DNA of 64,000 bases from positions 1-64,000 of the forward strand of contig RSEE01000035.1 of the NCBI GenBank assembly GCA_003971905.1. The letters run 5' to 3'. Of the stretch, positions 1-64,000 are shown one piece after another; the first letter of the stretch is position 1; every line of letters begins with the position of its first letter. The notes beneath the pieces were generated by a model that was not told where the DNA came from, searched no databases, and saw only the letters and a program-made list of their open reading frames with translations. The translations under genes were made by a program, and so were the position numbers. Origin of the DNA: Moniliella sp. 'wahieum' (lineage: Eukaryota > Basidiomycota > Moniliellomycetes > Moniliellales > Moniliellaceae).

Positions 1-28
1 CCTAACCCTAACCCTAACCCTAACCCTG
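1..28. repeat. Telomere repeat tract (C-rich strand)
   Basis: About four and a half copies of CCCTAA run from the first base and stop abruptly at base 28, where coding-like sequence begins. A C-rich strand reading 5' to 3' at the left edge is the orientation expected at a left chromosome end with TTAGGG-type telomeres. No subtelomeric spacer separates it from the adjoining gene fragment. The tract is short, so it may only be the inner edge of a longer telomere. Confidence 0.93.
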
Positions 29-498
29 CGGGCGCGACGATCATGAACGTTTCTTCCATCCTTGGTATTGTTCCCTTTAGCATCATCAATCCCGGGTACG
101 TCCTCTGGTGCAATGGTGCGGCGGGTGAGACTGACCAGGCCGGGGCACGATGGTGCGCACGGATGATCAGGTATAATGGCACCAAGGCGTATTTGCACTT
201 CTACACCATGGCGCTTCGTGCGCAGCTGAAGGACACCAACATCAAGGTCGTCGAGATTATCCCGCCGGGCGTACACACCCATCTGCATCGCGACCGTCGC
301 GACCCGGACGACAACAAGCACACGGCACTGACGGCGGATCAGTTCATGGCCGAACTGGCGCAAGGATGGCAGGCGAATTTGGACGAAGTCTCAGCGGGAC
401 CTGGGCCGGCGATGGTCCAGGCTTGGGACCGGACTTTCCGCGCCCAATTCGACGCGTCTGCCCAAGCATATGATCCCACAACCGCTCGTCCCATGTGA
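29..498 (+). pseudogene. Short-chain dehydrogenase, C-terminal part, cut off by the telomere
   Basis: Reading in frame from about base 29 gives the middle and end of a classical SDR of the DltE-like kind. The beta-5 motif 'TIMNVSS' is followed by the catalytic Y-x-x-x-K in 'YNGTKAYLHFYT' and the helix/strand 'VKVVEIIPPGV'. A 75-nt intron (96-170, GTACGT...CAG) separates 'INPG' from 'YNGTK'; removing it restores the usual spacing to the active-site Tyr and keeps the frame. The stop is at 496-498. The N-terminal Rossmann half, including the glycine-rich cofactor motif, is absent because telomere repeats begin where it should be. The ATG at 43 lies inside a conserved strand and is not a credible native start. 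I infer a gene broken by chromosome truncation and healed by telomere addition. Residual expression is possible, but NAD(P) binding should be lost. Confidence 0.85.
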
Positions 499-962
499 GC
501 TGATGCGCGGGGAGGGGCTGCCATGTGGAGATCAGAAGGGCAATCCATCCTTGACGATGGGGTCCTTATCCTCTTGGAATCCAGCAGGCACGACGCACTA
601 CACCGCGTCTTTTAAATTGTCAGCCAGGAGGACAGCCTGAACGGCAGTGAGGGGGAGGTGGGTGTTGGCCATGCAGGCGATCATTGATCCTCCCCCAGGG
701 TGACTAACATGGGTTGTTTCGGTCCTCCCTCCAGCCGCGTGTGCTACGAACAACTGCATTCCTTGATTGGCATCATGCACATGTGCACTTTCTCATCGAA
801 TTTGTTCTTAAGTGTGGCTAGAAAAGTGAGGTGCCGTGTGCATAGGAGCAATGTACTTTGGATAGACAGGAGATGGATCAGAACAGGCAGGTGCACGAGA
901 CAATAGGAACAGGGCTAAGTTTGTTGGTGCCAAGACAGGTTGAACACCGGGTTTGCTTTTTT
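499..962. other. Intergenic, nothing recognised
   Basis: These 460 bases lie between the SDR stop and the stop of the convergent branching-enzyme gene. They probably hold the two 3' UTRs. Short reading frames on both strands show no recognisable motif. Confidence 0.6.
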
Positions 963-3243
963 TTAGTCATGGGCCAAAACAAGGACGGTACGGGTAGGGA
1001 TGTAGAGTTGGAGGAAATGGTCGCGTCCGTTCCAGGGCAAGTTGGTGGAGAAGTATTCGGTCGAGTGATCCACGCGGCCATGCCCGCCTACCTCTTTGGC
1101 ATCCGAGTCGAGCACCACCTTGTACTTGCCCGGCCAGGCCGTGCCCACCCGATAGTCCGTGTACGACCGCGTCGCATCAAAGTTAAACACAAACAGCAAG
1201 TTGGCCCGCTCAAATACCAGCACCGGTCTGCCTCATGCTTTAGCGATACATACGCCTGCGGTGCAGCGAGCCATTTGTAGGTCGTCTCGAGGTCGTTCAT
1301 GCTCTTGTCCCACAGCCATAGATACTTGTACCGCAGCAATCCGTCCTTGACCAAGTTGAACTGCCGGCGAGCATGGAGGAAGGCTGTTCCCGTTGCCTTC
1401 GCGAGGAAAGTCGAGCCATTCGGGATGACCAAACTCATTTCCAATAAAGTTGAGGTAGCCTTCGCCACCCAAGGCTGAAGTGAGGAGGCGGATCATCTTG
1501 TGCAACGATAGGCCACGGTCAATGACCGGTGTCCGCTCGGTCAAGTCCGACATGTTGGTGTACATTTCAGCGTCCATGAGCCAAAAGGCAAGTGTCTAAG
1601 GGAAAAGGAGGGTGTGTGAGCAAGTCTTGCAAGGCAGTTCAAGGCAGGGGAGAAGAGAAGAAGCAAGATAGAGCGTACCTTATCTCCAACCAACGCTTGA
1701 TCGTGGCTCTCAGCATACGCAATCGACTTTTCCCCATGACGGCGATTGGTCAACGTCCACACAATGCTGCCCAAATCCCAGTCTTCGTCAGATTGCTCCT
1801 TGATCAGTTTGATCCACATGTCAGGCACAGCCATGCTGAGTCGGTAGTCGAATCCCACGCCACCCTCCGCGACGGGGCGGCACAAGCCCGGCATGCCCGA
1901 CACGTCCTCCGCAATGGTCGTCATGGAGCCTTGGTGAAGAGAGTGGAGCATATCGTTGGCCAACTGCAGGTAGCACACGCTTTCCTCGTCCACGTCAGGG
2001 CCAAAGTACTCGTGGTATCCACCGCTGAAGCCCGTTCCAATCCCGTGATGTCTGCATGTGAAAAGAGAGGCCGGGGGTTCAGAGTCAGCAAACCAAGTTC
2101 GTATGAAGAAAGGAGAGGGAGGAGAGAGAAGAGACGTACGTGTACAACATGCTTGTCACCATCGAAGCGGAAACCATCAAAACCGTATTCGTCCACCCAG
2201 TATCGGCAATTGGACAAAAGGAAGCGGAGCACCTCCCAGTTGCCATAGTTGAATGTACGAGAGTCCCAAAGGTCATGGCGGCCCTTGGGCCCTCGTGAAA
2301 GTAGAGGTGGTCCGTTCCGTCAAACATGTTGAGCCCGTCGAGAACATTTTTGGACGAGTGGCTATGCACAATGTCGAGGAGCACTGTGAGGCCCAACTGA
2401 TGGGCCGTGTCGACGAGTTGCTTGAGGTCCTCGGGAGTGCCGTAGCGGCTGCTGGGGGCAAAGAAGGACGTGACTTGGTAGCCAAAGCTTGCGTAGTACG
2501 CGTGTTCCTGCACAGCCATGAGCTGAATCGTGTTGTACCCCAGGTCCTTGATCATAGGCAGAACGTCGCGGGTAAATCCTTGTACGTGCCTACGCGCTCG
2601 TGGGGGGTGGCGATGCCCACGTGCGATTCATAGATCTTGATGTCGACGGGAGCCTTGGGCCGCGGATGCTGGAGCACGTACCGCTCCTCGGGCGGAGGGT
2701 TCCAAAACACCGCATCGTACGCCGGCGACACACTAAGGTCTTGGGTCACGCGGTTGATCCAGGCGGGCAGACGGTCGATGCGCTCGCCAGCGGGGGTGGT
2801 CATGCTGATCTTGATCTTGGACTGGTGGGGGATGGCCGGCTTGCCACCCACGGGGGGGACAGTGACGGACCAGACGCCAAACTGGTCGCGGGTCATGGGG
2901 TTGGCATGGGGGTCCCAGTTGTTGAAGTCGCCGATGAGCGAGGCGGTCTCTGCGCCGGGCGCCCACTCGCGGTAGACGATGGCGCCGGTGGCGGGGTCGG
3001 GGTGGAGGCCATAGCGCTGGTAGCCCAGGGAGAAGTGGGCGAGGCTGCCCTCGGCGGCGACAATGCGCTGCTTGTAGTCGGCGTAGCGGGCATGGCGCTT
3101 GCGCAAGACGGGCGCGTAGGGCTCCAGCCACGGGTCTTGTGCGATGAGGCGCGTGCCGTCGGTGGCCTTTGCGTAGTCCGGGGGCGGCGGGGGGCGGCGG
3201 GAGCAGCAGCGGCAGCAGCAGCAGCAGCAGCAGCAGCAGACAT
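963..3243 (-). CDS. GBE1/GLC3: 1,4-alpha-glucan (glycogen) branching enzyme
   Basis: This is a cytosolic GH13 enzyme that cuts alpha-1,4 chains and re-attaches them through alpha-1,6 links in glycogen synthesis. In order I see a CBM48-type N-domain ('YREWAPGAE', 'IGDFNNW'), '[11 protein letters not shown]', '[15 protein letters not shown]', the GH13 regions 'DIVHSH', 'DGFRFDG' (nucleophile Asp), 'AEDVSGMP' (acid Glu) and 'ESHDQ', then '[14 protein letters not shown]', '[10 protein letters not shown]' and '[10 protein letters not shown]'. The stop TAA is at 965-963. Two introns fit the family alignment: 2139-2052 (GTACGT donor) and 1678-1596. The ATG at 3243 opens a poly-Ala run, but its frame differs from the body that starts '[11 protein letters not shown]'. 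About six 1-2 nt shifts break the frame (G-rich run near 3180-3200; 2574-2576; 2290-2292; about 2163; about 1390; 1223-1224). Most are cured by one base in a homopolymer. All catalytic residues survive, so I regard the gene as intact and the breaks as sequencing errors. Confidence 0.93.
3202..3240 (-). repeat. CAG/CTG triplet run at the start of the branching-enzyme gene
   Basis: A run of CAG on the + strand, interrupted once by CGG. Read on the - strand from the ATG at 3243 it is GCT, giving about a dozen alanines directly after Met-Ser. Most eukaryotic branching enzymes lack such a tract. The run is next to G-rich homopolymers where the frame is lost, so its true length and phase are uncertain. 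Confidence 0.8.
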
Positions 3244-6200
3244 GGTGGACACGCAGAGCAGAGCCAGGCGGGCGGCGGGCAGAGGAGAGGATGGGTGGCC
3301 TGCGTGCGTCTGTTTGGGCCGGCAGGATGGATCGATGGGTGGTCCATCCACTATCGCCCCAGATGCACCGCCGAGCACCCCAGCCGAGCCACGGGGGGCC
3401 CGTGCGCTGGACGCCAAGGCTAGGGTTGCATGTGCCACTGGCACTGCGTACGTACTGAGTGGGCAGGACTGACTGATTATCGATTATCGTTCAGGTTGAA
3501 CGTTGCGCCAGCGTTCGACAGAAGGAACCGGTGCTCGGCTAGGCCTGGCCAGGCGCGTCCCCGCCCTCCCCGCCGGCCCACTTTGACGCACCGTGGGGGT
3601 GCGGGAGCAAGCAGTACCCCCGTGGGGCCACGTGCTGTTGCCACGTGTGACCATCACGCCGGGAGATGAGGGAGGCAGGAGGCAGGATGGTCGATGGGCT
3701 GCGAACGTAGGCCGACACGGTTTGAATCTGGATCCGCTTGTCTCCCGATCAACGATTGGATCGATTGGATCAGCGTCGGGGGGACGTTGGCGCTGGGCAT
3801 GAGATCTGAGTATCCGGGTGGGAGCGCTTGGGAACCCACATGTCAAACGCCCTGTTTTGCCACTCCCCAACGGGTGGCACCTATCGACTCTGGCTCGACC
3901 AGGGCTGCGTGTGCGGGCCCTCTGCGCGCATCACATTGCAACCCTCCTAGTGGGCCCGATGGCCCCAGCGCTGAGGCAGCTGGGCGCCTCCGTCCCAACG
4001 CCTCTCGCTGCATGTCAACCCTAGCATGCTCACACCCGCCCTCCCGTCTTCCCCCCGCGTCAGCCATCAGATCATCCACCCCTCCACGCAACAACCGACC
4101 ATCGCCACACATCGCCCCGCCCGCCTCCACTCCTGGTGTCCTCTGCAGGGCGAACGCCACTTGCGCTGGACAGCTGACAGAGTTTGACCCGCAACAAACC
4201 CCCGCGGTGGCGATGATGGGGTTACGATAGGCTACGACCACACCCTCCGTACAATCACCACCTCGCACCCGCATCCGGTCGGTGTCGGTGGCAGGCCGGT
4301 CGGGTCGCGCAGGTCCAATTGAGGTGGCACAACGCCAAATGGCCAATCGCGCCTCGCCCACTCCGTGGCACTGGCTAGGACAGCGCTGGTTGCCAGTTAC
4401 AACTCACTGTAGCCTACACGCCATCGTTTGTACACACCAGGCGGGGCGTCGGTACGCAGAAGCTGCGTCTTTCTTGGGGCGCAGCCGTGCTTGTCGTACT
4501 GTGAGAACAGAGGGACATATGTGCCTCCGGCTCAAAGAGGCGATAGGGCGACCCGAATTCGCAGCGAGGCGAGCGTGGTCAATGTGTTCCTAGGCACACT
4601 GATCACGTTGGTCAACACAAAACACGAGATTGTAGGCCGGTTGACTGACTGTGCTTGCCAGTCAACCCGGGGCGGGAATCTGAACCACGAGAGGGGGGAA
4701 GGTATGCCGCGGATGCCAACTGAGCACGGTCGTTGGCATGCATTTTTGAGATGGACGAGAAACGAACATAGGCCAGTGGCAACGAGGCGGTGGGGACGGA
4801 GGAGACAGAGAGTACCCATGGCGTCTCCTCATTCAGCATGTTCGGGAACCCGGGTAAGAGAAGCATGAGGGCCAACTGGGTCAGAATACGAGCAAATGCC
4901 ATCTGGACCGCTATCTACCCCAAGTTACCGCATGGTCGAGGGTATGTTCGAAATGGGAGGAGTGCGCCCAGCACCGCAATTGGGAGGCAGAGAGCACTTG
5001 GATTTGCCCGTCGAGTGCCTCCCGCCCTCCAGTCCCAGTAGGCGGCCAAAGTGCACCTACACGAGTCCCATGCCTGGGGCCAAAGGGGCGAGGAACTCTC
5101 GCGGGGAAAGAAAGAAAAGTTAGTGCGCCTCTTCGAGGGAAAATTGAAGCTAGGAGTCTTACGCGGCGGTACATGTGGGCGGGCGGACCAAGCTTCTTCA
5201 CTGGAATGCCACCCCCCCCCATTCGGGAGACCAGCACAATGTCCACTCAACAGCCGAGAAACGTTGCTTTCCTTTGCCTTGAACCCAGCTCTGAATGTAG
5301 GTAGCAGAATCCAAATCCGAAGCCACAACAGAGGGATAGCGTCCATAGTTCGTGCATCCCTTCGGACCAACGGCATATAGCTGCATAATGGAGACATAAA
5401 CAGGTAGCGAAAGGGGATTGGACGAGGACGAGGATACCAAACCGGGGTCGAGGTCGGTAAAGAGGTATAGTCAAAAACTTGTTAGCGACGGAACTGAATG
5501 CGCATGGTTCTCGCTATGGCATCCCAAACGGTTTTTGCTGTGTTGTTGTTTCTGTGCTTGTAAGGCCGAGGGCATGGCTAGGGGTGACCGGTGAAGGCGT
5601 CCAAAATATTCTTTGTCTCTTCTGCTAGTAATGTGAAAAGAACGCTTTGATCGCAACCGATGGATGGAAAGCGAAAAGACAAAAAAGCAGCACATTGACA
5701 GAGAATAGCTGTGGCTCAGTGCGAGCTTCTGAGAGGGGGGTCAACTGAAACGCCTGGATTGCCGTGTCTGACGTACTTGATGGTGGGGTCAACGGTCCCC
5801 ACTGCACCAAAGCCAGCATGTCAGCACGGGGACAGACAGGAAAAGTGTTGTTGCTGCTGCTTCGGGACCAACAAATGGTGAGGCCCACTAGATGCTTACC
5901 CCGCGTGACCGCTCGATCTCATATTATAGTTTGGCTGATCTCGCCCCCATTTCCAATTCCTTCGTCTCGAGCGTATCGCTCCTTCCCTGTTTCTTCCACT
6001 TCGCACCATGTCATCTGTTCTTGCTTCTTCCCCACGAACGATTGCTCCATCCCTTAGCCTAGTCCCGACTCTGGTCTCCCTCGCCTTTTAGCCCCTACCT
6101 TGACACGCACCCACCAGTTCTTGCAATCAGTTCTTGGACCTGGGCTACAATTTACCCCGCTCTTTCAGAATGTGGCCAGAGCCAAGACCAAGTGTTGAAT

Positions 6201-7000
6201 AATAGAGGCGTACCCAGCGGGGCCCGACGAGGCAACCAAAGGAGGTAAGGCAAACGGAGAATCCCTTGGACTAGTGAAGCTTGAAGCTTGCAGCCGCAAG
6301 CGTTAGCCGCTCAGGCTGAGCGCTGACAAAGGAAGAAGGGAAGACAGCTTAATTTGAGCGCTGAGCCTCGGCGCTGGCTGATGCGTGATACAGCGGATAT
6401 TCTCGTGGGGGGATCCCTATCACATGCATCAATCAAGGGGGTTGCGACGATCACATGCGATGACGCACAACTATCAGAAAACTGAGCTGAGACTGAGCGC
6501 TGAGGCTGAGAGGCTCAGAAGTGCAGAAGCGCTCAGAAGCGCTCGGGCCTCCTCAGGGCTGGCTCAGGAACCACAGTCCAGAACGTTCAACGTTGCAGGA
6601 AGGTATTGAGAGTCTTCTCCATGTTGCGTCCATTTCATTGACAGAGCTTTAGGCTGGGACAGGGGGAACGCTACGTCTAAACCTAACCGTTCATCTTGCG
6701 GGGGTTACTTAGTCCATTGTATTGAGAGGGTGTCGCGATCGTCTGTGGTTATAAAGGCCTTTTAGGTATTTATCCTGTAATCAACTTTCCTTCGTCTCCC
6801 GGCCCTTCCTGGCCATGTCTACTCCCCTCAACCCACGAATCCTTTTGTGGGTCTACTCATCTTCCCCAGACTCTTAAATAAAAGGAACCAATAAGCATTG
6901 CAGCGGCGTACTCGTCCCACACTCCTTTATAATTCCCACTCGCACTCTGGCGTAAACACAAGTGACAGGCACTCAGGCACACTCCAGCCAAAGAACAATA

Positions 7001-7026
7001 GTAACTAGTAACTAGTAACTAGTAAC
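7001..7026. repeat. Period-7 palindromic array, ACTAGT plus A
   Basis: Three and a half tandem copies of ACTAGTA, each a 6-bp self-complementary site followed by one base. It belongs to the period-7 palindrome arrays found across the intergenic DNA of this window. Confidence 0.85.
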
Positions 7027-7649
7027 CTGGTACATGGTAGCCCCAATATGATGGCACTTTCGGGAGGGGCAATATTCAATCGGGTATTGCACTTTTGTTA
7101 GATCACCTGATCGATCACGCATGTCAGGGTTAGGTCTTGGCAGGATTAAATAAGGCCTAAAGGCCTAAGGGAGACGACGATGCCGATGACCGATGCAATG
7201 AGCGTCTGAGGTCTACTCTAGTGATCGGCATGCCTGAATGAAGCACTGTGCGAATGCACTGAGAGTACGAAGGTACTGAGAGCACTGGGGCCGATGAGGC
7301 CGATGAGGATCGACGCGCAACGAGAGCCTCTCCCTTTCTTCGTAGGCTGTTTTCACTGTCTCGACTTCGGCGCTGTGTGGTGAAGGTCATCGTGCATGAC
7401 GTCACACAGTGGGCGAGGGGGGGGCAGTAGGTAGTGTGCTGGTGTTGAGGCGGTCAGCTTGAGAGCTCCGACACAACCTGCATGACTGGCAGGACCGTCT
7501 TGATGCGCCTGAGGTCGGGTGGCCCCGTGTGTGACCGAGACATATGGTGACTTATTTGTGACTGCATGACGTGTTGTCGAATCGTTGATGCTCTCGGGCT
7601 CCTTCTTCTGGCCCCCAGGATCAAAGCGCAGTGGCCCCAACAGAAGATA

Positions 7650-7657
7650 GATATAAG
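7650..7657 (+). promoter_or_regulatory. Possible TATA box of the Gre2-like gene
   Basis: The sequence GATATAAG lies about 80 bases upstream of the ATG at 7738, a plausible TATA position. This rests on motif and spacing only. Confidence 0.35.
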
Positions 7658-7737
7658 GCCCACCCCCCTGCCCAACCCTCGACACCCGCCAGCGTCTCCA
7701 TCGCCTTCGTTGCTCTCCTCCGTCCACCCTTTCCGTT

Positions 7738-8936
7738 ATGGCTCCGTCCCTCCCAACTCCCTGATCCTCGTCACCTCCGGCAGCGGCTTTGTCGGTGCGT
7801 GGGTGTGCGAGTACGCGCTGCGTGCTGGCTACCGTGTCCGCACCACCGTCCGCTCCGCCGCCAAGGGACAATACCTGCAGCAGATCTATGCCAAGTACGG
7901 AGACAAGTTTGAATATGTGATTGTGGAGGACCTGCGTACCAAGGGTGGCTTGATGCCGCCGTTCAAGGTGTGAAGGGTGTGATCCATACCGGCTCGCCCG
8001 TCGACAGCGACCCCAGCCTCCACCCAGACGACAGCTTGATTGCCCCCGCAGTGCAAGGGACGACGAACGTGTGGAAGCTGTGCAAGCCCAGGGTTCTGTC
8101 TCCCGTATCGTCCTCACCTCCTCCACCTCGGCCATCATTGAGCCCGACGCTGCCGCCAACGCCGTCTTCACTGCCGACGACTGGAACACGGCTGCGCTTC
8201 AGCTCTACCGCGCCGACCCAACCGGGGAAGGCAAGAAGCACGGCTACGAAGCTTCCAAGGTCCTTGCTGAGCGTGCGTGGGACTTTATTGAAACCCACCA
8301 ATCCGCGTTTGACTTGACCACCATCTGTCCCACCGTCATCTTTGGCCCGCCCATTCAAGCCGTCGCAGCGCCCGAGAAGCTCAACTTTTCCCTCCGGATC
8401 CAGTGGGAGCTGTTTGCGGGTAAGGTCCCGTTGGACAAGTACCAAGAGCCCATGGGAGGGTATGTGGATGTGCGTGACGTGGCGGAGATGCACGTCAAGT
8501 CCCTTTCCGTGCCTGCAGCAGGCGGACAACGGTACGTCCTCCTCCTTTTTGAATCATGTGGTGAACCCTGTGTTTGGCTTTGTATCTAACCCATCTTGTC
8601 TTATCCGGAACAGCATCCCCGCGTATGCCAACACCTACACGTGGCAAGAGTTTAGCGATGCAGTGCACGCCTCCGAGGTGGCTACGCCCGAGTTGAAGCA
8701 GCGCGTTCACGAGGGTCGTCCGGGCAGCGGTTGTGGGCGTGATTCAGACTCGTGTGGATGGTAGCAAGGCGGAGAGTGTGCTCGGTGTATTCTACAAGAA
8801 TGTTCAAAAGATTGTGGATGGGGAGATTGTTGCGTTCAACGACTATTTAAGCGTGGCTGGACAGGCGTACCGAGCGCCGAGGTTCTCGCACTCAACTAAG
8901 CGTCTGCCGACCCATCAAAGAACTATGAATTCATGA
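7738..8936 (+). CDS. Gre2-like NADPH-dependent ketone/aldehyde reductase (extended SDR)
   Basis: The protein belongs to the dihydroflavonol-4-reductase/Gre2 group of extended SDRs, which reduce ketones, methylglyoxal-type aldehydes or related carbonyls with NADPH in the cytosol. Visible features in order are the dinucleotide motif 'LVTSGSGFVGAWV' (one family Gly replaced by Ser), 'KGVIHTGSPV', 'VSRIVLTSSTSAII' with catalytic Ser, 'HGYEASKVLAERAW' with Y-x-x-x-K, 'ICPTVIFGPP' and 'GGYVDVRDVAEMHV'. One intron (8532-8613, GTACGT donor, TCTAAC branch-like site) joins 'GGQR' to 'IPAYANTYTWQEF'. From the ATG at 7738 the frame needs one extra base at 7752-7754, 7967-7968, about 8071 and about 8705, the first two in homopolymers. 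The C-terminus after 'VAFNDYLSVAGQ' is poorly conserved, so the stop at 8936 is provisional. The substrate cannot be told from sequence. Confidence 0.85.
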
Positions 8937-9360
8937 TAATGGGCGCTGAGCTACTAAAGCCGCGGTCTAACTTTAGAAGGACGTGAAATCAGACTGAGGA
9001 GCGAGGTAGAGTAGGTGCATCCCATCATAGAGGTGGCGCGCAGAGAGTACGAGGACGTGCACGATGATTCTATACATGATGCACGGGGGGGGGATGGTGC
9101 GAGGTAGCAGAAGCCCCCAGCAAACGGCTCCCTGACAATGGGATGGTCATGAGTGCTCAATGCTCAACAGGTCTATCGTAGGAAAGCGGACGAAAAACGC
9201 AGGGTATGTTGGCACGGGATGATAAAAATTACAGTTTCCTGAGGTAGGGGAACATTATGCCCGTTGAGACAACGAGAGCCCACAGGCCGCAAGCCTGATG
9301 AGCCAGACGCAGAAACCTCTCCAGAAGCAAAGAGAGGCCGCAGAATGATCACCTTCCTCA
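8937..9360. other. Intergenic between convergent genes
   Basis: About 420 bases between the ends of the Gre2-like gene (+) and the NMNAT gene (-), probably two 3' UTRs. No gene or repeat recognised. Confidence 0.6.
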
Positions 9361-10785
9361 TTAGGGCGCAGGCTCTGCGATTGGCTCGGGGAGGCGGTAC
9401 AGTCGGTGTTGATTAATGTAGTTAATCACAGAGTTGGGCAAGAGGTACTTGACGCTCATGCCCCTCTTGATAAAGAGGCGTACCTTGCTGGAGGAAATGT
9501 CGTTGTACTAACACGGAAGCCCACGTCAGTGCCACAATTTACCACAGTTGCAACGACGGGGGAAACGGGGGAGAGGTAATACGTACGATCGTCTGTTTAA
9601 TAACAAGCAGGTGTTTGCGCTCAGCCCAGAGCAGGTCATGGGACAAGAGGAAGGACCAAACGTCGGCTCCCGTGCGTTCAACGATCAAGCATCCAAACTG
9701 ACCCAGAATGTGTCGCAAATCGGCCTCAGCCCAGACCCCGGGCTCGCCCATGCTCTGGATCAAGTCGCCGCCGGCCAAGAGCATGATCCGCACGGGCTTA
9801 CGAGTGCCATCACTGAGCAAGATTCCACCCTCGGTACATTTGTTGAGGCATTCATCGAAATGGTCCAGGACGACAGCCGTGCGCTGGTACTCGTCTTGAA
9901 GCGATTCCCATGCGTCCACCATGAGCCAGGTGGACGTCTTCTCCACTGCTAGCTCACACATGCGCACTCTGTGCGTAGAAGGCGCCAAGCCGGCCTTTTT
10001 GTAATGGTCCGAAACGGGCGAGTAATACCCGGCCAACAGTTCGTATTTCCCCGACTCCAAGATGGCATCCTTGGCCATCTCAAAGATACGCAAGTGGAGA
10101 TAGGTGGGGGGAGAAAAGGAACCACAGGCCACAATGACGAGGGGGGTCTTGGATTCGTCGTGCATGCGTTGAGGCAGGCGATGTTTGGGAAAAGAGTACT
10201 CTGCTTTGGTCTGCGCCTGTACCGGCACTCGAATCTGGGAGAGATCTGCGTCGGCATCCACCTCGTCTTCGCCGGTCAGGACCGAGGTGGAGTCCTCAAT
10301 GCCATCGACATCGTTGTGGAAGCTGGAGTACAACGGGCGCTCGGGATCGGCGCGATGTAGCCCGTCGAGATTGAAGGCGCTCACGTCGGCATTCCGATGC
10401 ACGTGGGGCGAGAGAGGCGTCGCAGCAGCAGAGCCAAGCGGGGCGGGAGGGTGAGGGTGTGGCTGGGCATACGGCGTCGTGCCGGGGGAGTGGGCTTCGG
10501 CCTCGGGGCGTCGGGGAGCGCCTGGTCGGGCAGGACGCCGTCGGAGCCAACGGCGGTGCCAATAAACGGAGGGCTGTCGAGCTGGAACGAGTTGACGCTC
10601 AGAGCGGCAAACTTGAGTGACGACGGCCCGCCGGGACCGGTGGTGCTGTCGGTCATGCGGGGCATGGCGCGTTGCATCTGCGCCACCGAGGGCGAGGGCG
10701 AGGCGTGCGACGACGCGCGGCTGGCGGGACCAGTCGTCTGTGGTCGGCCTCTCTCGGGGCTCTCAGGGCTTGCGACGGCCGGCAT
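9361..10785 (-). CDS. NMA1 (NMNAT): Nicotinamide/nicotinate mononucleotide adenylyltransferase
   Basis: This enzyme joins NMN or NaMN to ATP, the last shared step of NAD synthesis. The nucleotidyltransferase signature is clear: 'GSFSPPTYLHLRIFEMA' (G-x-F-x-P-x-T/H-x-x-H), 'YELLAGYYSPVSDHYKK', 'THRVRMCELAVEKTSTW', 'MVDAWES', 'LLAGGDLIQSM', and at the end 'NDISSSKVRLFIKRGMS', the ISSTxxR-type ATP-binding motif. The last exon is joined through a 79-nt intron (9586-9508, GTACGT donor), and the stop TAA is at 9363-9361. The N-terminal ~130 residues are Ser/Pro/Ala-rich and look disordered, as in other fungal NMNATs. A 1-nt shift near 10,400-10,450 separates that leader from the catalytic part. The start is uncertain: ATG at 10,785 ('MPAVASPES') is preferred, with ATG at 10,965 in the same frame as the alternative. 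Confidence 0.9.
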
Positions 10786-11565
10786 GGAGACGAGGACAGG
10801 GTGGACGGGGATAAGGACGGGCGGCGATGCTGGTGGGAGGAGCGGGCGGTAGTCGTCGACCAGGATGACTGAGATGATCGGTGATTGATGACGATGAACG
10901 GGGCTGGTGTGCCCCAATCGCAACAGTGCGCTAGTACGGCCAACCCTAGCTGCGGTTATATCCATAGCCCCGAATCACCTCGATCATCGATCATCGATCG
11001 CTGTTCGGTTTAACGTTTAACGTTTACGATTAACCCTGTTCTGCCTTGTGAATTGCTTCGGCAGCCATCGGGAACCCCGAGGAACCACCGGGAAACCCAT
11101 CTAGACTGCGGCGAACCCGGCGGGGTCGGGTTAGATCTTCGATTCGGACGCAATTGGGCTGCGCACTACCCCATCAATAGGACCAATAACAATGCGGTTA
11201 GCGGTGCATCTCTCTTGAACGTGGCAGTATGAAGGTGTTGAAGCACCCCTCCTTGCCCACCGAGATCGCGCTCTCGCCAATGCTTCGCCCACTAGCCTTG
11301 GCCTATACGGCCTAAGCTAAGGCCCGAGCTATTATTATCGTCGAAATGTGCATTGGAGCAAGTAGAGCCAGCGCGGGGAAGCGCCACGGGGGGGCAATCG
11401 AGCCCGGCTCAGACTGGAGCTGAGCGCCAAGAGACCGGTGGAACGGTATACAGTCTGGTTCAATGGAGAGGTCTGATGAACAGCATGCAAAACAGACCAA
11501 ACCTGGCCGGATGTGGTAGAGGGAGGAAGCAAGGGACGAAAGGACACTTGCACGCGTGATGAGGC
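10786..11565. other. Intergenic with short palindromic arrays
   Basis: Holds the upstream region of the NMNAT gene. At about 10,980-11,034 there is a run of ATCGATC heptamers followed by AACGTTT heptamers. No coding feature is recognised, apart from a possible N-terminal extension of NMNAT up to 10,965. Confidence 0.55.
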
Positions 11566-12183
11566 TTAGGCGTCGGACTCCTCCTCGACAAGCGTATCGT
11601 AAGTGTCCTTCTTGAGCAGCGTTTCCACCTCGGCCGGGTTGGCCAGGCGAACCTTGAGTAGCCACCCCTTGTTCTCGGGGGACTTGTTGATCAAACCGGG
11701 GTTGTCCTGCAGCGCCTCGTTCACCGCCTCCACAATGCCCGACACGGGCGCATAAATGTCGGAGGCGGCCTTGACGGACTCAACACCTCCAATCGAGTCT
11801 GTCCATACGGATGAGTTAGTATGAGCGGCAGGTGGATCACACGTAATAAGAAGATACGTACCACCGGCCTCAAACTCGACGCCCAGGCCAGGGAGGTCAA
11901 TGAAGGTGGTGTCGCCCAGCGTGTTCTGGGCATGGTCCGTAATACCAATCGTGCCAATGTTCAGTTCAGTGTCGTAAGCGATCCACTCATGTTCCTTGGT
12001 GTAGCGCGTGACGATCTCCAAAGCCCGGGGCGAAGTGTGGAGGGCGCGGGCGGACAAGGCAGACACGGCGACGCGGCGAGGCAGGGCAGCGCTGCGTAGG
12101 GCTGAGGGACGCGCGGCGGCGGCAAGAGTCGGAGCAAGACGGGCCCCGAGAGCAGCGCGGGCAAAGACGGTACGAGCAGCCAT
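11566..12183 (-). CDS. GCV3 (GCSH): Glycine cleavage system H protein, mitochondrial
   Basis: The H protein carries the lipoyl arm that shuttles the aminomethyl group between the P, T and L proteins of the mitochondrial glycine cleavage complex. From the ATG at 12,183 the first ~50 residues are rich in Ala, Arg and Ser with almost no acids, a typical matrix-targeting peptide ending near 'ARALHTSPRAL'. The mature part begins 'RYTKEHEWIAYD' and contains 'GITDHAQNTLGD' and 'IDLPGLGVEFEAG'. The lipoylation site is 'GGVESVKAASDIYAPVSG', with the modified Lys in ESVKAAS. A 63-nt intron (11,861-11,799, GTACGT...ACAG) lies just before 'SIGGVESVK'. It is a multiple of three and stop-free, so retention would insert 21 residues. 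Stop TAA is at 11,568-11,566. No frameshift is needed, so this gene is a good control for the sequence-quality question. Confidence 0.95.
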   Translation of the reverse strand: MAARTVFARAALGARLAPTLAAAARPSALRSAALPRRVAVSALSARALHTSPRALEIVTRYTKEHEWIAYDTELNIGTIGITDHAQNTLGDTTFIDLPGLGVEFEAGGTYLLITCDPPAAHTNSSVWTDSIGGVESVKAASDIYAPVSGIVEAVNEALQDNPGLINKSPENKGWLLKVRLANPAEVETLLKKDTYDTLVEEESDA

Positions 12184-15100
12184 GATGAGAAGAGTGGTGC
12201 GGGGCCTGGCTGTGGTGGTGGTGAGGCGGCGCTGTTTGGCGTGGAAGCTGGAGCTACTTGCCCAGTGTCCAGGTGCTGTCTCCGCTCCTAGTCGGCTCAG
12301 TGATTGCCAGCTAGTATCAGCCGCCGCTCTGGCTGACAATTCCTTGCGTTCGGCGCAAAAAGAAAGCAGCAGACAAGTCTCTTGCAGCCCAGCTGGGGGC
12401 CTCGGTGAACACAGCCGCCGTGCCTTGACCACGTGACAACGCACCAGGGCTCAGCCAGCCGGCACGTGACGTGGCCGTGAAAGAAAAGACGAAGCTGGAG
12501 AAGCGGTCTTCCGCCAAACCGAAGCCAGCATCCCGCTAATAGCAGGTTTGGGGTGGTGGTTGGGTGCAATACTCCATCCGTTAGGTACGCCTTCTGAATA
12601 ACTTCCATGTCATCACTCAATGTGCGTGCGCAGGTGGACCAAAAAACTCCAGTTAGGGCGCATCAAGGCCATCATGAACCATCACAGGACGGTCTCGTGC
12701 CTGGCGAAGAGATAATATAGTGGACATGATCAAACTGTTGATAACAACAACAGCAAGTCCTCCGTCAAGGGATCTATACTTGACGACTTCTCTCTAACTA
12801 TGCCACAAGCTAATAAACCGGATGACACACTAGACAACTGACGAAGAAAAGCCCCTTTAATTCGAGTCGGCCATCGAGAGATCGATATTCCCTGACCCTC
12901 TCACACAACACTGAGGTGGGTGGATCGATCCTGCCTCTGGTCGAGAGGCCGCGGAAGCGGAAGGGAAGGAGGCTGGTATCAGGGATAATCGATAACCGGA
13001 ATAACCAGCCCTACGCGCATGGGATGTCTGGAACAAAATGCGAAGACTTCCGCATACCTGTGGTTTCGCTGTAAAAGTCAATGGCATGTGTGTTATCCGC
13101 TCACTCCATTCTCTAACAAACTTCAATCATAATATAACCACGTTTTGTCCCCTGTTATTGGCAGGAAACGTGTACTGGGGGTTGGAGAGGAGTGTGCGTC
13201 TTTAGATTGAAGTAGATCAACCGACAGGGAGAGAGTCGAAAGTACTGAGGGATGTTTTGGTCTGTAGGGAATAAGAGAAATGTGATGCATAGAAGCCATC
13301 CTTGTCAGCCTCGTGTAGGAGAGGTACATTAAGTACAGGAAGAAAAGATGACATGCTCCACCAACGAGACATGACTGGACGTGAGGCGTGAGGCCTGAGG
13401 CCTGTGAGGATCCTAAGGGGAGTGGGGGAAAAGACCTTGGTAAACCTATAGGGAGACCTCGGTGATGAGGTAATTTAGACCACATATGGTCATGTTACAC
13501 TGTGTGTGACTCGGATAACCACAGGGCAGTCTTGACGTAGACACAGCCCAGGCAAGGGATACAAGAGGAACGTGGATGAGCACAGCCGGGATCAGCACTC
13601 AGCCCCTGCGCAAGCTCATGGCTCATCCGCTCGCTGTCGCCCCGTGGCAAAATACCCGTATAACGAAAATACGGGCGCTTATAGTACAAGCGCCACGCCA
13701 TGTGTGAACCGTCGCCCTTTCATGTTGAGCCTGCGGCTTTTATCAATCGTCGTCCTTGCATGTTGGGCCTGCGGCTTTTGTGATGAACCGTCGCCCTTCC
13801 ATGTTGGACTGTGGCTTTTGTACATGACACCCTCTGGTGGGATTGGATCGTGTCCGATCTTCGACTGGAGGCCCATCATATAACACCTATGATGGTGAAA
13901 AGTCGTTTTGTCACTGCCACCGCTACGCTCGTAGTGCTTAACCTGCCCACCGGCTGCAAGAGAATAACTCAAGATGAGTTGTAAATTGACTTGTAAGTTT
14001 TGTCTTGTTTGAAGACTATGTATATGTTGTGATGCGAACCTGTCTTTCTTCTGTGTTGGCGGCGTCGAAATGTCGTCCTGGTGGCATCTCTCATTGACTC
14101 ATCCCCATTAGCCAGCCGGCCTGCTTTTGCTTCGACATCAAACGGACGACCACCGAAGCCAGCATTGTCGTGTACGCTTGCACAAAAGCCACCGGCAACC
14201 CTCCAATCGGAGACCAAGTTGAAGGCCGAAGGGGGGTGGAAGGGGGGGCGTAGGATCGGCGAAGTGAGTTTTTTCTACCCTTAGGCCTCAAAACAACTCG
14301 CGGCAAAAAGGTGCAGGCGTGAAAAAATTTCCGTTGTATATTTTCCCAATTTAACCTCGCGCCACCCGTGTGGCCCTCGCCGGCAGATGTCACGTGTCAC
14401 TGTGTGTGAGAGCATCCATGACGCCGTCTGTTTGCACTCTGCTGCACGACCCCTCTACCACATGCCCTCTCTCAAAGATATACAAGTACTACTAAGTGGC
14501 CGCTACAACCCCTTGCCTCTCAGACAACAGAAACTCTGTTTAGCTTTGCTATTGACCACAGCACGGGTGACGTTCAGTTCCTCGCGGGCCGGGCATTATC
14601 ACCGGTGACCGGCTGTCGCCGACAGAGACGTACCATTACTCAGTATCTCTCGAAACACGCACCAAATCGTCGTGCGCAGTGGGCGCTGTATCTGGTTGTC
14701 CCTCCCCTATAGGCCCCAATGCGCCATGTGGCAGTTTCGTAATGAGGGCGGCCCAACAAAACCACTCACCATACGTTTAACAGCACGTATAACGTGCCAG
14801 TGAGGTACCATGCTAAAGCATATCTGCCCCTTATAGGGGGGGGTAGCTATATGGGAGAGCCGAGTTGTATATATGCCCGGCACGACACGAAGCCGTCGCG
14901 AGGAATTCGTCTCTCTCGTCTTTCCTGTTCATCACGGACATGAAGGGCCCTCTCCCCCCCCACCCACACTGCTCCCATGAAGACCGTCAACCAGGGTTGG
15001 GGATGGCCCAGCAGCAAGGCATTAGAAGAGGCCGAGATGTTGGCCTTCCCCCATTGGCAAGGGCTGCATCAAACTCAACCCCTCGTCGCGATGGAAGAGG

Positions 15101-16537
15101 CTACGCATTGTACTAAGGTCACGGATTCTCTCCTTGTCCCGTGTCTCCCTCTCTTCGGACCCGAACTCCCCTCGCCAATCATGTTGACCGAGGAAATGTC
15201 CACCAGTGGGCATCACCTACGTCGGAATGTCGTGTGGCAAGTAACAGCCTATCATGTTATGCCCCCCTCCTTCGGTCGGCTGCCTTGCGGGGCAGAAGAA
15301 AAGAAACGGTGTTGGAGAGGGGTTACCTCCCAAAGGTGCCGATCCAACGGTTTTGCTCGTGACCCCATCCAATCCGAACAGCTGTGGACGTCTGGGTCCC
15401 TCTCCGCATCCCCACAGGAGCATCTGACTTCCTCCGACCCGGCTGGCAAGACTCATTTACGGGAGTACTCTACTAAGAACGAAGAACACCCTCCGCAATG
15501 ATCAACATTACAGTTGGGGGTCCAACCGCAATCTGTTCCCACGGCCGCCGGTAGCACTGCCTCGACGGGCAACGGGGCCAAAACAGGTCTCGTCTTGGAC
15601 CTAAGCGAGAGTGGACTCGCAGACCAAGTCTTTGAGTGTCAATGGGGTGGAGTCAGGTGCAATACCGCAGTGCCCTTCGCCTCGTGACCATGTAAAGCGA
15701 AAGCATCTTGCGCTCCTTCTTCCTCCCGATGTGAAACCAGCCTCCGATGCGCAGGTTCATCAGCCCAGCCATCAGTACCAGCCCCCCCCACCTCCGTTCC
15801 CTCCGACCCATTCATTCACACCAGCTGGCCAGGAAGGTGCAGCCTAGCGAGGGACTTTCGACTGTTGAATAATGACACAGGCAACACTGTTCCATTCACC
15901 TTTTCTCGACTCTTCTCTTCTTCCGATCATTCCCAGGACCTTCCCTACTACTTCTCCGAACTCTTTCCTTCTCCATCGTTTCCGATGTTCTTCTGTACCG
16001 CCCTCGACGGTTTCATTTTTGTCCATACGGCGGACTTCGTCAGTCCGCTTTAAGTTTCCCTCTCTCGCATGCGCAGTTGCTCGGCCTCACTTATTTTTGT
16101 ATTCATATCCCTTTTGCCGTTCTCTCGTCTATGTACGTGGCTTGTTACATTTTAATTGCATCTCCATCATGATCAACCGCATCCGTCTTTCGTTAGAAGT
16201 TAGTGGGTCTCTCCCCCTTGTGTATCTCCGACCGTCTCTCGCATCCCCAGACTATCACAAAAGAGCGAACGTTGTCGGTATCAAACATGCTTTTGCTGGG
16301 GACGACCAGGGGCACCTTGTTCTTTTCGTGAGAAAATATTCATTGACACCACAGCTGATGCTTCATGATTGGTTTATGATGGAACGGGGGCACACAGTTG
16401 GTCGGTATCGTCTCTGAACTGCATTATCATCATGCAGCCCGCGAACTGCTCGAATATGGGTTGTGGAGCGACACAAAATGGACAGGAATGTTGGGACAAA
16501 TCACGGAGAAACGATGAATATTGATTGACAATAAGCA
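12184..16537. other. Gene-poor stretch with one 40-bp tandem repeat
   Basis: About 4.35 kb with no recognisable gene. The longest candidate is an ATG-initiated frame of 174 codons at 14,977-15,501 (+), with no domain, no hydrophobic segment and no clear codon signal. A second frame at 15,872-16,417 (+) is Ser/Phe/Pro-rich and looks like pyrimidine-rich UTR. A three-copy tandem repeat lies at 13,706-13,823. Confidence 0.5.
13706..13823. repeat. Three-copy 39-40 bp tandem repeat
   Basis: The word GAACCGTCGCCCTT, then CATGTTG, then CCTGCGGCTTTT, recurs three times head to tail with a few substitutions. The middle copy is the most diverged at its left end. It lies in otherwise featureless intergenic DNA. 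Confidence 0.8.
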
Positions 16538-18050
16538 TCAATTCGAACAAATAGAAGAGAAAGGAGGATGAAGGAAAAGGGGAGAGGGAATGAGAGGGAG
16601 AAAGGGGATGGCACGGGCAAGAGGCGTTTGGGCAGCACTCTTCGGGACCCCTAGCGCTGGCGCAACTCGCCGCTGTGGTCGGAGGCTAGAGCCGTGGTGG
16701 CTTTCGCAGGAGCACAATTGCGCCTCTGTAGACTCCGCAATCTGGGCACTGTGCTCCATAGCACGCGTCTCTTGGACTTGCTTCTGGAGGGCGATCAGTT
16801 GCTTTTCAAATTGGCGGCCAAAAACTTCAATGTAGAAACTGCCGCCATTGTAAGTCGCAACAACAAAGATTACCACCAAAAACCCTGTGGCGATGTGTTG
16901 GTGCCGATAAAAGATGAGCGGGGCAGGGAGGATCGAGAGGAAAGTGTAGACAAATTGGATAACTAGAACCAGCGAACGGGGGTCAGTATGATAGATACAA
17001 GAGCAAAAGAAGTAACGGAAGCATGCAACGCACACATGAAAAAGGGTTCGCGCCATTTGTTTGGCACCGACGAGATGAGATGACCAATCGCTCCCTTGCC
17101 AGAGCTCATAGTCGAAAACGAGTTGATGCGCTTGCCGGAACGGATCTTCTCCCGCTTACGGTAGGAGATGAAGTAGTAGTACCCAGCTTGCCACAGTGCA
17201 TAGACAACAAAGCAAAATCCGATCGAGGTGCCCAGGTCCAGCGATGCGGTTGCGCGGCCGCGGGTACGCTTGGCTCCGTTCTTCGTCAGAAAGCAGCAAA
17301 AGTGGATGTGTGGAAGACGACGGGCGGGGTCATGTGGATAAACACGCTGGTCATCTTATCAATGTTGTGCAGGACGAGGCTGTTGCGCCATGCGGCTACG
17401 AAACAGCAAGGGACCGTGGGCGGAAGCAGTACGACACGGTCCAGAGGAACTTGGAGTCGGGGGCGATCCAGAGGTAGGTGAGGGGCAAGCAGGTTGGACG
17501 CATAGCAATAGTCCAGTAAAAAGTAGCCCCATGGCCGCTGGATGCATACTGGTAAAAAAGCAAGTGGCAGATACACTGCTGCCAGCCCCGTATACATCAC
17601 CGGCACCCATGTAGGCCGACCAAAGATGGCCATGGAAAACCCAACAATGATCATGACGCCCATAACAACGACACCACTTGTGCGAAGGAAACGCACGTTG
17701 CGCGTATCGTTCCAGCTCTCGGACAGGACATCGATCCGCTTCCCCACATCCTCCGGAAGCGCTGGAGGTCTTCATGGAACTTTTGGCTCTGTTCGTGGTG
17801 CAATGGGAGGCATGCTCGGCAGCATGCTGCACCCGGCTCAGTGCTGCATTCTTAGCTCATTCGCGCGTGAGGGCAGGTCTGCCTTAGATGATGCAGGTGA
17901 AGCGGCGTGGTCGATCGAGTTGGGCGCCGCGGCGGTGAAGGTATTCGAACAGGTCCAGTAGGCCCGAGCTGCCCTCTTCTGCGTCCGAGTCGCTGTGGCG
18001 TCGATGTCCACGATGCTCCCGAGGCTGCTGCCCCACGTCTGACCGGACAT
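16538..18050 (-). CDS. GPC1: Glycerophosphocholine acyltransferase 1 (DUF2838 membrane protein)
   Basis: Gpc1 is a multipass membrane enzyme of fungi and plants that acylates glycerophosphocholine, starting a deacylation/reacylation route to phosphatidylcholine. After an acidic/Ser leader starting 'MSGQTWGSSLGSI' the DUF2838 core is readable: 'VGKRIDVLSESWND', 'GYFLLDYCYASNLL', 'LWIAPDSKFLW', 'AAWRNSLVLHNIDKM' and 'TSVFIHMTPPVVFH'. Then follow 'VYALWQAGYYYF', 'KREKIRSGKRINSFS' and 'FYIEVFGRQFEKQL', the order found in the family. Several hydrophobic segments alternate with short polar loops. An intron probably precedes 'VIQFVYTFLSILPAP' near 16,960-17,010. Frame changes around 17,750, 17,480 and 17,290 break the core; at least the first is cured by one base. 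The C-terminal tail after the 'ALQKQVQETRA' helix is uncertain, so the end point is approximate. The ATG at 18,050 is the only reasonable start. Confidence 0.8.
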
Positions 18051-18780
18051 GGTTGTGGTGGGGAGTGTCAAAGCGGGGGGAAGAGGGGGATGGATGGGAT
18101 GCAGTGGGACTCGTGGGAAGGGGCGTGTGTGCCTTGAAGGACCCTGGCGCGTCTGTGGCTCTTCTGGGGCCCCTGAGGCGGCCTGTCCAGGGTTAAGATC
18201 CAAGTTTAAGTCTTAACCCTGGCGCAGCACCTCAACGGCAGGGGGCAACGTGGATCCATTGATTGAACGTTGAACGTTCAGTTCAGTTGAACGTTGAACG
18301 TTGAACGTTGCATGGACGTTGCATGGTGTTACTAAGTGCTAACTGAACGTTCAGGGCTGAACAATAATCCTGTGCAAAGCGGCACCGTTCCGCCCCTGTT
18401 CGCCCTACTGTCGCGCCTGTGGACTGCTTTCCCCTGTTAGCATCGCTTCTTCCCCTGCCTTGCTCCTTCAAATTGTCAACTTCTGCCGGCGGTTACGTGA
18501 GCATGTCGGCGCGGGGTAAATTTAAAGTCATTTTAGACCTTCTGTGACTCAGGGACAACGGCCCCCTTGCTGTGGTTATAGCCGCCTAGGCATACTTAGG
18601 GAATGCGTGGGACAACATATCCCATTTCATAGGGGGCTGAGGCGGAAGCGTGGCGAAGCCGCTGCCCGGCAATGCAGATGTGACTGGGGGGAGAGAGTAC
18701 TGAATGCGCGGGCCTGATGCATGGGGGATGAGACGGTGAGTTTATTGAGAATCCAGAAGATCGAGTCAAGTGCATGCCAG
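18051..18780. other. Intergenic with AACGTTG repeats
   Basis: Upstream region of the Gpc1 gene. It contains AACGTTG heptamer arrays at 18,264-18,324. No gene is recognised. Confidence 0.55.
18264..18324. repeat. Period-7 palindromic array, AACGTT plus G
   Basis: Tandem AACGTTG units (GAACGTTGAACGTT and so on), interrupted by TCAGTTCAG and followed by two GACGTTGCATG units. AACGTT is self-complementary, so each strand carries the same core. Confidence 0.85.
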
Positions 18781-19041
18781 TGATGAGACCTGGAGTCCTG
18801 AGGCCTGAGGCCTGATGCACCTGATGGTCCTCAAAGGTGATGCAATCGCACTGGGGTTGGTGGTGGTGATCTAAGCCAGCCAGCAACGCCTACAGAGGAA
18901 CATCGAGCAGCGAGTCGCCACCAGTAGGGGCTAAGCTGCAGAACAAGGAAAAAAACAGGAGAGTGAAAATATGGAACTCCCAAGCCTGAGGAGGAACTGA
19001 AGGGACATTGGCCAAAGCACAGCCACCCGATGGCTCAACAG
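18781..19041 (+). repeat. Dispersed repeat R1, copy A
   Basis: About 260 bases matching two other places in the window (33,362-33,571 reversed; 46,959-47,214 same strand). Shared landmarks in order are TGATGAGACCTGGAGTC, GGTCCTC, CAATCGCACTG, a (GGT)n stretch, GCCTACAGAGGA, GCGAGTCGCCACCAG, GAACTCC, CTGAAGGGACATTGGCC and AAAGCAC. It has no coding capacity. This copy carries an extra AGGCCTG heptamer array near its left end. Confidence 0.8.
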
Positions 19042-19809
19042 CATGTCCACGCCTCCCCGGAATTGGAATCGGCGATGACATGAATGACACCGTCTCTACT
19101 ATATGTGATGCCAAGCCACAGGGCGGGGAGGGGCAATATCGGAAGACAGGGAACGAACAATGGACGGGGAGTCGAAAGGGGGCACGGCCGCGGATATAGA
19201 AGGGTGGTACAACGGAAGCCGTGAGGGACGCGAGTCAAGCTGCAATAAGCTTGAAGCTCCGAACAATTGTCTCGAATTTGGTTCGGCCGCCTGTCGTATA
19301 GTTTTGCTAACAGGTAACCGGTAACCCCACCAACCCGCCGGCCGGTAACCCCGGTGACATGTGACATGCACAAAGCATATGCGTGATGTGATCGATGATC
19401 GATCATACAGATCATCGAGATCACGGCCACTGGCTAGTGTGTGGCTCCATGATGCATGATCTGATGCATGACACGCGACGCATGTGACATGTGACATGTT
19501 ACGGATTATCGATTATCTCCGCACGGCGAGTTTCGGAATTTGGAGGATGACTCTGTCGACACGGCCCTATACCGTGCGGCCTCTGGCAGAATTCTCACCA
19601 TGCTCTGTCAGGCTCTACCATCGTCATCGCCATCATCACGACCAGCCCTGGTAGCGTATAAAAGACAAGGCCTGGGCGGTACGCTTCGTAATATCAGCAT
19701 CCCCATCGTCAAATACCCGTTGGCACACCTTTGCTCGCTTCTTTCTGGGGTGCGTTGTGGGCCTCCTATCTACCCCCTCCATTCACTTTTTTCTTTGCTG
19801 ATCTCTTCG
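19042..19809. other. Intergenic with ACATGTG and GGTAACC words
   Basis: Upstream of the acetyltransferase. At about 19,308-19,500 it holds repeats of GGTAACCG, ACATGTG and ATCGATC types. A TATA-like TATAAAAG lies at 19,657-19,664. Confidence 0.5.
19657..19664 (+). promoter_or_regulatory. TATA box candidate of the acetyltransferase gene
   Basis: TATAAAAG, a close match to the TATA consensus, lies about 150 bases upstream of the ATG at 19,810 and is followed by pyrimidine-rich leader sequence. Assigned by motif and position only. Confidence 0.45.
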
Positions 19810-20635
19810 ATGCGAGCAGTCCCAGTATCGTCCGCATCATGTCACTTCCTACCCTGCCGTCCCCGCGGCCCGTGCGCCCGCGCCGCTGCGCCCAGCACAC
19901 AGGGCAAACGCATCGGACCGGCAATTGACTTTACGGGTGCCTTGGCACCCTCCCGTACGGAGCCATTGGTGGGCAAATATGTGAGCTTAGTGCCTCTGAA
20001 CTACGAAGCCCATCGCCCCGACTTGGTCGAGACGCTGTGGAAGATGACGGATGAAGGCCATTGGAACTACATGCCCCTGCATCCGGAAACGGAGGAAGCT
20101 TTCAACGCGTGGCTCAAGGAACGAGAGCAGGACTCGTCCATGTTTACCTACGCCATTCTTGCTTCGCCCGTCCAGCGTGGCGTGCCAGGCAGCAAGGACA
20201 CCCAACAACAAGTGGTGGGTATTATTGCGCTCATGCGTTTCGACTATGCGAACGGAACCGACGAGGTGGGGCATGTGCTGTTCAGCCCCTGTTGCAACGC
20301 ACTCGGTCCTCCACCGAGACAGTCTACCTTCTTCTTTCCCTTTCCTTTGAGAAGCTCAACGTGCGCCGAGTGGAATGGAAGGCGGACAATTTTAATGAGC
20401 CGTCGAAACGAGCAGCACAGCGATTTGGCCTGACGTTTGAGGGGTCTTCTACAACCATGTTATTTACAAGGGACGCTCCCGCGACACGGCGTGGCTGGCG
20501 ATGATTGATGGTGAATGGCCTGTGGCCAAGGCCGCATTTGAGAAATGGTTGGAGCCCGCAAACTTTGACGCTCAAGGCAACCAGATTCAAGACTTGGTCT
20601 CTCTTCGCCAACAGTTGGCCGCGCAACGCGGGTAA
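19810..20635 (+). CDS. GNAT acetyltransferase, RimJ/RimL-like
   Basis: The protein matches the GNAT family (Acetyltransf_3 type), which transfers acetyl from acetyl-CoA to amines or protein N-termini. Readable landmarks are 'LVGKYVSLVPLNYEAHRP', 'LWKMTDEGHWNYMPL', 'VGIIALMRFDYANGTDEVG' (beta-4), 'QRTRSSTETVYLLLS' (acetyl-CoA loop), 'VRRVEWKADNFNEPSKRAA', 'FGLTFEG' and 'GRSRDTAWLAMIDGEWP'. The stop TAA is at 20,633-20,635. The ATG at 19,810 is in frame with the body; ATG 19,839 would need a 1-nt shift. Two shifts remain, one near 20,290 and one at the GGGG run 20,441-20,444, where one more G restores 'EGVFYNHVIYKG'. The N-terminal ~40 residues before 'KRIGPAIDFTG' are Pro/Arg/Cys-rich and poorly supported. 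Similar fungal proteins are usually annotated only as GNAT; I cannot infer the substrate. Confidence 0.85.
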
Positions 20636-20904
20636 TGAACTTTTGCGAAGGCCACGAAGGCCCATTGATGTTTTCTATATAGAAGTGGTTGTTAGTGATA
20701 CGACGTCGGGCCCGGAGGTTTGGCCCCGCAGGTATAGCCTGGAGCATCTCCGTTATTACGCGACAGCTTTTGTGAAGACAAAACCATTAAGCAACCCGGG
20801 ATGGGAAGTCGGGTGATGGGCGCTGAAGAACCGTTGAGGAGGTGATATGCAAATGAGACGGTGGTGGGATCTTCTGGTGGGGTGCGTGAACGATGTGGGT
20901 GAGC

Positions 20905-21480
20905 TCAGGGAGGGTCGTTAGAACGAGGCTTGTCCCAGGCAAGAACTAGGTCGAGGCCGCCGGGAACGTCTCTGCAACTCAGCTTCAGGCGTTGGTCTAA
21001 ACGTCCAGAAGAATTCAGACCAACGCCCACACACGTCCCACAGCCACTGTGGCCAACGCGAACGGCGCGTTGCACACTATCCTCCCCGCCTCCGCCACTG
21101 CCACCACTGCAGCCAGTGTTAATGTCTCCGCCGCTGTCTCCGCGCCCGCAGCGGCGAGGGCGGAGGCATTTCAGCGACCATGACGTTGACCTCATTATCG
21201 ACCCTCTCCGCTCCCACCAGATCACCCGAACTGTCTTCCCTCTCTCCCGAACTCGCCGACCCCTATCCATACCACACTTCTCCCGACTCTCGAGTCCTAT
21301 CGGTGGGATTGCGCTTTTGCCCTTCTCCCCTCGGGTGCCACCGGTTGCCATCGGGGTATAGTATTAAACCGTCCTTTGTAGTCTCCACACCGTAGTTGCG
21401 AGCAAGATGGTTGATGTTACGACCAGTGGAGTTGCTATATCTGTGATAGAGCACAGTAGGAAACTGAGGAAAACAGGTTT
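20905..21480 (-). CDS. Possible gene of unknown function (fragment)
   Basis: Not recognised. On the - strand an AG acceptor near 21,436 opens a protein-like stretch 'NINHLARNYGVETTKDG', 'ILYPDGNRWHPRGEG', then a Ser/Glu/Gly-rich section, and finally 'GLDLVLAWDKPRSNDPP' with a stop at 20,905. Two frame changes are needed to read it through. The composition is unlike the opposite strand, which is mostly Pro/Arg. It could be the 3' part of a gene whose 5' exons lie between 21,480 and 21,880, or it could be chance. It lies between the ends of the acetyltransferase and the Pls-like gene. Confidence 0.25.
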
Positions 21481-22022
21481 GGGACATAGCATTCATGTAA
21501 GAAAAAAAAACAATGCTGATACATATAATCGACAGATGAAAGTGCAAATACGTGAAGCGTGTGCGACGACAGGTGCGGATCAAGAAACGGAAGAGAGAGA
21601 TGAATGTGAGAGAGGGGGGGGAAGGAGGTGGCGACGATGAACGGCAGCGGAACGTGGGGGGACCAGGGCGGAGCAGCGCTGGTATCAATACCAACCACAT
21701 GCTAACTGCACAAACACCCGTCTCCAAGCCAATGGTCGACCGCTTCGGCATCAGAGAGAGATCTGCTAGCTCAACGCATGTCCCAACAAGGCGGGCTGTG
21801 GCTCGTAGGAGGAAAAGAACAGGTCGGAGGGTCGTAGAATGAAACCGGCGGAAAGGGGGAGGGGGAAATGCCACTCTTTAGGGCTTGAGTGTCGCTGATG
21901 AAGCGCCTTGGCGTTCCCATCGGCTGATGGGCAAGACAGCAGGGGAGGGGAGGACGATGCTAGAGCTGTGGGCCGAGTCGAAGGGCAACTGGTAAGTCGG
22001 GGAAGGGTCGGTCATCTTCTCC

Positions 22023-25000
22023 TCAACGGAACTTATAACCACGACGGAAACGCAATTGGCGAGCAGGCCAACCGGCATAGGTTTGGCCCGCCTCAGCAAT
22101 CTCCCCGGATGCCACGAGAGTGTGTTCGAGCAGGATCGAGTGGGGCTCCATACTCGCACCCGAGAGGAGACGCGATCCGGTGCGAAGGGCACAACCATCA
22201 CCAATACTCAACTTGTTGAGGCTAAATCGACCACGGGAGTTAAGGTGAGCAACCACCGAAGCGTCGTCAATGGCCACCCGGTTGCCGATCGTGACCAGTT
22301 CCGGCTCAGTGATTTGCAAGCTGGGCCGACCGCCGGCCCAGATGGCGCAGTCCTTGCCAATGTCAGCGCCAAGGAGGCGGAGATATGTGACGGCGTACCA
22401 GGTGCCCGAAATGCAGCCTAACAACCGCCCCCCAAATCCTTGACCTAGCAAGCGGGGAGAGAGAGAGGTGCAATTGCCAGCGCTGGCAGTAGGAGGATTG
22501 GTCCCAATCGTATCGCCCTTCCTGCCTTCTTCCGATGAGGAGCCACTTTGTCCCAATCACCCACGCAAACGCCAGCAACGCCTGCACCGTCATAATCACC
22601 ATAAACGAAAGTGCAAAAAAGACATAGACCAAAGCCGGGCGGTACCAATGGTCCGAAAGAGCCCGGGGGCCTTGTGGTCCCATTCTTTCCGGCATCGATT
22701 GAGGATGAGGATGGTGGCCGCAGCTGGTGTGGCCCAATACACGGTGCTTAGCACCGAGACGAACGTATTGATAAAGACAATAAGGGGATAAGGGATAACG
22801 AAGTAGGGCGCCTTCCGCTGATAAAACGCCCGCCCAAACGGCCGGATCGTCTCCTCTGGGTTGGGGGGAGGAAGAGATGTGCCAAAGCTAACGGCCTCGC
22901 CTTGCCGGTTACCCATCCAAACCGACAAGGGCTCATAGTACCCATTTCGCCTGGTCAGCGCGCCTGAGCCCATCACCGCGTACCGGTCCACCGTCGTTCC
23001 CGGCATCATCGTCACCCTGTCGGCTACCATCGCACCGGACGCAATCGAGATCCGGGCGAATCCGAGCGAATCCGATGTAACTAGTTCGGAGCGCGAACCA
23101 AACACAACGTCATGGCCTACCCTGAGCAGCTCGGGGTCGGGACAGTAGATGCCACTGCCAGGCCAGTAGACGCGGCGGCCAACTTGGGCGCCCATGGCCC
23201 GGTAGACGACCGAGGTCATTTCGTAGTGCGTGCCAATAACAGCAAACCCACGCCGGAGTTGGGGTTGGGATAACAATTCGGCGCATAGCCAACGGCGGAA
23301 GAGCACCCACTGCGACGCGTTTTGCATCGAACCTTCTTTGTTGAGCCCGAGAAAGAGACGTTTGACCACGATGCCAAGTAAGACCTCCGACAGCGGCGGT
23401 AGGCAGTTACGCACAATCCGCGCCACGTAGTGCCACTTGATACGCCGTCCGTAAGCAAACCAGGCGACAACACCCTTGACCGAATCGGAACGGCTAAAGA
23501 GGAACGGCTGAGAGGCAACATAAACAGGGAAGCAAACCAAGGTACGTAGCAGAGGAACATGATGCCATACTTGATTGGCAAGCCCAGGAGAAGAATGAGG
23601 AGCATGTGAGGCTGGGGAACCTCGCCCTTATTGTACGCTGCAAACGAGTCGGGTGAGGGTTGTTCATGGGGGAAGCTTGGGGTCCCCAGACTGTGCCGTC
23701 GGCGAGGTACGCGCCAGGACTGATCTGGGTATAGGTGTTAACGATGCACTGGCGGCCGACGATGATGGGTTCAAGCCGAAAGTACGAGTCGCGCTCGACG
23801 CAAAAGCCACGGAGGAGGAGCGATCGATGCGAGCACCATCAAGGATGGTCAGCAGGTCAAATTCGGCGAGTTTGGCAAACTTGTCGATCTTGACATCCTT
23901 GCCGATCGAAGCGCCAAGCAGACGATAGTAACACTGTCGCGTCCAGGGCGTCAAATTAAACAGTCCCTTGCCCGCCATGTCCAAGGATTGATTGACAATC
24001 CACCAGCGCAAGTAGTTGCACCACATGGGGTACTTCCCGGGCCGATAACGACCAATGACAAGCCATTTGAATGCAATTGCCGTGATGGGGCAGAGAATGC
24101 GACTGGAGAGGCCAGCGACAAAGAGGGACGCGAGCAGCACCCCAACCCGCTTCCAAAAGTTGTCATTGATGTAGTAGGCAGAAAACCCGAGACCGTGAAT
24201 GAGCACCGTCCAAGTCCACGCAGCTTTGAGGGGGTAAAAGTCATAAGAGGAAGCCATTGAATCAGGAGGACAAAGGGGTTGGTCTGGCTGCGCGCAGTTT
24301 GCCCGTGATTCGAAAGGTACTCCGGAACATCGCCATCGTCTTCGTAGGCATGAGCGGAGCTGCGCAGCAGACCCACATCTTCGTCCCAATACTCATCCTC
24401 CTCCTTACCCTCCTCGCCGTAGGACCCGAGCTGCTGATCGACCAAACCGGCAATCCCTTGTACCGTCGAATTGGTAAAGACCGACGAAACTTGCGCACAG
24501 CACCTGTCTCTTTCTTGATCGAATGGACCAATCGGCCAAGTAAAAGCGAGGTTCCGCCCAACAAGAACAAGTCTGACTCGGCCGTCAGGCCGGCGGGATC
24601 CATAGCAAGCAAATGGGCCATACAGTTGCGCACGATGCGGGCCGTCCTGCTCAAGTCGGCCGCACTAATCAACCGAACCTCCTCTTCCATCGTTTCAAAG
24701 TCGTACTTGCCATCTTTCGTACGGGCCAAGGGCTGGCGAAAACATGGAGCGGATTGGGAACAAGGTACCCCGGCAGTACCTTCGTTAGAGCATGGTCCAA
24801 GTCAGTCGCCTGGTACGGCGCAGCCTGAGCGAGACAAAGAAAAGCTTCAGGAGATCCATCGGGACAGAGACGAAGCGCAGCCTCGTGTACACCGGGTACG
24901 CGGTGGCACGCCTCTGCAATCACTCTCAAGTCCATGGCCACTTTCCTGCAAGGGATGGGGGCGGTGAGAGGGGCATTAGGGTCTGGCACCTGAGCTTCCC

Positions 25001-26845
25001 AGTGCCGCTCGGACAAGGGCGTATCGTCGGTCAATGGTCCCAGATTGAGACGCTGGCTGAGCTTGATGCGCAACGCTTTGCCCGCTTGGTTTTTGGGAAG
25101 ATCGTCCATATAGACCAGCGCAAAGGGCCATTTGGACGGATGGAGCACATCCCGCAATCTGTTTTGTAAGTCCAGCAGGCCAATTCGAGGCAAGTCGGGT
25201 TGAGGCACAATCACCACCCCAATCGTTTCCTGAAGCACAGTGTGGTCGATGGAGAAGGCCAGGGTAGCTTTAACCCTGTCCTTGAGGTGGGCCATAATGG
25301 CCTCCTCAATCTCCAACGGGGATATAACTTACCACCCTTGTTGATGATCTCTTTGGAGCGGCCTGTAATGAAGAGGAAGCCGTCCTGGTCCATGTGGCCC
25401 ATGTCCCCCGAGTCAAACCAGCCACCTGAAGTAAAGCAGGAAGTGTCTAGCGTGCCGTCCGGCAGTTCATACCCATCAAAAGTGGGAAGCCCGCGTACGC
25501 ACACGGCTCCTGTCACACCAATGGGCATGACGCGCTCCAGATTGGATGGGTCACGGATGGCCAAATCAGGGCCGCACGCCACACCGAGCACCAGGCCGAT
25601 TCAGACGGTACGATGTGGGTGGGGAGGCAATGGGCATACTGAACCACATTCACGGCAGACCAGACGAGAGTCAGCTTGCATCAAAAGTGTGTTAAGAAGG
25701 GCCAAAGACGTACCATTCGGTCATGCCATAAGAAGGGAGCACCGCACAATGAAACGTTTGACGCATTTGTGCCGCCAGGGACGGTAACAGGCCCGCAGCA
25801 GCATTCCCAATCATATTGATCTTGAGATCCCGCGCTGGATTGATTCCCGAGGGCTTGGTCGAGAGGATGGCATGGTGCTGGAGGTGCCGCGTAGTACCAC
25901 GTAGCACCCAAGCGTCGAGCGATGGTCCACAACTTGAGGGTCAAATCCCGCGCCATGATGGAGCTTCCGCCAGAGAGAAGGGGGCCCAAGTTGCGCACGA
26001 TGCCGCCGACATGGAAGAGAGTGGCATCATGTCACTACCAGTGCCAACAAGGAGCGGGGTTAGTATCTCGGAAAGACCAACACGATATGAAGACAGGGAA
26101 ATGGACGTACTGTTGACCGAATCAGGAGTGAGCTTCCATGATTCAACGACACAGCAGGTACCGACAATAAGATGCCGGAGCGTATAAGGACGACTTTTTT
26201 GGTGCCGGATGTGCCAGAGGTGTGGAGTACCAAGGCCTGGTCGCTTAAGCCATTTGGTCGCAGTGGGTTAGAGTGACGATCAGACGGCGCGGCAACAATA
26301 TGGCCCTGGTCAAGGACAGCAAGGTCGAACAGACCCGCTGGCCGGCGTGTCGGAAATCGACGAAAAATGATTCAATCCCCTCGGCATAGCGGGCAGCGAG
26401 TCGAGGCGCCAACTTTCGCGGGTGGTGACGATAGCCCGGGCAGAGAGGCGATGTGCATCGTCACGGATTTCTTCGGCAGTGCAAGCAGCGTTGACGGGGC
26501 GGCAGTGTGTAATAAGCTGCGATGGCCATCAAGACCAAAGCATTTTCTGGGCCCGTGGGCAGGGCAACGACCACACGGTCGCCGAGCGCAAGGGCCGGTT
26601 CAAGGTGCGGGTACTGGAGGGCAGGCGAAAGGAGGAGATGATCTGGCGCGCTGTCGCATGATCCAAGGCGGGCGCTCGAGGTCGGAGGACCAAAGCGGGG
26701 CGAGGACCATCGGCAAGACAGTACAGCAACGAGCGGACCCCCTGAGCGCCATCGGTAACGTAGGTCGATATGGTCACCAGAGAGGTCGTAGGACCCCGCT
26801 GCGGGAGGGGCGCAGGAAGGACCAAACACCGTCGGGGGCAGACAT
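22023..26845 (-). CDS. Pls-like NRPS-type protein: adenylation, carrier, membrane segments and three hexapeptide modules
   Basis: A protein of roughly 1,500-1,600 residues. It begins with an ANL adenylation domain: A3 loop 'LVLHTSGTSGTKK' (~26,190-26,235), 'ATWYYAAP', 'LPSYGMTEW', 'GDMGHMDQDGFLFITGRSKE' (~25,350-25,410) and the A10 lysine region 'PKNQAGKALRIKL' (~25,090). A carrier domain follows with the phosphopantetheine serine in 'LFLLGGTSLLLGR' (~24,560). Then come membrane segments ('AWTWTVLIHGLGFSAYYIN') and three left-handed beta-helix-like modules: 'LLGASIGKDVKIDKFAKL' (~23,900), 'GAQVGRRVYWPGSG' (~23,180) and 'GADIGKDCAIWAGG' (~22,360). Hydrophobic stretches separate the modules. 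Stop TGA is at 22,025-22,023. At least one intron is evident (GTACGT donor near 26,110, TACTAAC branch near 26,060). Many frame changes occur; one at GGGG 25,318-25,321 is clearly homopolymer loss. No classical HHxxxDG condensation domain or thioesterase is seen. The order resembles epsilon-poly-lysine-type synthetases (NRPS terminal domain family). The amino acid used is unknown. Start 'MSAPDGVWSFL' at 26,845 is tentative. Confidence 0.8.
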
Positions 26846-28251
26846 GAGGGGGGAAGGAGAGCGGGGCAAGGGAGATGGAGATGGAGGTGGAGATGGAGAT
26901 GGTGAGCATAAGCGAACGCTGGGTCGCGTGGGCTCTAATCGACGGGCTGCTGCGGTGCTAGGATGGAAGGGTCGCTGATGCGATGCTGGCGATGCGGGAC
27001 GGAACAAAAGACGGATGGTGCGGCGAGCGAGGGGTTTGGCCAGCCCCCACTGGCCTAGCCTATGGTCTGGCCTGTTCTACAGCCTAGCTGGCGCGGCCTG
27101 TCGCTATCGTAGCCATAGTAGGAGCCCTCGGGTGCGAACCAACAAGGCGCTGCGAGAGTCGCGAAGGCGGTCACTACGCGTGTGCACACACCCCAGCATG
27201 ACGCATGTGGCGCGGGAGGCCAGAGGGCTCACATGCACATGCGTTCAGGCTCACATTCACAGGCGCTGAGGCGCTCCGGCCTCATTCGGAAGGCAGAGGC
27301 TCTGCTGAGGCTGATGAGCTGGCGCGCTATCAATCACACGCCCAGCGCTCCGATTGAGATCTGACATCTGATCGAGCTGAGTATCTCAGTGCGTGTTGAG
27401 CACTGTAAACGTACTGAGCTCGCTGAGGACGGTGATGCAGGAGGGGCCAGACGGTCTCCAGCACATGGTGTCCATGCTGGGAGACGCACGTCTCCAGCGT
27501 CCCCCGTGTGTGGCAGCGGCGAGAGGGATGCAGCGTGCGTCCAAACCTACCAGGTTGGTGGTCTCACTCCTTGATTTAGCCACTAGTTCAGTGTGCTCCC
27601 AGCGGGCAGATCGCGGGGGCAATGAATTGGTGCGTCATTTTTTGCCCTACATATTTTGCGAGCGTCTCAGAACAGCACCGAGGTACCAAGGGTGCCTGGC
27701 CATTAGATAAGCGCTGCCCGACCTAGAGTCACTAGTCACTAGAAGACCACCCCCAATCAGGTATCTCGCCCGCCACTAGCCATTCCAGATTCTGGGACGG
27801 GTATTGGCCAGCAGAGGGCTGTGGTCTGCTGTGGTGCGGGTGCCGCCAAGGCGGACAGGGGCCTAGCAGGCCCTGCAGGACTTCACAGATCTATGGCAGT
27901 GGCAGACCTCGGCTGCCTGACAGGGGCCCAGACACCCTCTTTGCGGGAGAGCGGGATATGAGGGGGGAGTGTACCCTACTAGTGTATCCCGCGTGCATAC
28001 GTCACCGTGACGTAGCCGCGGTTCAACGTTCAACGTTAACGTTCCGCTTTACGAAATTCAGACGTCCGTTACGCGTTATGGTGAGATCCGTTATGGTGAG
28101 ACAGCAACGTTCGAGTTCAGATCAACTGCAAACTACTCAGGCCTCCCGGAAAGGTCACTTCAAAGGTCACTTCAACCAACAGACGAGGTGACAGTAAAAA
28201 CTCCGCCATTGGTGCAGATGCAAACGTAGGCAGATGATCGATGAAGTCGAT

Positions 28252-28282
28252 GAAGCTTGAAGCTTGAAGCTTGAAGCTTGAA
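28252..28282. repeat. Period-7 palindromic array, AAGCTT plus G
   Basis: Four tandem AAGCTTG units directly after a GATCGATGAAGTCGATG word. The same heptamer recurs at about 6,279-6,293, 31,098-31,115, 56,906-56,925 and 57,634-57,660. Confidence 0.88.
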
Positions 28283-28947
28283 GAGAGGAAGGGCGGAACT
28301 GGTCCGTCGGAACCCGTCCCCGTGTTCGTTAGTCGCCTACCGTCTGTGCTTTCGCCGATCTCTCTCATAGTGTCATGCTGTCATGCCTATACCCTCTGGT
28401 CTGCTGGTGGGAGCCACACCATCATAACCATCATTCTTCTTTTTTAAGGTTGATTCTTAGAGGCTCTTCTCTCCTTCTCTCGTCCACCTCAGCCTAGCAT
28501 GCCATATGGTGTCTAATGGAACAATATATTTGACAACTGCCCTCCTGATTAGTGCAGAGCCAGGAGGATAGGAAGATGAGAGGGGAGAGGAGAGCGAACG
28601 AAACATAGAGGAAAAGGCGGAAGCCACCTGGCCTCTTTTCAACAATTGTCCGATACGATTCCGTCATATCGCCACACGCTGGTCGGTCGTTGCTCGCTAG
28701 GCAACCTGTCATCCATTGGCGGTTGGTAAGAAGATATGTCTTCACAGGTGTCAGAGAGGGTGGGGAGACAGAGAAGGAAACCGTCGCTAAACCCAAAAGT
28801 TCAATGCATTTGTCCTCGAGTGCGTTGGTTGACGATGGTATAGTCGATAACACAGCAACGAAGGACGGAAAGGAGATAGGAGCTGTATAGCGCGGGTGAC
28901 CAAACAATATTCATCTAAGTCCATCTTTTCTATAGGCGGTATTTGTT

Positions 28948-29796
28948 ACGGGGCGCTCCGGCTATCTCCGGACGCTGAGCCCCGCATGTCGTAGACATCT
29001 CAGCCCAACATGCGTCAGTTCGGTTAGACTAGCGAGAGAGAGCCAGTCGACACCTTATCCTTGTTGCGGATATCTTCCGCGGCCCGCCATGGCCGCATGA
29101 TCTTATCGGTACGATGCTTTGTGCCTATTGCGTCCAGTCTTGTCAGAACCCTTCCTGCTGCGCCCGACTGCGCAGCGTCAACGCCTTGGAAAGCAAGGGC
29201 TGTGCATTAGTTCTTTACCTTTCTGGAAGTGCCCCGCATTCTGTCTATACCTGTCATGAGGCACTTGAGGCCTGGTTCCCTCTGCTGTATATAAGCAGCC
29301 ATGTCTAAGGCTTGCTAGCTGTGGTCCTTGTCGACCATCCTGTCTATTACCGTTGGTCTCCCCGACTACCAGTTCCTCTCTCGCCCTTCCACCTTCTACC
29401 ACCCTTACGCTTACGAATTGACGACTTACGTCGAGTGCACTGCAAGCCGCGGTTACTCACATCAGTAGCGCTTGCTCTTCTTTAGGACTCTGTCTGTTCC
29501 CGCCGGCTACAGCGTACCGAGTGTGGTAACGCGGCGAGGAACAGAGTAATTCCGGAGCTCCTGGACCCCTTCAGCTGGTTTAACGACCTACGTACACGGC
29601 TCCTACCTCGCAGGGTCTGGACTGCGGCCTTTGCACGCAGGCAGCCACCCAAACTAGAGGGTCTCTCCCTAGCCTCTACACCCGCTCGGTTCAACCAGGA
29701 TCTGGAGCAGGACCTAACGTACGAGCCACCGATTGATCTGTCCAAGGGTTTACACCCCTAAACTACACGGGGGGTTCCCACCTCGGGACCCCCCCA
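28948..29796 (+). other. Possible retroelement scrap ending in a hairpin
   Basis: From about 28,948 the DNA starts TGTTACGGGGCG and reads into a TATATAAGC box near 29,287 and a leader, which resembles an LTR promoter. A + frame of about 80 codons follows ('NRVIPELLDPFSWFNDL', 'DLTYEPPIDLSKGLHP') and stops near 29,760. Immediately after it a perfect ~10-bp stem (GGGGGGTTCCC / GGGACCCCCC with one bulge) spans 29,768-29,796. I see no second LTR, reverse transcriptase or integrase, so the retroelement reading is only a guess. Confidence 0.25.
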
Positions 29797-30360
29797 TGAC
29801 AGTATTGCCAAATGGGAGGGCAAGGGCTATGCCGGACTCGCCCCCCGCCGTCACCCGATACTACCTTCGGCTCTATACTCTCCTATACGTACCTCATTGG
29901 AAGCCGAAGAGACGGCGTAGGGAGTGGCACGCGGTCATGAAAAGCTAAGCCACTCAACCGGGTGATAGGGTTCGTAATAATTGTTGCTGTTGCCCACATC
30001 ACCCACCGGTGGTGCCTTGCCTGATTCGTAGATGTGAAAGCTAGACCTAGAGTGGCCGCGCGCAGGCCAGCAGGCCACGTGTCTACTTCTGTCCCACTAC
30101 GTGTTCTGTCCTCTTCGCCACCACCTCTCCTCCCCCCTTCCCCTTCTTCTCGCTCACCTCGTTACTTGATTACTACTCGCTGTTCGTCTGTGGTTTAGAG
30201 ACTAGGTGTCTCAGGTCAGAGTCTTTACGCGTCGATACATTGCCTGAGAATATAGCTGAGCGGATGTATCCCTGTTTAATAAAGCGGCGTGGACGTTTGC
30301 GCAATGTTCTGACGTAAGCCGGGCGTGCCACGGGCGTAAGAGGGAGTCACCCGCGCACAT

Positions 30361-30501
30361 GGGTGATAAGTTCCTTCCAGCGTGGAATGGTGGACCGGTG
30401 GCTAAGGTGGCGACGGGGGAACGGTGGCTACGGGGGCGAGCAAGCACCAAGCACCAAGCACCTGAGGCCTGACCGGGCCGTAGGCCCGGTGGCCCTCTAG
30501 T
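30361..30501 (+). repeat. Dispersed repeat R2, copy 1
   Basis: About 140 bases running from GGGTGATAAG through CCAGCGTGGAATGGTGG and CGAGCAAGCACCAAG to the palindrome GGGCCGTAGGCCC and CTCTAGT. It matches 44,392-44,512 on the opposite strand with scattered changes and small indels. Confidence 0.8.
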
Positions 30502-31929
30502 ATAGAGATGATCTCGACGATATCAGAAGATGACATTGATATCGGAAGATGGCATTTTGATACGGCATTGATATATCGGAAGATGACATCGGAAAAGATG
30601 CTGTGACATGTGTGAGAGACACCACAGAAGAAGCAGCCACAGGCGACTCGGGCCGCAGCGCTAACGAGACAATAGCATACATTCGTTTAGCCTATAACGT
30701 GCTTTTTGACGGAGAGTGGAATGGATCCGTTAGGTCAATTGAAAACGCTTTGAAGAGTTGTGTGAGGACAGCAAGGCAGGGGCAGAAGTGGTGGGGATAC
30801 AATCAGGGGGAGAGGCAACCTGGAGGCGCAACAAGGAGGGGCGGACCACAGAGGCGGCCGAAAGGGGGGGCCGCGCACAAGAGCATGAGTCCGTTATTCG
30901 CGCAAATGTCTTCATCGGCGGTCGTAACAGGCCGTAGCAGCCGCACCGTAATAGTCCGAACGCTCTATGTAATCGGCTGCTGATGATTCGGGTTAAAAGC
31001 CTTTTCTTGTTGCCGACGGAATCCGGGCCTGTGTAGGCCTAATTCGCGGCATCGTTAAGAACATGGGACTGTGGATCCACCTCATATGCTTTTCAATTGA
31101 AGCTTGAAGGTTGAAGCTCTTCCCAAGTCAACTTCACAGCGAGATGGGCGATGCCAGACTTCTGTCTCACAGACGAGAGCGTAGCAGAAGTCGCTGACGT
31201 GTGACATGTGACATGCGATTAAAGATTCGCGATGCTGATGGTGACGCGGTGACGCACAGCCATCGGTCAACTCGGTCAGTTCGGTCAAATGACCGGCGAT
31301 AAAACAGCCGTTGTCACCGACCCAGTAGATGCATCTACGACCTTCTCCGACTCCTCACTTGAATAACCCCTGCCAACAAAACAACATAAGCCAGGGACGT
31401 TGCAGTGGGACAGAGGAAACGCTTGGTCCACCAAGTTGGGGACAATCTGGGGCAGCACTGGGGCAGCCTACGCTGGCGGCGTGGAATTTTCGGCTCCGAC
31501 GTGTGGCTTGTGGCGCTGTGCATCACGATGCGTGACGCGTGACGTGGGCTGAAGCAGGCTGAAGCAGAGGCACTCAACAGTGGTAACTCCGCTCTACGCC
31601 CGTCCATTCCATCCTCTTCCCTCGCCGATGAATTCGTTGAACGCAGGTCACACGTCACATTATACTTTGCTAGTTACCCACGTAACAATTGGATTGTTGA
31701 TCATGCATCATTGACATCATTGATGCATGATGACCGCAATACAATCGAACCACCCTGTTGCCCGCTCCCTTCGGCGGTCAACAGGCCCTCAGGATGCCGC
31801 CTCTCACGTCCTCAGCAATGCTGGTGGCAGCCTGTGAGGCCAAGCCGCACGGGCAGTGGTACCCGGCCCAGGCACTAACATCGTGACGCTGTTACGCTGT
31901 ACAGGTGCCTCACAAGCCAGGCCGGAAAG

Positions 31930-31937
31930 TATTTAAA
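31930..31937 (+). promoter_or_regulatory. TATA-like element of the old yellow enzyme gene
   Basis: TATTTAAA lies about 77 bases upstream of the ATG at 32,014, a normal distance for a fungal TATA element. Motif and spacing only. Confidence 0.4.
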
Positions 31938-32013
31938 GGCCTTTGTGTTTCTGTCAGCTGGTGACCACCACATCGCGCATCTCCTCCCACCTCTAGAGGC
32001 AACTACTTTCCAC

Positions 32014-33185
32014 ATGTCCAACAAAATCCTTACCCCGCTCAAGCTTGGAAGTATTACGGTGTCCAACCGTATCTTCCTTGCTCCGCTCACTCGGACCCGG
32101 GCGACGGAAAGCCATGTTCCGACTCCTGTGATGGGGGAGTACTATGGTCAGCGTGCCACGGCCGGCTTGATCATCAGCGAGGGAACAGCCATCAGCCCAA
32201 TCGGTGTGCCTAACCCCAACATCCCTGGATTTGGACGCAGGAGCAGATCGCCGCGTGGAAGCCCATTACCGACACTGTCCACCAAAAGGGGGGTAAGATG
32301 TTTGCCAGCTTTGGCACGGAGGCCGGATGTCGCACTCCTCCCTCCTCGGAGGACAGACCTGTCTCTTCTTCGGCCACTACGCCGTCGTTGAAGGTCTTTA
32401 CTCAAACTGGCTTTGCTGATCCAGAGCAAGCGCGGCCGTTGACTATTGCTGAGATCGCCGCTACTGTCAAGGACTACGCTCAGGCCGCCAAGAACGCGAT
32501 TGAAGCTGGATTCGATGGCGTGCAGATCCATGGTGCCAACGGTACGTGCTGGATACATTGTTAGGATCTTCATTTTACTAAGCACTTAACTGACCACGTC
32601 TTCTGTGTAGGCTACTTGATCGACCAGTTCTTGTGCACCTCTACCAACACTCGTACCGACGAATACGGTGGCAGCCCGGAGAAGCGGGTGCGGTTTTACA
32701 GTGAGGTAGTCAATGCTGTCGCTGCTGCCATTGGCGGAGACAAGGTTGGCACGCGTTTCTCTCCCAATGGAGACTCGCAGGGCGCGATCGACGACCAGTA
32801 TGAGAAGACGTACCCGCTTGCTGCTGCGGCCGCTCGGGAGGCGGGGACTGCTTGGATCGAGCTGCGTGAGACCAAGGACAAGAACGCCTTCTGGGACCAG
32901 TTCACTGGTGAGAAGAAGGGCGACATGGGGCAGGCCCCCATCCATGACCTGATGCGCAAGGCGTTCCAAGGCCCTGTGTGTGAACGAATCGTTCACTGCC
33001 GAGACGGCTAAGCAGGCTGTTGACTCGGGCGTCGCTGACGCCGTTTCGTGGGGTCGGTACTACATCTCTAACCCGGACTTGGTTGAGCGCATCAAGCAGG
33101 GCAAGGAATGGGCTCCCCAGCGCCCAAGGAGACGTGGTACGACTCGTCGGCGAAGGGCTACACTGACTGGCCTACTGCAACTTAA
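32014..33185 (+). CDS. Old yellow enzyme family NAD(P)H:flavin oxidoreductase
   Basis: An FMN-dependent ene-reductase of the OYE/12-oxophytodienoate reductase family; these reduce activated C=C bonds with NADPH. In order: '[20 protein letters not shown]', '[17 protein letters not shown]', 'LWHGGRMSH' (flavin/substrate loop, after correcting the frame), '[16 protein letters not shown]', '[19 protein letters not shown]' (ligand-binding H-x-x-N and the Tyr proton donor), '[17 protein letters not shown]', '[18 protein letters not shown]' and the C-terminal '[13 protein letters not shown]', a family hallmark. A 69-nt intron (32,542-32,610, GTACGT donor) splits GAN-G|Y. Stop TAA is at 33,183-33,185. 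One base is missing at the TTT run 32,230-32,232; further shifts occur around 32,300-32,400, 32,975 and 33,145. All flavin-binding landmarks remain, so the gene is probably functional. The physiological substrate is unknown. Confidence 0.92.
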
Positions 33186-33361
33186 TAGCGCTTCCAACTG
33201 CCGAGACATTATCTGCAATCGGTCTGCTGCCGTCTGATACGAGGGCAGGAGGTGAAATGAAGGCTGTAATCAATTGCTTTTCTTGGACTTGTGCGCCCGT
33301 ATTGCAGAGTGAGAAGCTGTAGCTGTTTTCGTATCACTTCCTCTTTCTATGTGTTGAGCTA
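33186..33361. other. 3' flank of the old yellow enzyme gene
   Basis: A short spacer, probably the 3' UTR, ending where repeat R1 copy B begins. Nothing else seen. Confidence 0.5.
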
Positions 33362-33571
33362 GGTGGCTCGTGCTTTGGCCAATGTCCCTTCAGCTCCTCC
33401 TCAGCCTAGGAGTTCCGCGGTTTCCCCTCTCCTGTTTTCCTCGTCCAGCAGCTTAGCCCCTGATGGCGACTCGCTGCTTGATGTTCTTCTGTAGGCATTG
33501 CTGGTGGCCACACTACCACCACCAGTGCGATTGCATCACCTCGAGGACCATTAGGACTCCAGGTCTCATCA
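33362..33571 (-). repeat. Dispersed repeat R1, copy B (reversed)
   Basis: Reverse-strand copy of the R1 repeat described at 18,781-19,041. It starts (on its own strand) with TGATGAGACCTGGAGTCC at 33,571 and ends with GGCCAAAGCACGAGCC at 33,362. It lies between the old yellow enzyme gene and the tRNA gene. Confidence 0.8.
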
Positions 33572-33679
33572 GTATGGAGGGGAATGGGTGGCAGGCTTTT
33601 AGCAGGGCGGTGAAAACAGCAAAGGCGACTAAGCTCAATGTGCTCAACATTATGAGTAGCACCGTCGTGCTGCATAACA

Positions 33680-33765
33680 GCCTCGCTATTTCAATCGGTA
33701 GAATTGAGACTCTTATGCTGAAGAGGTCGATCTCACGGTTGTGGGTTCGAGTCCCACGTGGGGCG
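33680..33765 (+). tRNA. tRNA-Lys(CTT) with a 14-nt intron
   Basis: The full cloverleaf can be drawn. Acceptor GCCTCGC (33,680-33,686) pairs with GTGGGGC (33,758-33,764), with two G-U pairs, followed by discriminator G. Anticodon stem TGAGA/TCTCA has loop C-T-CTT-A|A, anticodon CTT at 33,711-33,713. The T arm GTGGG-TTCGAGT-CCCAC is perfect and supplies a consensus B box. The intron occupies 33,716-33,729, between positions 37 and 38 where nuclear tRNA introns sit, and contains AAGAG, complementary to the anticodon-loop CTCTT as the splicing machinery expects. The D arm is degenerate: TTTC/GAAT pairs at only three positions, and G10 of the A box is replaced by T. It is probably a functional gene, but the weak A box leaves some doubt. 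Confidence 0.88.
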
Positions 33766-33773
33766 TTTTTTTT
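33766..33773 (+). terminator. RNA polymerase III terminator
   Basis: Eight consecutive T residues start directly after the tRNA discriminator base, the standard Pol III stop signal. Confidence 0.85.
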
Positions 33774-34277
33774 ATAGCTGTTGTGATGGTGGACTAGAGC
33801 TAGGACTGGTGGAGACGGAGCAGGTTCCTTTGCCTCAGTTATGCCGGACAGGACGTGCTTGATTAATGAAAGCAGCGTCAAGATGAAGTTCGTCTCCCAT
33901 TCTTTGCGCCTCTGAGCGGTGCTGGTGCACAGCGGCGTCGCGCCTCACGCGTCACTTGTCACGTGACGTATTGTCGGAATTTAACCAGCTACGATCGGTG
34001 CAAGTTCCCTTTCCGCTGTGCAGGCGGTCCCGAAACAGCAGCAATAAGCAGAGGGGCAGTGTTGTGCACGAAGTGGGTCTGGGTCCATGCATGATCATCG
34101 ATCACCATCTGTCGTGGGCGGATCTGTGGACGGAGTGCGTGGACCCTAACCACTTTCTCCCCGGTTTCACTGGCCCAGCTGCAAGCTTCACCCGCCACCA
34201 TCACTGCCAAACCTCACCAGGGCGAGGACAACAACGCCGTACCGCGCCCCCGTTCGGAGCTACTCGCAGGTTCAACT
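33774..34277. other. Intergenic or 5' exon region of the Myb-like gene
   Basis: No gene is firmly recognised. The last ~90 bases contain 'YRAPVRSYSQVQLN' in one frame, which could be upstream coding sequence of the telobox gene if a frame change near 34,275 is assumed. Confidence 0.4.
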
Positions 34278-35677
34278 GAACGTACAAGGTTGATTATGGC
34301 ACGATCCAACCCCTTGCTCCGCCTACTGGTACGTTGCACCATCTGTTTGGCCCCAATAAGAAAAGTGGCTTACCTTACATTAAGATTAAGGGCGGCTCCA
34401 ATTACAACACAGGCGGTAACACCAATGGTCGCGTCTCATGGGAGGCCATAGAAACAGAAGTGTTGCTTGAATCGTTGGACGAGATTTGTGCGTACAAGCA
34501 GGCGCACCCTTCAATTCGTCCCTATAATGTTGTTTTGCGCTGGCATGGCATTGGGGGCGAACGTTCCAATATGCTAGCAGGACGCAACAATGTGCAACTC
34601 AAGGACAAGTCGCGTAATGAGCTATTGCGCATGAAACGCTCGAACCAAGAGATCCCCTTTTGGAAGAACATTTCACAAGACTCTGTGGGTAAGTACCAAG
34701 TTTCGAGTCTGACCCGTTACTTTCCTTTCGTTGGTACTAACCTTGGACTTTGTTGGGTGGTGATGATAAGGAGGAGGGTGTCTGGCTTCAACCAGCACCA
34801 CCGGTTCCCTCTATTGAGGAGGGGCTGCGAAACGGGTTTCTGCGCAGCGAACTTGGGCTTCCCAAAGACGAGAGAAAGGCGGACAGTGGCAGGCACATCT
34901 GAGGCTGGCGACGCGTCGTCTCCGCTTACCCACCCCCAGGGCTCCCAGATGATGATCCTCTGACCCCTGTACCCAAAAAGAAGCGCACGAGCGAGAAGCG
35001 CAAGTATAACCAGCGCAAGACGGGCGGCCGTCCCCGAAGGACGAAGAGACAAAGAAGCGAAAACGGCTTGAGGCCCAAGCGACAAAGAAGCGACAACGGC
35101 TTGAGGCCCAAGAGCAAAGATGCGACAACAGCTTGAGGCCCAGACGGCTTCCGCTGTTGAAGAGGCAACCCAACTGCATTTACAAGCCCACCAAGCTGCC
35201 GCCGCATACGCGTCAGTGATGAATTCGGTGCCTGTCGCGCGTAGTCCAGGCTCACAGCGCAGCCGCAAGACTACGATCACGCAGTTGCATGCTGCGGCCC
35301 ACCAGACGGCCCAGGCGGCAGCCCGTGCCAGTATCCATGCTTGGCTCCTGTATTTGTAGCGTTTTGCGCCTGACGCTTTGCAGGATCGCCAAGCAGCCGA
35401 TGACAGCCAGATGACGACCGGGATGGACATGGCACAACTGCAGGCACAGATGCAGGAATACGCTGCTCAGCATCCGGCCATCGTGGCGGATAGCGCAGCG
35501 GCATGCTGAGCCAAACGCTGAGGGTGCAGAGGCCATTGCTGCGGCTGCTGCGTCGGATGGTGTATTCGATTTATGGCCCAGGCAGCAAGCTATGCACAGC
35601 AGCTGCTCGAGACGGAGGAGAGGAGGGAGCGGAGACATGAAGGCAAGCGGGAGGCTGATGAAGCATGCGTGTGTTGA
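34278..35677 (+). CDS. Telobox Myb/SANT-domain protein with a basic coiled-coil tail
   Basis: The first exon carries a Myb-like domain: 'GRVSWEAIETEVLLESLDE', then 'LRWHGIGGERSNMLAGRNN', then 'VQLKDKSRNELLRMKR'. The G-x-GG...L-x-x-R-x-x-VQLKDK-x-RN signature is the telobox of fungal and animal telomere-binding Myb proteins (Taz1/Tbf1/TRF class, usually VQLKDKARN or VDLKDKWRN), where the last helix reads TTAGGG-type DNA. The Trp of this helix is Ser here. An intron follows (34,690-34,771, GTAAGT donor, TACTAAC branch). Downstream come 'GLPKDERKA', a basic stretch 'PKKKRTSEKRKYNQRK', two near-identical units 'TKKRKRLEAQ' and 'TKKRQRLEAQ', Gln/Ala-rich helices and a charged end 'LLETEERRERRHEGK'. 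Frame changes occur around 34,900, 35,040, 35,120, 35,370 and 35,550 (a TTT run). No ATG opens the first exon, so the true start lies upstream or in a missing exon. Target DNA is inferred, not shown. Confidence 0.6.
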
Positions 35678-36492
35678 TTGATGACTGGTCGGGGCGTCCG
35701 CAGACGGTGGCAGGCCAGGGGATAGACCTGGGAATGGAATGGCAGTTTGAAATGCTGCGTGGGCTGGCGGTGTGGGGGGCGGGGGCAGCTGAGGGACGAG
35801 TGACGAGTGCTAGTCAGGGCGAGTGGCGCGTGCGGGCTGCGTACACGGGGCGCGCGCGATGGCCCGGCTGAGTGTAGTTTCAATTTGCACGTGTCACACC
35901 GCGCCACACCGCAGCACCTTCTCATGGCGTCCGACCCCCATCAGTAGCGCCTGCGCAGCCTGCATCTAACCCCCTCCCCCCCTTCTCCCCGTCTCCCACC
36001 ACCATCCACCGCCGCAGCCCCCATGAGCTCCCGCATATCCACCCGCCCCCTTCGTCTTCGGCTCGCATGCCGCGCGCAGAGCAGATGTTGAAGACGCCCG
36101 CGCCGCGCGAGAAGCGATGCTGGCCGCAGCCACAGTGCCCCTGCCAGCAACACAGGTCCACCACCGACTCTCCCACCATCCTCCCGCCTCCTCCCAGCAC
36201 CCAATCCAGTAGGTGTTTCCGCCGTCCCTTCTCTCTGTGAACACTGACATATCCCCCTGCCGATCCAGCCGACCGGTCCGCCCGCATTCCGAACTGAAAG
36301 CAGCCCTGGAGGACCGCAACGCAAGGTTGCGAATGCATTTCGGCGGGTGCGCGAGCATTGCTTCACAGCAAGTTGAGGGGCGCGTCCATCCGAGCACCGG
36401 ACAGGCTCTGGAGCGGCCTCTCCACCTACGCGGTGCCCTCGCCACTGAGGACAACTGACTGCACAGGCCCCAGTGAGAAGGAAGGGGGAACG
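35678..36492. other. Intergenic or 5' exons, unresolved
   Basis: GC-rich sequence with short frames. A stretch 'DVEDARAAREAML' near 36,090 followed by a GTAGGT site (36,208) and a later CAG suggests an exon of the next gene, but I could not join it confidently. Confidence 0.35.
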
Positions 36493-37949
36493 ATGCGGAC
36501 GGCTTCCCAACCATCGGGATCAGAGCGTAACTCTGCTTCGCGGCCATCTCATCGTCATCGTCACATGCCGACGTGTCCTCTTCCACCTCCACCTCCACCC
36601 TGGTTGCCCCATTGACTCCCAAACAGCCTGCCGCACCACAGCCGACGACCCCGGCTCAGGGCGAGGGGAGTCCATTGAGCAGTCAGGGTGGCACGCCCTC
36701 GTCCTCTGGTCTTGCTCCGCCTAGCGCAGTAAGCTCAAATCCTTCGGGCCGCGGGGAGGGAATGCAGCACCAATCCAAGGGTTCGTGGGGGCGCAGCAAC
36801 AAGGGCTTGCGTACTGCTGCCACATTACCTTGGAAGCGCGCTTCGCTCTCGGCGGCTATGGCTGGAGCCAGTCGCTCGCTTTGGCGGAGTACCTCCCCAT
36901 CTCATTTGCGCACTGCCTCTTCGGTTTCTTCTTCGCCTGCCGCGCCTCATGGCTCGTTACCCCACTCCCCGCCTCGGGCTCTATCCCACCTTTGTTGGAG
37001 CAAGTGGATAAGGAGCCACCTTCTCATTCCCAAGAGAGGGACGTACACCGAGAAGAAACCAGTCTCCCTCCCTCTTCTGAGACGGCTGCCAAGGAACCCG
37101 AGTCCCTTTTGGAACCACAAGGTATTTCCCATCCTCCCATTTCAACTGGTGCCGTGATCCGATACTTGACCGACGAGGTCCAGGAAGCTCGTGAAGGTCT
37201 GGCCTCAACCCAACGTGCCTTGGTGAGTGTGCAAGCTGAGCAGCGCGACATTTCCCGCGCTCTCGGCGACGCACGAGAAGCCCGAGCGCGGGCGGAGGAG
37301 GCTGTGCAAGCAGCCGAGCGCATGTTGGCTCGGAGAGAACGGTTATTGGCCGATGCGCGAGACCGGTTGCGTGGGGCAGAACACCGGGCCCGGACCTTGG
37401 GCGCCGCCTCGCGCGACAAGGGAACGCGTCTACGTGAGCTGGAGGCAAAACTGGGCAAGCAGCGAGGGAAGCAGCCCGGCAAGAAGCTGCGTACGAAGCG
37501 CTCCGGACCAAGTGGGATGCTGCCCGAACCGCCCACCGCCTCGAACTGGCTGAGATCAAGGCCCACAATGCACGAGACGCTGAAAAGGTCTGCGCTGAGC
37601 TCGCTGACCATAAGACCCGATGGACCACTTTGACTGCCCCCTCTACGACCGCCGCATTTGCTGCTGCTGCCTCTTCTGGAGGGATGTCTTTTGCGGCTGC
37701 CTCTGGCACGGGCACGGGTAAAGGAAATGCCAAGTCGGATCCTTCCCTCCCGAGGATGGGGTGGCAGCGGCAGTGGCTTCCTTGCGTGCAGAGCAAGACG
37801 CAGCAGCGTTGGCGATTGGCACGTTACTCGACCCTTTGGTTGCTCAAGCACAGGAGCTTGAAGACCGTGATAAGCGAGTAGAGGCTACCCTTCTTGACAC
37901 GCTCCACGAGATTCGTCGTCTTCATCGCTTGTCCCTGGCTGCGCCCTAA
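36493..37949 (+). CDS. Coiled-coil protein of unknown function
   Basis: Not recognised as any family. From ATG 36,493 ('MRTASQPSGSERNSAS') there is a long Ser/Thr/Pro/Gly-rich, apparently disordered region ('TPKQPAAPQPTTPAQGEG'). A frame change near 36,960 leads to 'SQERDVHREETSLPPSSE' and then a strong heptad-patterned, highly charged helix of well over 100 residues: 'LTDEVQEAREGLASTQRAL', 'RALGDAREARARAEEAVQAA', 'RDRLRGAEHRARTL', 'TRLRELEAKLG', and after another change near 37,490 'LELAEIKAHNARDAEKV'. A Gly/Ala/Ser linker follows, with a final helix 'LEDRDKRVEATLLDTL' and stop at 37,947-37,949. Such layouts are seen in cytoskeletal, trafficking and retroelement Gag-like proteins alike. It lies 0.8 kb after the telobox gene on the same strand. 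Confidence 0.5.
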
Positions 37950-38614
37950 TACGCCTGGCAGGATCTGTCTCGACCCCGCTGCAGTTTCTCCTCGCGCCTT
38001 TACATTGGGGATGTTGTCTGTATCAGTGTTGAACAGTGGCCCACCCGCTCCCTTTCCTCCAAGGTAATCCTGCCATTCGTGCTTCTTCTGAGGGCTATCA
38101 TCACGTTTACCCCGCAACGTTCTTCTGTGCTGCCTCGGTTGTTGCCCAGGGGTACATCCTTGGTGATGCTGCCCGTTTTGCATTCCTGCTGCTCTGCGGC
38201 CCCTTCCATCCGCATCCCATTCTATCCTGACAGACCCTCATGCGCAGCACGCCTCTGTTCGCGCTTAGCGTCCACCATCATTCATTCGGACCCGATGCCA
38301 CATTCGTCTCTTCCGTGATCGTTTCCAACCTGCAGAGCCTCCATGGGGGGGTATAGTCACCAGCGGTAGCATGTAAATGTTGGGGGGTGGCTGCCCCAGC
38401 AAGTTGGACATGAAGCTGGCGATGAGTGGCCGTCACGTGGGGACATGAAACGGCGCTTGTAAAACTTTCAGAACGTCGGTCTGCTCGGGTCCACCTGGGT
38501 TAGTAATGGGCTACTGGCATCGTGCCTGCCAGGTCCGCTGACTGCAAGCCCACCTCCACCTCTGCCTCGACGGCCCCCCCACCCACCGCCTCCCGCCGCG
38601 CCGCGCCGACAACC
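37950..38614. other. Intergenic
   Basis: About 660 bases between two + strand genes. No gene, tRNA or repeat recognised. It must contain the promoter of the complex I subunit gene. Confidence 0.5.
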
Positions 38615-39518
38615 ATGGTGGCCCTTGCCGCTCTCAGCATCCGCGCCGCTGCGCGTGCGACGCCTAGGATTGCTCCCCGCATCCCCCTCCGCGCTCTTCC
38701 TCTGTCCGCGCCCTGGCCCAGCCCCCGTACCCGGCCGGCGGTGACCGCGTCAAGCCCGACTCGCCCTTCATCGAGCCAGCCGGCATCAACCCAGCGGAAA
38801 AGTACCAGGCGATCAGCCTTCCCCTCCACGACTATGGCGCCTACCTCACCAGCGTGCTGCCCAAGTTCATCCAGCAGTTCACAGTGGTCAAGGACGAGTT
38901 GACCCTCTACATTGCTCCGGCCAGTGTCACTCCCGTCCTTGAATTTCTGCGCGACCACCCAGTGCCAGTACACCCAACTGCAGGACCTGACCGCCGTTGA
39001 CTTCCCCTCGCGCTCGCAGCGCTTTGAGATTGTCTACCACCTCCTCTCGATCAACTTCAACTCGCGGATTCGCGTCAAGACCTACGGTGACGAGGTGACC
39101 CCCATTCCCAGTGCGACCGGCCTCTTCCGCTCGGCAGACTGGATGGAGCGTGAGGTGTACGATCTGTTTGGTGTCTTCTTTGTTGGCCATCCGGACCTGC
39201 GCCGGATCATGACTGACTATGGTACGTGTTTTCCTGCCCTGCGCTGCTATGCACATGTCTAACCCCGATTGGTGCACAGGCTTTGAGGGTCACCCGCTGC
39301 GCAAGGACTTCCCCTTGACGGGGTACACCGAACTGCGGTACGACGAAGAGAAGAAGCGTGTGGTGCAAGAGCCCTTGCAGCTGACCCAAGCTTTCCGCAA
39401 CTTTGAGGGCACCTCTCCGTGGGAACAAGTGGGCGAGGGGGTGTCGTACCTGCCCAACGAATACCAGCTGGTCCCGCCGCCCAAGGAGGAGGAGCCACCC
39501 AAGGACGCCAAGAAGTGA
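38615..39518 (+). CDS. NUO-30.4 (NDUFS3): NADH:ubiquinone oxidoreductase 30-kDa subunit, mitochondrial
   Basis: A peripheral-arm core subunit of complex I, homologous to bacterial NuoC. From ATG 38,615 the N-terminus '[19 protein letters not shown]' is an Arg/Ala mitochondrial presequence. The body reads '[19 protein letters not shown]', '[15 protein letters not shown]', '[19 protein letters not shown]', '[16 protein letters not shown]', '[19 protein letters not shown]', '[12 protein letters not shown]', and after the intron '[20 protein letters not shown]', matching the complex I 30-kDa signature (ER-E-x-x-DLFG...GHPDLRRI...GHP-x-RKDFP). The 58-nt intron is 39,222-39,279 (GTACGT donor, CTAAC branch). 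Stop TGA is at 39,516-39,518 after an acidic/Pro/Lys tail. Frame changes near 38,710 and 38,925-38,960 fall outside the signature. Length fits the family. Confidence 0.95.
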
Positions 39519-39754
39519 TGGTTCGGCGGTATGCATCAATGCGTCAAGGATCGATTTTCCCCCTCTCTGAGAGGTGTGTGGCGCAGAGTTTCAGTACTAT
39601 GCAGCAGGCAGAGTGCGGGGCAGGGATGATTAGATGGCTTGTGCGTCTGACGCTGTGCTTGCGACATGGAGGAGCAAGAGCCAAGCTACCAAGACTGGCC
39701 TCACTGATGGCCTCACTAGCCAGCCAGACGAAAGCAGGTGCTCCCCAGGCATTT

Positions 39755-40505
39755 TTAGAAGAACTTGATGTACACAATAAAGACAAACAGAACGCCAATG
39801 GCACCCACTCTGACGAGAGACAAGAAAAGTTAGTCCATTTCGCAGAACATGCCAATCAGCCTAAGCTTCAGAAGCTACGCACGGTGCCCATTTGCGGATC
39901 ATGGCGTCAATGTTGATCTTCCGTGCCGACCTGCGGTACTTCAACGACTCGTCCCGCAGGGAGCTGGACATGGTTGACATTTGGTCCAGACTGTCCCCGC
40001 GCCAAAGAAGGTCCTCCATGTTCTTGGTCATGATGCGTGTTACGTCGGCCAGGTCCTCGTTGAGCTTGTCCAGGTTGCTCGACTTGACAGATTGGGCGGT
40101 GCGAGCATCGGCATAGAGTCGGGTGGTGCGTTGGATGAAGGTGTCAAACGCGACAAACGCATATGGTCGAAGTGTCCGCTGGGCTACTTGGGGTCCATGC
40201 GACTGGCCAAACTCCACAGCCAGTTCGTCGAGGTAGGCAAAGGCGAGCTTGCGCGGGTACGATTTTTCGCAAATGGCCACATACACTACCGCCGCTGGGT
40301 CGGGGGCGGGAGGGCGGACAAGGTAGTGAAGGGTCATCGCGCCACTTTCGATGCTGCAGCGCGGCTCGCTTCCGGGCCCCAGGCGACGGACAACGAGTTT
40401 GGCCTGCGCCGCATACTCGGCGAGTTGGGCCGAGTTCTGGTCCTCGCTGCTCTGCGCGAGCGGAAGACCATCGCTCACGCGCGCAATCAATGTGCCGCGC
40501 ACCAT
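39755..40505 (-). CDS. SEC22: R-SNARE SEC22, ER-Golgi trafficking
   Basis: SEC22 is the longin-type R-SNARE that works with Sed5, Bos1 and Bet1 in ER-Golgi transport. From ATG 40,505 the longin domain reads 'MVRGTLIARVSDGLPLAQS', 'SIESGAMTLHYLV', 'ICEKSYPRKLAFAYLDEL' and 'RPYAFVAFDTFIQRTTRLY'. The SNARE helix is 'LNEDLADVTRIMTKNMEDLL', then 'WRGDSLDQM', with the zero-layer Arg in 'WRGDSL'. A 73-nt intron (39,882-39,810, GTGCGT donor, GACTAAC branch) separates 'DAMIRKWAP' from the C-terminal membrane anchor 'VGAIGVLFVFIVYIKFF'. Stop TAA is at 39,757-39,755. The reading frame is unbroken and the length is close to the usual ~215 residues. It lies tail to tail with the complex I gene, about 235 bases apart. 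Confidence 0.96.
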
Positions 40506-41253
40506 GCCGGGCAAGGAGAGGGGCAGATGGCAACGGTGGGCGTCCGGGGATCTTCCACGTCTCGAAATCGGTCTGGGGCAGCCAGTAAATACCGCAGGAT
40601 CCCTTGAATCACACCGGAGGCCCGCCAGGCCCACACCCACCCTCGCCCACTCGCCCACCTGGCTGCAGCTGGCACGTGGGGATGCAGATTAGGTAAGACT
40701 CTCCTTCCCCCTAGTCCAAACCAGCTTTCGAGGCGGACGAGGGCGGACGCTGGTCGCCCATCCGCCGCAGGTGCTTACAACTAGCACCGTGCTGTTCGCA
40801 TCCCGCGCCGTCTTCTCCAACATTGGGAGAGCAGCCCTCTCTTGCGGCTGACACTCACTGGCGGTCACCGTGCGGAAGAGCCTTGCTGTTTGGTCCCCCG
40901 CCTGGCGTTCCTCGTACCGCGCCCGGGCGATGCTCCCTTCGCCCCTAGACTCAAAGTCGAAAGGCATTCCCAATCCCAGGCCCAAATAAGGCCATTTCTT
41001 TCCCGACATTGAAGAGTGCACCCACCAGATAGGCCGACTTGGCTCCCTCCGCCCTTCGACACCAGATCTCGTACCCGTTTGTTACCATATTACCCAAAGT
41101 ATTCGTCCAACGACGTCGTGTTTTATCGCAGAAACCACACGTTCTCTACCTCCTCATTCAGGCTTTCTTTTCAGTGCGCAATTATAGTCAACCACCCATT
41201 GACACATGTCCACCCCCCGAAGGAGTCTTGCCTCCTGTTAGTTCCAGATTCTA
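40506..41253. other. Intergenic with one unassigned - strand frame
   Basis: Upstream of SEC22. A - strand frame at 40,689-41,021 contains 'MSGKKWPYLGLGLGMPFDFE' and 'ARARYEERQAGDQTARLF'. It has a protein-like look but no recognised family and no supporting splice sites, so it is noted but not called. Confidence 0.35.
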
Positions 41254-41944
41254 TCACATCATGACGGGCCATTCGTTTTTGTAGATTGTGTGGTAGCGCC
41301 CTTTTTCATACTTGATGGGCATGGGAGATCGGCATAGGATCACGTCCACAGACGTCTCTCCGTATGACTTGGCACTGGGGTTCAAGCAAGACAATTGTAG
41401 GTCTCGCAGAGAAACCACACCAAGGTTGGAGAATTTTTTGCCGGCCCGGAAACAGCAAGTCCCAAGTGATAAAGCGTAGAGATCATCGGCTTCCGGCTAG
41501 GAAGCCCAAGAGAAAAGGATGAAGTGATGCGACTGTATTTGCGAGGCCCAGTTGGTAGGATGAAATGGGGGAGGTGACAAGGGACAGCGGCGATTTGGTG
41601 GCCATAACTGCCATTGATGGCCCCTCTTCAAGGACGGAAGAGACATATGCTTACTTGCTGCCCTGTTTAGCGGCAGCGTCCTCGTTCAAAGCAGTGCGCA
41701 GGCGAGCAAGTTGGCTGGCCATGAGGACGCGCTGGGGTGTCGCCCCTTCATCCTGAGCACTTCCCTCGCCAAAGGCGGCCGATGCAGCGTCGTGGGTCTC
41801 GGCATCGGGGGTGCGGGTTCGGGTGGCGTGCGCCGAAAGGAAGGAGGCAATTTCGGCAGCAGCAGCGGCAGAAGATACGGGAATGCCGCTTCCGGGAGCA
41901 ACGTGGATCTGCAGTGGTGGCCTCAGCGGTTCGTCAAGCCTCAT
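41254..41944 (-). CDS. Small two-exon gene of unknown function
   Basis: Not recognised. Exon 1 starts at ATG 41,944 ('MRLDEPLRPPLQIHVAPGSG'), continues through an Ala-rich helix-like stretch 'AAAAAEIASFLSAHATRTR', and ends 'MASQLARLRTALNED', then 'AAAKQGS'. It runs straight into a consensus donor GTAAGC at about 41,656. A plausible acceptor (CCTAG) near 41,500 leads into a frame with clear protein character: 'FSNLGVVSLRDLQLSCLNP', 'SVDVILCRSPMPIKYEKG', 'RYHTIYKNEWPVMM', with a stop at 41,256-41,254. The joined product would be about 170-180 residues, with no signal peptide or membrane segment. The exact junction frame is unsettled and a 1-nt change may be needed. Confidence 0.45.
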
Positions 41945-43990
41945 CCTGGTCAAGGTGGGGGAGTGTGTTACCGTTGCGGTCGGCACTGTCAGGTGGGGTG
42001 AAGAAAAAAAATGGAGCTGGAAAGGCGGAATTGCGCTGAGGATAATAAATGAGTGGTGATCGGTGATCGGTGAGGCCGCGGAATTTGCCTGGCGCCACTC
42101 CCCTGCCGCTCCCGCTCGAGCTGGCTACGCTAGCGGCTGAGCAGGACAGTGCCGCAAGGGTCTGTGGATCCTCATGGATAACTCAACTGAACAACTGGTC
42201 ATATCCATATGCAGTCGTTGCCTTTCTTCCTTCGAAGCACATCGATGGGTAAGCCGGGCAATTATTATGGGGCCAGTACTGAGCTGTGCGCGCTCACAGC
42301 TCAAATAGTGTGTGTGGGTGCGCGAGGCGATATATAACTCCGACTTATAATTGTAGCGACGATGAAATGCTCTCGGGGATCTCGCTTATTAATCTCGGTT
42401 CAGAATAACCGGAATGAAGGGGGAGAAGCATATCAGAGGATGTGGAGTGTATGTGGCTTAGGCTGTCACAGTCGGGACTAAGGCGGGCAGGGAGGCCAGA
42501 GTCGGGACTAGGGCAAGGACCGTATAGAAAGCGTTCGTGGTGTGGGAAAGAAGCAAAAGCAGATGACATGGTTCGATGTCGAATAAGAACAGGAAAGGAG
42601 CGATACGTTCGGGACAAAGACATTGGAAATGGTAGCGAGTCAGCCAAACTATGACAATTGCACCCTCCACATTATCCTTAGTAGTATAGGGTCAACAAAA
42701 CCCAAAACTCGCTCCGTCTCCACAGTTTAGAGAGAGGGATCGCGAGACACACAGACCAAAAGGGAAGCATCTGGATGTTGAAGCATCATCATGGTAAACA
42801 ACGTCCTCAGTCAGGCCTCTGATTCAACGGTATTATAGTCATGTTGCCCTTGAGGGGCATGTGGCAGCTAGTGGAGCAGACCTGTGGCCGTAGTGGATAT
42901 ACGCGGAGCATGATTCATGGACGGGGGGTAATCGCCGGCCCCTTCCGCCTCGGGCGTCCCGGGTCTTTCGTGATTTTTCAATTGTTTCGTTGTCATTTTT
43001 AACGGAAGGAAGGAGAAGGAGAAGGAGAAGGAGAAGGAGAAGGAGAAGGAGAAGGAGAAGGAGAAGGAGAAGGAGAAGAGGAGAAGGAGAAGGAGAGAAG
43101 GAAGGAGGGAGAAGGAGAAGGAGAACACAGCATCACCATTGGCATTGTAGCCTTTAGGTGAAAGCTTGTAACGTTCTGGATACACAGCGGACATCCGTGT
43201 TCCACATTATCAACACTACCTTAGGGTAATTGAGCGAGCAGCTGGTCTCACCGTACCATGATAACGTTCCAGTTTAGTATAATCCGAAGGCAGATCGAGG
43301 GTGCCTAGCATTTGTATGCAAGAACCCCTACTAGTCTGAAGATGATGTTTTTATCACGGGAACTTCGCCGTATGGTGGACGTTGAACCCATTGTGTTTTG
43401 AGTCTCAGAAGAGGGGAGAGACTTACCCATTTCCCCTGGGTGGTTGGCACTTTCGATACATGAAGGTGAAATGGGGAAGACGGATTGACGGTGCTGTGTG
43501 AATTACGCGAGAGCCAGCGGAGTGCGCTGGCTCTTCCCTTGCCAATCCCCATACCTGAGTTGCGGGCCGGGTGATCTTTGGCAAATATCCAGAAGAGCAA
43601 ATCTCTCTTCCAATGTGGGTCGCGTGTGTCAAACAGAGAGAGCCCCTCAAACCCCCTTTCGTTTCCCCGCCCCCCAACAAAACCCTTTTTGGCTCTGGCA
43701 CACCCGACGCGCCCGAAGCAAGCTAACAATCTCACTTACATCCACTATAACCAAACGAAAGAAAAAGATGAGCCAAAAATCCAATGCCCACTCAGAGGTT
43801 GGTCGTATAGAACAGACAGGAACCTGGCGCCGATCCTATATAGTATGCGCGCCCAACGACCGAGAAAATCAAAGACCTTACCCAGATGGCTTTCTCATGC
43901 ATAGCGTGTGGTTGACGGAGAGAAATAATGTGCGCATGCGGGTAGTAAGCACAACCCTCTCTCACACTTTGAGAAGCATATACCATCAAC
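41945..43990. other. Intergenic with a purine microsatellite
   Basis: Two kilobases up to the edge of the first transposon. Contains the AAGGAG microsatellite at 43,005-43,125. The stretch 42,470-42,620 has a diverged relative at 55,096-55,240. No host gene recognised. Confidence 0.5.
43005..43125. repeat. AAGGAG microsatellite
   Basis: Nearly perfect 6-bp tandem units (AGGAGA phase) in the first two thirds, becoming irregular (GAAGGAAGGAGGGAG) towards the right. A pure purine strand like this can form triplex or slipped structures and tends to be hard to sequence. Confidence 0.9.
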
Positions 43991-44056
43991 CTCACTGAGC
44001 CGAGGCTCCAGGTATTCCGCGGTAATTCCGTACCCCTTCCGTGGTATTCCGTAGTA
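43991..44056 (+). repeat. TE1 left terminal inverted repeat
   Basis: Begins CTCACTGAGCC. It is complementary to 48,781-48,846 with three mismatches in 66 bases and is flanked on the left by the duplicated CATCAAC. Confidence 0.88.
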
Positions 44057-44391
44057 TGTCGTGGTATGTCGTGGTATGTCGTGGTGAATCCGTGTCATTT
44101 CGTGGCCATCGGGTTCTTGATCTTTTTTTCGTTCCGTGGTATGTTGTGGTGTTCCGTGGTATTCCGCGACATGTGGTGGTAGTCCGCGACATGTCGTGCC
44201 ATGTCGCGGTATGTCGGAGTGTTCCGTGGTGGGTTTTGCGAGGCGGCTAGAAATTCAAGGAAAGAGTCAGGCTCAAAAATCTCGACCTGGCAATCGGTAA
44301 TCAAATTTCATTACTGCAATGAAATGTTGAGAAAGAGCAACACTTGCGAGCGTGCAAAAATTTCGACCTGGCAATCAAGTAATGAAATTTC

Positions 44392-44512
44392 ACTAGAAGA
44401 CCACCGGGCCTACGGCCCGGCCAGCTGGGGCTTCGCCCCAGCTTGGTGCTTGGGCTTGCTCGCCACCGTAGCCACCGGCCCACCGTTCCACGCTGGAGGA
44501 TTTTTATCACCC
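44392..44512 (-). repeat. Dispersed repeat R2, copy 2 (reversed, inside TE1)
   Basis: Reverse-strand relative of 30,361-30,501. It keeps the GGGTGATAA start, the CCAGCGTGGAACGGTGG block, CGAGCAAGC and the GGGCCGTAGGCCC palindrome. A further partial unit follows to about 44,610. Nearby, ACACTTGCGAGCGTGC occurs at 44,339 and again at 44,621. Confidence 0.75.
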
Positions 44513-45131
44513 ACAAGGAGACCACCGGGCCGACGCGAAGCCCCAGCTGGTGCTTGGTCGCCACCGTAGCCACCGTGGAACCTTCGCCACCTTAGCCACC
44601 GTTCCCCCTTCGCCAACACTGACACTTGCGAGCGTGCGACTTGGGAGCACACTCGGAAGAAGAATCGTTAGCCCGGCGTTGGGCTTGGAGAAAAAATGGT
44701 AGAGTGCAAAAGGGCAGCAGCACTCTCACTCAATCCTTTTCAAGGCTATTAAGAGCGCTTAGCACCTTATACACCTACAATAGCAGTCTTCTGCGTGTCT
44801 CTTTTGCACCTATGCCAACAGCTTCTGCTCGTGAGCCTTCGTCTTCGATCGATCCCAGTGCTTGATAGCTTCCAGTTCCACTGTGCATTTCTGATGCCGA
44901 TCTCCATTTGATTTCCGTTTCGTTTCACCAACAAAACAGTACCCAACAAAGGCAGCACGCATATTGTTTTGCCCTTCTTTTTCCTCGGGAATAAAATGTA
45001 CCTTGGCACACGCAACACTTATAGTGTTTTTTGTCAGACACCAAGTTCGGCACCCAATGGGTGAGGGTAAATCCAAACCTCCTCGTCAGAAACGTCGTCA
45101 TCCGCTGCAATTCGTGCTAATGCATCCGAAC

Positions 45132-46226
45132 TCAGAACTTCCTTCTCAAGGGTATGTGTCCCATGACCCACCCAATGTCGGCAAGTGGGACGACAATGTT
45201 GTTTACTGATGCGAACGTCGCTCTGTGAAAGCCTTGTTCATCGCGTGGTAGAGACGCATTACCTTCAGCATCAATCGGATGAGTTCTACCAACAATGTAG
45301 TATTCGGAGCCCGCTTCATCGGTCTCCACCCCAATGTAGTAGTCAATCAACATGAAAAAGTGCCCATCGTGCGCCAATTGCTATACAATGCCTGCATTTG
45401 TTGTGAGTAGTTGCACACAGTGTCCTAGACGGGACGAGGCATTCTGACCCTGTTGCCCTCGAACACGTTGCCTGTTCTCATTTTTGGCCCCCACTCGGCT
45501 ACTGCCCAGATCGATAAATGGGCGGTAGGGTCAATGTTGAACGAGCACAGCAACGCCGCATCCCCCCTTGCACCATCGAGCCCATCAATAATAGCTTCTC
45601 GTTTGTGATTCAACCCAACCGAAAGTGTGGTCATAGCTTGGGGAGCATGGAATCCATGCGAATGCCAACCAAGTTATCCTGGTTCCTCCTGCTCGCCTCG
45701 TTAGCAAGGACAGGATACGGTTTGGTAAACGAACGGATATGGCGGCCCAACCATCCCTGTTCCCATTCTGCCGGGGCGGTCCATATCGCCTGCCAATTGC
45801 CGTATCTCCACATGTTGTCAGCCCAATGAAGAGTGTTGTGCACCGAGATCGAATGTGGTTGATCTCTTCGTTCAGACCGTTTGGAACAGTGAAGTCGTGA
45901 AACCGTGACAAAATGGCAGGGCCGTTGTTCGGAGACGTTCGACGTCGGTAGCATACATTTCCGTTTGACAAACAGCCTAAGCATCACGCTCCCACCAGAT
46001 CGAGTATCTGCTGAGGCAGATAATGCAACTTGACGAACGGATAAAGCATGCAACTCATATTGACTGCAATCTCAAACATGCGCATGCCGCTGTTACAAGC
46101 AGAACCAATCGAACGAGGCACTCCACTACAAAACGAAGAAGGAAGAAACCTAATCGACCTGTGTTTCAAGGTTAGCTCATTCAAATCAGTATAAGAAACA
46201 CAACTGTTTCGGGAATGAGGACGCAC
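45132..46226 (-). pseudogene. Decayed transposase of TE1
   Basis: Pieces in several - strand frames give 'HNTLHWADNMWRYGNWQAIW', then 'EWEQGWLGRHIRSFTKPYPV', then 'LANEASRR', followed downstream by 'NIVVPLADIGWVMGHIPL'. The first resembles the 'LLH-DDI...GP-W...ERFCG-L...RS+K-PYA' region and the second the 'NIV-V-DI--VVG-V' end of fungal transposase-associated proteins (the DUF4218-like part of Tnp2/KDZ relatives). Stops and frame changes are frequent, more than homopolymer error alone would produce. No intact catalytic domain is visible. Confidence 0.45.
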
Positions 46227-46958
46227 ACTTCATCTGAAACTCGTTAAAAAGGTCAACATGAGCGGCACCCAAATGTATGGGCAATCTTGGATCACGTAGA
46301 CCGTTCTTCTCAGATTGAGAAAGGTGGTGTGCATGGGCTCAACAGGATGAAAGGAAGGGCACATATGATGATGAGAGGCGCTTTCAGGTTGAGGTAATGT
46401 CGGCCATCCTGTATCTGCCTTGAAACAATTCTGGCTTGCGACTGACCCATGGTCTTCAAGCTCTTGTGCGTTGTACTCTGCAGTTTGACCCAGTCTTCGG
46501 GTATGCGCAACGGAGAATGGATGGTATCAATATCATCGCTTCCGTCGCCCAGCAGCGGGCAATTTCAGAGGGATGTGTTGTCGTTGGCCAATATACCCCA
46601 CCCCCATGCCTCTTGCGCCCAACAATATCGCAAGGGCGGCACGCTCGCTCGGGACACACTTGCCATAGATGTGCTTGCTGTGCTTTAGCGTCAGCGATGT
46701 TGTACATTACCGTGGTCTGAAGAGTAAACGACTCCAGGGGGCGGACCAGGGGGCGGACCAGGAGGCGGACATGATGATGGAGAGGACCGAGGGGAAAACC
46801 TGGCGAAGACGTGGAGAGTGGACCATCATGAGGGCCAGAGGGTGATATGTACTCCTTTGGAGCTCCGCGGACGTTCCCGGGGCCTCATTTGCCGCATCGC
46901 ACACGGCTATATACTCCACAGGAGCGTACATGTGCCGGCCCTCGGATGGGTGGACTTT

Positions 46959-47214
46959 TGATGAAACCTGGAGTCTGGATGGTCCTCGAGGGTGATACAA
47001 TCGCACTGATGGTGGTGGTGGTGATGGTGGTCTAAGTCAACCAGCAACCCCTACAGAGGAGCATCAAGCTTCAGACAGCGAGTCGCCACCAGGGGCAAAA
47101 CTGCGGACCAAGGACAACCAGGAGGGAGGAAACAAAACGGAACTCCTAGGCCGGCTTGAGGAGGACCTGAAGGGACGTTGGCAAAAGCACGGGCCACCCG
47201 GTGGCTCAGCAGGA
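46959..47214 (+). repeat. Dispersed repeat R1, copy C (inside TE1)
   Basis: Third copy of R1, from TGATGAAACCTGGAGTCTGG to GCCACCCGGTGGCTCAGCAG, lacking the AGGCCTG array of copy A and with a longer GGT run. It lies within TE1, which it presumably entered after TE1 inserted. Confidence 0.8.
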
Positions 47215-47680
47215 CTGTTGGGACGTAATAAATGGTACGTTTAGAGCTCTTTGAGGCGCCAGGAGCTCTCGGAGCTCGGTGGCGTGTGGGTATGCTGCGG
47301 AGGTTGCCAGGGGCTGTTCCCACACGACAGCGCAGGGCTAATATGCTGAGCTGTGGGGGGTCCGTGCGTCGGCGTTACTGGTCTGTGCACCTTCCCACCA
47401 GAACCACACTGCTTTTGCTCTGTTGCATCAGTCCTCCTCTTACCGCCCCTTTCACAGTTGAATGATATATATACCCCCCCCCCCTCCCCCCCTCCACACC
47501 GGTCTCTCTTCCCCCTAACAACCGCCTTCCCGACATGCCTATCACTATAATTTCCACACTTCCTGCAGACCAACCGAAGACCAAAACTGGGGTAAGGTGC
47601 TAACCAAAGATCTGTCGGCATCTCAACAACTGATGCCTGCTGTCCTGTTGGCGACCAACCAATCGTCCCAGTACTGTCTT

Positions 47681-47799
47681 TGCTAGGTGTACTGACCTGC
47701 TGGGTGTACTGACCTGCTGTTGGGTGTACTGACCTGCTGGGTATACTGACCTGCTGCTGGTACTGACCTGCTGGGAGTACTGATCTGCTTCTTGGGTAC
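47681..47799. repeat. 17-bp minisatellite inside TE1
   Basis: Five to six tandem units of TGCTGGGTGTACTGACC, with lengths varying because of small indels (TGTTGGGTG, TGCTGCTGG). Confidence 0.8.
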
Positions 47800-48520
47800 T
47801 AACCTCTTCCTACAAGTGGGTACTTACATGCTTGGGCACTGACTTACATGGTATGCATGTTGGTATCATATATCAACCTCTGATGTGCTTGGTATGTTAA
47901 CCCGTACTTCCGCAGTGAGAATTACCGATAGCATGTCAAAGGGAGCATGCCACCATTTGTGATATCAAGCAACGGTACGATCGATTGCTGTGTGGATGGA
48001 ACTTGCGCGCGAGGCGGCCCCATTCTGCCTGTTCTGCCCCTTCCTGTTGCGCCTTCACGCTGCGTTTCCCTGATTAACGGCCTGAGGCCTGATTGCATCT
48101 TCTCCACCAGTATTGCCTTGCCTTGCTTGCCTCCCGTAGCACACCTTAGTAATACAATCACTATTAGCCCAACAGAGATGTCCCATATATCTAAAGGATC
48201 TAAAGTAACACAACTGCCAATGAGGCTAGTGAGGGCCGCATATAGGCCCCCAAAGTATTGAGCAATGTAACCCTGTACCGATACATTGCATTATAAGCTA
48301 ACCCTAAGGCTTATAAGCTAACCCTAGTGTAACCCTAGGACGCCATTTCCATTCCGTGGTAACCCGTGGTAACCCTTGGTAACCCGTGGAGTTCTGTGGT
48401 GTTTCCGTGGTTGAAAAAAAATTCTAACCTGTGTGGTGTGTCTATGGATTTCGTTCTCACTTTTTTTCAAGATGGAGGGGCGCACTTATCCCATAGAATA
48501 CAACAGTATGAACACGGAAC

Positions 48521-48780
48521 GGGCACGGAAGAGGTACGGAAGAGGTACGGAAGAGGTACGGAAGTGGTACGAAGGGCACGGAAGTGGTACGGAAGTGGTA
48601 CGGAAGAGTACGGAAGTGGTACGAAATGGGCGGAAGTGGTACGGAAGTGGTACGGAAGAGGTACGGAAGTGGTACGGAACGGGCACGGAAGTGGTACGGA
48701 AGAGGTACGGAAGAGGTACGGAAGTGGTACGGAAGAAGTACGGAACGGGCACGGTATGCCACGGAATCCAAACTACGGAA
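48521..48780. repeat. Subterminal GGTACGGAAGTGG array of TE1
   Basis: About twenty short units of GGTACGGAAGTGG or GGTACGGAAGAGG (11-12 bp), with GGGCACGGAA variants, run into the right terminal inverted repeat. The complement (TTCCGTACC) matches the word array inside the left end. These are candidate transposase-binding sites. Confidence 0.85.
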
Positions 48781-48846
48781 TACTACGGAATACCACGGGA
48801 GGGGTACGGAATCACCGCGGAATACCTGGAGCCTCGGATCAGTGAG
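48781..48846 (-). repeat. TE1 right terminal inverted repeat
   Basis: Inverted partner of 43,991-44,056, followed by the duplicated CATCAAC at 48,847-48,853. Confidence 0.88.
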
Positions 48847-48901
48847 CATCAACAGTACACCATATATAGCGTGCTCAATGATCGGAGTGTGGTGTACATG
48901 C

Positions 48902-48923
48902 CATAGCTAATCGAAATTTCTAG
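48902..48923 (+). repeat. TE2 left terminal inverted repeat
   Basis: A 22-bp perfect inverted match to 53,782-53,803. Confidence 0.88.
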
Positions 48924-49372
48924 CCCAGAACCTTGCCGGCCACACCACAAGCTTGTCTTTAGATTTGAGGGGCACAACCTTGTCACAGCCTCGCCAACAC
49001 AGCTAGCCCCAACCTCTTGGACCACACTGCGGCAAGGCCGCCCAGCGAGGTTGTCCCTAGATTGCTGCCTATAAAGCTCGTCACAACCTTGCCCGCTATT
49101 CTAATCACAATATATTGTGAACGGCGGCCAGCCTCGAGCCATCTTAAAAAAGATGGCCCACCCACGAACTAACCTGAGGTTTCTCCAGCCAACAGTAGGA
49201 ATTGGCCGTTGCACCATTGGAGCCTAAGACTCCCGCAGCAATTTGGCAATCTTTGGGCAGCCACACGTGCTGTGTCCGCTTTCAGCCAAATCGCTAAAAA
49301 CTGATAGACTGATGGTGTAGAGTATACATCAACAGTGGTGACTACCATCATTAGTAGCCATTCGGGAAATAT

Positions 49373-52300
49373 CTAAACATCCATTGCGGATTGTACTGCC
49401 TCCAAAACATCGTCGGCAGAAGGGACATTCTCGCCCTCGACCGCCCAGTCCTGGGCAAAAGCCAAGTCCGCAAGTCGCAGAATATCGGTGTGGGGAGAGA
49501 CAGAGTTGACAAAGTGGTTGAGCACGTAGCGCTGCACCGCCGACGTCCCAGACAAGTTGTTGTGCTGGACCCCATCGAACGTCAAGCCAGTGGTTGTATC
49601 CGTAATGCTGTTGGGGACAACCCGGCACTTGGCCTTCACGCAATTGTGCTGGACGTTAAGCGGGCCAAAGATGGTGTGGATCTGTGAAGCCGGAATGTAA
49701 GTCATGCGTCGGGCGGACGCGCGCGGTAGCTCCAGGCCTCGCATGTCATATGCCGAGTCGATAGGCATGATGCGAGCCAAAGCGACCTTGACCCAAAGCA
49801 CAGGGAGCACAAGGTTGGAACCAGTCCTCGCTGCTCCCGACCCCCCCTCGCGAGTCGGATTGGCCCGCGGGTGCACAGCAACCATATTATTAGGCCGTTG
49901 GGCGGCAATGTGTTCTATCCGGCCAATGGAGAAGGGCGGTGCATCAGGATTCTGGGCATGGCGGGGTGGGGGACTTCACCAATATCCTGTTGGGCAATAA
50001 GCACCCAGTCCCCCCTGGCACAAAGCTGGCCATGCTGTACGCGGACCAACGGCATGTCGACAATATCTTCGACCGGCCCAGTGGCAGAACGCCCCTCTGC
50101 TGTCACTTGTTCAGGAAGCCCAACCTTGTCGTGCACCGATATGACTTTGGCCTTAGCCACAGTCTGGATCGAAGCCGGACACGATCCAGCGCTGGAAGGG
50201 CTGTTGCGGCCCATACCGGGTGCGGGAGGGACTTGCCACACACTGCCGAGCCCTTGGCCCAAGAGCTGAATCGTCGTGCCAGCCTGAGGCGGCGCAACAT
50301 TCAATTGCAAAGCTGCTCGGCCCCTGCCGATCCAGACGTCTGCGGACAATTTCTTGGTGTTCCACCGGGCAGACCCTGTTCGCCTCCTCCCCTTCATCGT
50401 CAGGGGTTGTATCGCGGGACACGAGTTTTGCACGCGGCATGTCGATTGCCCGCCCTCCACATAGCAGGTTTTGCAGGTTCTCCTGGGCTGCTACCTTGTA
50501 GTTCAAGTCGCGGCAGATATCTTTGCGGTTCGTAAATATGACGGCCTTGCGCATGACGCGGACAAACTCCTCCTCACGCTGCGTGTCAGCGTTCTTGAGA
50601 GGACCCCACAACAGCGCCTGCTGGGAGAGGTGACTCAGAAGGTGGAACTTGGGGCGATGAACGAGCATGGCCGGGTCGATGGCAGCGATGGCCATGAAAT
50701 GTGAATCACCGCCTTGTCAAGCAGTTCCTGTGGGACATATGTACGGGGCAAAATGTAAGCTGCGAACTAGGACTATAGCGAAGATGATCACGGGCCTAGG
50801 AGAGCGATAGCAGTTTCAGACGTACGCCATATGTAGCCCGGTCTTGAAATGCGAAGCCATCGATGTAGCAAAGCCACTTAATGCGTGCGGCGGCCACAAT
50901 GCACTTGCGGACATTCTCCAGCCTCTCAATCTTGCTCAGAAGTCTCTGTCTCGCCATTTCCGTGACGCCGGGCTTGGTGGAGTCCAACCGTAGCATGGCC
51001 GCCAAGTTGGGCAGCACCAGAGGGAGAGTCTGGCACAATATCTTGCAGTCGACCCCCGTGACTGAGCGCATGCTGTGAACCACTTTAGTGCCATTGAGCC
51101 GTCGACGCACCGATTCCATGCCCCGCGAGTTGAGCGAATCCAGCCACAGCGCTAGCGAGGACCCCTTGTCGAAGTTCGAGTCCGTCAGCAGCTCGATCGA
51201 GGCCTTGACTGGTCCAAGGAGAACTGTGTGCATGACGTCGATCGCCAGGCTCTTGCCGACCGAGAAACTCGAGCACCCCTGCCATTCGTGGACAGTCAAA
51301 AGGGGGTTGAACACGTAGCCGTTGTTCTTGAACTCATCCAGCAGCTCACGAACGTCGGAGTCCAAATTGGAAAGCAGCCTCTTGCGCTTCTTGCCATTCG
51401 TCGCCCCTGCTGAGTCCTCCAGAGTCTTGCGGAACTTGAACAGGATAAAGGATACGTCTTTCATGTACTTGTCGTTAACCCCGGTCTGGCTCCCCCGGTC
51501 GTCGACACGGCCGTCGTTCTTGACGACCATGTCGAGTTGGTGATCGACTTCGCGCCTAGTTTCGATACTTGAACGTAGATCGCCTCCCATCTTGATGTGT
51601 CCGCCGGTAATGGTCAGTCCCATATTTTGATATGCACAGCAGTAACACCAGTGGTGTCGTATACGCACCAGACAGTCTGCCACGTTCTCCGCCAACGTGT
51701 TCGTTCCCCGTTGCCGTCCGCAATCGCAAAAACGGCAGCACACGTGGGCAGTCATGCCCATAATGGAAGCCATCTCGTTCGCGGCCACGTTGTCGCCCTT
51801 TATCATCCCGCAACGGGCTGTACAAGGATCCATCCCTCGGTGGTCGAATCCCAGACAGGGATGAGCTCTTCGTGATCCTGCCTGCAAGTTCGAAAAAGAC
51901 GTTAGCATGCTGCTTTTGCCCAGGAATCACGGCGACTTCAAAGGCAACTTGGCTTAGATTGCGATACTCACTTAGGGTTCTAGCTGTTTTACCAACTGCT
52001 CACACAACGGGAGGAGAGACTTGGCCGTTTCCGATGCAAAGAGGAAAAGGTTCCTTGCCCATCTAGACTGCGACCGTGAAACGTGCATGTTGCCCAGCAG
52101 CATGCTGTTCAGAGAGCTTGGCCGATTGGACACATTGTCTGCAAAACCATCAGCCCAGCCCACTAGCTGGAGACGGACCAGAGCTCGGCCACAGGCCTTG
52201 GCTCGAAGGGGATTGACGCTCTTCCCAATTTCCTCACCGTCCCTTGTTCCTGTGTCGTACCAGGATGTGGAAGTCATCAGTCAACCCGACAAGAATTGCC

Positions 52301-52876
52301 GCTGCGTGAAGAGCAAGAAAACTTACTAATGGTATAGTCGTCGTAGAGGCGCAACTTGGTTATGTCCAACTGAGTAAGAATGAAGGCGCGTGTCCTGTTG
52401 CCGGTGAACTTCAGCAGGTTGGACGTCTCGTCTTGGACCAGGTCGATTCCGATCCCGTGCCACGAGTCGCTATCAGCGTCGTGTTGCCACAAGACGGGAA
52501 AGATAGGCGCGAAATGCTGACCAGGTGAACAGATTCGCCAAGGTACATGTGAATGGCCAGATCGCGTGGATGCTTATTGAGCATGACCATCGGCTGAGTC
52601 CTTGTGCCGATCAGATCCCATCGTCCCTTGTGTGGTTCTTCAATGAACCCGTCCTTGAGGGCCTGGACAATCGCCCTGAGCGACCAGGGATTGGGATACT
52701 GTGACATCTTGGAGCGGATGGACGAGTTCGAGGACATGTATGAGGTGGAAAATGCGGTCTCGCCCGCGAAGGACCCAATGTATATCGTCTCCTGATACAA
52801 ACTGCTCGATACACACGAGGGCTGGCACACCGTCTCGATTGCCTTTTAGTTTTGTTGAGCGAGTAAAGAGAGGCAA
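49373..52876 (-). pseudogene. TE2 transposase-like gene (fragmented)
   Basis: Reading the - strand from right to left gives, in order: 'GVPALVCIEQFVSGDDIHW', 'DLAIHMYLGESVHLVS', 'RAKACGRALVRLQLVGWADG', then a Gly-Asp block with cysteines 'IKGDNVAANEMASIMGM', then 'TAHVCCRFCDCG', a long helical domain 'LLDEFKNNGYVFNPLLTVHE', then 'HRPKFHLLSHLSQQALLWGP', then 'TNRKDICRDLN', and a C-terminal part '(N)VQHNCVKAKCRVVPNS' near 49,630. The GD-N...C-x-x-C block and the 'K-H-L--HL------GP...TNR---RD-' block are shared by a large set of transposase-like proteins in basidiomycete genomes (Plavaka/KDZ/Tnp2-related; exact family not settled). A likely intron lies near 50,710-50,790. At least six frame breaks occur. 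Some may be sequencing error, so activity cannot be excluded. Confidence 0.65.
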
Positions 52877-53433
52877 TTTCCCTTCGCTCTTGACCGCGAC
52901 TTGTGCGAATGCGGTTCTCTCGCAACGAGACGGTTGGACTGGAGTATCGTGCTGTATATAGCTGCTGTCACGACTATCTCAAGTGCGTAGCTTAAAAAAA
53001 TCTATATATATACTAAACGCTCAGGCTGCAGGTGGGCGCCTTGAGCTGGCGGTGGCGTGGGGGGGCAACACTGGCGCCATGCGGGTGGACCACCGGTGGG
53101 CCACCGGTGGTTGCGCCTATAACCGCACGGATCATCGTTCGCCGTATGGTTGCGGGACTCATTCTCCCTCTCGAACGCGATGACGCTTCGTCCCCACGCC
53201 GCAAGTTGTATGGCTCTTGTATCTTTGCCCTTCGATCCCTATCATCTCCGTGTCCCCATGATGTTTTTGGTCTGCGATTAAACGACGAAGGCAAAATTCT
53301 GTGGTTGCCGCCGTCCCGAGGCTCCTCGAACAACCTGCCGTTGCCTTGGCGCTCCTCTACGTCTCTGTGTCTAAACAACCATGGCAATGCATGCTTTTAA
53401 AGATAATCCACTGCCTGATCTGATAGCATCGTG

Positions 53434-53546
53434 GCACCCTAGCCGCCACCCTAGCCACCACCCTAGCCACCACCCTAGCCACCACCCTAGCCACCGCCCT
53501 AGCCACGCCCTAGCCACCGCCCTAGCCACCGCCCTAGCCGCCAGTC
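53434..53546. repeat. 12-bp minisatellite in TE2
   Basis: About nine tandem units of CACCCTAGCCAC with minor variants (CGCCCTAGCCAC). Its complement GTGGCTAGGGTG resembles the GGTGGCTAAGGTGG core of repeat R2. Confidence 0.85.
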
Positions 53547-53781
53547 TAGTGAAAAATCTGTGGCTAGCCTTGCCACCAGCCTGCCAGCAAGGCTGCGGAC
53601 TGTCCGGGGATAGGTGGGGGGTAGCTGGGGGTAACCTGGGGCCAAGTTGTCGGGTATAGATTGTCTCGACCTTGGCGACCATCTTGCGCAAGCTTTTCTT
53701 GTACAGGGTTGTGGCACTTCTAATCATAGACTCACGGTATCAAATTCTTACCTTGAGGCGAGATCGGCGGCAACGTTGTGA

Positions 53782-53803
53782 CTAGAAATTTCGATTAGCT
53801 ATG
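53782..53803 (-). repeat. TE2 right terminal inverted repeat
   Basis: A 22-bp perfect inverted match to 48,902-48,923. Confidence 0.88.
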
Positions 53804-55797
53804 TGTGATCATGCAGGGACCCAGGCCAGGACGACTTGGAGGTCGTTGACCGATTGTGGATGAGAGGTCTTTCCGAGTCTCCTACGCCCTGTCTCTGTGG
53901 TAGACGCCTATAAACCTTTGCTTCATTGAAAAGTATTTCCTTCTCCCTAGCTCGGTTTCGATCCACCGCCAAACCCAAGCACCAAATTGTCGCAAGTCGA
54001 GACCCCACTGCAGTCTTCAGGAAGACATTGCACCCCTATAAAATATCCGGGCGGACTCCCAGGATGGGGCCCACCATGACATTCTGTCTATAGGAAGCCA
54101 TGCTCATACAAGATTGTGCCATTTATTCATTGTCAGGGGTGTCTCGGTTCATACCGTCCGTGACATACTCAAGAGGGTGATCCCCGTCAAATTCTCAGGC
54201 AAGCCGCGGGGACGACGTTTTTGTCGAGATATGCGTCACCCTATCATTGACCCCGCTGTCGACTGGAGCCCATAAACACGCTTAGGTGTTGAACATGTGA
54301 TGGCATTAATTGAATCAAAACAGTTGAGAGGAAGCAGCCATGTTTGGTGGTGATATGGTTGCGTGTTTTCAACGGAAGTGAGGTCTGCTACAGTTGTATT
54401 ATGGGATGATATAGGTGGGTGTCGTAGTTTGGTGGCAAAATGAAAGTCTTTGGGTGACAGCATACCCCCGCAAAACAATCCATCCTTCAGCGAAGAAACC
54501 GACTTGTGTACGTGGCACGTTACTGATTCACCTCACTCGATGACTGTAGCGTATTTGGCTTCCTTCTTTAGCGTTGCAAGAGGGAGGCAATCCAAAAGGA
54601 CACCTCTCTGTTGCTCTAAATGCGTGGGGCGATTAGAGCATTGCTGGCTTCCCTCTGTGAGATTTATATACGGTTGAGAGCAGCAGGGCAGATCATCAAA
54701 AGGCACGGTGGCAGGCGCCGACACAAATAATGGGCGCAAATTCGTCATATATGGAGCCACAATCAGATGGAGAGACCCAACTCACGAATTTATACAGCTT
54801 GCGCGACCGCCGACGTGCGAACACATTGAATTGTACTCGCACTAGTAAGTATGAACAGTATACTTGGGCTGGTGCTGTGCTGATGGGCTTTCTTGATGCG
54901 ACGGTAGCACAGCCCATCTTATAGCGAGTGCCACACCGTGCTCCAAATAGGGGTGTGCTCTCCGATATGACGAGCTACGAAACTGTCGGTGAGAGACTGT
55001 CTATTCCTCCCATCCGCGTTGCCGATGAACTGAAGCACAGGCAAAGCACAGCGGAAGACGCGTATATGATACAAAGGCTACGGTAATGGTTTGACAGTCG
55101 GGGCACTAAGGCGAGGGAGACCAGAGTTGACACAAGGTCGATGAATGTACGAATCGTTGGTGGGGAAAAAACATGCCAAAACAGAGGTCGTGGAGCGAAA
55201 CAGAAAAACAGGGAAAGAGCGAGACGCTCGAGAGGCGAAGTACTGTTGCTACCCTATACTCTCACATAGGAGTTGCCTACAGCGATGCCGCGCGAAGCCA
55301 AAGAGAGGTGTTTTTGTGTATGCCGGGAAACATGAGAGGTAGGGAGGAAAAGAAGGCAGATGGGTTGGATAAATTGGGGAACGGACAGGAGGTATATGTA
55401 CTTCATGAAGGAAGTGGGAACAGCTGAAAGGTGGTCGCAGGAATTCGTGCATGTTATAAATAGGAATCACGCTGTAGGGGCCCACAGATTGGGTCAAGAC
55501 CCTCTCCCCCAGCATATGAAGCGAGTCTGACACTCCCAACGATGCTGTGGGCACCTTTTTGGGTCTCTCCTTCGACGATGTTCAAATCGTAAACCGACAC
55601 TAGCTCGACGATAACGAGTTGATGGACAATTCTCCACACTAACCGTAAGGTCGTAAGAGGAGAAAAACGCCATTCAGATATTAACTGATAGTACAGATCT
55701 ATTTCACTTGTGGGCCAGAACTGATGACTGAAGAGGAGTTTGGCTTTGTTTTATGGACTGCGGAAAGTCACCGTCGTTCAATATCAATTTTCCATCA

Positions 55798-56186
55798 AAG
55801 GGAAAGGAAAGGGAAAGGGAAAGGGAAGGGAAAGGAAAGGGAAAGGGAAAGGGGAAAGGGAAAGGGAAGGGAAAGGGAGAAGGAAAGGGAAAGGGAAAGG
55901 GAACGACTGTTGCTTTGAGATCAAAAAAGGTGACACAAGAGTATTGCGAGAGAGACTGATTTTTGGTCTTGCGAACTACATGCACCATAGCAATGATATC
56001 TGAGGGGGGAAAGGGAAAGGGAAAGGTAAAGGGAAAGGGAAAGGGAAAGGAAAGGGAAAGGGAAGGGAAAGGGCCGGTGATACGACTGTTGCTTTGAGAT
56101 CAAAAAGGTGACAGCAAGAGTATTGCGAGGAGAGAGACTGATGTTTTGGTCTTGCGAACTACATGCACCATAGCATGATATCTGCA
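55798..56186. repeat. Tandem duplication: GGGAAA array plus ~100-bp unique tail, twice
   Basis: A GGGAAA-type purine array (55,798-55,902) is followed by a unique tail starting GACTGTTGCTTTGAGATC and ending CATAGCAATGATATCTG (to ~56,002). A second, shorter array (56,004-56,073) and a second tail ending CATAGCATGATATCTG (to ~56,184) follow. The tails differ by a few substitutions and 1-3 base indels. Confidence 0.85.
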
Positions 56187-57468
56187 AAAGGAGAAACCAG
56201 AATCTGGGAGTGAATAAACTCAGCGACCTTATCGATATCGCTCGTCCTCTTTTTGCTGAAAGCGCGTTGTGAGCGCACTGCTCCATTTCCTTTCGTCGAA
56301 TGATGGCCCACAAAACTCTACACCGGAGAGTCAGGCCGGGTCTCATATATATTTCCGTTGCACCGTGGCTGCTCTGAGTAGTAGCACTGCCCTATAGTTG
56401 GAGATTTTGGTCTAGACTTGGCCTGCGCCGCGCCCCCACGCGCCACCTCCACTTTATTCCAATGGGAAACCGCCCGTGTATAGTAGACACCGCTGGCGCA
56501 TCCCTCCGCTGTTCTTCCTTACCACCCCCACTTCGCTCAACTCGTTACCTCGTTCTCGATCATGCTTCTGGTAGCTCAGATCTCAGACCACGCATCTGCC
56601 TGCCGTAGTACGTCGCTGCATTTCACTCGCACTTTTGTCACGGCGTATTCAGACAACCGCTTTATTAGGGCTTTTGCGATCTATTAGGTACAATGCGATC
56701 AATGGGTCGATGAGCGCTCCAAGATCGTGTGTGCTGGAGGGGCGTCTTTGGGGGTGCTAGCAATGCATGGGTGTGGCGCGTGGATCGTGACGCGTGGCTG
56801 GTGGAGGTTGGAGTGGCAATTTAAGTTTAGGTGATTGTGGCTGTAGCCACAGCCGCAGGGCATTCTAGAGCGGCTGTGACATGTGACATGCGTCATCACA
56901 TGTGAAGCTTGAAGCTTGCAGCTTGAAGGCTGTCCGAGACAGCAGAAAACTTACCAATAGCAGCCACCAGCATCAGTGCATCAGAGCCAGACAGCGAGGG
57001 CATGAGTACGCCCAAACTGAGTTTTCTGATAGTGTACCTGCGCATCAAAGATGGACGTCAAGGCGTCGCGTCAGCCTATATTATTTGCTCTGTGGCTCAG
57101 CGCGCTTCGCTCAGGCTGAGCATGACGCTCATATCAATATTCAATGGACGGTTTAGGACGGGGGAACTTGTATAGCCCAAATTAAAACGTGCGAATGCCG
57201 CCAATGGTCGCAGATAGAACCAGCACGGCAGCTGCAAGATCCACGACTCGGTACTCAGGCTAAGGCCCTAGGCCCCAGGCGGCCTGGCCTGACCGTGACC
57301 GGGGCCTGACGGTGCCCTGGCCCTGACCGGACTAACATGTAACAGGATGTCTGCGACCCAGGGTACCTAGCATCCTAAGGTCTAAGATCAAACCGGTAAC
57401 CGGCAACCGGTAATCTCGGGGATGTAAGGCCCAAGGACCCTTCTGTTGGGCCCTTTTTGGGGCTTGAT

Positions 57469-57660
57469 GACATGCATGATGCATGATGATGATGCATGAT
57501 ACATGATGCATGATGTTGATGCTTGATGTATGGAGAATGGACCTCCAGAGACACTTTGCCACATGAAAGCGGTCTACTGCTAATCACTGGTCACCGTCAC
57601 TAGTCATAGTCACTAATAGCTTCAGCTTCACTCGCTTCAAGCTTCAAGCTTCAAGCTTGA
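57469..57660. repeat. ATGCATG and AAGCTTG period-7 arrays
   Basis: Tandem ATGCATG units (57,469-57,535, with ATG and ATAC interruptions) and, 100 bases on, three AAGCTTC/G units at 57,634-57,660. Confidence 0.85.
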
Positions 57661-58116
57661 ATCGACTGGTATAATGAGTGCATCCTACGGTGCCCTGCCG
57701 GTGCCCTGCCAGCCCTGCCAGCCCTGCCGGGGCGGCCTCGCACGAGGCGCTAGCGAGCTCCACCAAGCTCCACTCCTGCGGCCGAAGGCGCTGTGTGAGT
57801 GGTGCCCAAGCCACCCCCATTGCAGCGAGGGCGCGGGTCCCTGTGTCGCATTCTGAAAACTGTGCCAGGCGCCAGCCCAGGGCTGCGATCTGAGATTATC
57901 GAGACTATCTGAGATCTGAATCTGAGATGGATCACCGATTGTCGACCCCCACTCCCGTCTCACGCGTCACGTTCACACGCAGAGACGACGATCTGGGCGT
58001 GCCCGATCCAGGATTCTGGAGAACAAGGGTTTGGAAGGGTCCCGAATTCTGGGCCAGACTAGCTGGTTGCACGTTGCTCGCAACCTGGCTAGTCGTTACA
58101 TGTTTCTTGTCGGAAT

Positions 58117-58212
58117 ACATGATGCATGATGCATGATGCATGAATATGAATGGGGCTCTGGCGACCGGATGTTGGATGTCCTCGATCATCGATCATCGAT
58201 CATCGATCATCG
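58117..58212. repeat. ATGCATG and ATCGATC period-7 arrays
   Basis: Three ATGCATG units at 58,117-58,143 and four ATCGATC units at 58,181-58,212. Confidence 0.88.
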
Positions 58213-60138
58213 GCCATGCATCCACCCCGTACCACGCCCTTCTACGCCCTGCTCTGCCCTGTCCTGCCCTCCCAGGCCCTTCCATACACCACCCCACAAG
58301 CCAAGGTATGACATGTGCGTGCAATCTGACTCACATGTGCACGTGCCGGGCAAAGCAGAAGGACGTGCGAGGTTTGTGATGCGAAGGGTGAGATCTGAGA
58401 ATTGATCATCGATCAAATGTCACACATCGACGTGTGGCTGAGTACGCGAGTGCGCTGTGACCGTCAGCTCTCAGGATGAGGCAGGCATACGGCCCTGAAG
58501 GGCCGAAGCCCTAGCGAGGGTGGTTATATAGTGTAGGGGAGCCAACCAAAACGACACCTACTCACGGGACGTCACCAGCCAGTTGCCTCTAGGTCTGGTC
58601 GGTGGACCAGAACAGCAGATGCGAGAACCATGGGCTTAAACCTGAGGCGTAAGGCTCTGGCGTGAGGCTCACAGGCTTGACAAGATGTGCTTCAAGCTAT
58701 TTCGAGGTGAAGGAGCGAAGGAGCTTGAAGAGTTGGCCACAGACCCGACCCACTCGGTGACTGAGAAACGTATCGATGAGGCTGGATTCCATGTACGATG
58801 CGATGAAGTCACACCATTCCGCATCATGAGCATCATGCATCTTCATGCACACCGAGGGCCATACTGAGTGTTATTGCCGCGTCAGTCGAGGGAGCGATGG
58901 GAACATTCTCGACCTCTCAACGGCTGAATCCAGGAATACCCCATGCTCGACTGTAGCCTGTCTGTTGGTGTATAGCACCATCTATCTACCTTGCCTTGTC
59001 GCTCCGTGTATCCAGAAAGAGCGCACTGGTTTTTAATGCTGTGTGTGGTTACCGGTTACCGGTTATATCGCGGGTATATACCCACAATACTCCACCGTCC
59101 ATCTCATCCACTATACGTGACGCATGTGGGATGCTGGACTCGGACCGATGAGAGGGCGATTGAGGGCCCCGCGCGAAGACTGTGATACATGTGATGCATG
59201 TGAGCGTGAGCGGCTGAGCGCGCGGTAACCCGGTGACCCGGTGACAAGACTACACTAAACACACGTTTAACGTTAAAACGTTAGCGATACGGAATACTTC
59301 TTTAGGTGTCCGAGCCATGTGGGCCGAGCTGAAGCGCGAGGCGCTGATGCCTCAAGCTGAGGCCCTCTCGGGCCTCAGGCGCCTCAGGCCGCCTCAGGGC
59401 CGCGCCCGCCGCGAGAAGGCGACGGATGAGATGCGCGTGAGGGTATTGTGAGCACACGGGGGCACATGTGTTTCTTCCTGGAATAGGCTGCGGTTGCCGC
59501 TTGCCCCGGTTATTGAGTTGCGGGGTACGGGGTACACGTTAGATACATGAGTTGCAAACGTAGGACTGTTTACTAGTTGGCTGCGGCGAACCTCCTGTAA
59601 AAATGCATAATGCGGTGGAGCCCTTCTCATAACCGGCATAACCTCTTTCCTCAGGATTTGGGTCGCGACCTGCCGCTGCCCAGCGCTATGCGCTATAGAA
59701 TCCGTTCACGTTCACCGTTTGGCCTTCACGCGGTATGGAGGGCGACCTGTATTATGCCACACACTTGTATTAACTATACCCAAGCGCGGCAGCCCACGCT
59801 GAGGCGCTGTGATACATGTGAGCGCGCTGAGGCCATAAGCTTAAGTTTTAAGAGCTTTAAGATCTAAGATCTAAGAAACTGGCCACGGTTATGTGGTGAG
59901 CAGTATGATTAACGGCCTTAAGGTCTTGGTCGCGCGGTGAGGGCCTGCCTCAGGCGGTCGGCCGGTCAGGAACCCTCAAAGACTCAGATCGCGAGATCAG
60001 AGCGGGGAAGAGATGACGCGTGATGTGTGAGGAGCGATGCATGATGCATGATGCTCTGATGAAGTCGAAAACGCGTTCCCGCGTTTATGAGCGCAGAGCA
60101 GGCATCATGCATCATGCATCTCGTATATATCATCGATC

Positions 60139-60165
60139 ACTAGTCACTAGTCACTAGTTGCTAGT
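60139..60165. repeat. ACTAGTC period-7 array
   Basis: Three tandem ACTAGTC units, ending in a TTGCTAGTCACTG variant, next to ATCGATC words. Confidence 0.88.
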
Positions 60166-60571
60166 CACTGATCTCGATCATTGATCACCAACACTATGAC
60201 ACATTAAAGATTGACGCGTGACGTATTAACCCATCACTCGATCGTAGTGTGACCGGCAATACTCTACAGTACTAAGTACGCAGTCTGAGTGCTAAGCTAA
60301 CTAGCGGTGCGTGATGGTGATGGGTTTGATTATCTCGAGTATCGATGGGCACTGGGGCCGAAGGATGCACTCGCAGGGAGGGCGAGCGCAGGCCAGCGCC
60401 GCCAAGGCGACGCAAGGCTTGCGGGAAAACTGCAGGCGAGGCGATCGAAACCAACAAAGCTCGGTGTAGCTCCGAGACATGAACTAGACATCACCACCAG
60501 CGCTCAGATCTCTGACCACCCCACCGCCGCCACCGGCCATGCCGCCACGGCAGCCATGGGCCAGAGGAGCG

Positions 60572-60655
60572 GTGCCCTGCTGTGCCCTGCTGTGCCTGCT
60601 GTGCCTGCTGTGCTGCTGTGCCCTGCTGTGCCTGCTGTGCCCTGCTGCTGTGCTG
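60572..60655. repeat. CCTGCTGTG minisatellite
   Basis: Tandem units of 9-10 bp (CCCTGCTGTG, CCTGCTGTG) with CTG insertions. It gives Cys/Leu-rich frames on + and Gln/His-rich frames on -, none of them supported as genes. Confidence 0.85.
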
Positions 60656-61235
60656 GCGGCGGTGTGTGTGAGTCTGTGCACAGCTGCCCATTTATCCATT
60701 CTGCATTCTGCATCTGCATTCTGCCCCGGAACAGCCTGGCCCAGGCGCAGCGCGGCAGTCGCGAGAGCTAGGAGCGTGCTGCACATAGCAGGCTGCCCAG
60801 CCACTGTACGTAGCCAGCGTCCTGGAGGCCGGGGGATGGAGGGCTGCGTACTGCGTATGCCTGCCCGGTTGCTATCGGAGGTTGTGCACCAGGCGCCCTC
60901 GGGAACCTGTGTCGCCCCTCCGACCCACCCGGCTTCCTGTCCTGCCACCACCACCTCCCAGCCCCCCCTCTCCCTCCCCCTCGCCTGGCCCTGCTCCCCG
61001 CGCCAGCCCTTCCCCCCTCGTCTCAGGCCCCCTGGCCTCAAGGTCCCGCTTTTGTCCCTACCCACCGCCCTGCCCTCTCCGCCCCAGCACTCACCCTCGG
61101 CTGCAGACATCCAGCGCCCCTCCAGTCACTAGTCACTCCAGTGCTCCGCCTCCACCCCCAACAAGCGTCCTCGGCACGTGAGCTCCACGTTAGCCCATCG
61201 TCACTTTACCCCACCCCCCGCCCCCACCTTTCGCC

Positions 61236-63248
61236 ATGTCCACGCCTGCCCCTGCCGCTTCCACTGCAGCCTCAGCGCCGCCCGTGCCCTCCATCCGCAG
61301 CCAGAGCAGCCTGCCTCTGAACCTACCCCCAACAGCATGTCGGCCCCGAATCAGTACTTGCCCCTCGTGGCCTCTCCCTCTCGACCGGGGCTCCTGTCTC
61401 CTGCCTTGCCTCCCCTGGCGCCTGCGCGCGCTGCATCGTTTGACCTCGCTGCTGCCCAACCCTCCAACGCTTTCCTCATGCGCGACTGGACTGCGCCAGG
61501 CTTGACCTCCATCATCAGCCCGTCTAACATCCGCCCCGCCAGGCCAGCACCTTTTTATGGCCCCGCCCCTCCTCCGTCCCCCCGTCTACCCTTTCCGCTT
61601 TCCCTCTCCCTGCCACGCGTCCACCTCCGCCAACGTTTGCCTCTATGCCGCCTCGAGCCCCTCGTGAACCCACGGGCACGCTTGTCGGTACACCTCAACT
61701 GCAATGGTGCGATATGATCTGCCAGACGCTTGCTGAGCTTGCCGAACCGCGCATGGTCGTCCAGGACCTCTTTCTACGCATGTGTCAGCTGTTCCCCGAA
61801 ATTCGTGAATGGGCCGTGGGTAAAGATTGGGAGGTATGTATTGTTCCTTGGACCCGTCTCTTTCGCTACAAGGTCAACTCATTAACTCACACATTCCTTC
61901 TCTGCTCACAGGGCAAAGTCAAAAACCGGATCAAGTCGACTCTGTCTATCAAGAACGCCTACTTTACCAAATTGCCACGACCATCCCACGTGCCGGGTAA
62001 GGGTTCTTGGTGGACTCTTACCCCCGATGTGTTGGCCGAATGGCGCACAGGGAAGAAAGCGGTTGTCGTTCGGACCCAGCTAGGGCACATTGACGCGCCT
62101 CGACGCCCTACAACGGCTACTACTCAGGCTGCCGCGTCGGGTGGGTCGGTAAAGCATGATCGCAAAGCGCCACGGACCGTACCTCCGCCGTCTTCTGCTG
62201 CCAGTCGCGAGTCGAGTGTGCCAGGTTCCAGTCCCATGGGCAATGCCACTGTCCCCGCGCCGTTGCCACCGCTGGGCTTGGGCTTCTCGACGGGCTTACC
62301 TGGGTCAAGTTTATGACGCCCATGGTCACTTCGCCGGCGATTCCCCCGCCAACGTCTTTACCCCTTTCTGGCCTTCCTTCACCCGAAGTTGCAACCACCC
62401 CGTTAGGCCTGCAATTTGGCACACCTTCCTTCGATTCCGTGCCACCTGCACAACGACTGCCCGCATTTAACAGCCCGCTGCAGCCCGTGTCAGCAAGCTG
62501 GGCAACCCCTTCGTCGGTGTCAGCGCCTTCCTTGGCCCATAGCCCGACTCAGCAATTGTAAGCACACCCTCCCTTCCCTTCGCTCGTTGCTCGTTGCTTG
62601 TCGCGCAATCCTTCTTTCTGTTGTCTGTCGCCTGCTGTTGGAGTAACGGCTCTTCTCCTCTCCCCTCCCCCTATTGCCACCTAGATCACGCCCTGTGGGT
62701 TAAAATATACATGATGCTGATCCCCACTTTTTTATCTTTGCTTTTTGCAGATCAGCGAATACGATAGGCGTTACAACGCCCGCTTTCGGTACCTTGCCTG
62801 CCGCAAGTTTAGCCCCCGCCCCAGATGATGGTCCAACCAACCCCATCCGAGCTGAGATGGACATCATTTTTGGTTGGTCTGGTGGTGACGAACTCAAGAA
62901 GGATGGGTGGAATGAACCAAGAGAGTCGACCGAGACAACACCCCCTTGGTGGCAGATAAAGCCATGGCCGGACCATTTCTGGCTGAACACGAGTCAATCC
63001 TAAGCCCCAGCCCTTCCGACTCGAGCGGTGCGAGCGTACAAACGTGGTTTGAGCGCACGAGCGATGAGGCACCAGAGATGGCGGGTCGCAGCCTTTCCTT
63101 TCTTGGTATCCCACCAGATGTGGTGTTCGCCTCCTTGAGGGAGGGGGCGAATGGTCCCGGTCCCAAGCCCTTGGTACCCGATTCGGACTCCCCCCTCCCA
63201 CGCCTCCTGACCAATCCGAGTCCGACGATCGGGACTGAACGCTGGTAA
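61236..63248 (+). CDS. Divergent forkhead-domain transcription factor
   Basis: From ATG 61,236 the protein opens with a Ser/Pro/Ala-rich disordered region ('MSTPAPAASTAASAPPVPSI', later 'LTSIISPSNIRPARPAP'). A winged-helix forkhead domain follows: 'MICQTLAELAEPRMVVQDLF', then 'LRMCQLFPEIREWAVGKDWE', a 78-nt intron (61,834-61,911, GTATGT donor), then 'GKVKNRIKSTLSIKNAYFTK' and 'LPRPSHVPGKGSWWTLTPD'. The recognition helix and wing fit the family pattern W-x-x-x-IRH-x-LS-x-N-x-x-F-x-K-x-P-R...PGKGS-W-TL, but the usual N-S-I-R-H is replaced by 'NRIKSTLSIKNAYF' and the opening K-P-P-Y-S-Y is absent. The tail is again Pro/Ser-rich; a second intron probably lies between about 62,560 and 62,750, leading to 'EMDIIFGWSGGDELKKDG' and 'PEMAGRSLSFLGIPPDVVF'. 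Stop at 63,246-63,248 is provisional, since TGG-TAAGC could also be a donor. Frame changes occur near 61,330, 61,640, 62,305 and 62,940. Confidence 0.75.
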
Positions 63249-64000
63249 GCGTTGCTGCCAGTGCTTACATCCCTCCTCTGCTGTGAGACGCGATTCCCCC
63301 AACTGCCAGATGCACGCCTGCAGACATTCCGTCCTGTCCCCCCAAGTCTTCCTATTGGAGTAGCCTGGCAGCTGTCCCTCTTCCCCCGTCATCCTCGTCT
63401 TGGTTTCGAAATCGCTCTGTGCAGTTCTGTACGATTAGTCCTTGTTCTCGTCCTGGTTGTTGCCTTCCCCACCCCTTATTAGTAGCACTGCACTGGCTTC
63501 TTTGTCCTGTCGCGCTGTCTACGTTGGAAAAAACGTTCTATTTTCCTTGGCTCTCGATCCGCCTGACCCGGTATGATGGTCAGCACCTATCTTCTCTTCA
63601 CCTACCTTTATGAAAACCCCTTCTATGAAACGTCGTTCTCATCGCTGCCCATTGTTCTGTGTCGAAGCTGTGTGGCCACAGGATATATCGGCTTGCTAGC
63701 TTGGCGCTTCGTCAGCGACTTCTATATTTGAGTATCGACGGTAAACAATATGACTTGGTGGCAACCTGTTTGCTTAGTTGAGTGTTGTTTGGTACCTATC
63801 ACATCATCCACATCTCGACCCAATTCTGTGATATCCCATTGGACTCTTCTCAGGCCCTGGGGAATGGCCCCAACTCAGATCTCACGTGTAATATACCTTG
63901 GTGGCCTTTGTTTTGCCCTCCGCCCGCCTCACCGATTCGACCAGGGTGCGAGATACCGGCCAAGAAAAGACCAAAGGGGTAGCTCTTCTCCTTTGTCTGA
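63249..64000. other. 3' flank of the forkhead gene
   Basis: Pyrimidine-rich sequence with short frames, probably 3' UTR and spacer. A further exon after a donor at 63,245 cannot be excluded. No other feature recognised up to the window edge. Confidence 0.45.

Follow-up and report, generated by a model that had tools for sequence, protein, structure and literature searches.

Results

We confirmed that the DNA between genes of Moniliella sp. 'wahieum' carries tandem arrays of 7-bp palindromic units. The palindrome in a unit is a copy of the two bases adjoining one side of an original TNA triplet. We favour, with some reserve, the reading that a unit arises as the scar left by a single cut-and-paste transposon event at NN-TNA-NN.

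We analysed a window of 64,000 nucleotides (contig RSEE01000035.1, positions 1 to 64,000; Table 1). A 16-mer typical of ascomycete 5.8S gave 0 matches, which hints weakly at Basidiomycota. The window contained 37 exact period-7 runs of at least 8 matched bases compared to 0.9 expected (order-2 Markov), and 28 of the 37 contained a 6-bp palindrome (0.10 expected). An earlier note on this DNA had reported many such arrays, and those it quoted exist where it placed them or a few bases off. Periods 8-20 gave at most two palindromic cases per period in the window. In a 264-kb sample (the window together with twenty stretches of 10 kb from C1-C4), a 6-bp palindrome was present in 73 of 114 period-7 runs and was of type A....T in all 73. 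We therefore describe the unit as TNA joined to a 4-bp palindrome, in place of the 6-bp palindrome and one base first proposed; the period and the palindrome both stand.

We observed a strong restriction to TNA. In 264 kb, with reverse complements included, N4 was palindromic in 203/367 TGA-N4-TGA and 36/71 TAA-N4-TAA sites, compared to 722/14,282 (5%) for the other 60 trinucleotides pooled. This agrees with the claim that these are no ordinary microsatellites, since the preference for palindromes and TNA goes beyond slippage. ATG/CAT was highest among the other 60 (47/364), with palindromes that overlap these same arrays. When gaps of 2, 6 or 8 were taken in place of N4, no effect of like size appeared. 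TNA-palindrome-TNA sites numbered 239 in 264 kb; the reversed sequence had 5, and Markov shuffles had 5-16. The genome-wide excess for which the earlier note had proposed a count was found, with 7,850 occurrences of TGAAGCTTGA and 37 of the reversed control. Density was 1.37 per kb outside and 0.14 per kb inside long ORFs (stop-to-stop, at least 230 aa). Single insertions made up 171 of 200 arrays in the 264 kb.

Given a direct repeat, the middle was inverted in 280/375 cases with TNA as the loop, 23/59 with TNAx, 20/54 with TNAxx and 2/10 with TNAxxx, compared to 14/465 for ANT, CNG and GNC pooled. The xTNA (5/30) and xxTNA (6/25) forms were likewise above chance, which weighs against transposon scars. 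The repeat in the scars ends at NNTNANN. Rarer 8- and 9-bp forms retain this 7-bp repeat and add palindromic bases.

The copying follows one rule: L2L1-TNA-r1r2 becomes L2L1-TNA-L1'L2'-L2L1-TNA-r1r2, or the mirror form. Units thus have a direct-inverted-direct order, with the palindrome axis between bases (L1'L2'|L2L1). At least one flank matched in 160 of 199 arrays (shuffled mean 29, maximum 45), with a left/right odds ratio of 0.45 (p 0.007; arrays, 264 kb). Genome-wide AGCT singletons, which comprise 1,510 of the 7,850 sites with arrays and longer flank matches excluded by design, matched the left flank only in 479 cases, the right only in 601, both in 93 and neither in 337 (flank odds ratio 0.11); the same classes held 0, 3, 0 and 30 in reversed controls. 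Among single units, 50/244 fit both flanks and 51 neither. This exceeds a clean one-flank rule and counts against transposon scars. Arrays of at least two units were uniform in 41 cases and composite in 10, and both flanks were matched in 7/10 composite arrays. Full 7-mer forms with a T.A centre carried P bases of one copy in 17/25 cases with a 2-nt spacer (~3 expected), 15/18 with a 1-nt spacer (~8 expected) and 0/7 with a 3-nt spacer. At the joint, as in the excision footprint of a cut-and-paste transposon, the P bases repeat one flank copy.

We compared the window to its homeolog and observed units present in one copy and absent from the other. Of 59 clusters, comparison by eye was possible for 12, the other copy keeping one intact TNA. 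Clusters 10, 44 and 59 also fit, but with the triplet substituted in the other copy. The remaining clusters were common to both, altered by substitutions or over-rearranged. Some arrays differed in unit number. One gain (56576..56585) was polarised through a dispersed repeat, the second unit being missing in 9/9 other compared copies. Just upstream of 57597..57606, the homeolog reads AA-TCA-TTAA-TCA and the window AA-TCA. The homeolog also has an insert of 763 bp, which lacks an NNTNANN duplication. The one-flank copying and the presence or absence of units support the earlier guess that short fold-back copying at breaks yields hairpin-capable heptamers. Its other suggestion, a DNA-binding protein with this spacing, gained no support, because the four variable positions show self-complementarity in place of a consensus, and TGA is found with every one of the 16 tetra-palindromes.

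Table 1. Palindromic units and the inverted-repeat element in the window.
Positions	Strand	Feature	Homeolog state or basis
3477..3486	-	TTA-TCGA-TTA unit	Single TTA (GA-TTA-TC)
6275..6284	+	TGA-AGCT-TGA unit	2 units
7002..7025	+	TAA-(CTAG-TAA)x3, left-templated	Single TAA (AG-TAA-CC)
10984..10993	-	TCA-TCGA-TCA unit	One extra unit
11010..11026	-	TTA-(ACGT-TTA)x2	Array scan, homeolog comparison
13389..13398	+	TGA-GGCC-TGA	Presence/absence of 7 bp
18264..18304	+	Cluster of TGA-ACGT-TGA units	Array scan, homeolog comparison
18799..18815	+	TGA-(GGCC-TGA)x2, left-templated	CC-TGA-TG; total length difference 23 bp
19315..19324	+	TAA-CCGG-TAA, left-templated	GG-TAA-CA
19355..19364	+	TGA-CATG-TGA, right-templated	Without unit
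27729..27738	-	TCA-CTAG-TCA	Without unit (AG-TCA-CC)
28235..28281	+	TGA-TCGA-TGA, then TGA-(AGCT-TGA)x4	Array scan, homeolog comparison
31098..31107	+	TGA-AGCT-TGA	Without unit
43984..43990	+	Left target duplication CATCAAC (CA-TCA-AC, NN-TNA-NN), 7 bp	
43991..48846	.	Inverted-repeat DNA element, 4,856 bp	Inverted ends, flanking duplication
48847..48853	+	Right target duplication CATCAAC, 7 bp	
56576..56585	-	TCA-GATC-TCA, right-templated (GA)	Polarised gain
57477..57513	+	Cluster of TGA-TGCA-TGA units	43-bp length difference
57597..57606	-	TCA-CTAG-TCA	Array scan, homeolog comparison
57637..57653	-	TCA-(AGCT-TCA)x2	Array scan
58120..58143	+	TGA-(TGCA-TGA)x3	Array scan
58186..58209	-	TCA-(TCGA-TCA)x3	15 bp shorter
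59049..59065	-	TTA-(CCGG-TTA)x2	Array scan
59858..59874	+	TAA-(GATC-TAA)x2	Common to both
60105..60153	-	TCA-TGCA-TCA, then composite TCA-TCGA-TCA-(CTAG-TCA)x2 from 60130	Array scan
61126..61135	-	TCA-CTAG-TCA	One copy, triplet substituted

The window also contains an inverted-repeat element (43991-48846), which is probably non-autonomous. Its ends read CTCACTGA..., its terminal bases are inverted at 57/60 positions, and TTCCGTGGTA-like repeats lie close to either end. The target duplication is exactly 7 bp with TCA at its centre. Only one of 54,049 seven-base direct repeats in the window (150-12,000 bp apart) had at least 40/60 inverted end bases, and this was its CATCAAC. Our inverted-repeat scan covered 4-10-bp duplications and returned 69 candidates with 7-bp duplications, 12 of them T.A-centred. 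Eight of these lay inside arrays, one was array-like (L039) and one was the element itself; two others (L009, L025) failed when longer ends were compared.

Some results weigh against transposon scars. The 333 kb scanned gave no second inverted-repeat element with an NNTNANN duplication, and the TNA centre of this one has a 1 in 16 probability by chance. The loci sampled held no further copies of its ends. Pfam scans of 36 ORFs, 13 of which lie in the element, detected no transposase of a DNA transposon, whether hAT, KDZ or another kind. Plain 7-bp duplications at TNA (10/96, after removal of arrays and 160 ambiguous cases) did not outnumber those at six other centres (11-41); with arrays kept, 7-bp duplications at TNA were commoner (172, scaled mean 57.5). 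An LTR integrase was rejected as the source, the solo LTR at 28944-29802 having a 5-bp duplication.

Discussion

Judged by their sequence, the 8- and 9-bp forms and the NNTNANN repeat look like the excision footprint of a DNA transposon with a 7-bp target. Such an element would insert, duplicating 7 bp centred on TNA, and later excise. One flank end would be closed as a flush hairpin, whose opening two bases from the tip would add two palindromic (P) bases; in V(D)J joining, Artemis has a two-base preference. The other duplication copy would be trimmed, usually by its two last bases but sometimes by one or none, and joining would leave a net gain of 7 bp, rarely 8 or 9. The hairpin could form at either flank, so either flank could be copied. 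Each scar would carry two TNAs, so repeat rounds at the same place would extend it by further units into a period-7 array, L2L1-TNA-(P-TNA)m-(Q-TNA)n-r1r2. We infer the flank hairpin intermediate, the enzyme behind the scars and the element family of 43991-48846 as their maker; this element, with its CA-TCA-AC duplication, would exemplify the kind meant. Finding it raised the odds of a transposon and lowered those of both fold-back error and an element-less enzyme.

Related footprints are known. Those of hAT elements (Ac/Ds, TcBuster) combine trimmed target copies with P bases from host-opened hairpins (PMC5873905, PMC3499496), and Ds excision in a fungus also leaves P-nucleotide footprints (PMC5873905). 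In the available text of these sources, two target copies, end trimming and short P bases from either side are as in our scars. However, the hAT target is 8 bp compared to 7 bp here, and our scars stack into arrays. The hAT footprints described there also differ more among themselves, with 28 kinds in 128 (PMC5873905), and are base-centred, whereas ours have nearly one form, an axis between bases and a P length of nearly always two, which weighs against transposon scars. According to the parts available of PMC12730594, basidiomycete Kyakuja (KDZ) and hAT7 transposons make 7-bp target duplications. In this hAT7 resembles our element and scars; Kyakuja has CA..TG ends without inverted repeats, unlike the CTCACTGA start and inverted ends of the window element. 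The parts available describe neither footprints nor a target consensus for these transposons. V(D)J coding joints, as excerpted in PMC3528771, likewise gain short palindromic P additions by the coding end, but are somatic, RAG-dependent and mixed with N additions.

A replication or repair error without transposase is an unlikely source. A TNA-ended strand would fold back, copy two bases and return to its template, and the product, a looped-out 7-nt mini-hairpin, would be a miniature inverted triplication with the same direct-inverted-direct order. TNA self-pairs save for its middle base, and small inverted triplications and short fold-back insertions are known in yeast with altered FEN1/Rad27 or RPA (PMC11724301, PMC13334657). 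In the available text of these papers, the events share the order and fold-back templating, but are size-variable, mostly much longer and tied to microhomology, compared to 7 bp, one motif and a two-base stem here. Fold-back also leaves unexplained the TNA restriction (ANT, CNG and GNC, above), the fixed two-base copy and the forms with one or two bases between TNA and the fold; no fold is predicted for the 8-mer with its 2-bp stem. Priming by a simple snap-back from the terminal A was rejected, since it leaves the TNAx and TNAxx forms unexplained. Flank hairpins with TNA in the loop would give gains of 5 bp on paper and were also set aside.

We give an equally low chance to a domesticated or element-less transposase or nuclease that cleaves open intergenic DNA at NNTNANN, repair again proceeding by hairpin opening. 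The scar evidence fits it equally, and it accounts for many scars with few visible elements and for the ten-fold depletion in long ORFs. However, the window holds an inverted-repeat element with a matching duplication, and this reading has no candidate gene.

A PIF/Harbinger-like element, with 3-bp TNA target duplications and inverted ends that leave two bases each, covers at first sight the TNA repeats, palindromic N4 and period 7, but is very improbable: the element should set N4, which instead tracks one flank (refuting the simple form), all 16 dinucleotides occur, inverted-repeat elements with TRA duplications show no clear excess and PF13359 has no match in the genome. Equally remote is slippage of chance-palindromic microsatellites or selection for binding sites, for although differing unit numbers between homeologs and the excess of uniform arrays suggest that slippage may aid growth, it neither makes palindromes nor favours TNA, most arrays are single insertions and composite arrays need separate templated events.

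A literature search that included array strings found no account of such arrays in the text available. Very short palindromic microsatellites that differ between relatives are described in Fusarium mitochondria (PMC7218506); these are A/T runs, and the available text describes no motif rule or flank copying. To the earlier note we add the TNA motif and the rule of one-flank copying, together with the two-sided composite grammar, the 8- and 9-bp forms and the element with a matching 7-bp duplication.

Excision scars are usually met singly. Here a fixed rule is legible across thousands of sites, and if our preferred reading of transposon scars is right, cut, hairpin opening and trimming can be counted from the letters alone. 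The scars would also give rise to period-7 microsatellites and to 7-bp indels without slippage, and would point to a very active, here putative, transposase. We regard as speculative, though less so than the rivals above, a further proposal that scars breed scars. Each 7-bp scar would restore and double its TNA target (xy-TNA-zw to xy-TNA-y'x'xy-TNA-zw, or the mirror), and a transposase, either domesticated or with few remaining elements, would keep rewriting it, to some fifty thousand scars. DNA between genes would then grow in 7-bp self-complementary steps.

Palindromic units recur with a period of seven

The window is the start of contig C35 (645,693 bases; assembly of 69.5 Mb in 223 contigs) and, because CCTAAC telomere repeats lie at 1-27, starts at a chromosome end. 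We analyzed a 264-kb sample consisting of the window and twenty 10-kb stretches from contigs C1-C4, compared it further with homeologous parts of contigs C46 and C79, and counted patterns across the whole genome.

An earlier note had described tandem arrays of 7-bp units, each a 6-bp palindrome plus one base. These arrays are real: the window held 37 exact runs of period 7 (8 or more matched bases) compared to 0.9 expected, and 28 of the 37 contained a 6-bp palindrome (0.10 expected). Palindromic runs at periods 8-20 numbered at most two per period in the window. Across the 264 kb, 73 of 114 period-7 runs contained a 6-bp palindrome, all 73 of the type A....T. The palindromic 7-bp unit thus stands, but it is better described as a T-any-A triplet (TNA; on one strand, TRA) combined with a 4-bp palindrome. 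N4 was palindromic in 203 of 367 TGA-N4-TGA and 36 of 71 TAA-N4-TAA occurrences in the sample; the other 60 trinucleotides, pooled, gave 722 of 14,282. We observed 239 TNA-palindrome-TNA sites in the 264 kb, 5 in the reversed sequence and 5 to 16 in ten order-3 Markov shuffles. The excess was genome-wide, as the earlier proposal implied: TGAAGCTTGA occurred 7,850 times (reversed control, 37) and an 18-mer of the ATGCAT type 881 times (control, 0). Because the density of TGAAGCTTGA in the sample (35 occurrences) is ~1.2 times the genome average, we estimate by extrapolation a genome total of ~5 x 10^4 sites.

The palindrome typically copies one flank

At least one flank was matched by the palindrome in 160 of 199 arrays (after shuffling, 29 on average and 45 at most). 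A match on one side tended to exclude one on the other (odds ratio 0.45, P = 0.007). At 143 isolated sites, the match most often extended two bases into the left flank alone (20), two bases into the right flank alone (16) or not at all (13). Genome-wide AGCT singletons, for which the patterns deliberately omit arrays and longer flank matches, matched left only in 479 cases, right only in 601, both in 93 and neither in 337 (reversed controls 0, 3, 0 and 30; odds ratio 0.11, P about 7e-78). With nothing omitted, single units in a smaller sample matched only the left flank in 66 cases, only the right in 77, both in 50 and neither in 51; because of the last two classes, some sites are older, re-used or outside the one-flank rule. 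As read from these sequences, left copying converts L2L1-TNA-r1r2 to L2L1-TNA-L1'L2'-L2L1-TNA-r1r2, and the alternative, right copying, gives L2L1-TNA-r1r2-r2'r1'-TNA-r1r2 (subscripts count bases from the TNA; primes, complements).

Were the rule to act a second time on one of the two TNAs, P (left flank) and Q (right flank) would be the only palindromes possible, in the fixed order P...PQ...Q. Two different palindromes were present in 10 of 295 arrays (333 kb), representing nine places because those at window 60130 and L031 1638 (a locus outside the window) are homeologous copies of one place. P equalled the left flank and Q the right in 7 of the 10 (chance 1/256 each); the others were one left-only match, one right-only and one neither. 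The order was violated in none of the six composite arrays with at least three units, those able to violate it. Uniform arrays with at least two units numbered 41. By our own reckoning, repeated events alone predict ~3 uniform to 1 composite for two-unit arrays; we observed 31 to 4, so slippage may add to array growth.

Units are gained

C46 was colinear with window 1670-31985 and 56391-61780 (92-98% identity over ungapped columns, nine aligned blocks) and is a homeologous or allelic copy of the region; the assembly seems to contain two haplotypes or homeologous subgenomes. Indels in these blocks and a short C79 piece overlapped a site in the longer copy in 1 of 14 cases at 6 bp, 8 of 18 at 7 bp and 1 of 7 at 8 bp, and also at other lengths, e.g. 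5 bp (3 of 16 indels), 10 bp (4 of 8) and 15 bp (3 of 3). We counted 142 sites on one or the other copy of the C46 blocks: 56 had an identical counterpart in the other copy, 31 a counterpart changed by substitutions alone, 18 one with gaps of 1-4 and 37 one with gaps of at least 5. Where a unit faced an intact single TNA, compared by eye, the palindrome matched at least one flank in 12 of 12 comparable clusters (1, 8, 11, 15, 21, 22, 23, 26, 30, 34, 37 and 42), whose total length differences were not always 7. Direction was determined for one site, 56576, which is part of a dispersed repeat and reads GC-TCA-GATC-TCA-GA in window and homeolog. Its second unit was absent from all nine other repeat copies compared (L032-L040, nine of at least 37 genome matches), with TCA intact in seven; the net length difference was 6, owing to a separate one-base difference. 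Units are therefore gained, here by right-flank copying.

Resemblance to excision footprints

Given a direct repeat of a motif, we asked whether the intervening bases were an inverted copy of the dinucleotide 5' of the motif (6% expected). This held for TNA in 280 of 375 cases, TNAx in 23 of 59, TNAxx in 20 of 54 and TNAxxx in 2 of 10; xTNA (5/30) and xxTNA (6/25) likewise exceeded expectation, and ANT, CNG and GNC pooled gave 14 of 465. The longest common form, L2L1TNAr1r2-L1'L2'-L2L1TNAr1r2, is two symmetric 7-mers NNTNANN with two palindromic bases between. The spacer of T.A-centred 7-bp repeats was palindromic to one copy in 17 of 25 two-base, 15 of 18 one-base and 0 of 7 three-base cases. 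Among 96 distinguishable seven-base singletons (160 ambiguous ones dropped), 57 fitted trimming two bases and adding two, 6 trimming one and adding one, 10 were plain duplications and 23 other. Plain 7-bp duplications were not enriched once arrays were removed.

These parts resemble a DNA-transposon excision footprint, and each unit is probably such a scar at NN-TNA-NN. The target 7-mer NNTNANN would be duplicated on insertion, a hairpin opened off-centre would leave palindromic (P) bases, and the other target copy would be trimmed. PMC5873905 describes Ds footprints in Candida albicans in the same terms: duplicated target, P bases and trimming. PMC12730594 reports seven-base target duplications, as in the scars and the element below, for two kinds of transposon, Kyakuja (Agaricomycotina) and hAT7 (Puccinia). 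Unlike the near-uniform scars here, hAT footprints are more varied and centred on a base; this difference counts against the reading, as does the lack of excess plain duplications noted above. A fold-back replication error, as in the Rad27 or RPA mutants of PMC13334657 and PMC11724301, would yield the same order of copies but leaves the TNA motif, the fixed two bases and the 7-mer limit unexplained, and we consider it improbable.

Under the excision-footprint reading, elements flanked by 7-bp NNTNANN duplications are expected, and one was found in the window (Table). CATCAAC (CA-TCA-AC) flanks it on both sides, and flanking bases exclude a longer duplication. Seven-base direct repeats at spacings of 150-12,000 bp number 54,049 in the window; the one around this element is the only one with an inverted match of 40 or more among 60 end bases. 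This support is a single element, for which a TNA centre is expected by chance once in 16. Its ends had no other copy among the loci compared outside the window. Pfam scans of 13 ORFs within it gave no match, so it may be non-autonomous; because internal stretches resemble several other loci, nested or shared repeats may be present in it. No DNA-transposon transposase was found among 36 ORFs scanned with Pfam, and PF13359 (Harbinger) had no match in the genome. That a cutter without any element makes the scars seems unlikely.

Excision footprints with P bases are already known. A near-uniform 7-bp scar present in tens of thousands of copies and stacked by a simple grammar into palindromic period-7 arrays was in none of the listings that our literature searches returned.

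Genomic placing and neighbouring repeats

The density of sites was tenfold lower in long ORFs (14 over 99 kb) than elsewhere (225 over 165 kb). No site lay in the Ty3-like element or the solo LTR (small numbers), consistent with young elements or with closed chromatin. The 763-bp homeolog insertion showed no clear target duplication, and the 370-aa ORF had no Pfam match. The AAGCACC array is perhaps another short element.

Table. Features in the window and in fetched loci outside it (L handles)
Feature	Position	Description
Inverted-repeat element	window 43991-48846	57/60 terminal bases inverted at other end; TTCCGTGGTA-like repeats close to each end
Internal stretches of element	window 44390-44615, 46959-47210	resemble parts of L014, L021, L022, L025, L030, L041, L043
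Composite array	L028 at 7377	ga-TGA-TCGA-TGA-ACGT-TGA-ac
Composite array	L041 at 2830	ag-TGA-(CTAG-TGA)3-(AGCT-TGA)3-ag
Dispersed repeat around 56576	window 56406-56625	~220 bp; at least 37 further partial matches in genome
Ty3-like element	L023 2862-6499	integrase and Tf2-like domains; many similar copies
Solo LTR	window 28944-29802	TG...CA; 5-bp duplication GTATT; at least 38 genome matches; absent at homeologous place
Copia-type reverse transcriptase fragment (RVT_2)	L031 2114-3457	
Homeolog insertion	L042 around 5263-6025	763 bp; window counterpart ~28 bp
370-aa ORF	window 50796-51908	gene-poor stretch; few scars
Palindrome-free tandem arrays	window 53435-53543, 55797-56184, 60576-60655	types: 12-bp CACCCTAGCCAC, GGGAAA-type, CCTGCTGTG-type
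Non-palindromic period-7 array AAGCACC	window 30441-30462 and nearby	adjoins palindromic CCGGGCCGTAGGCCCGG; present in homeolog too
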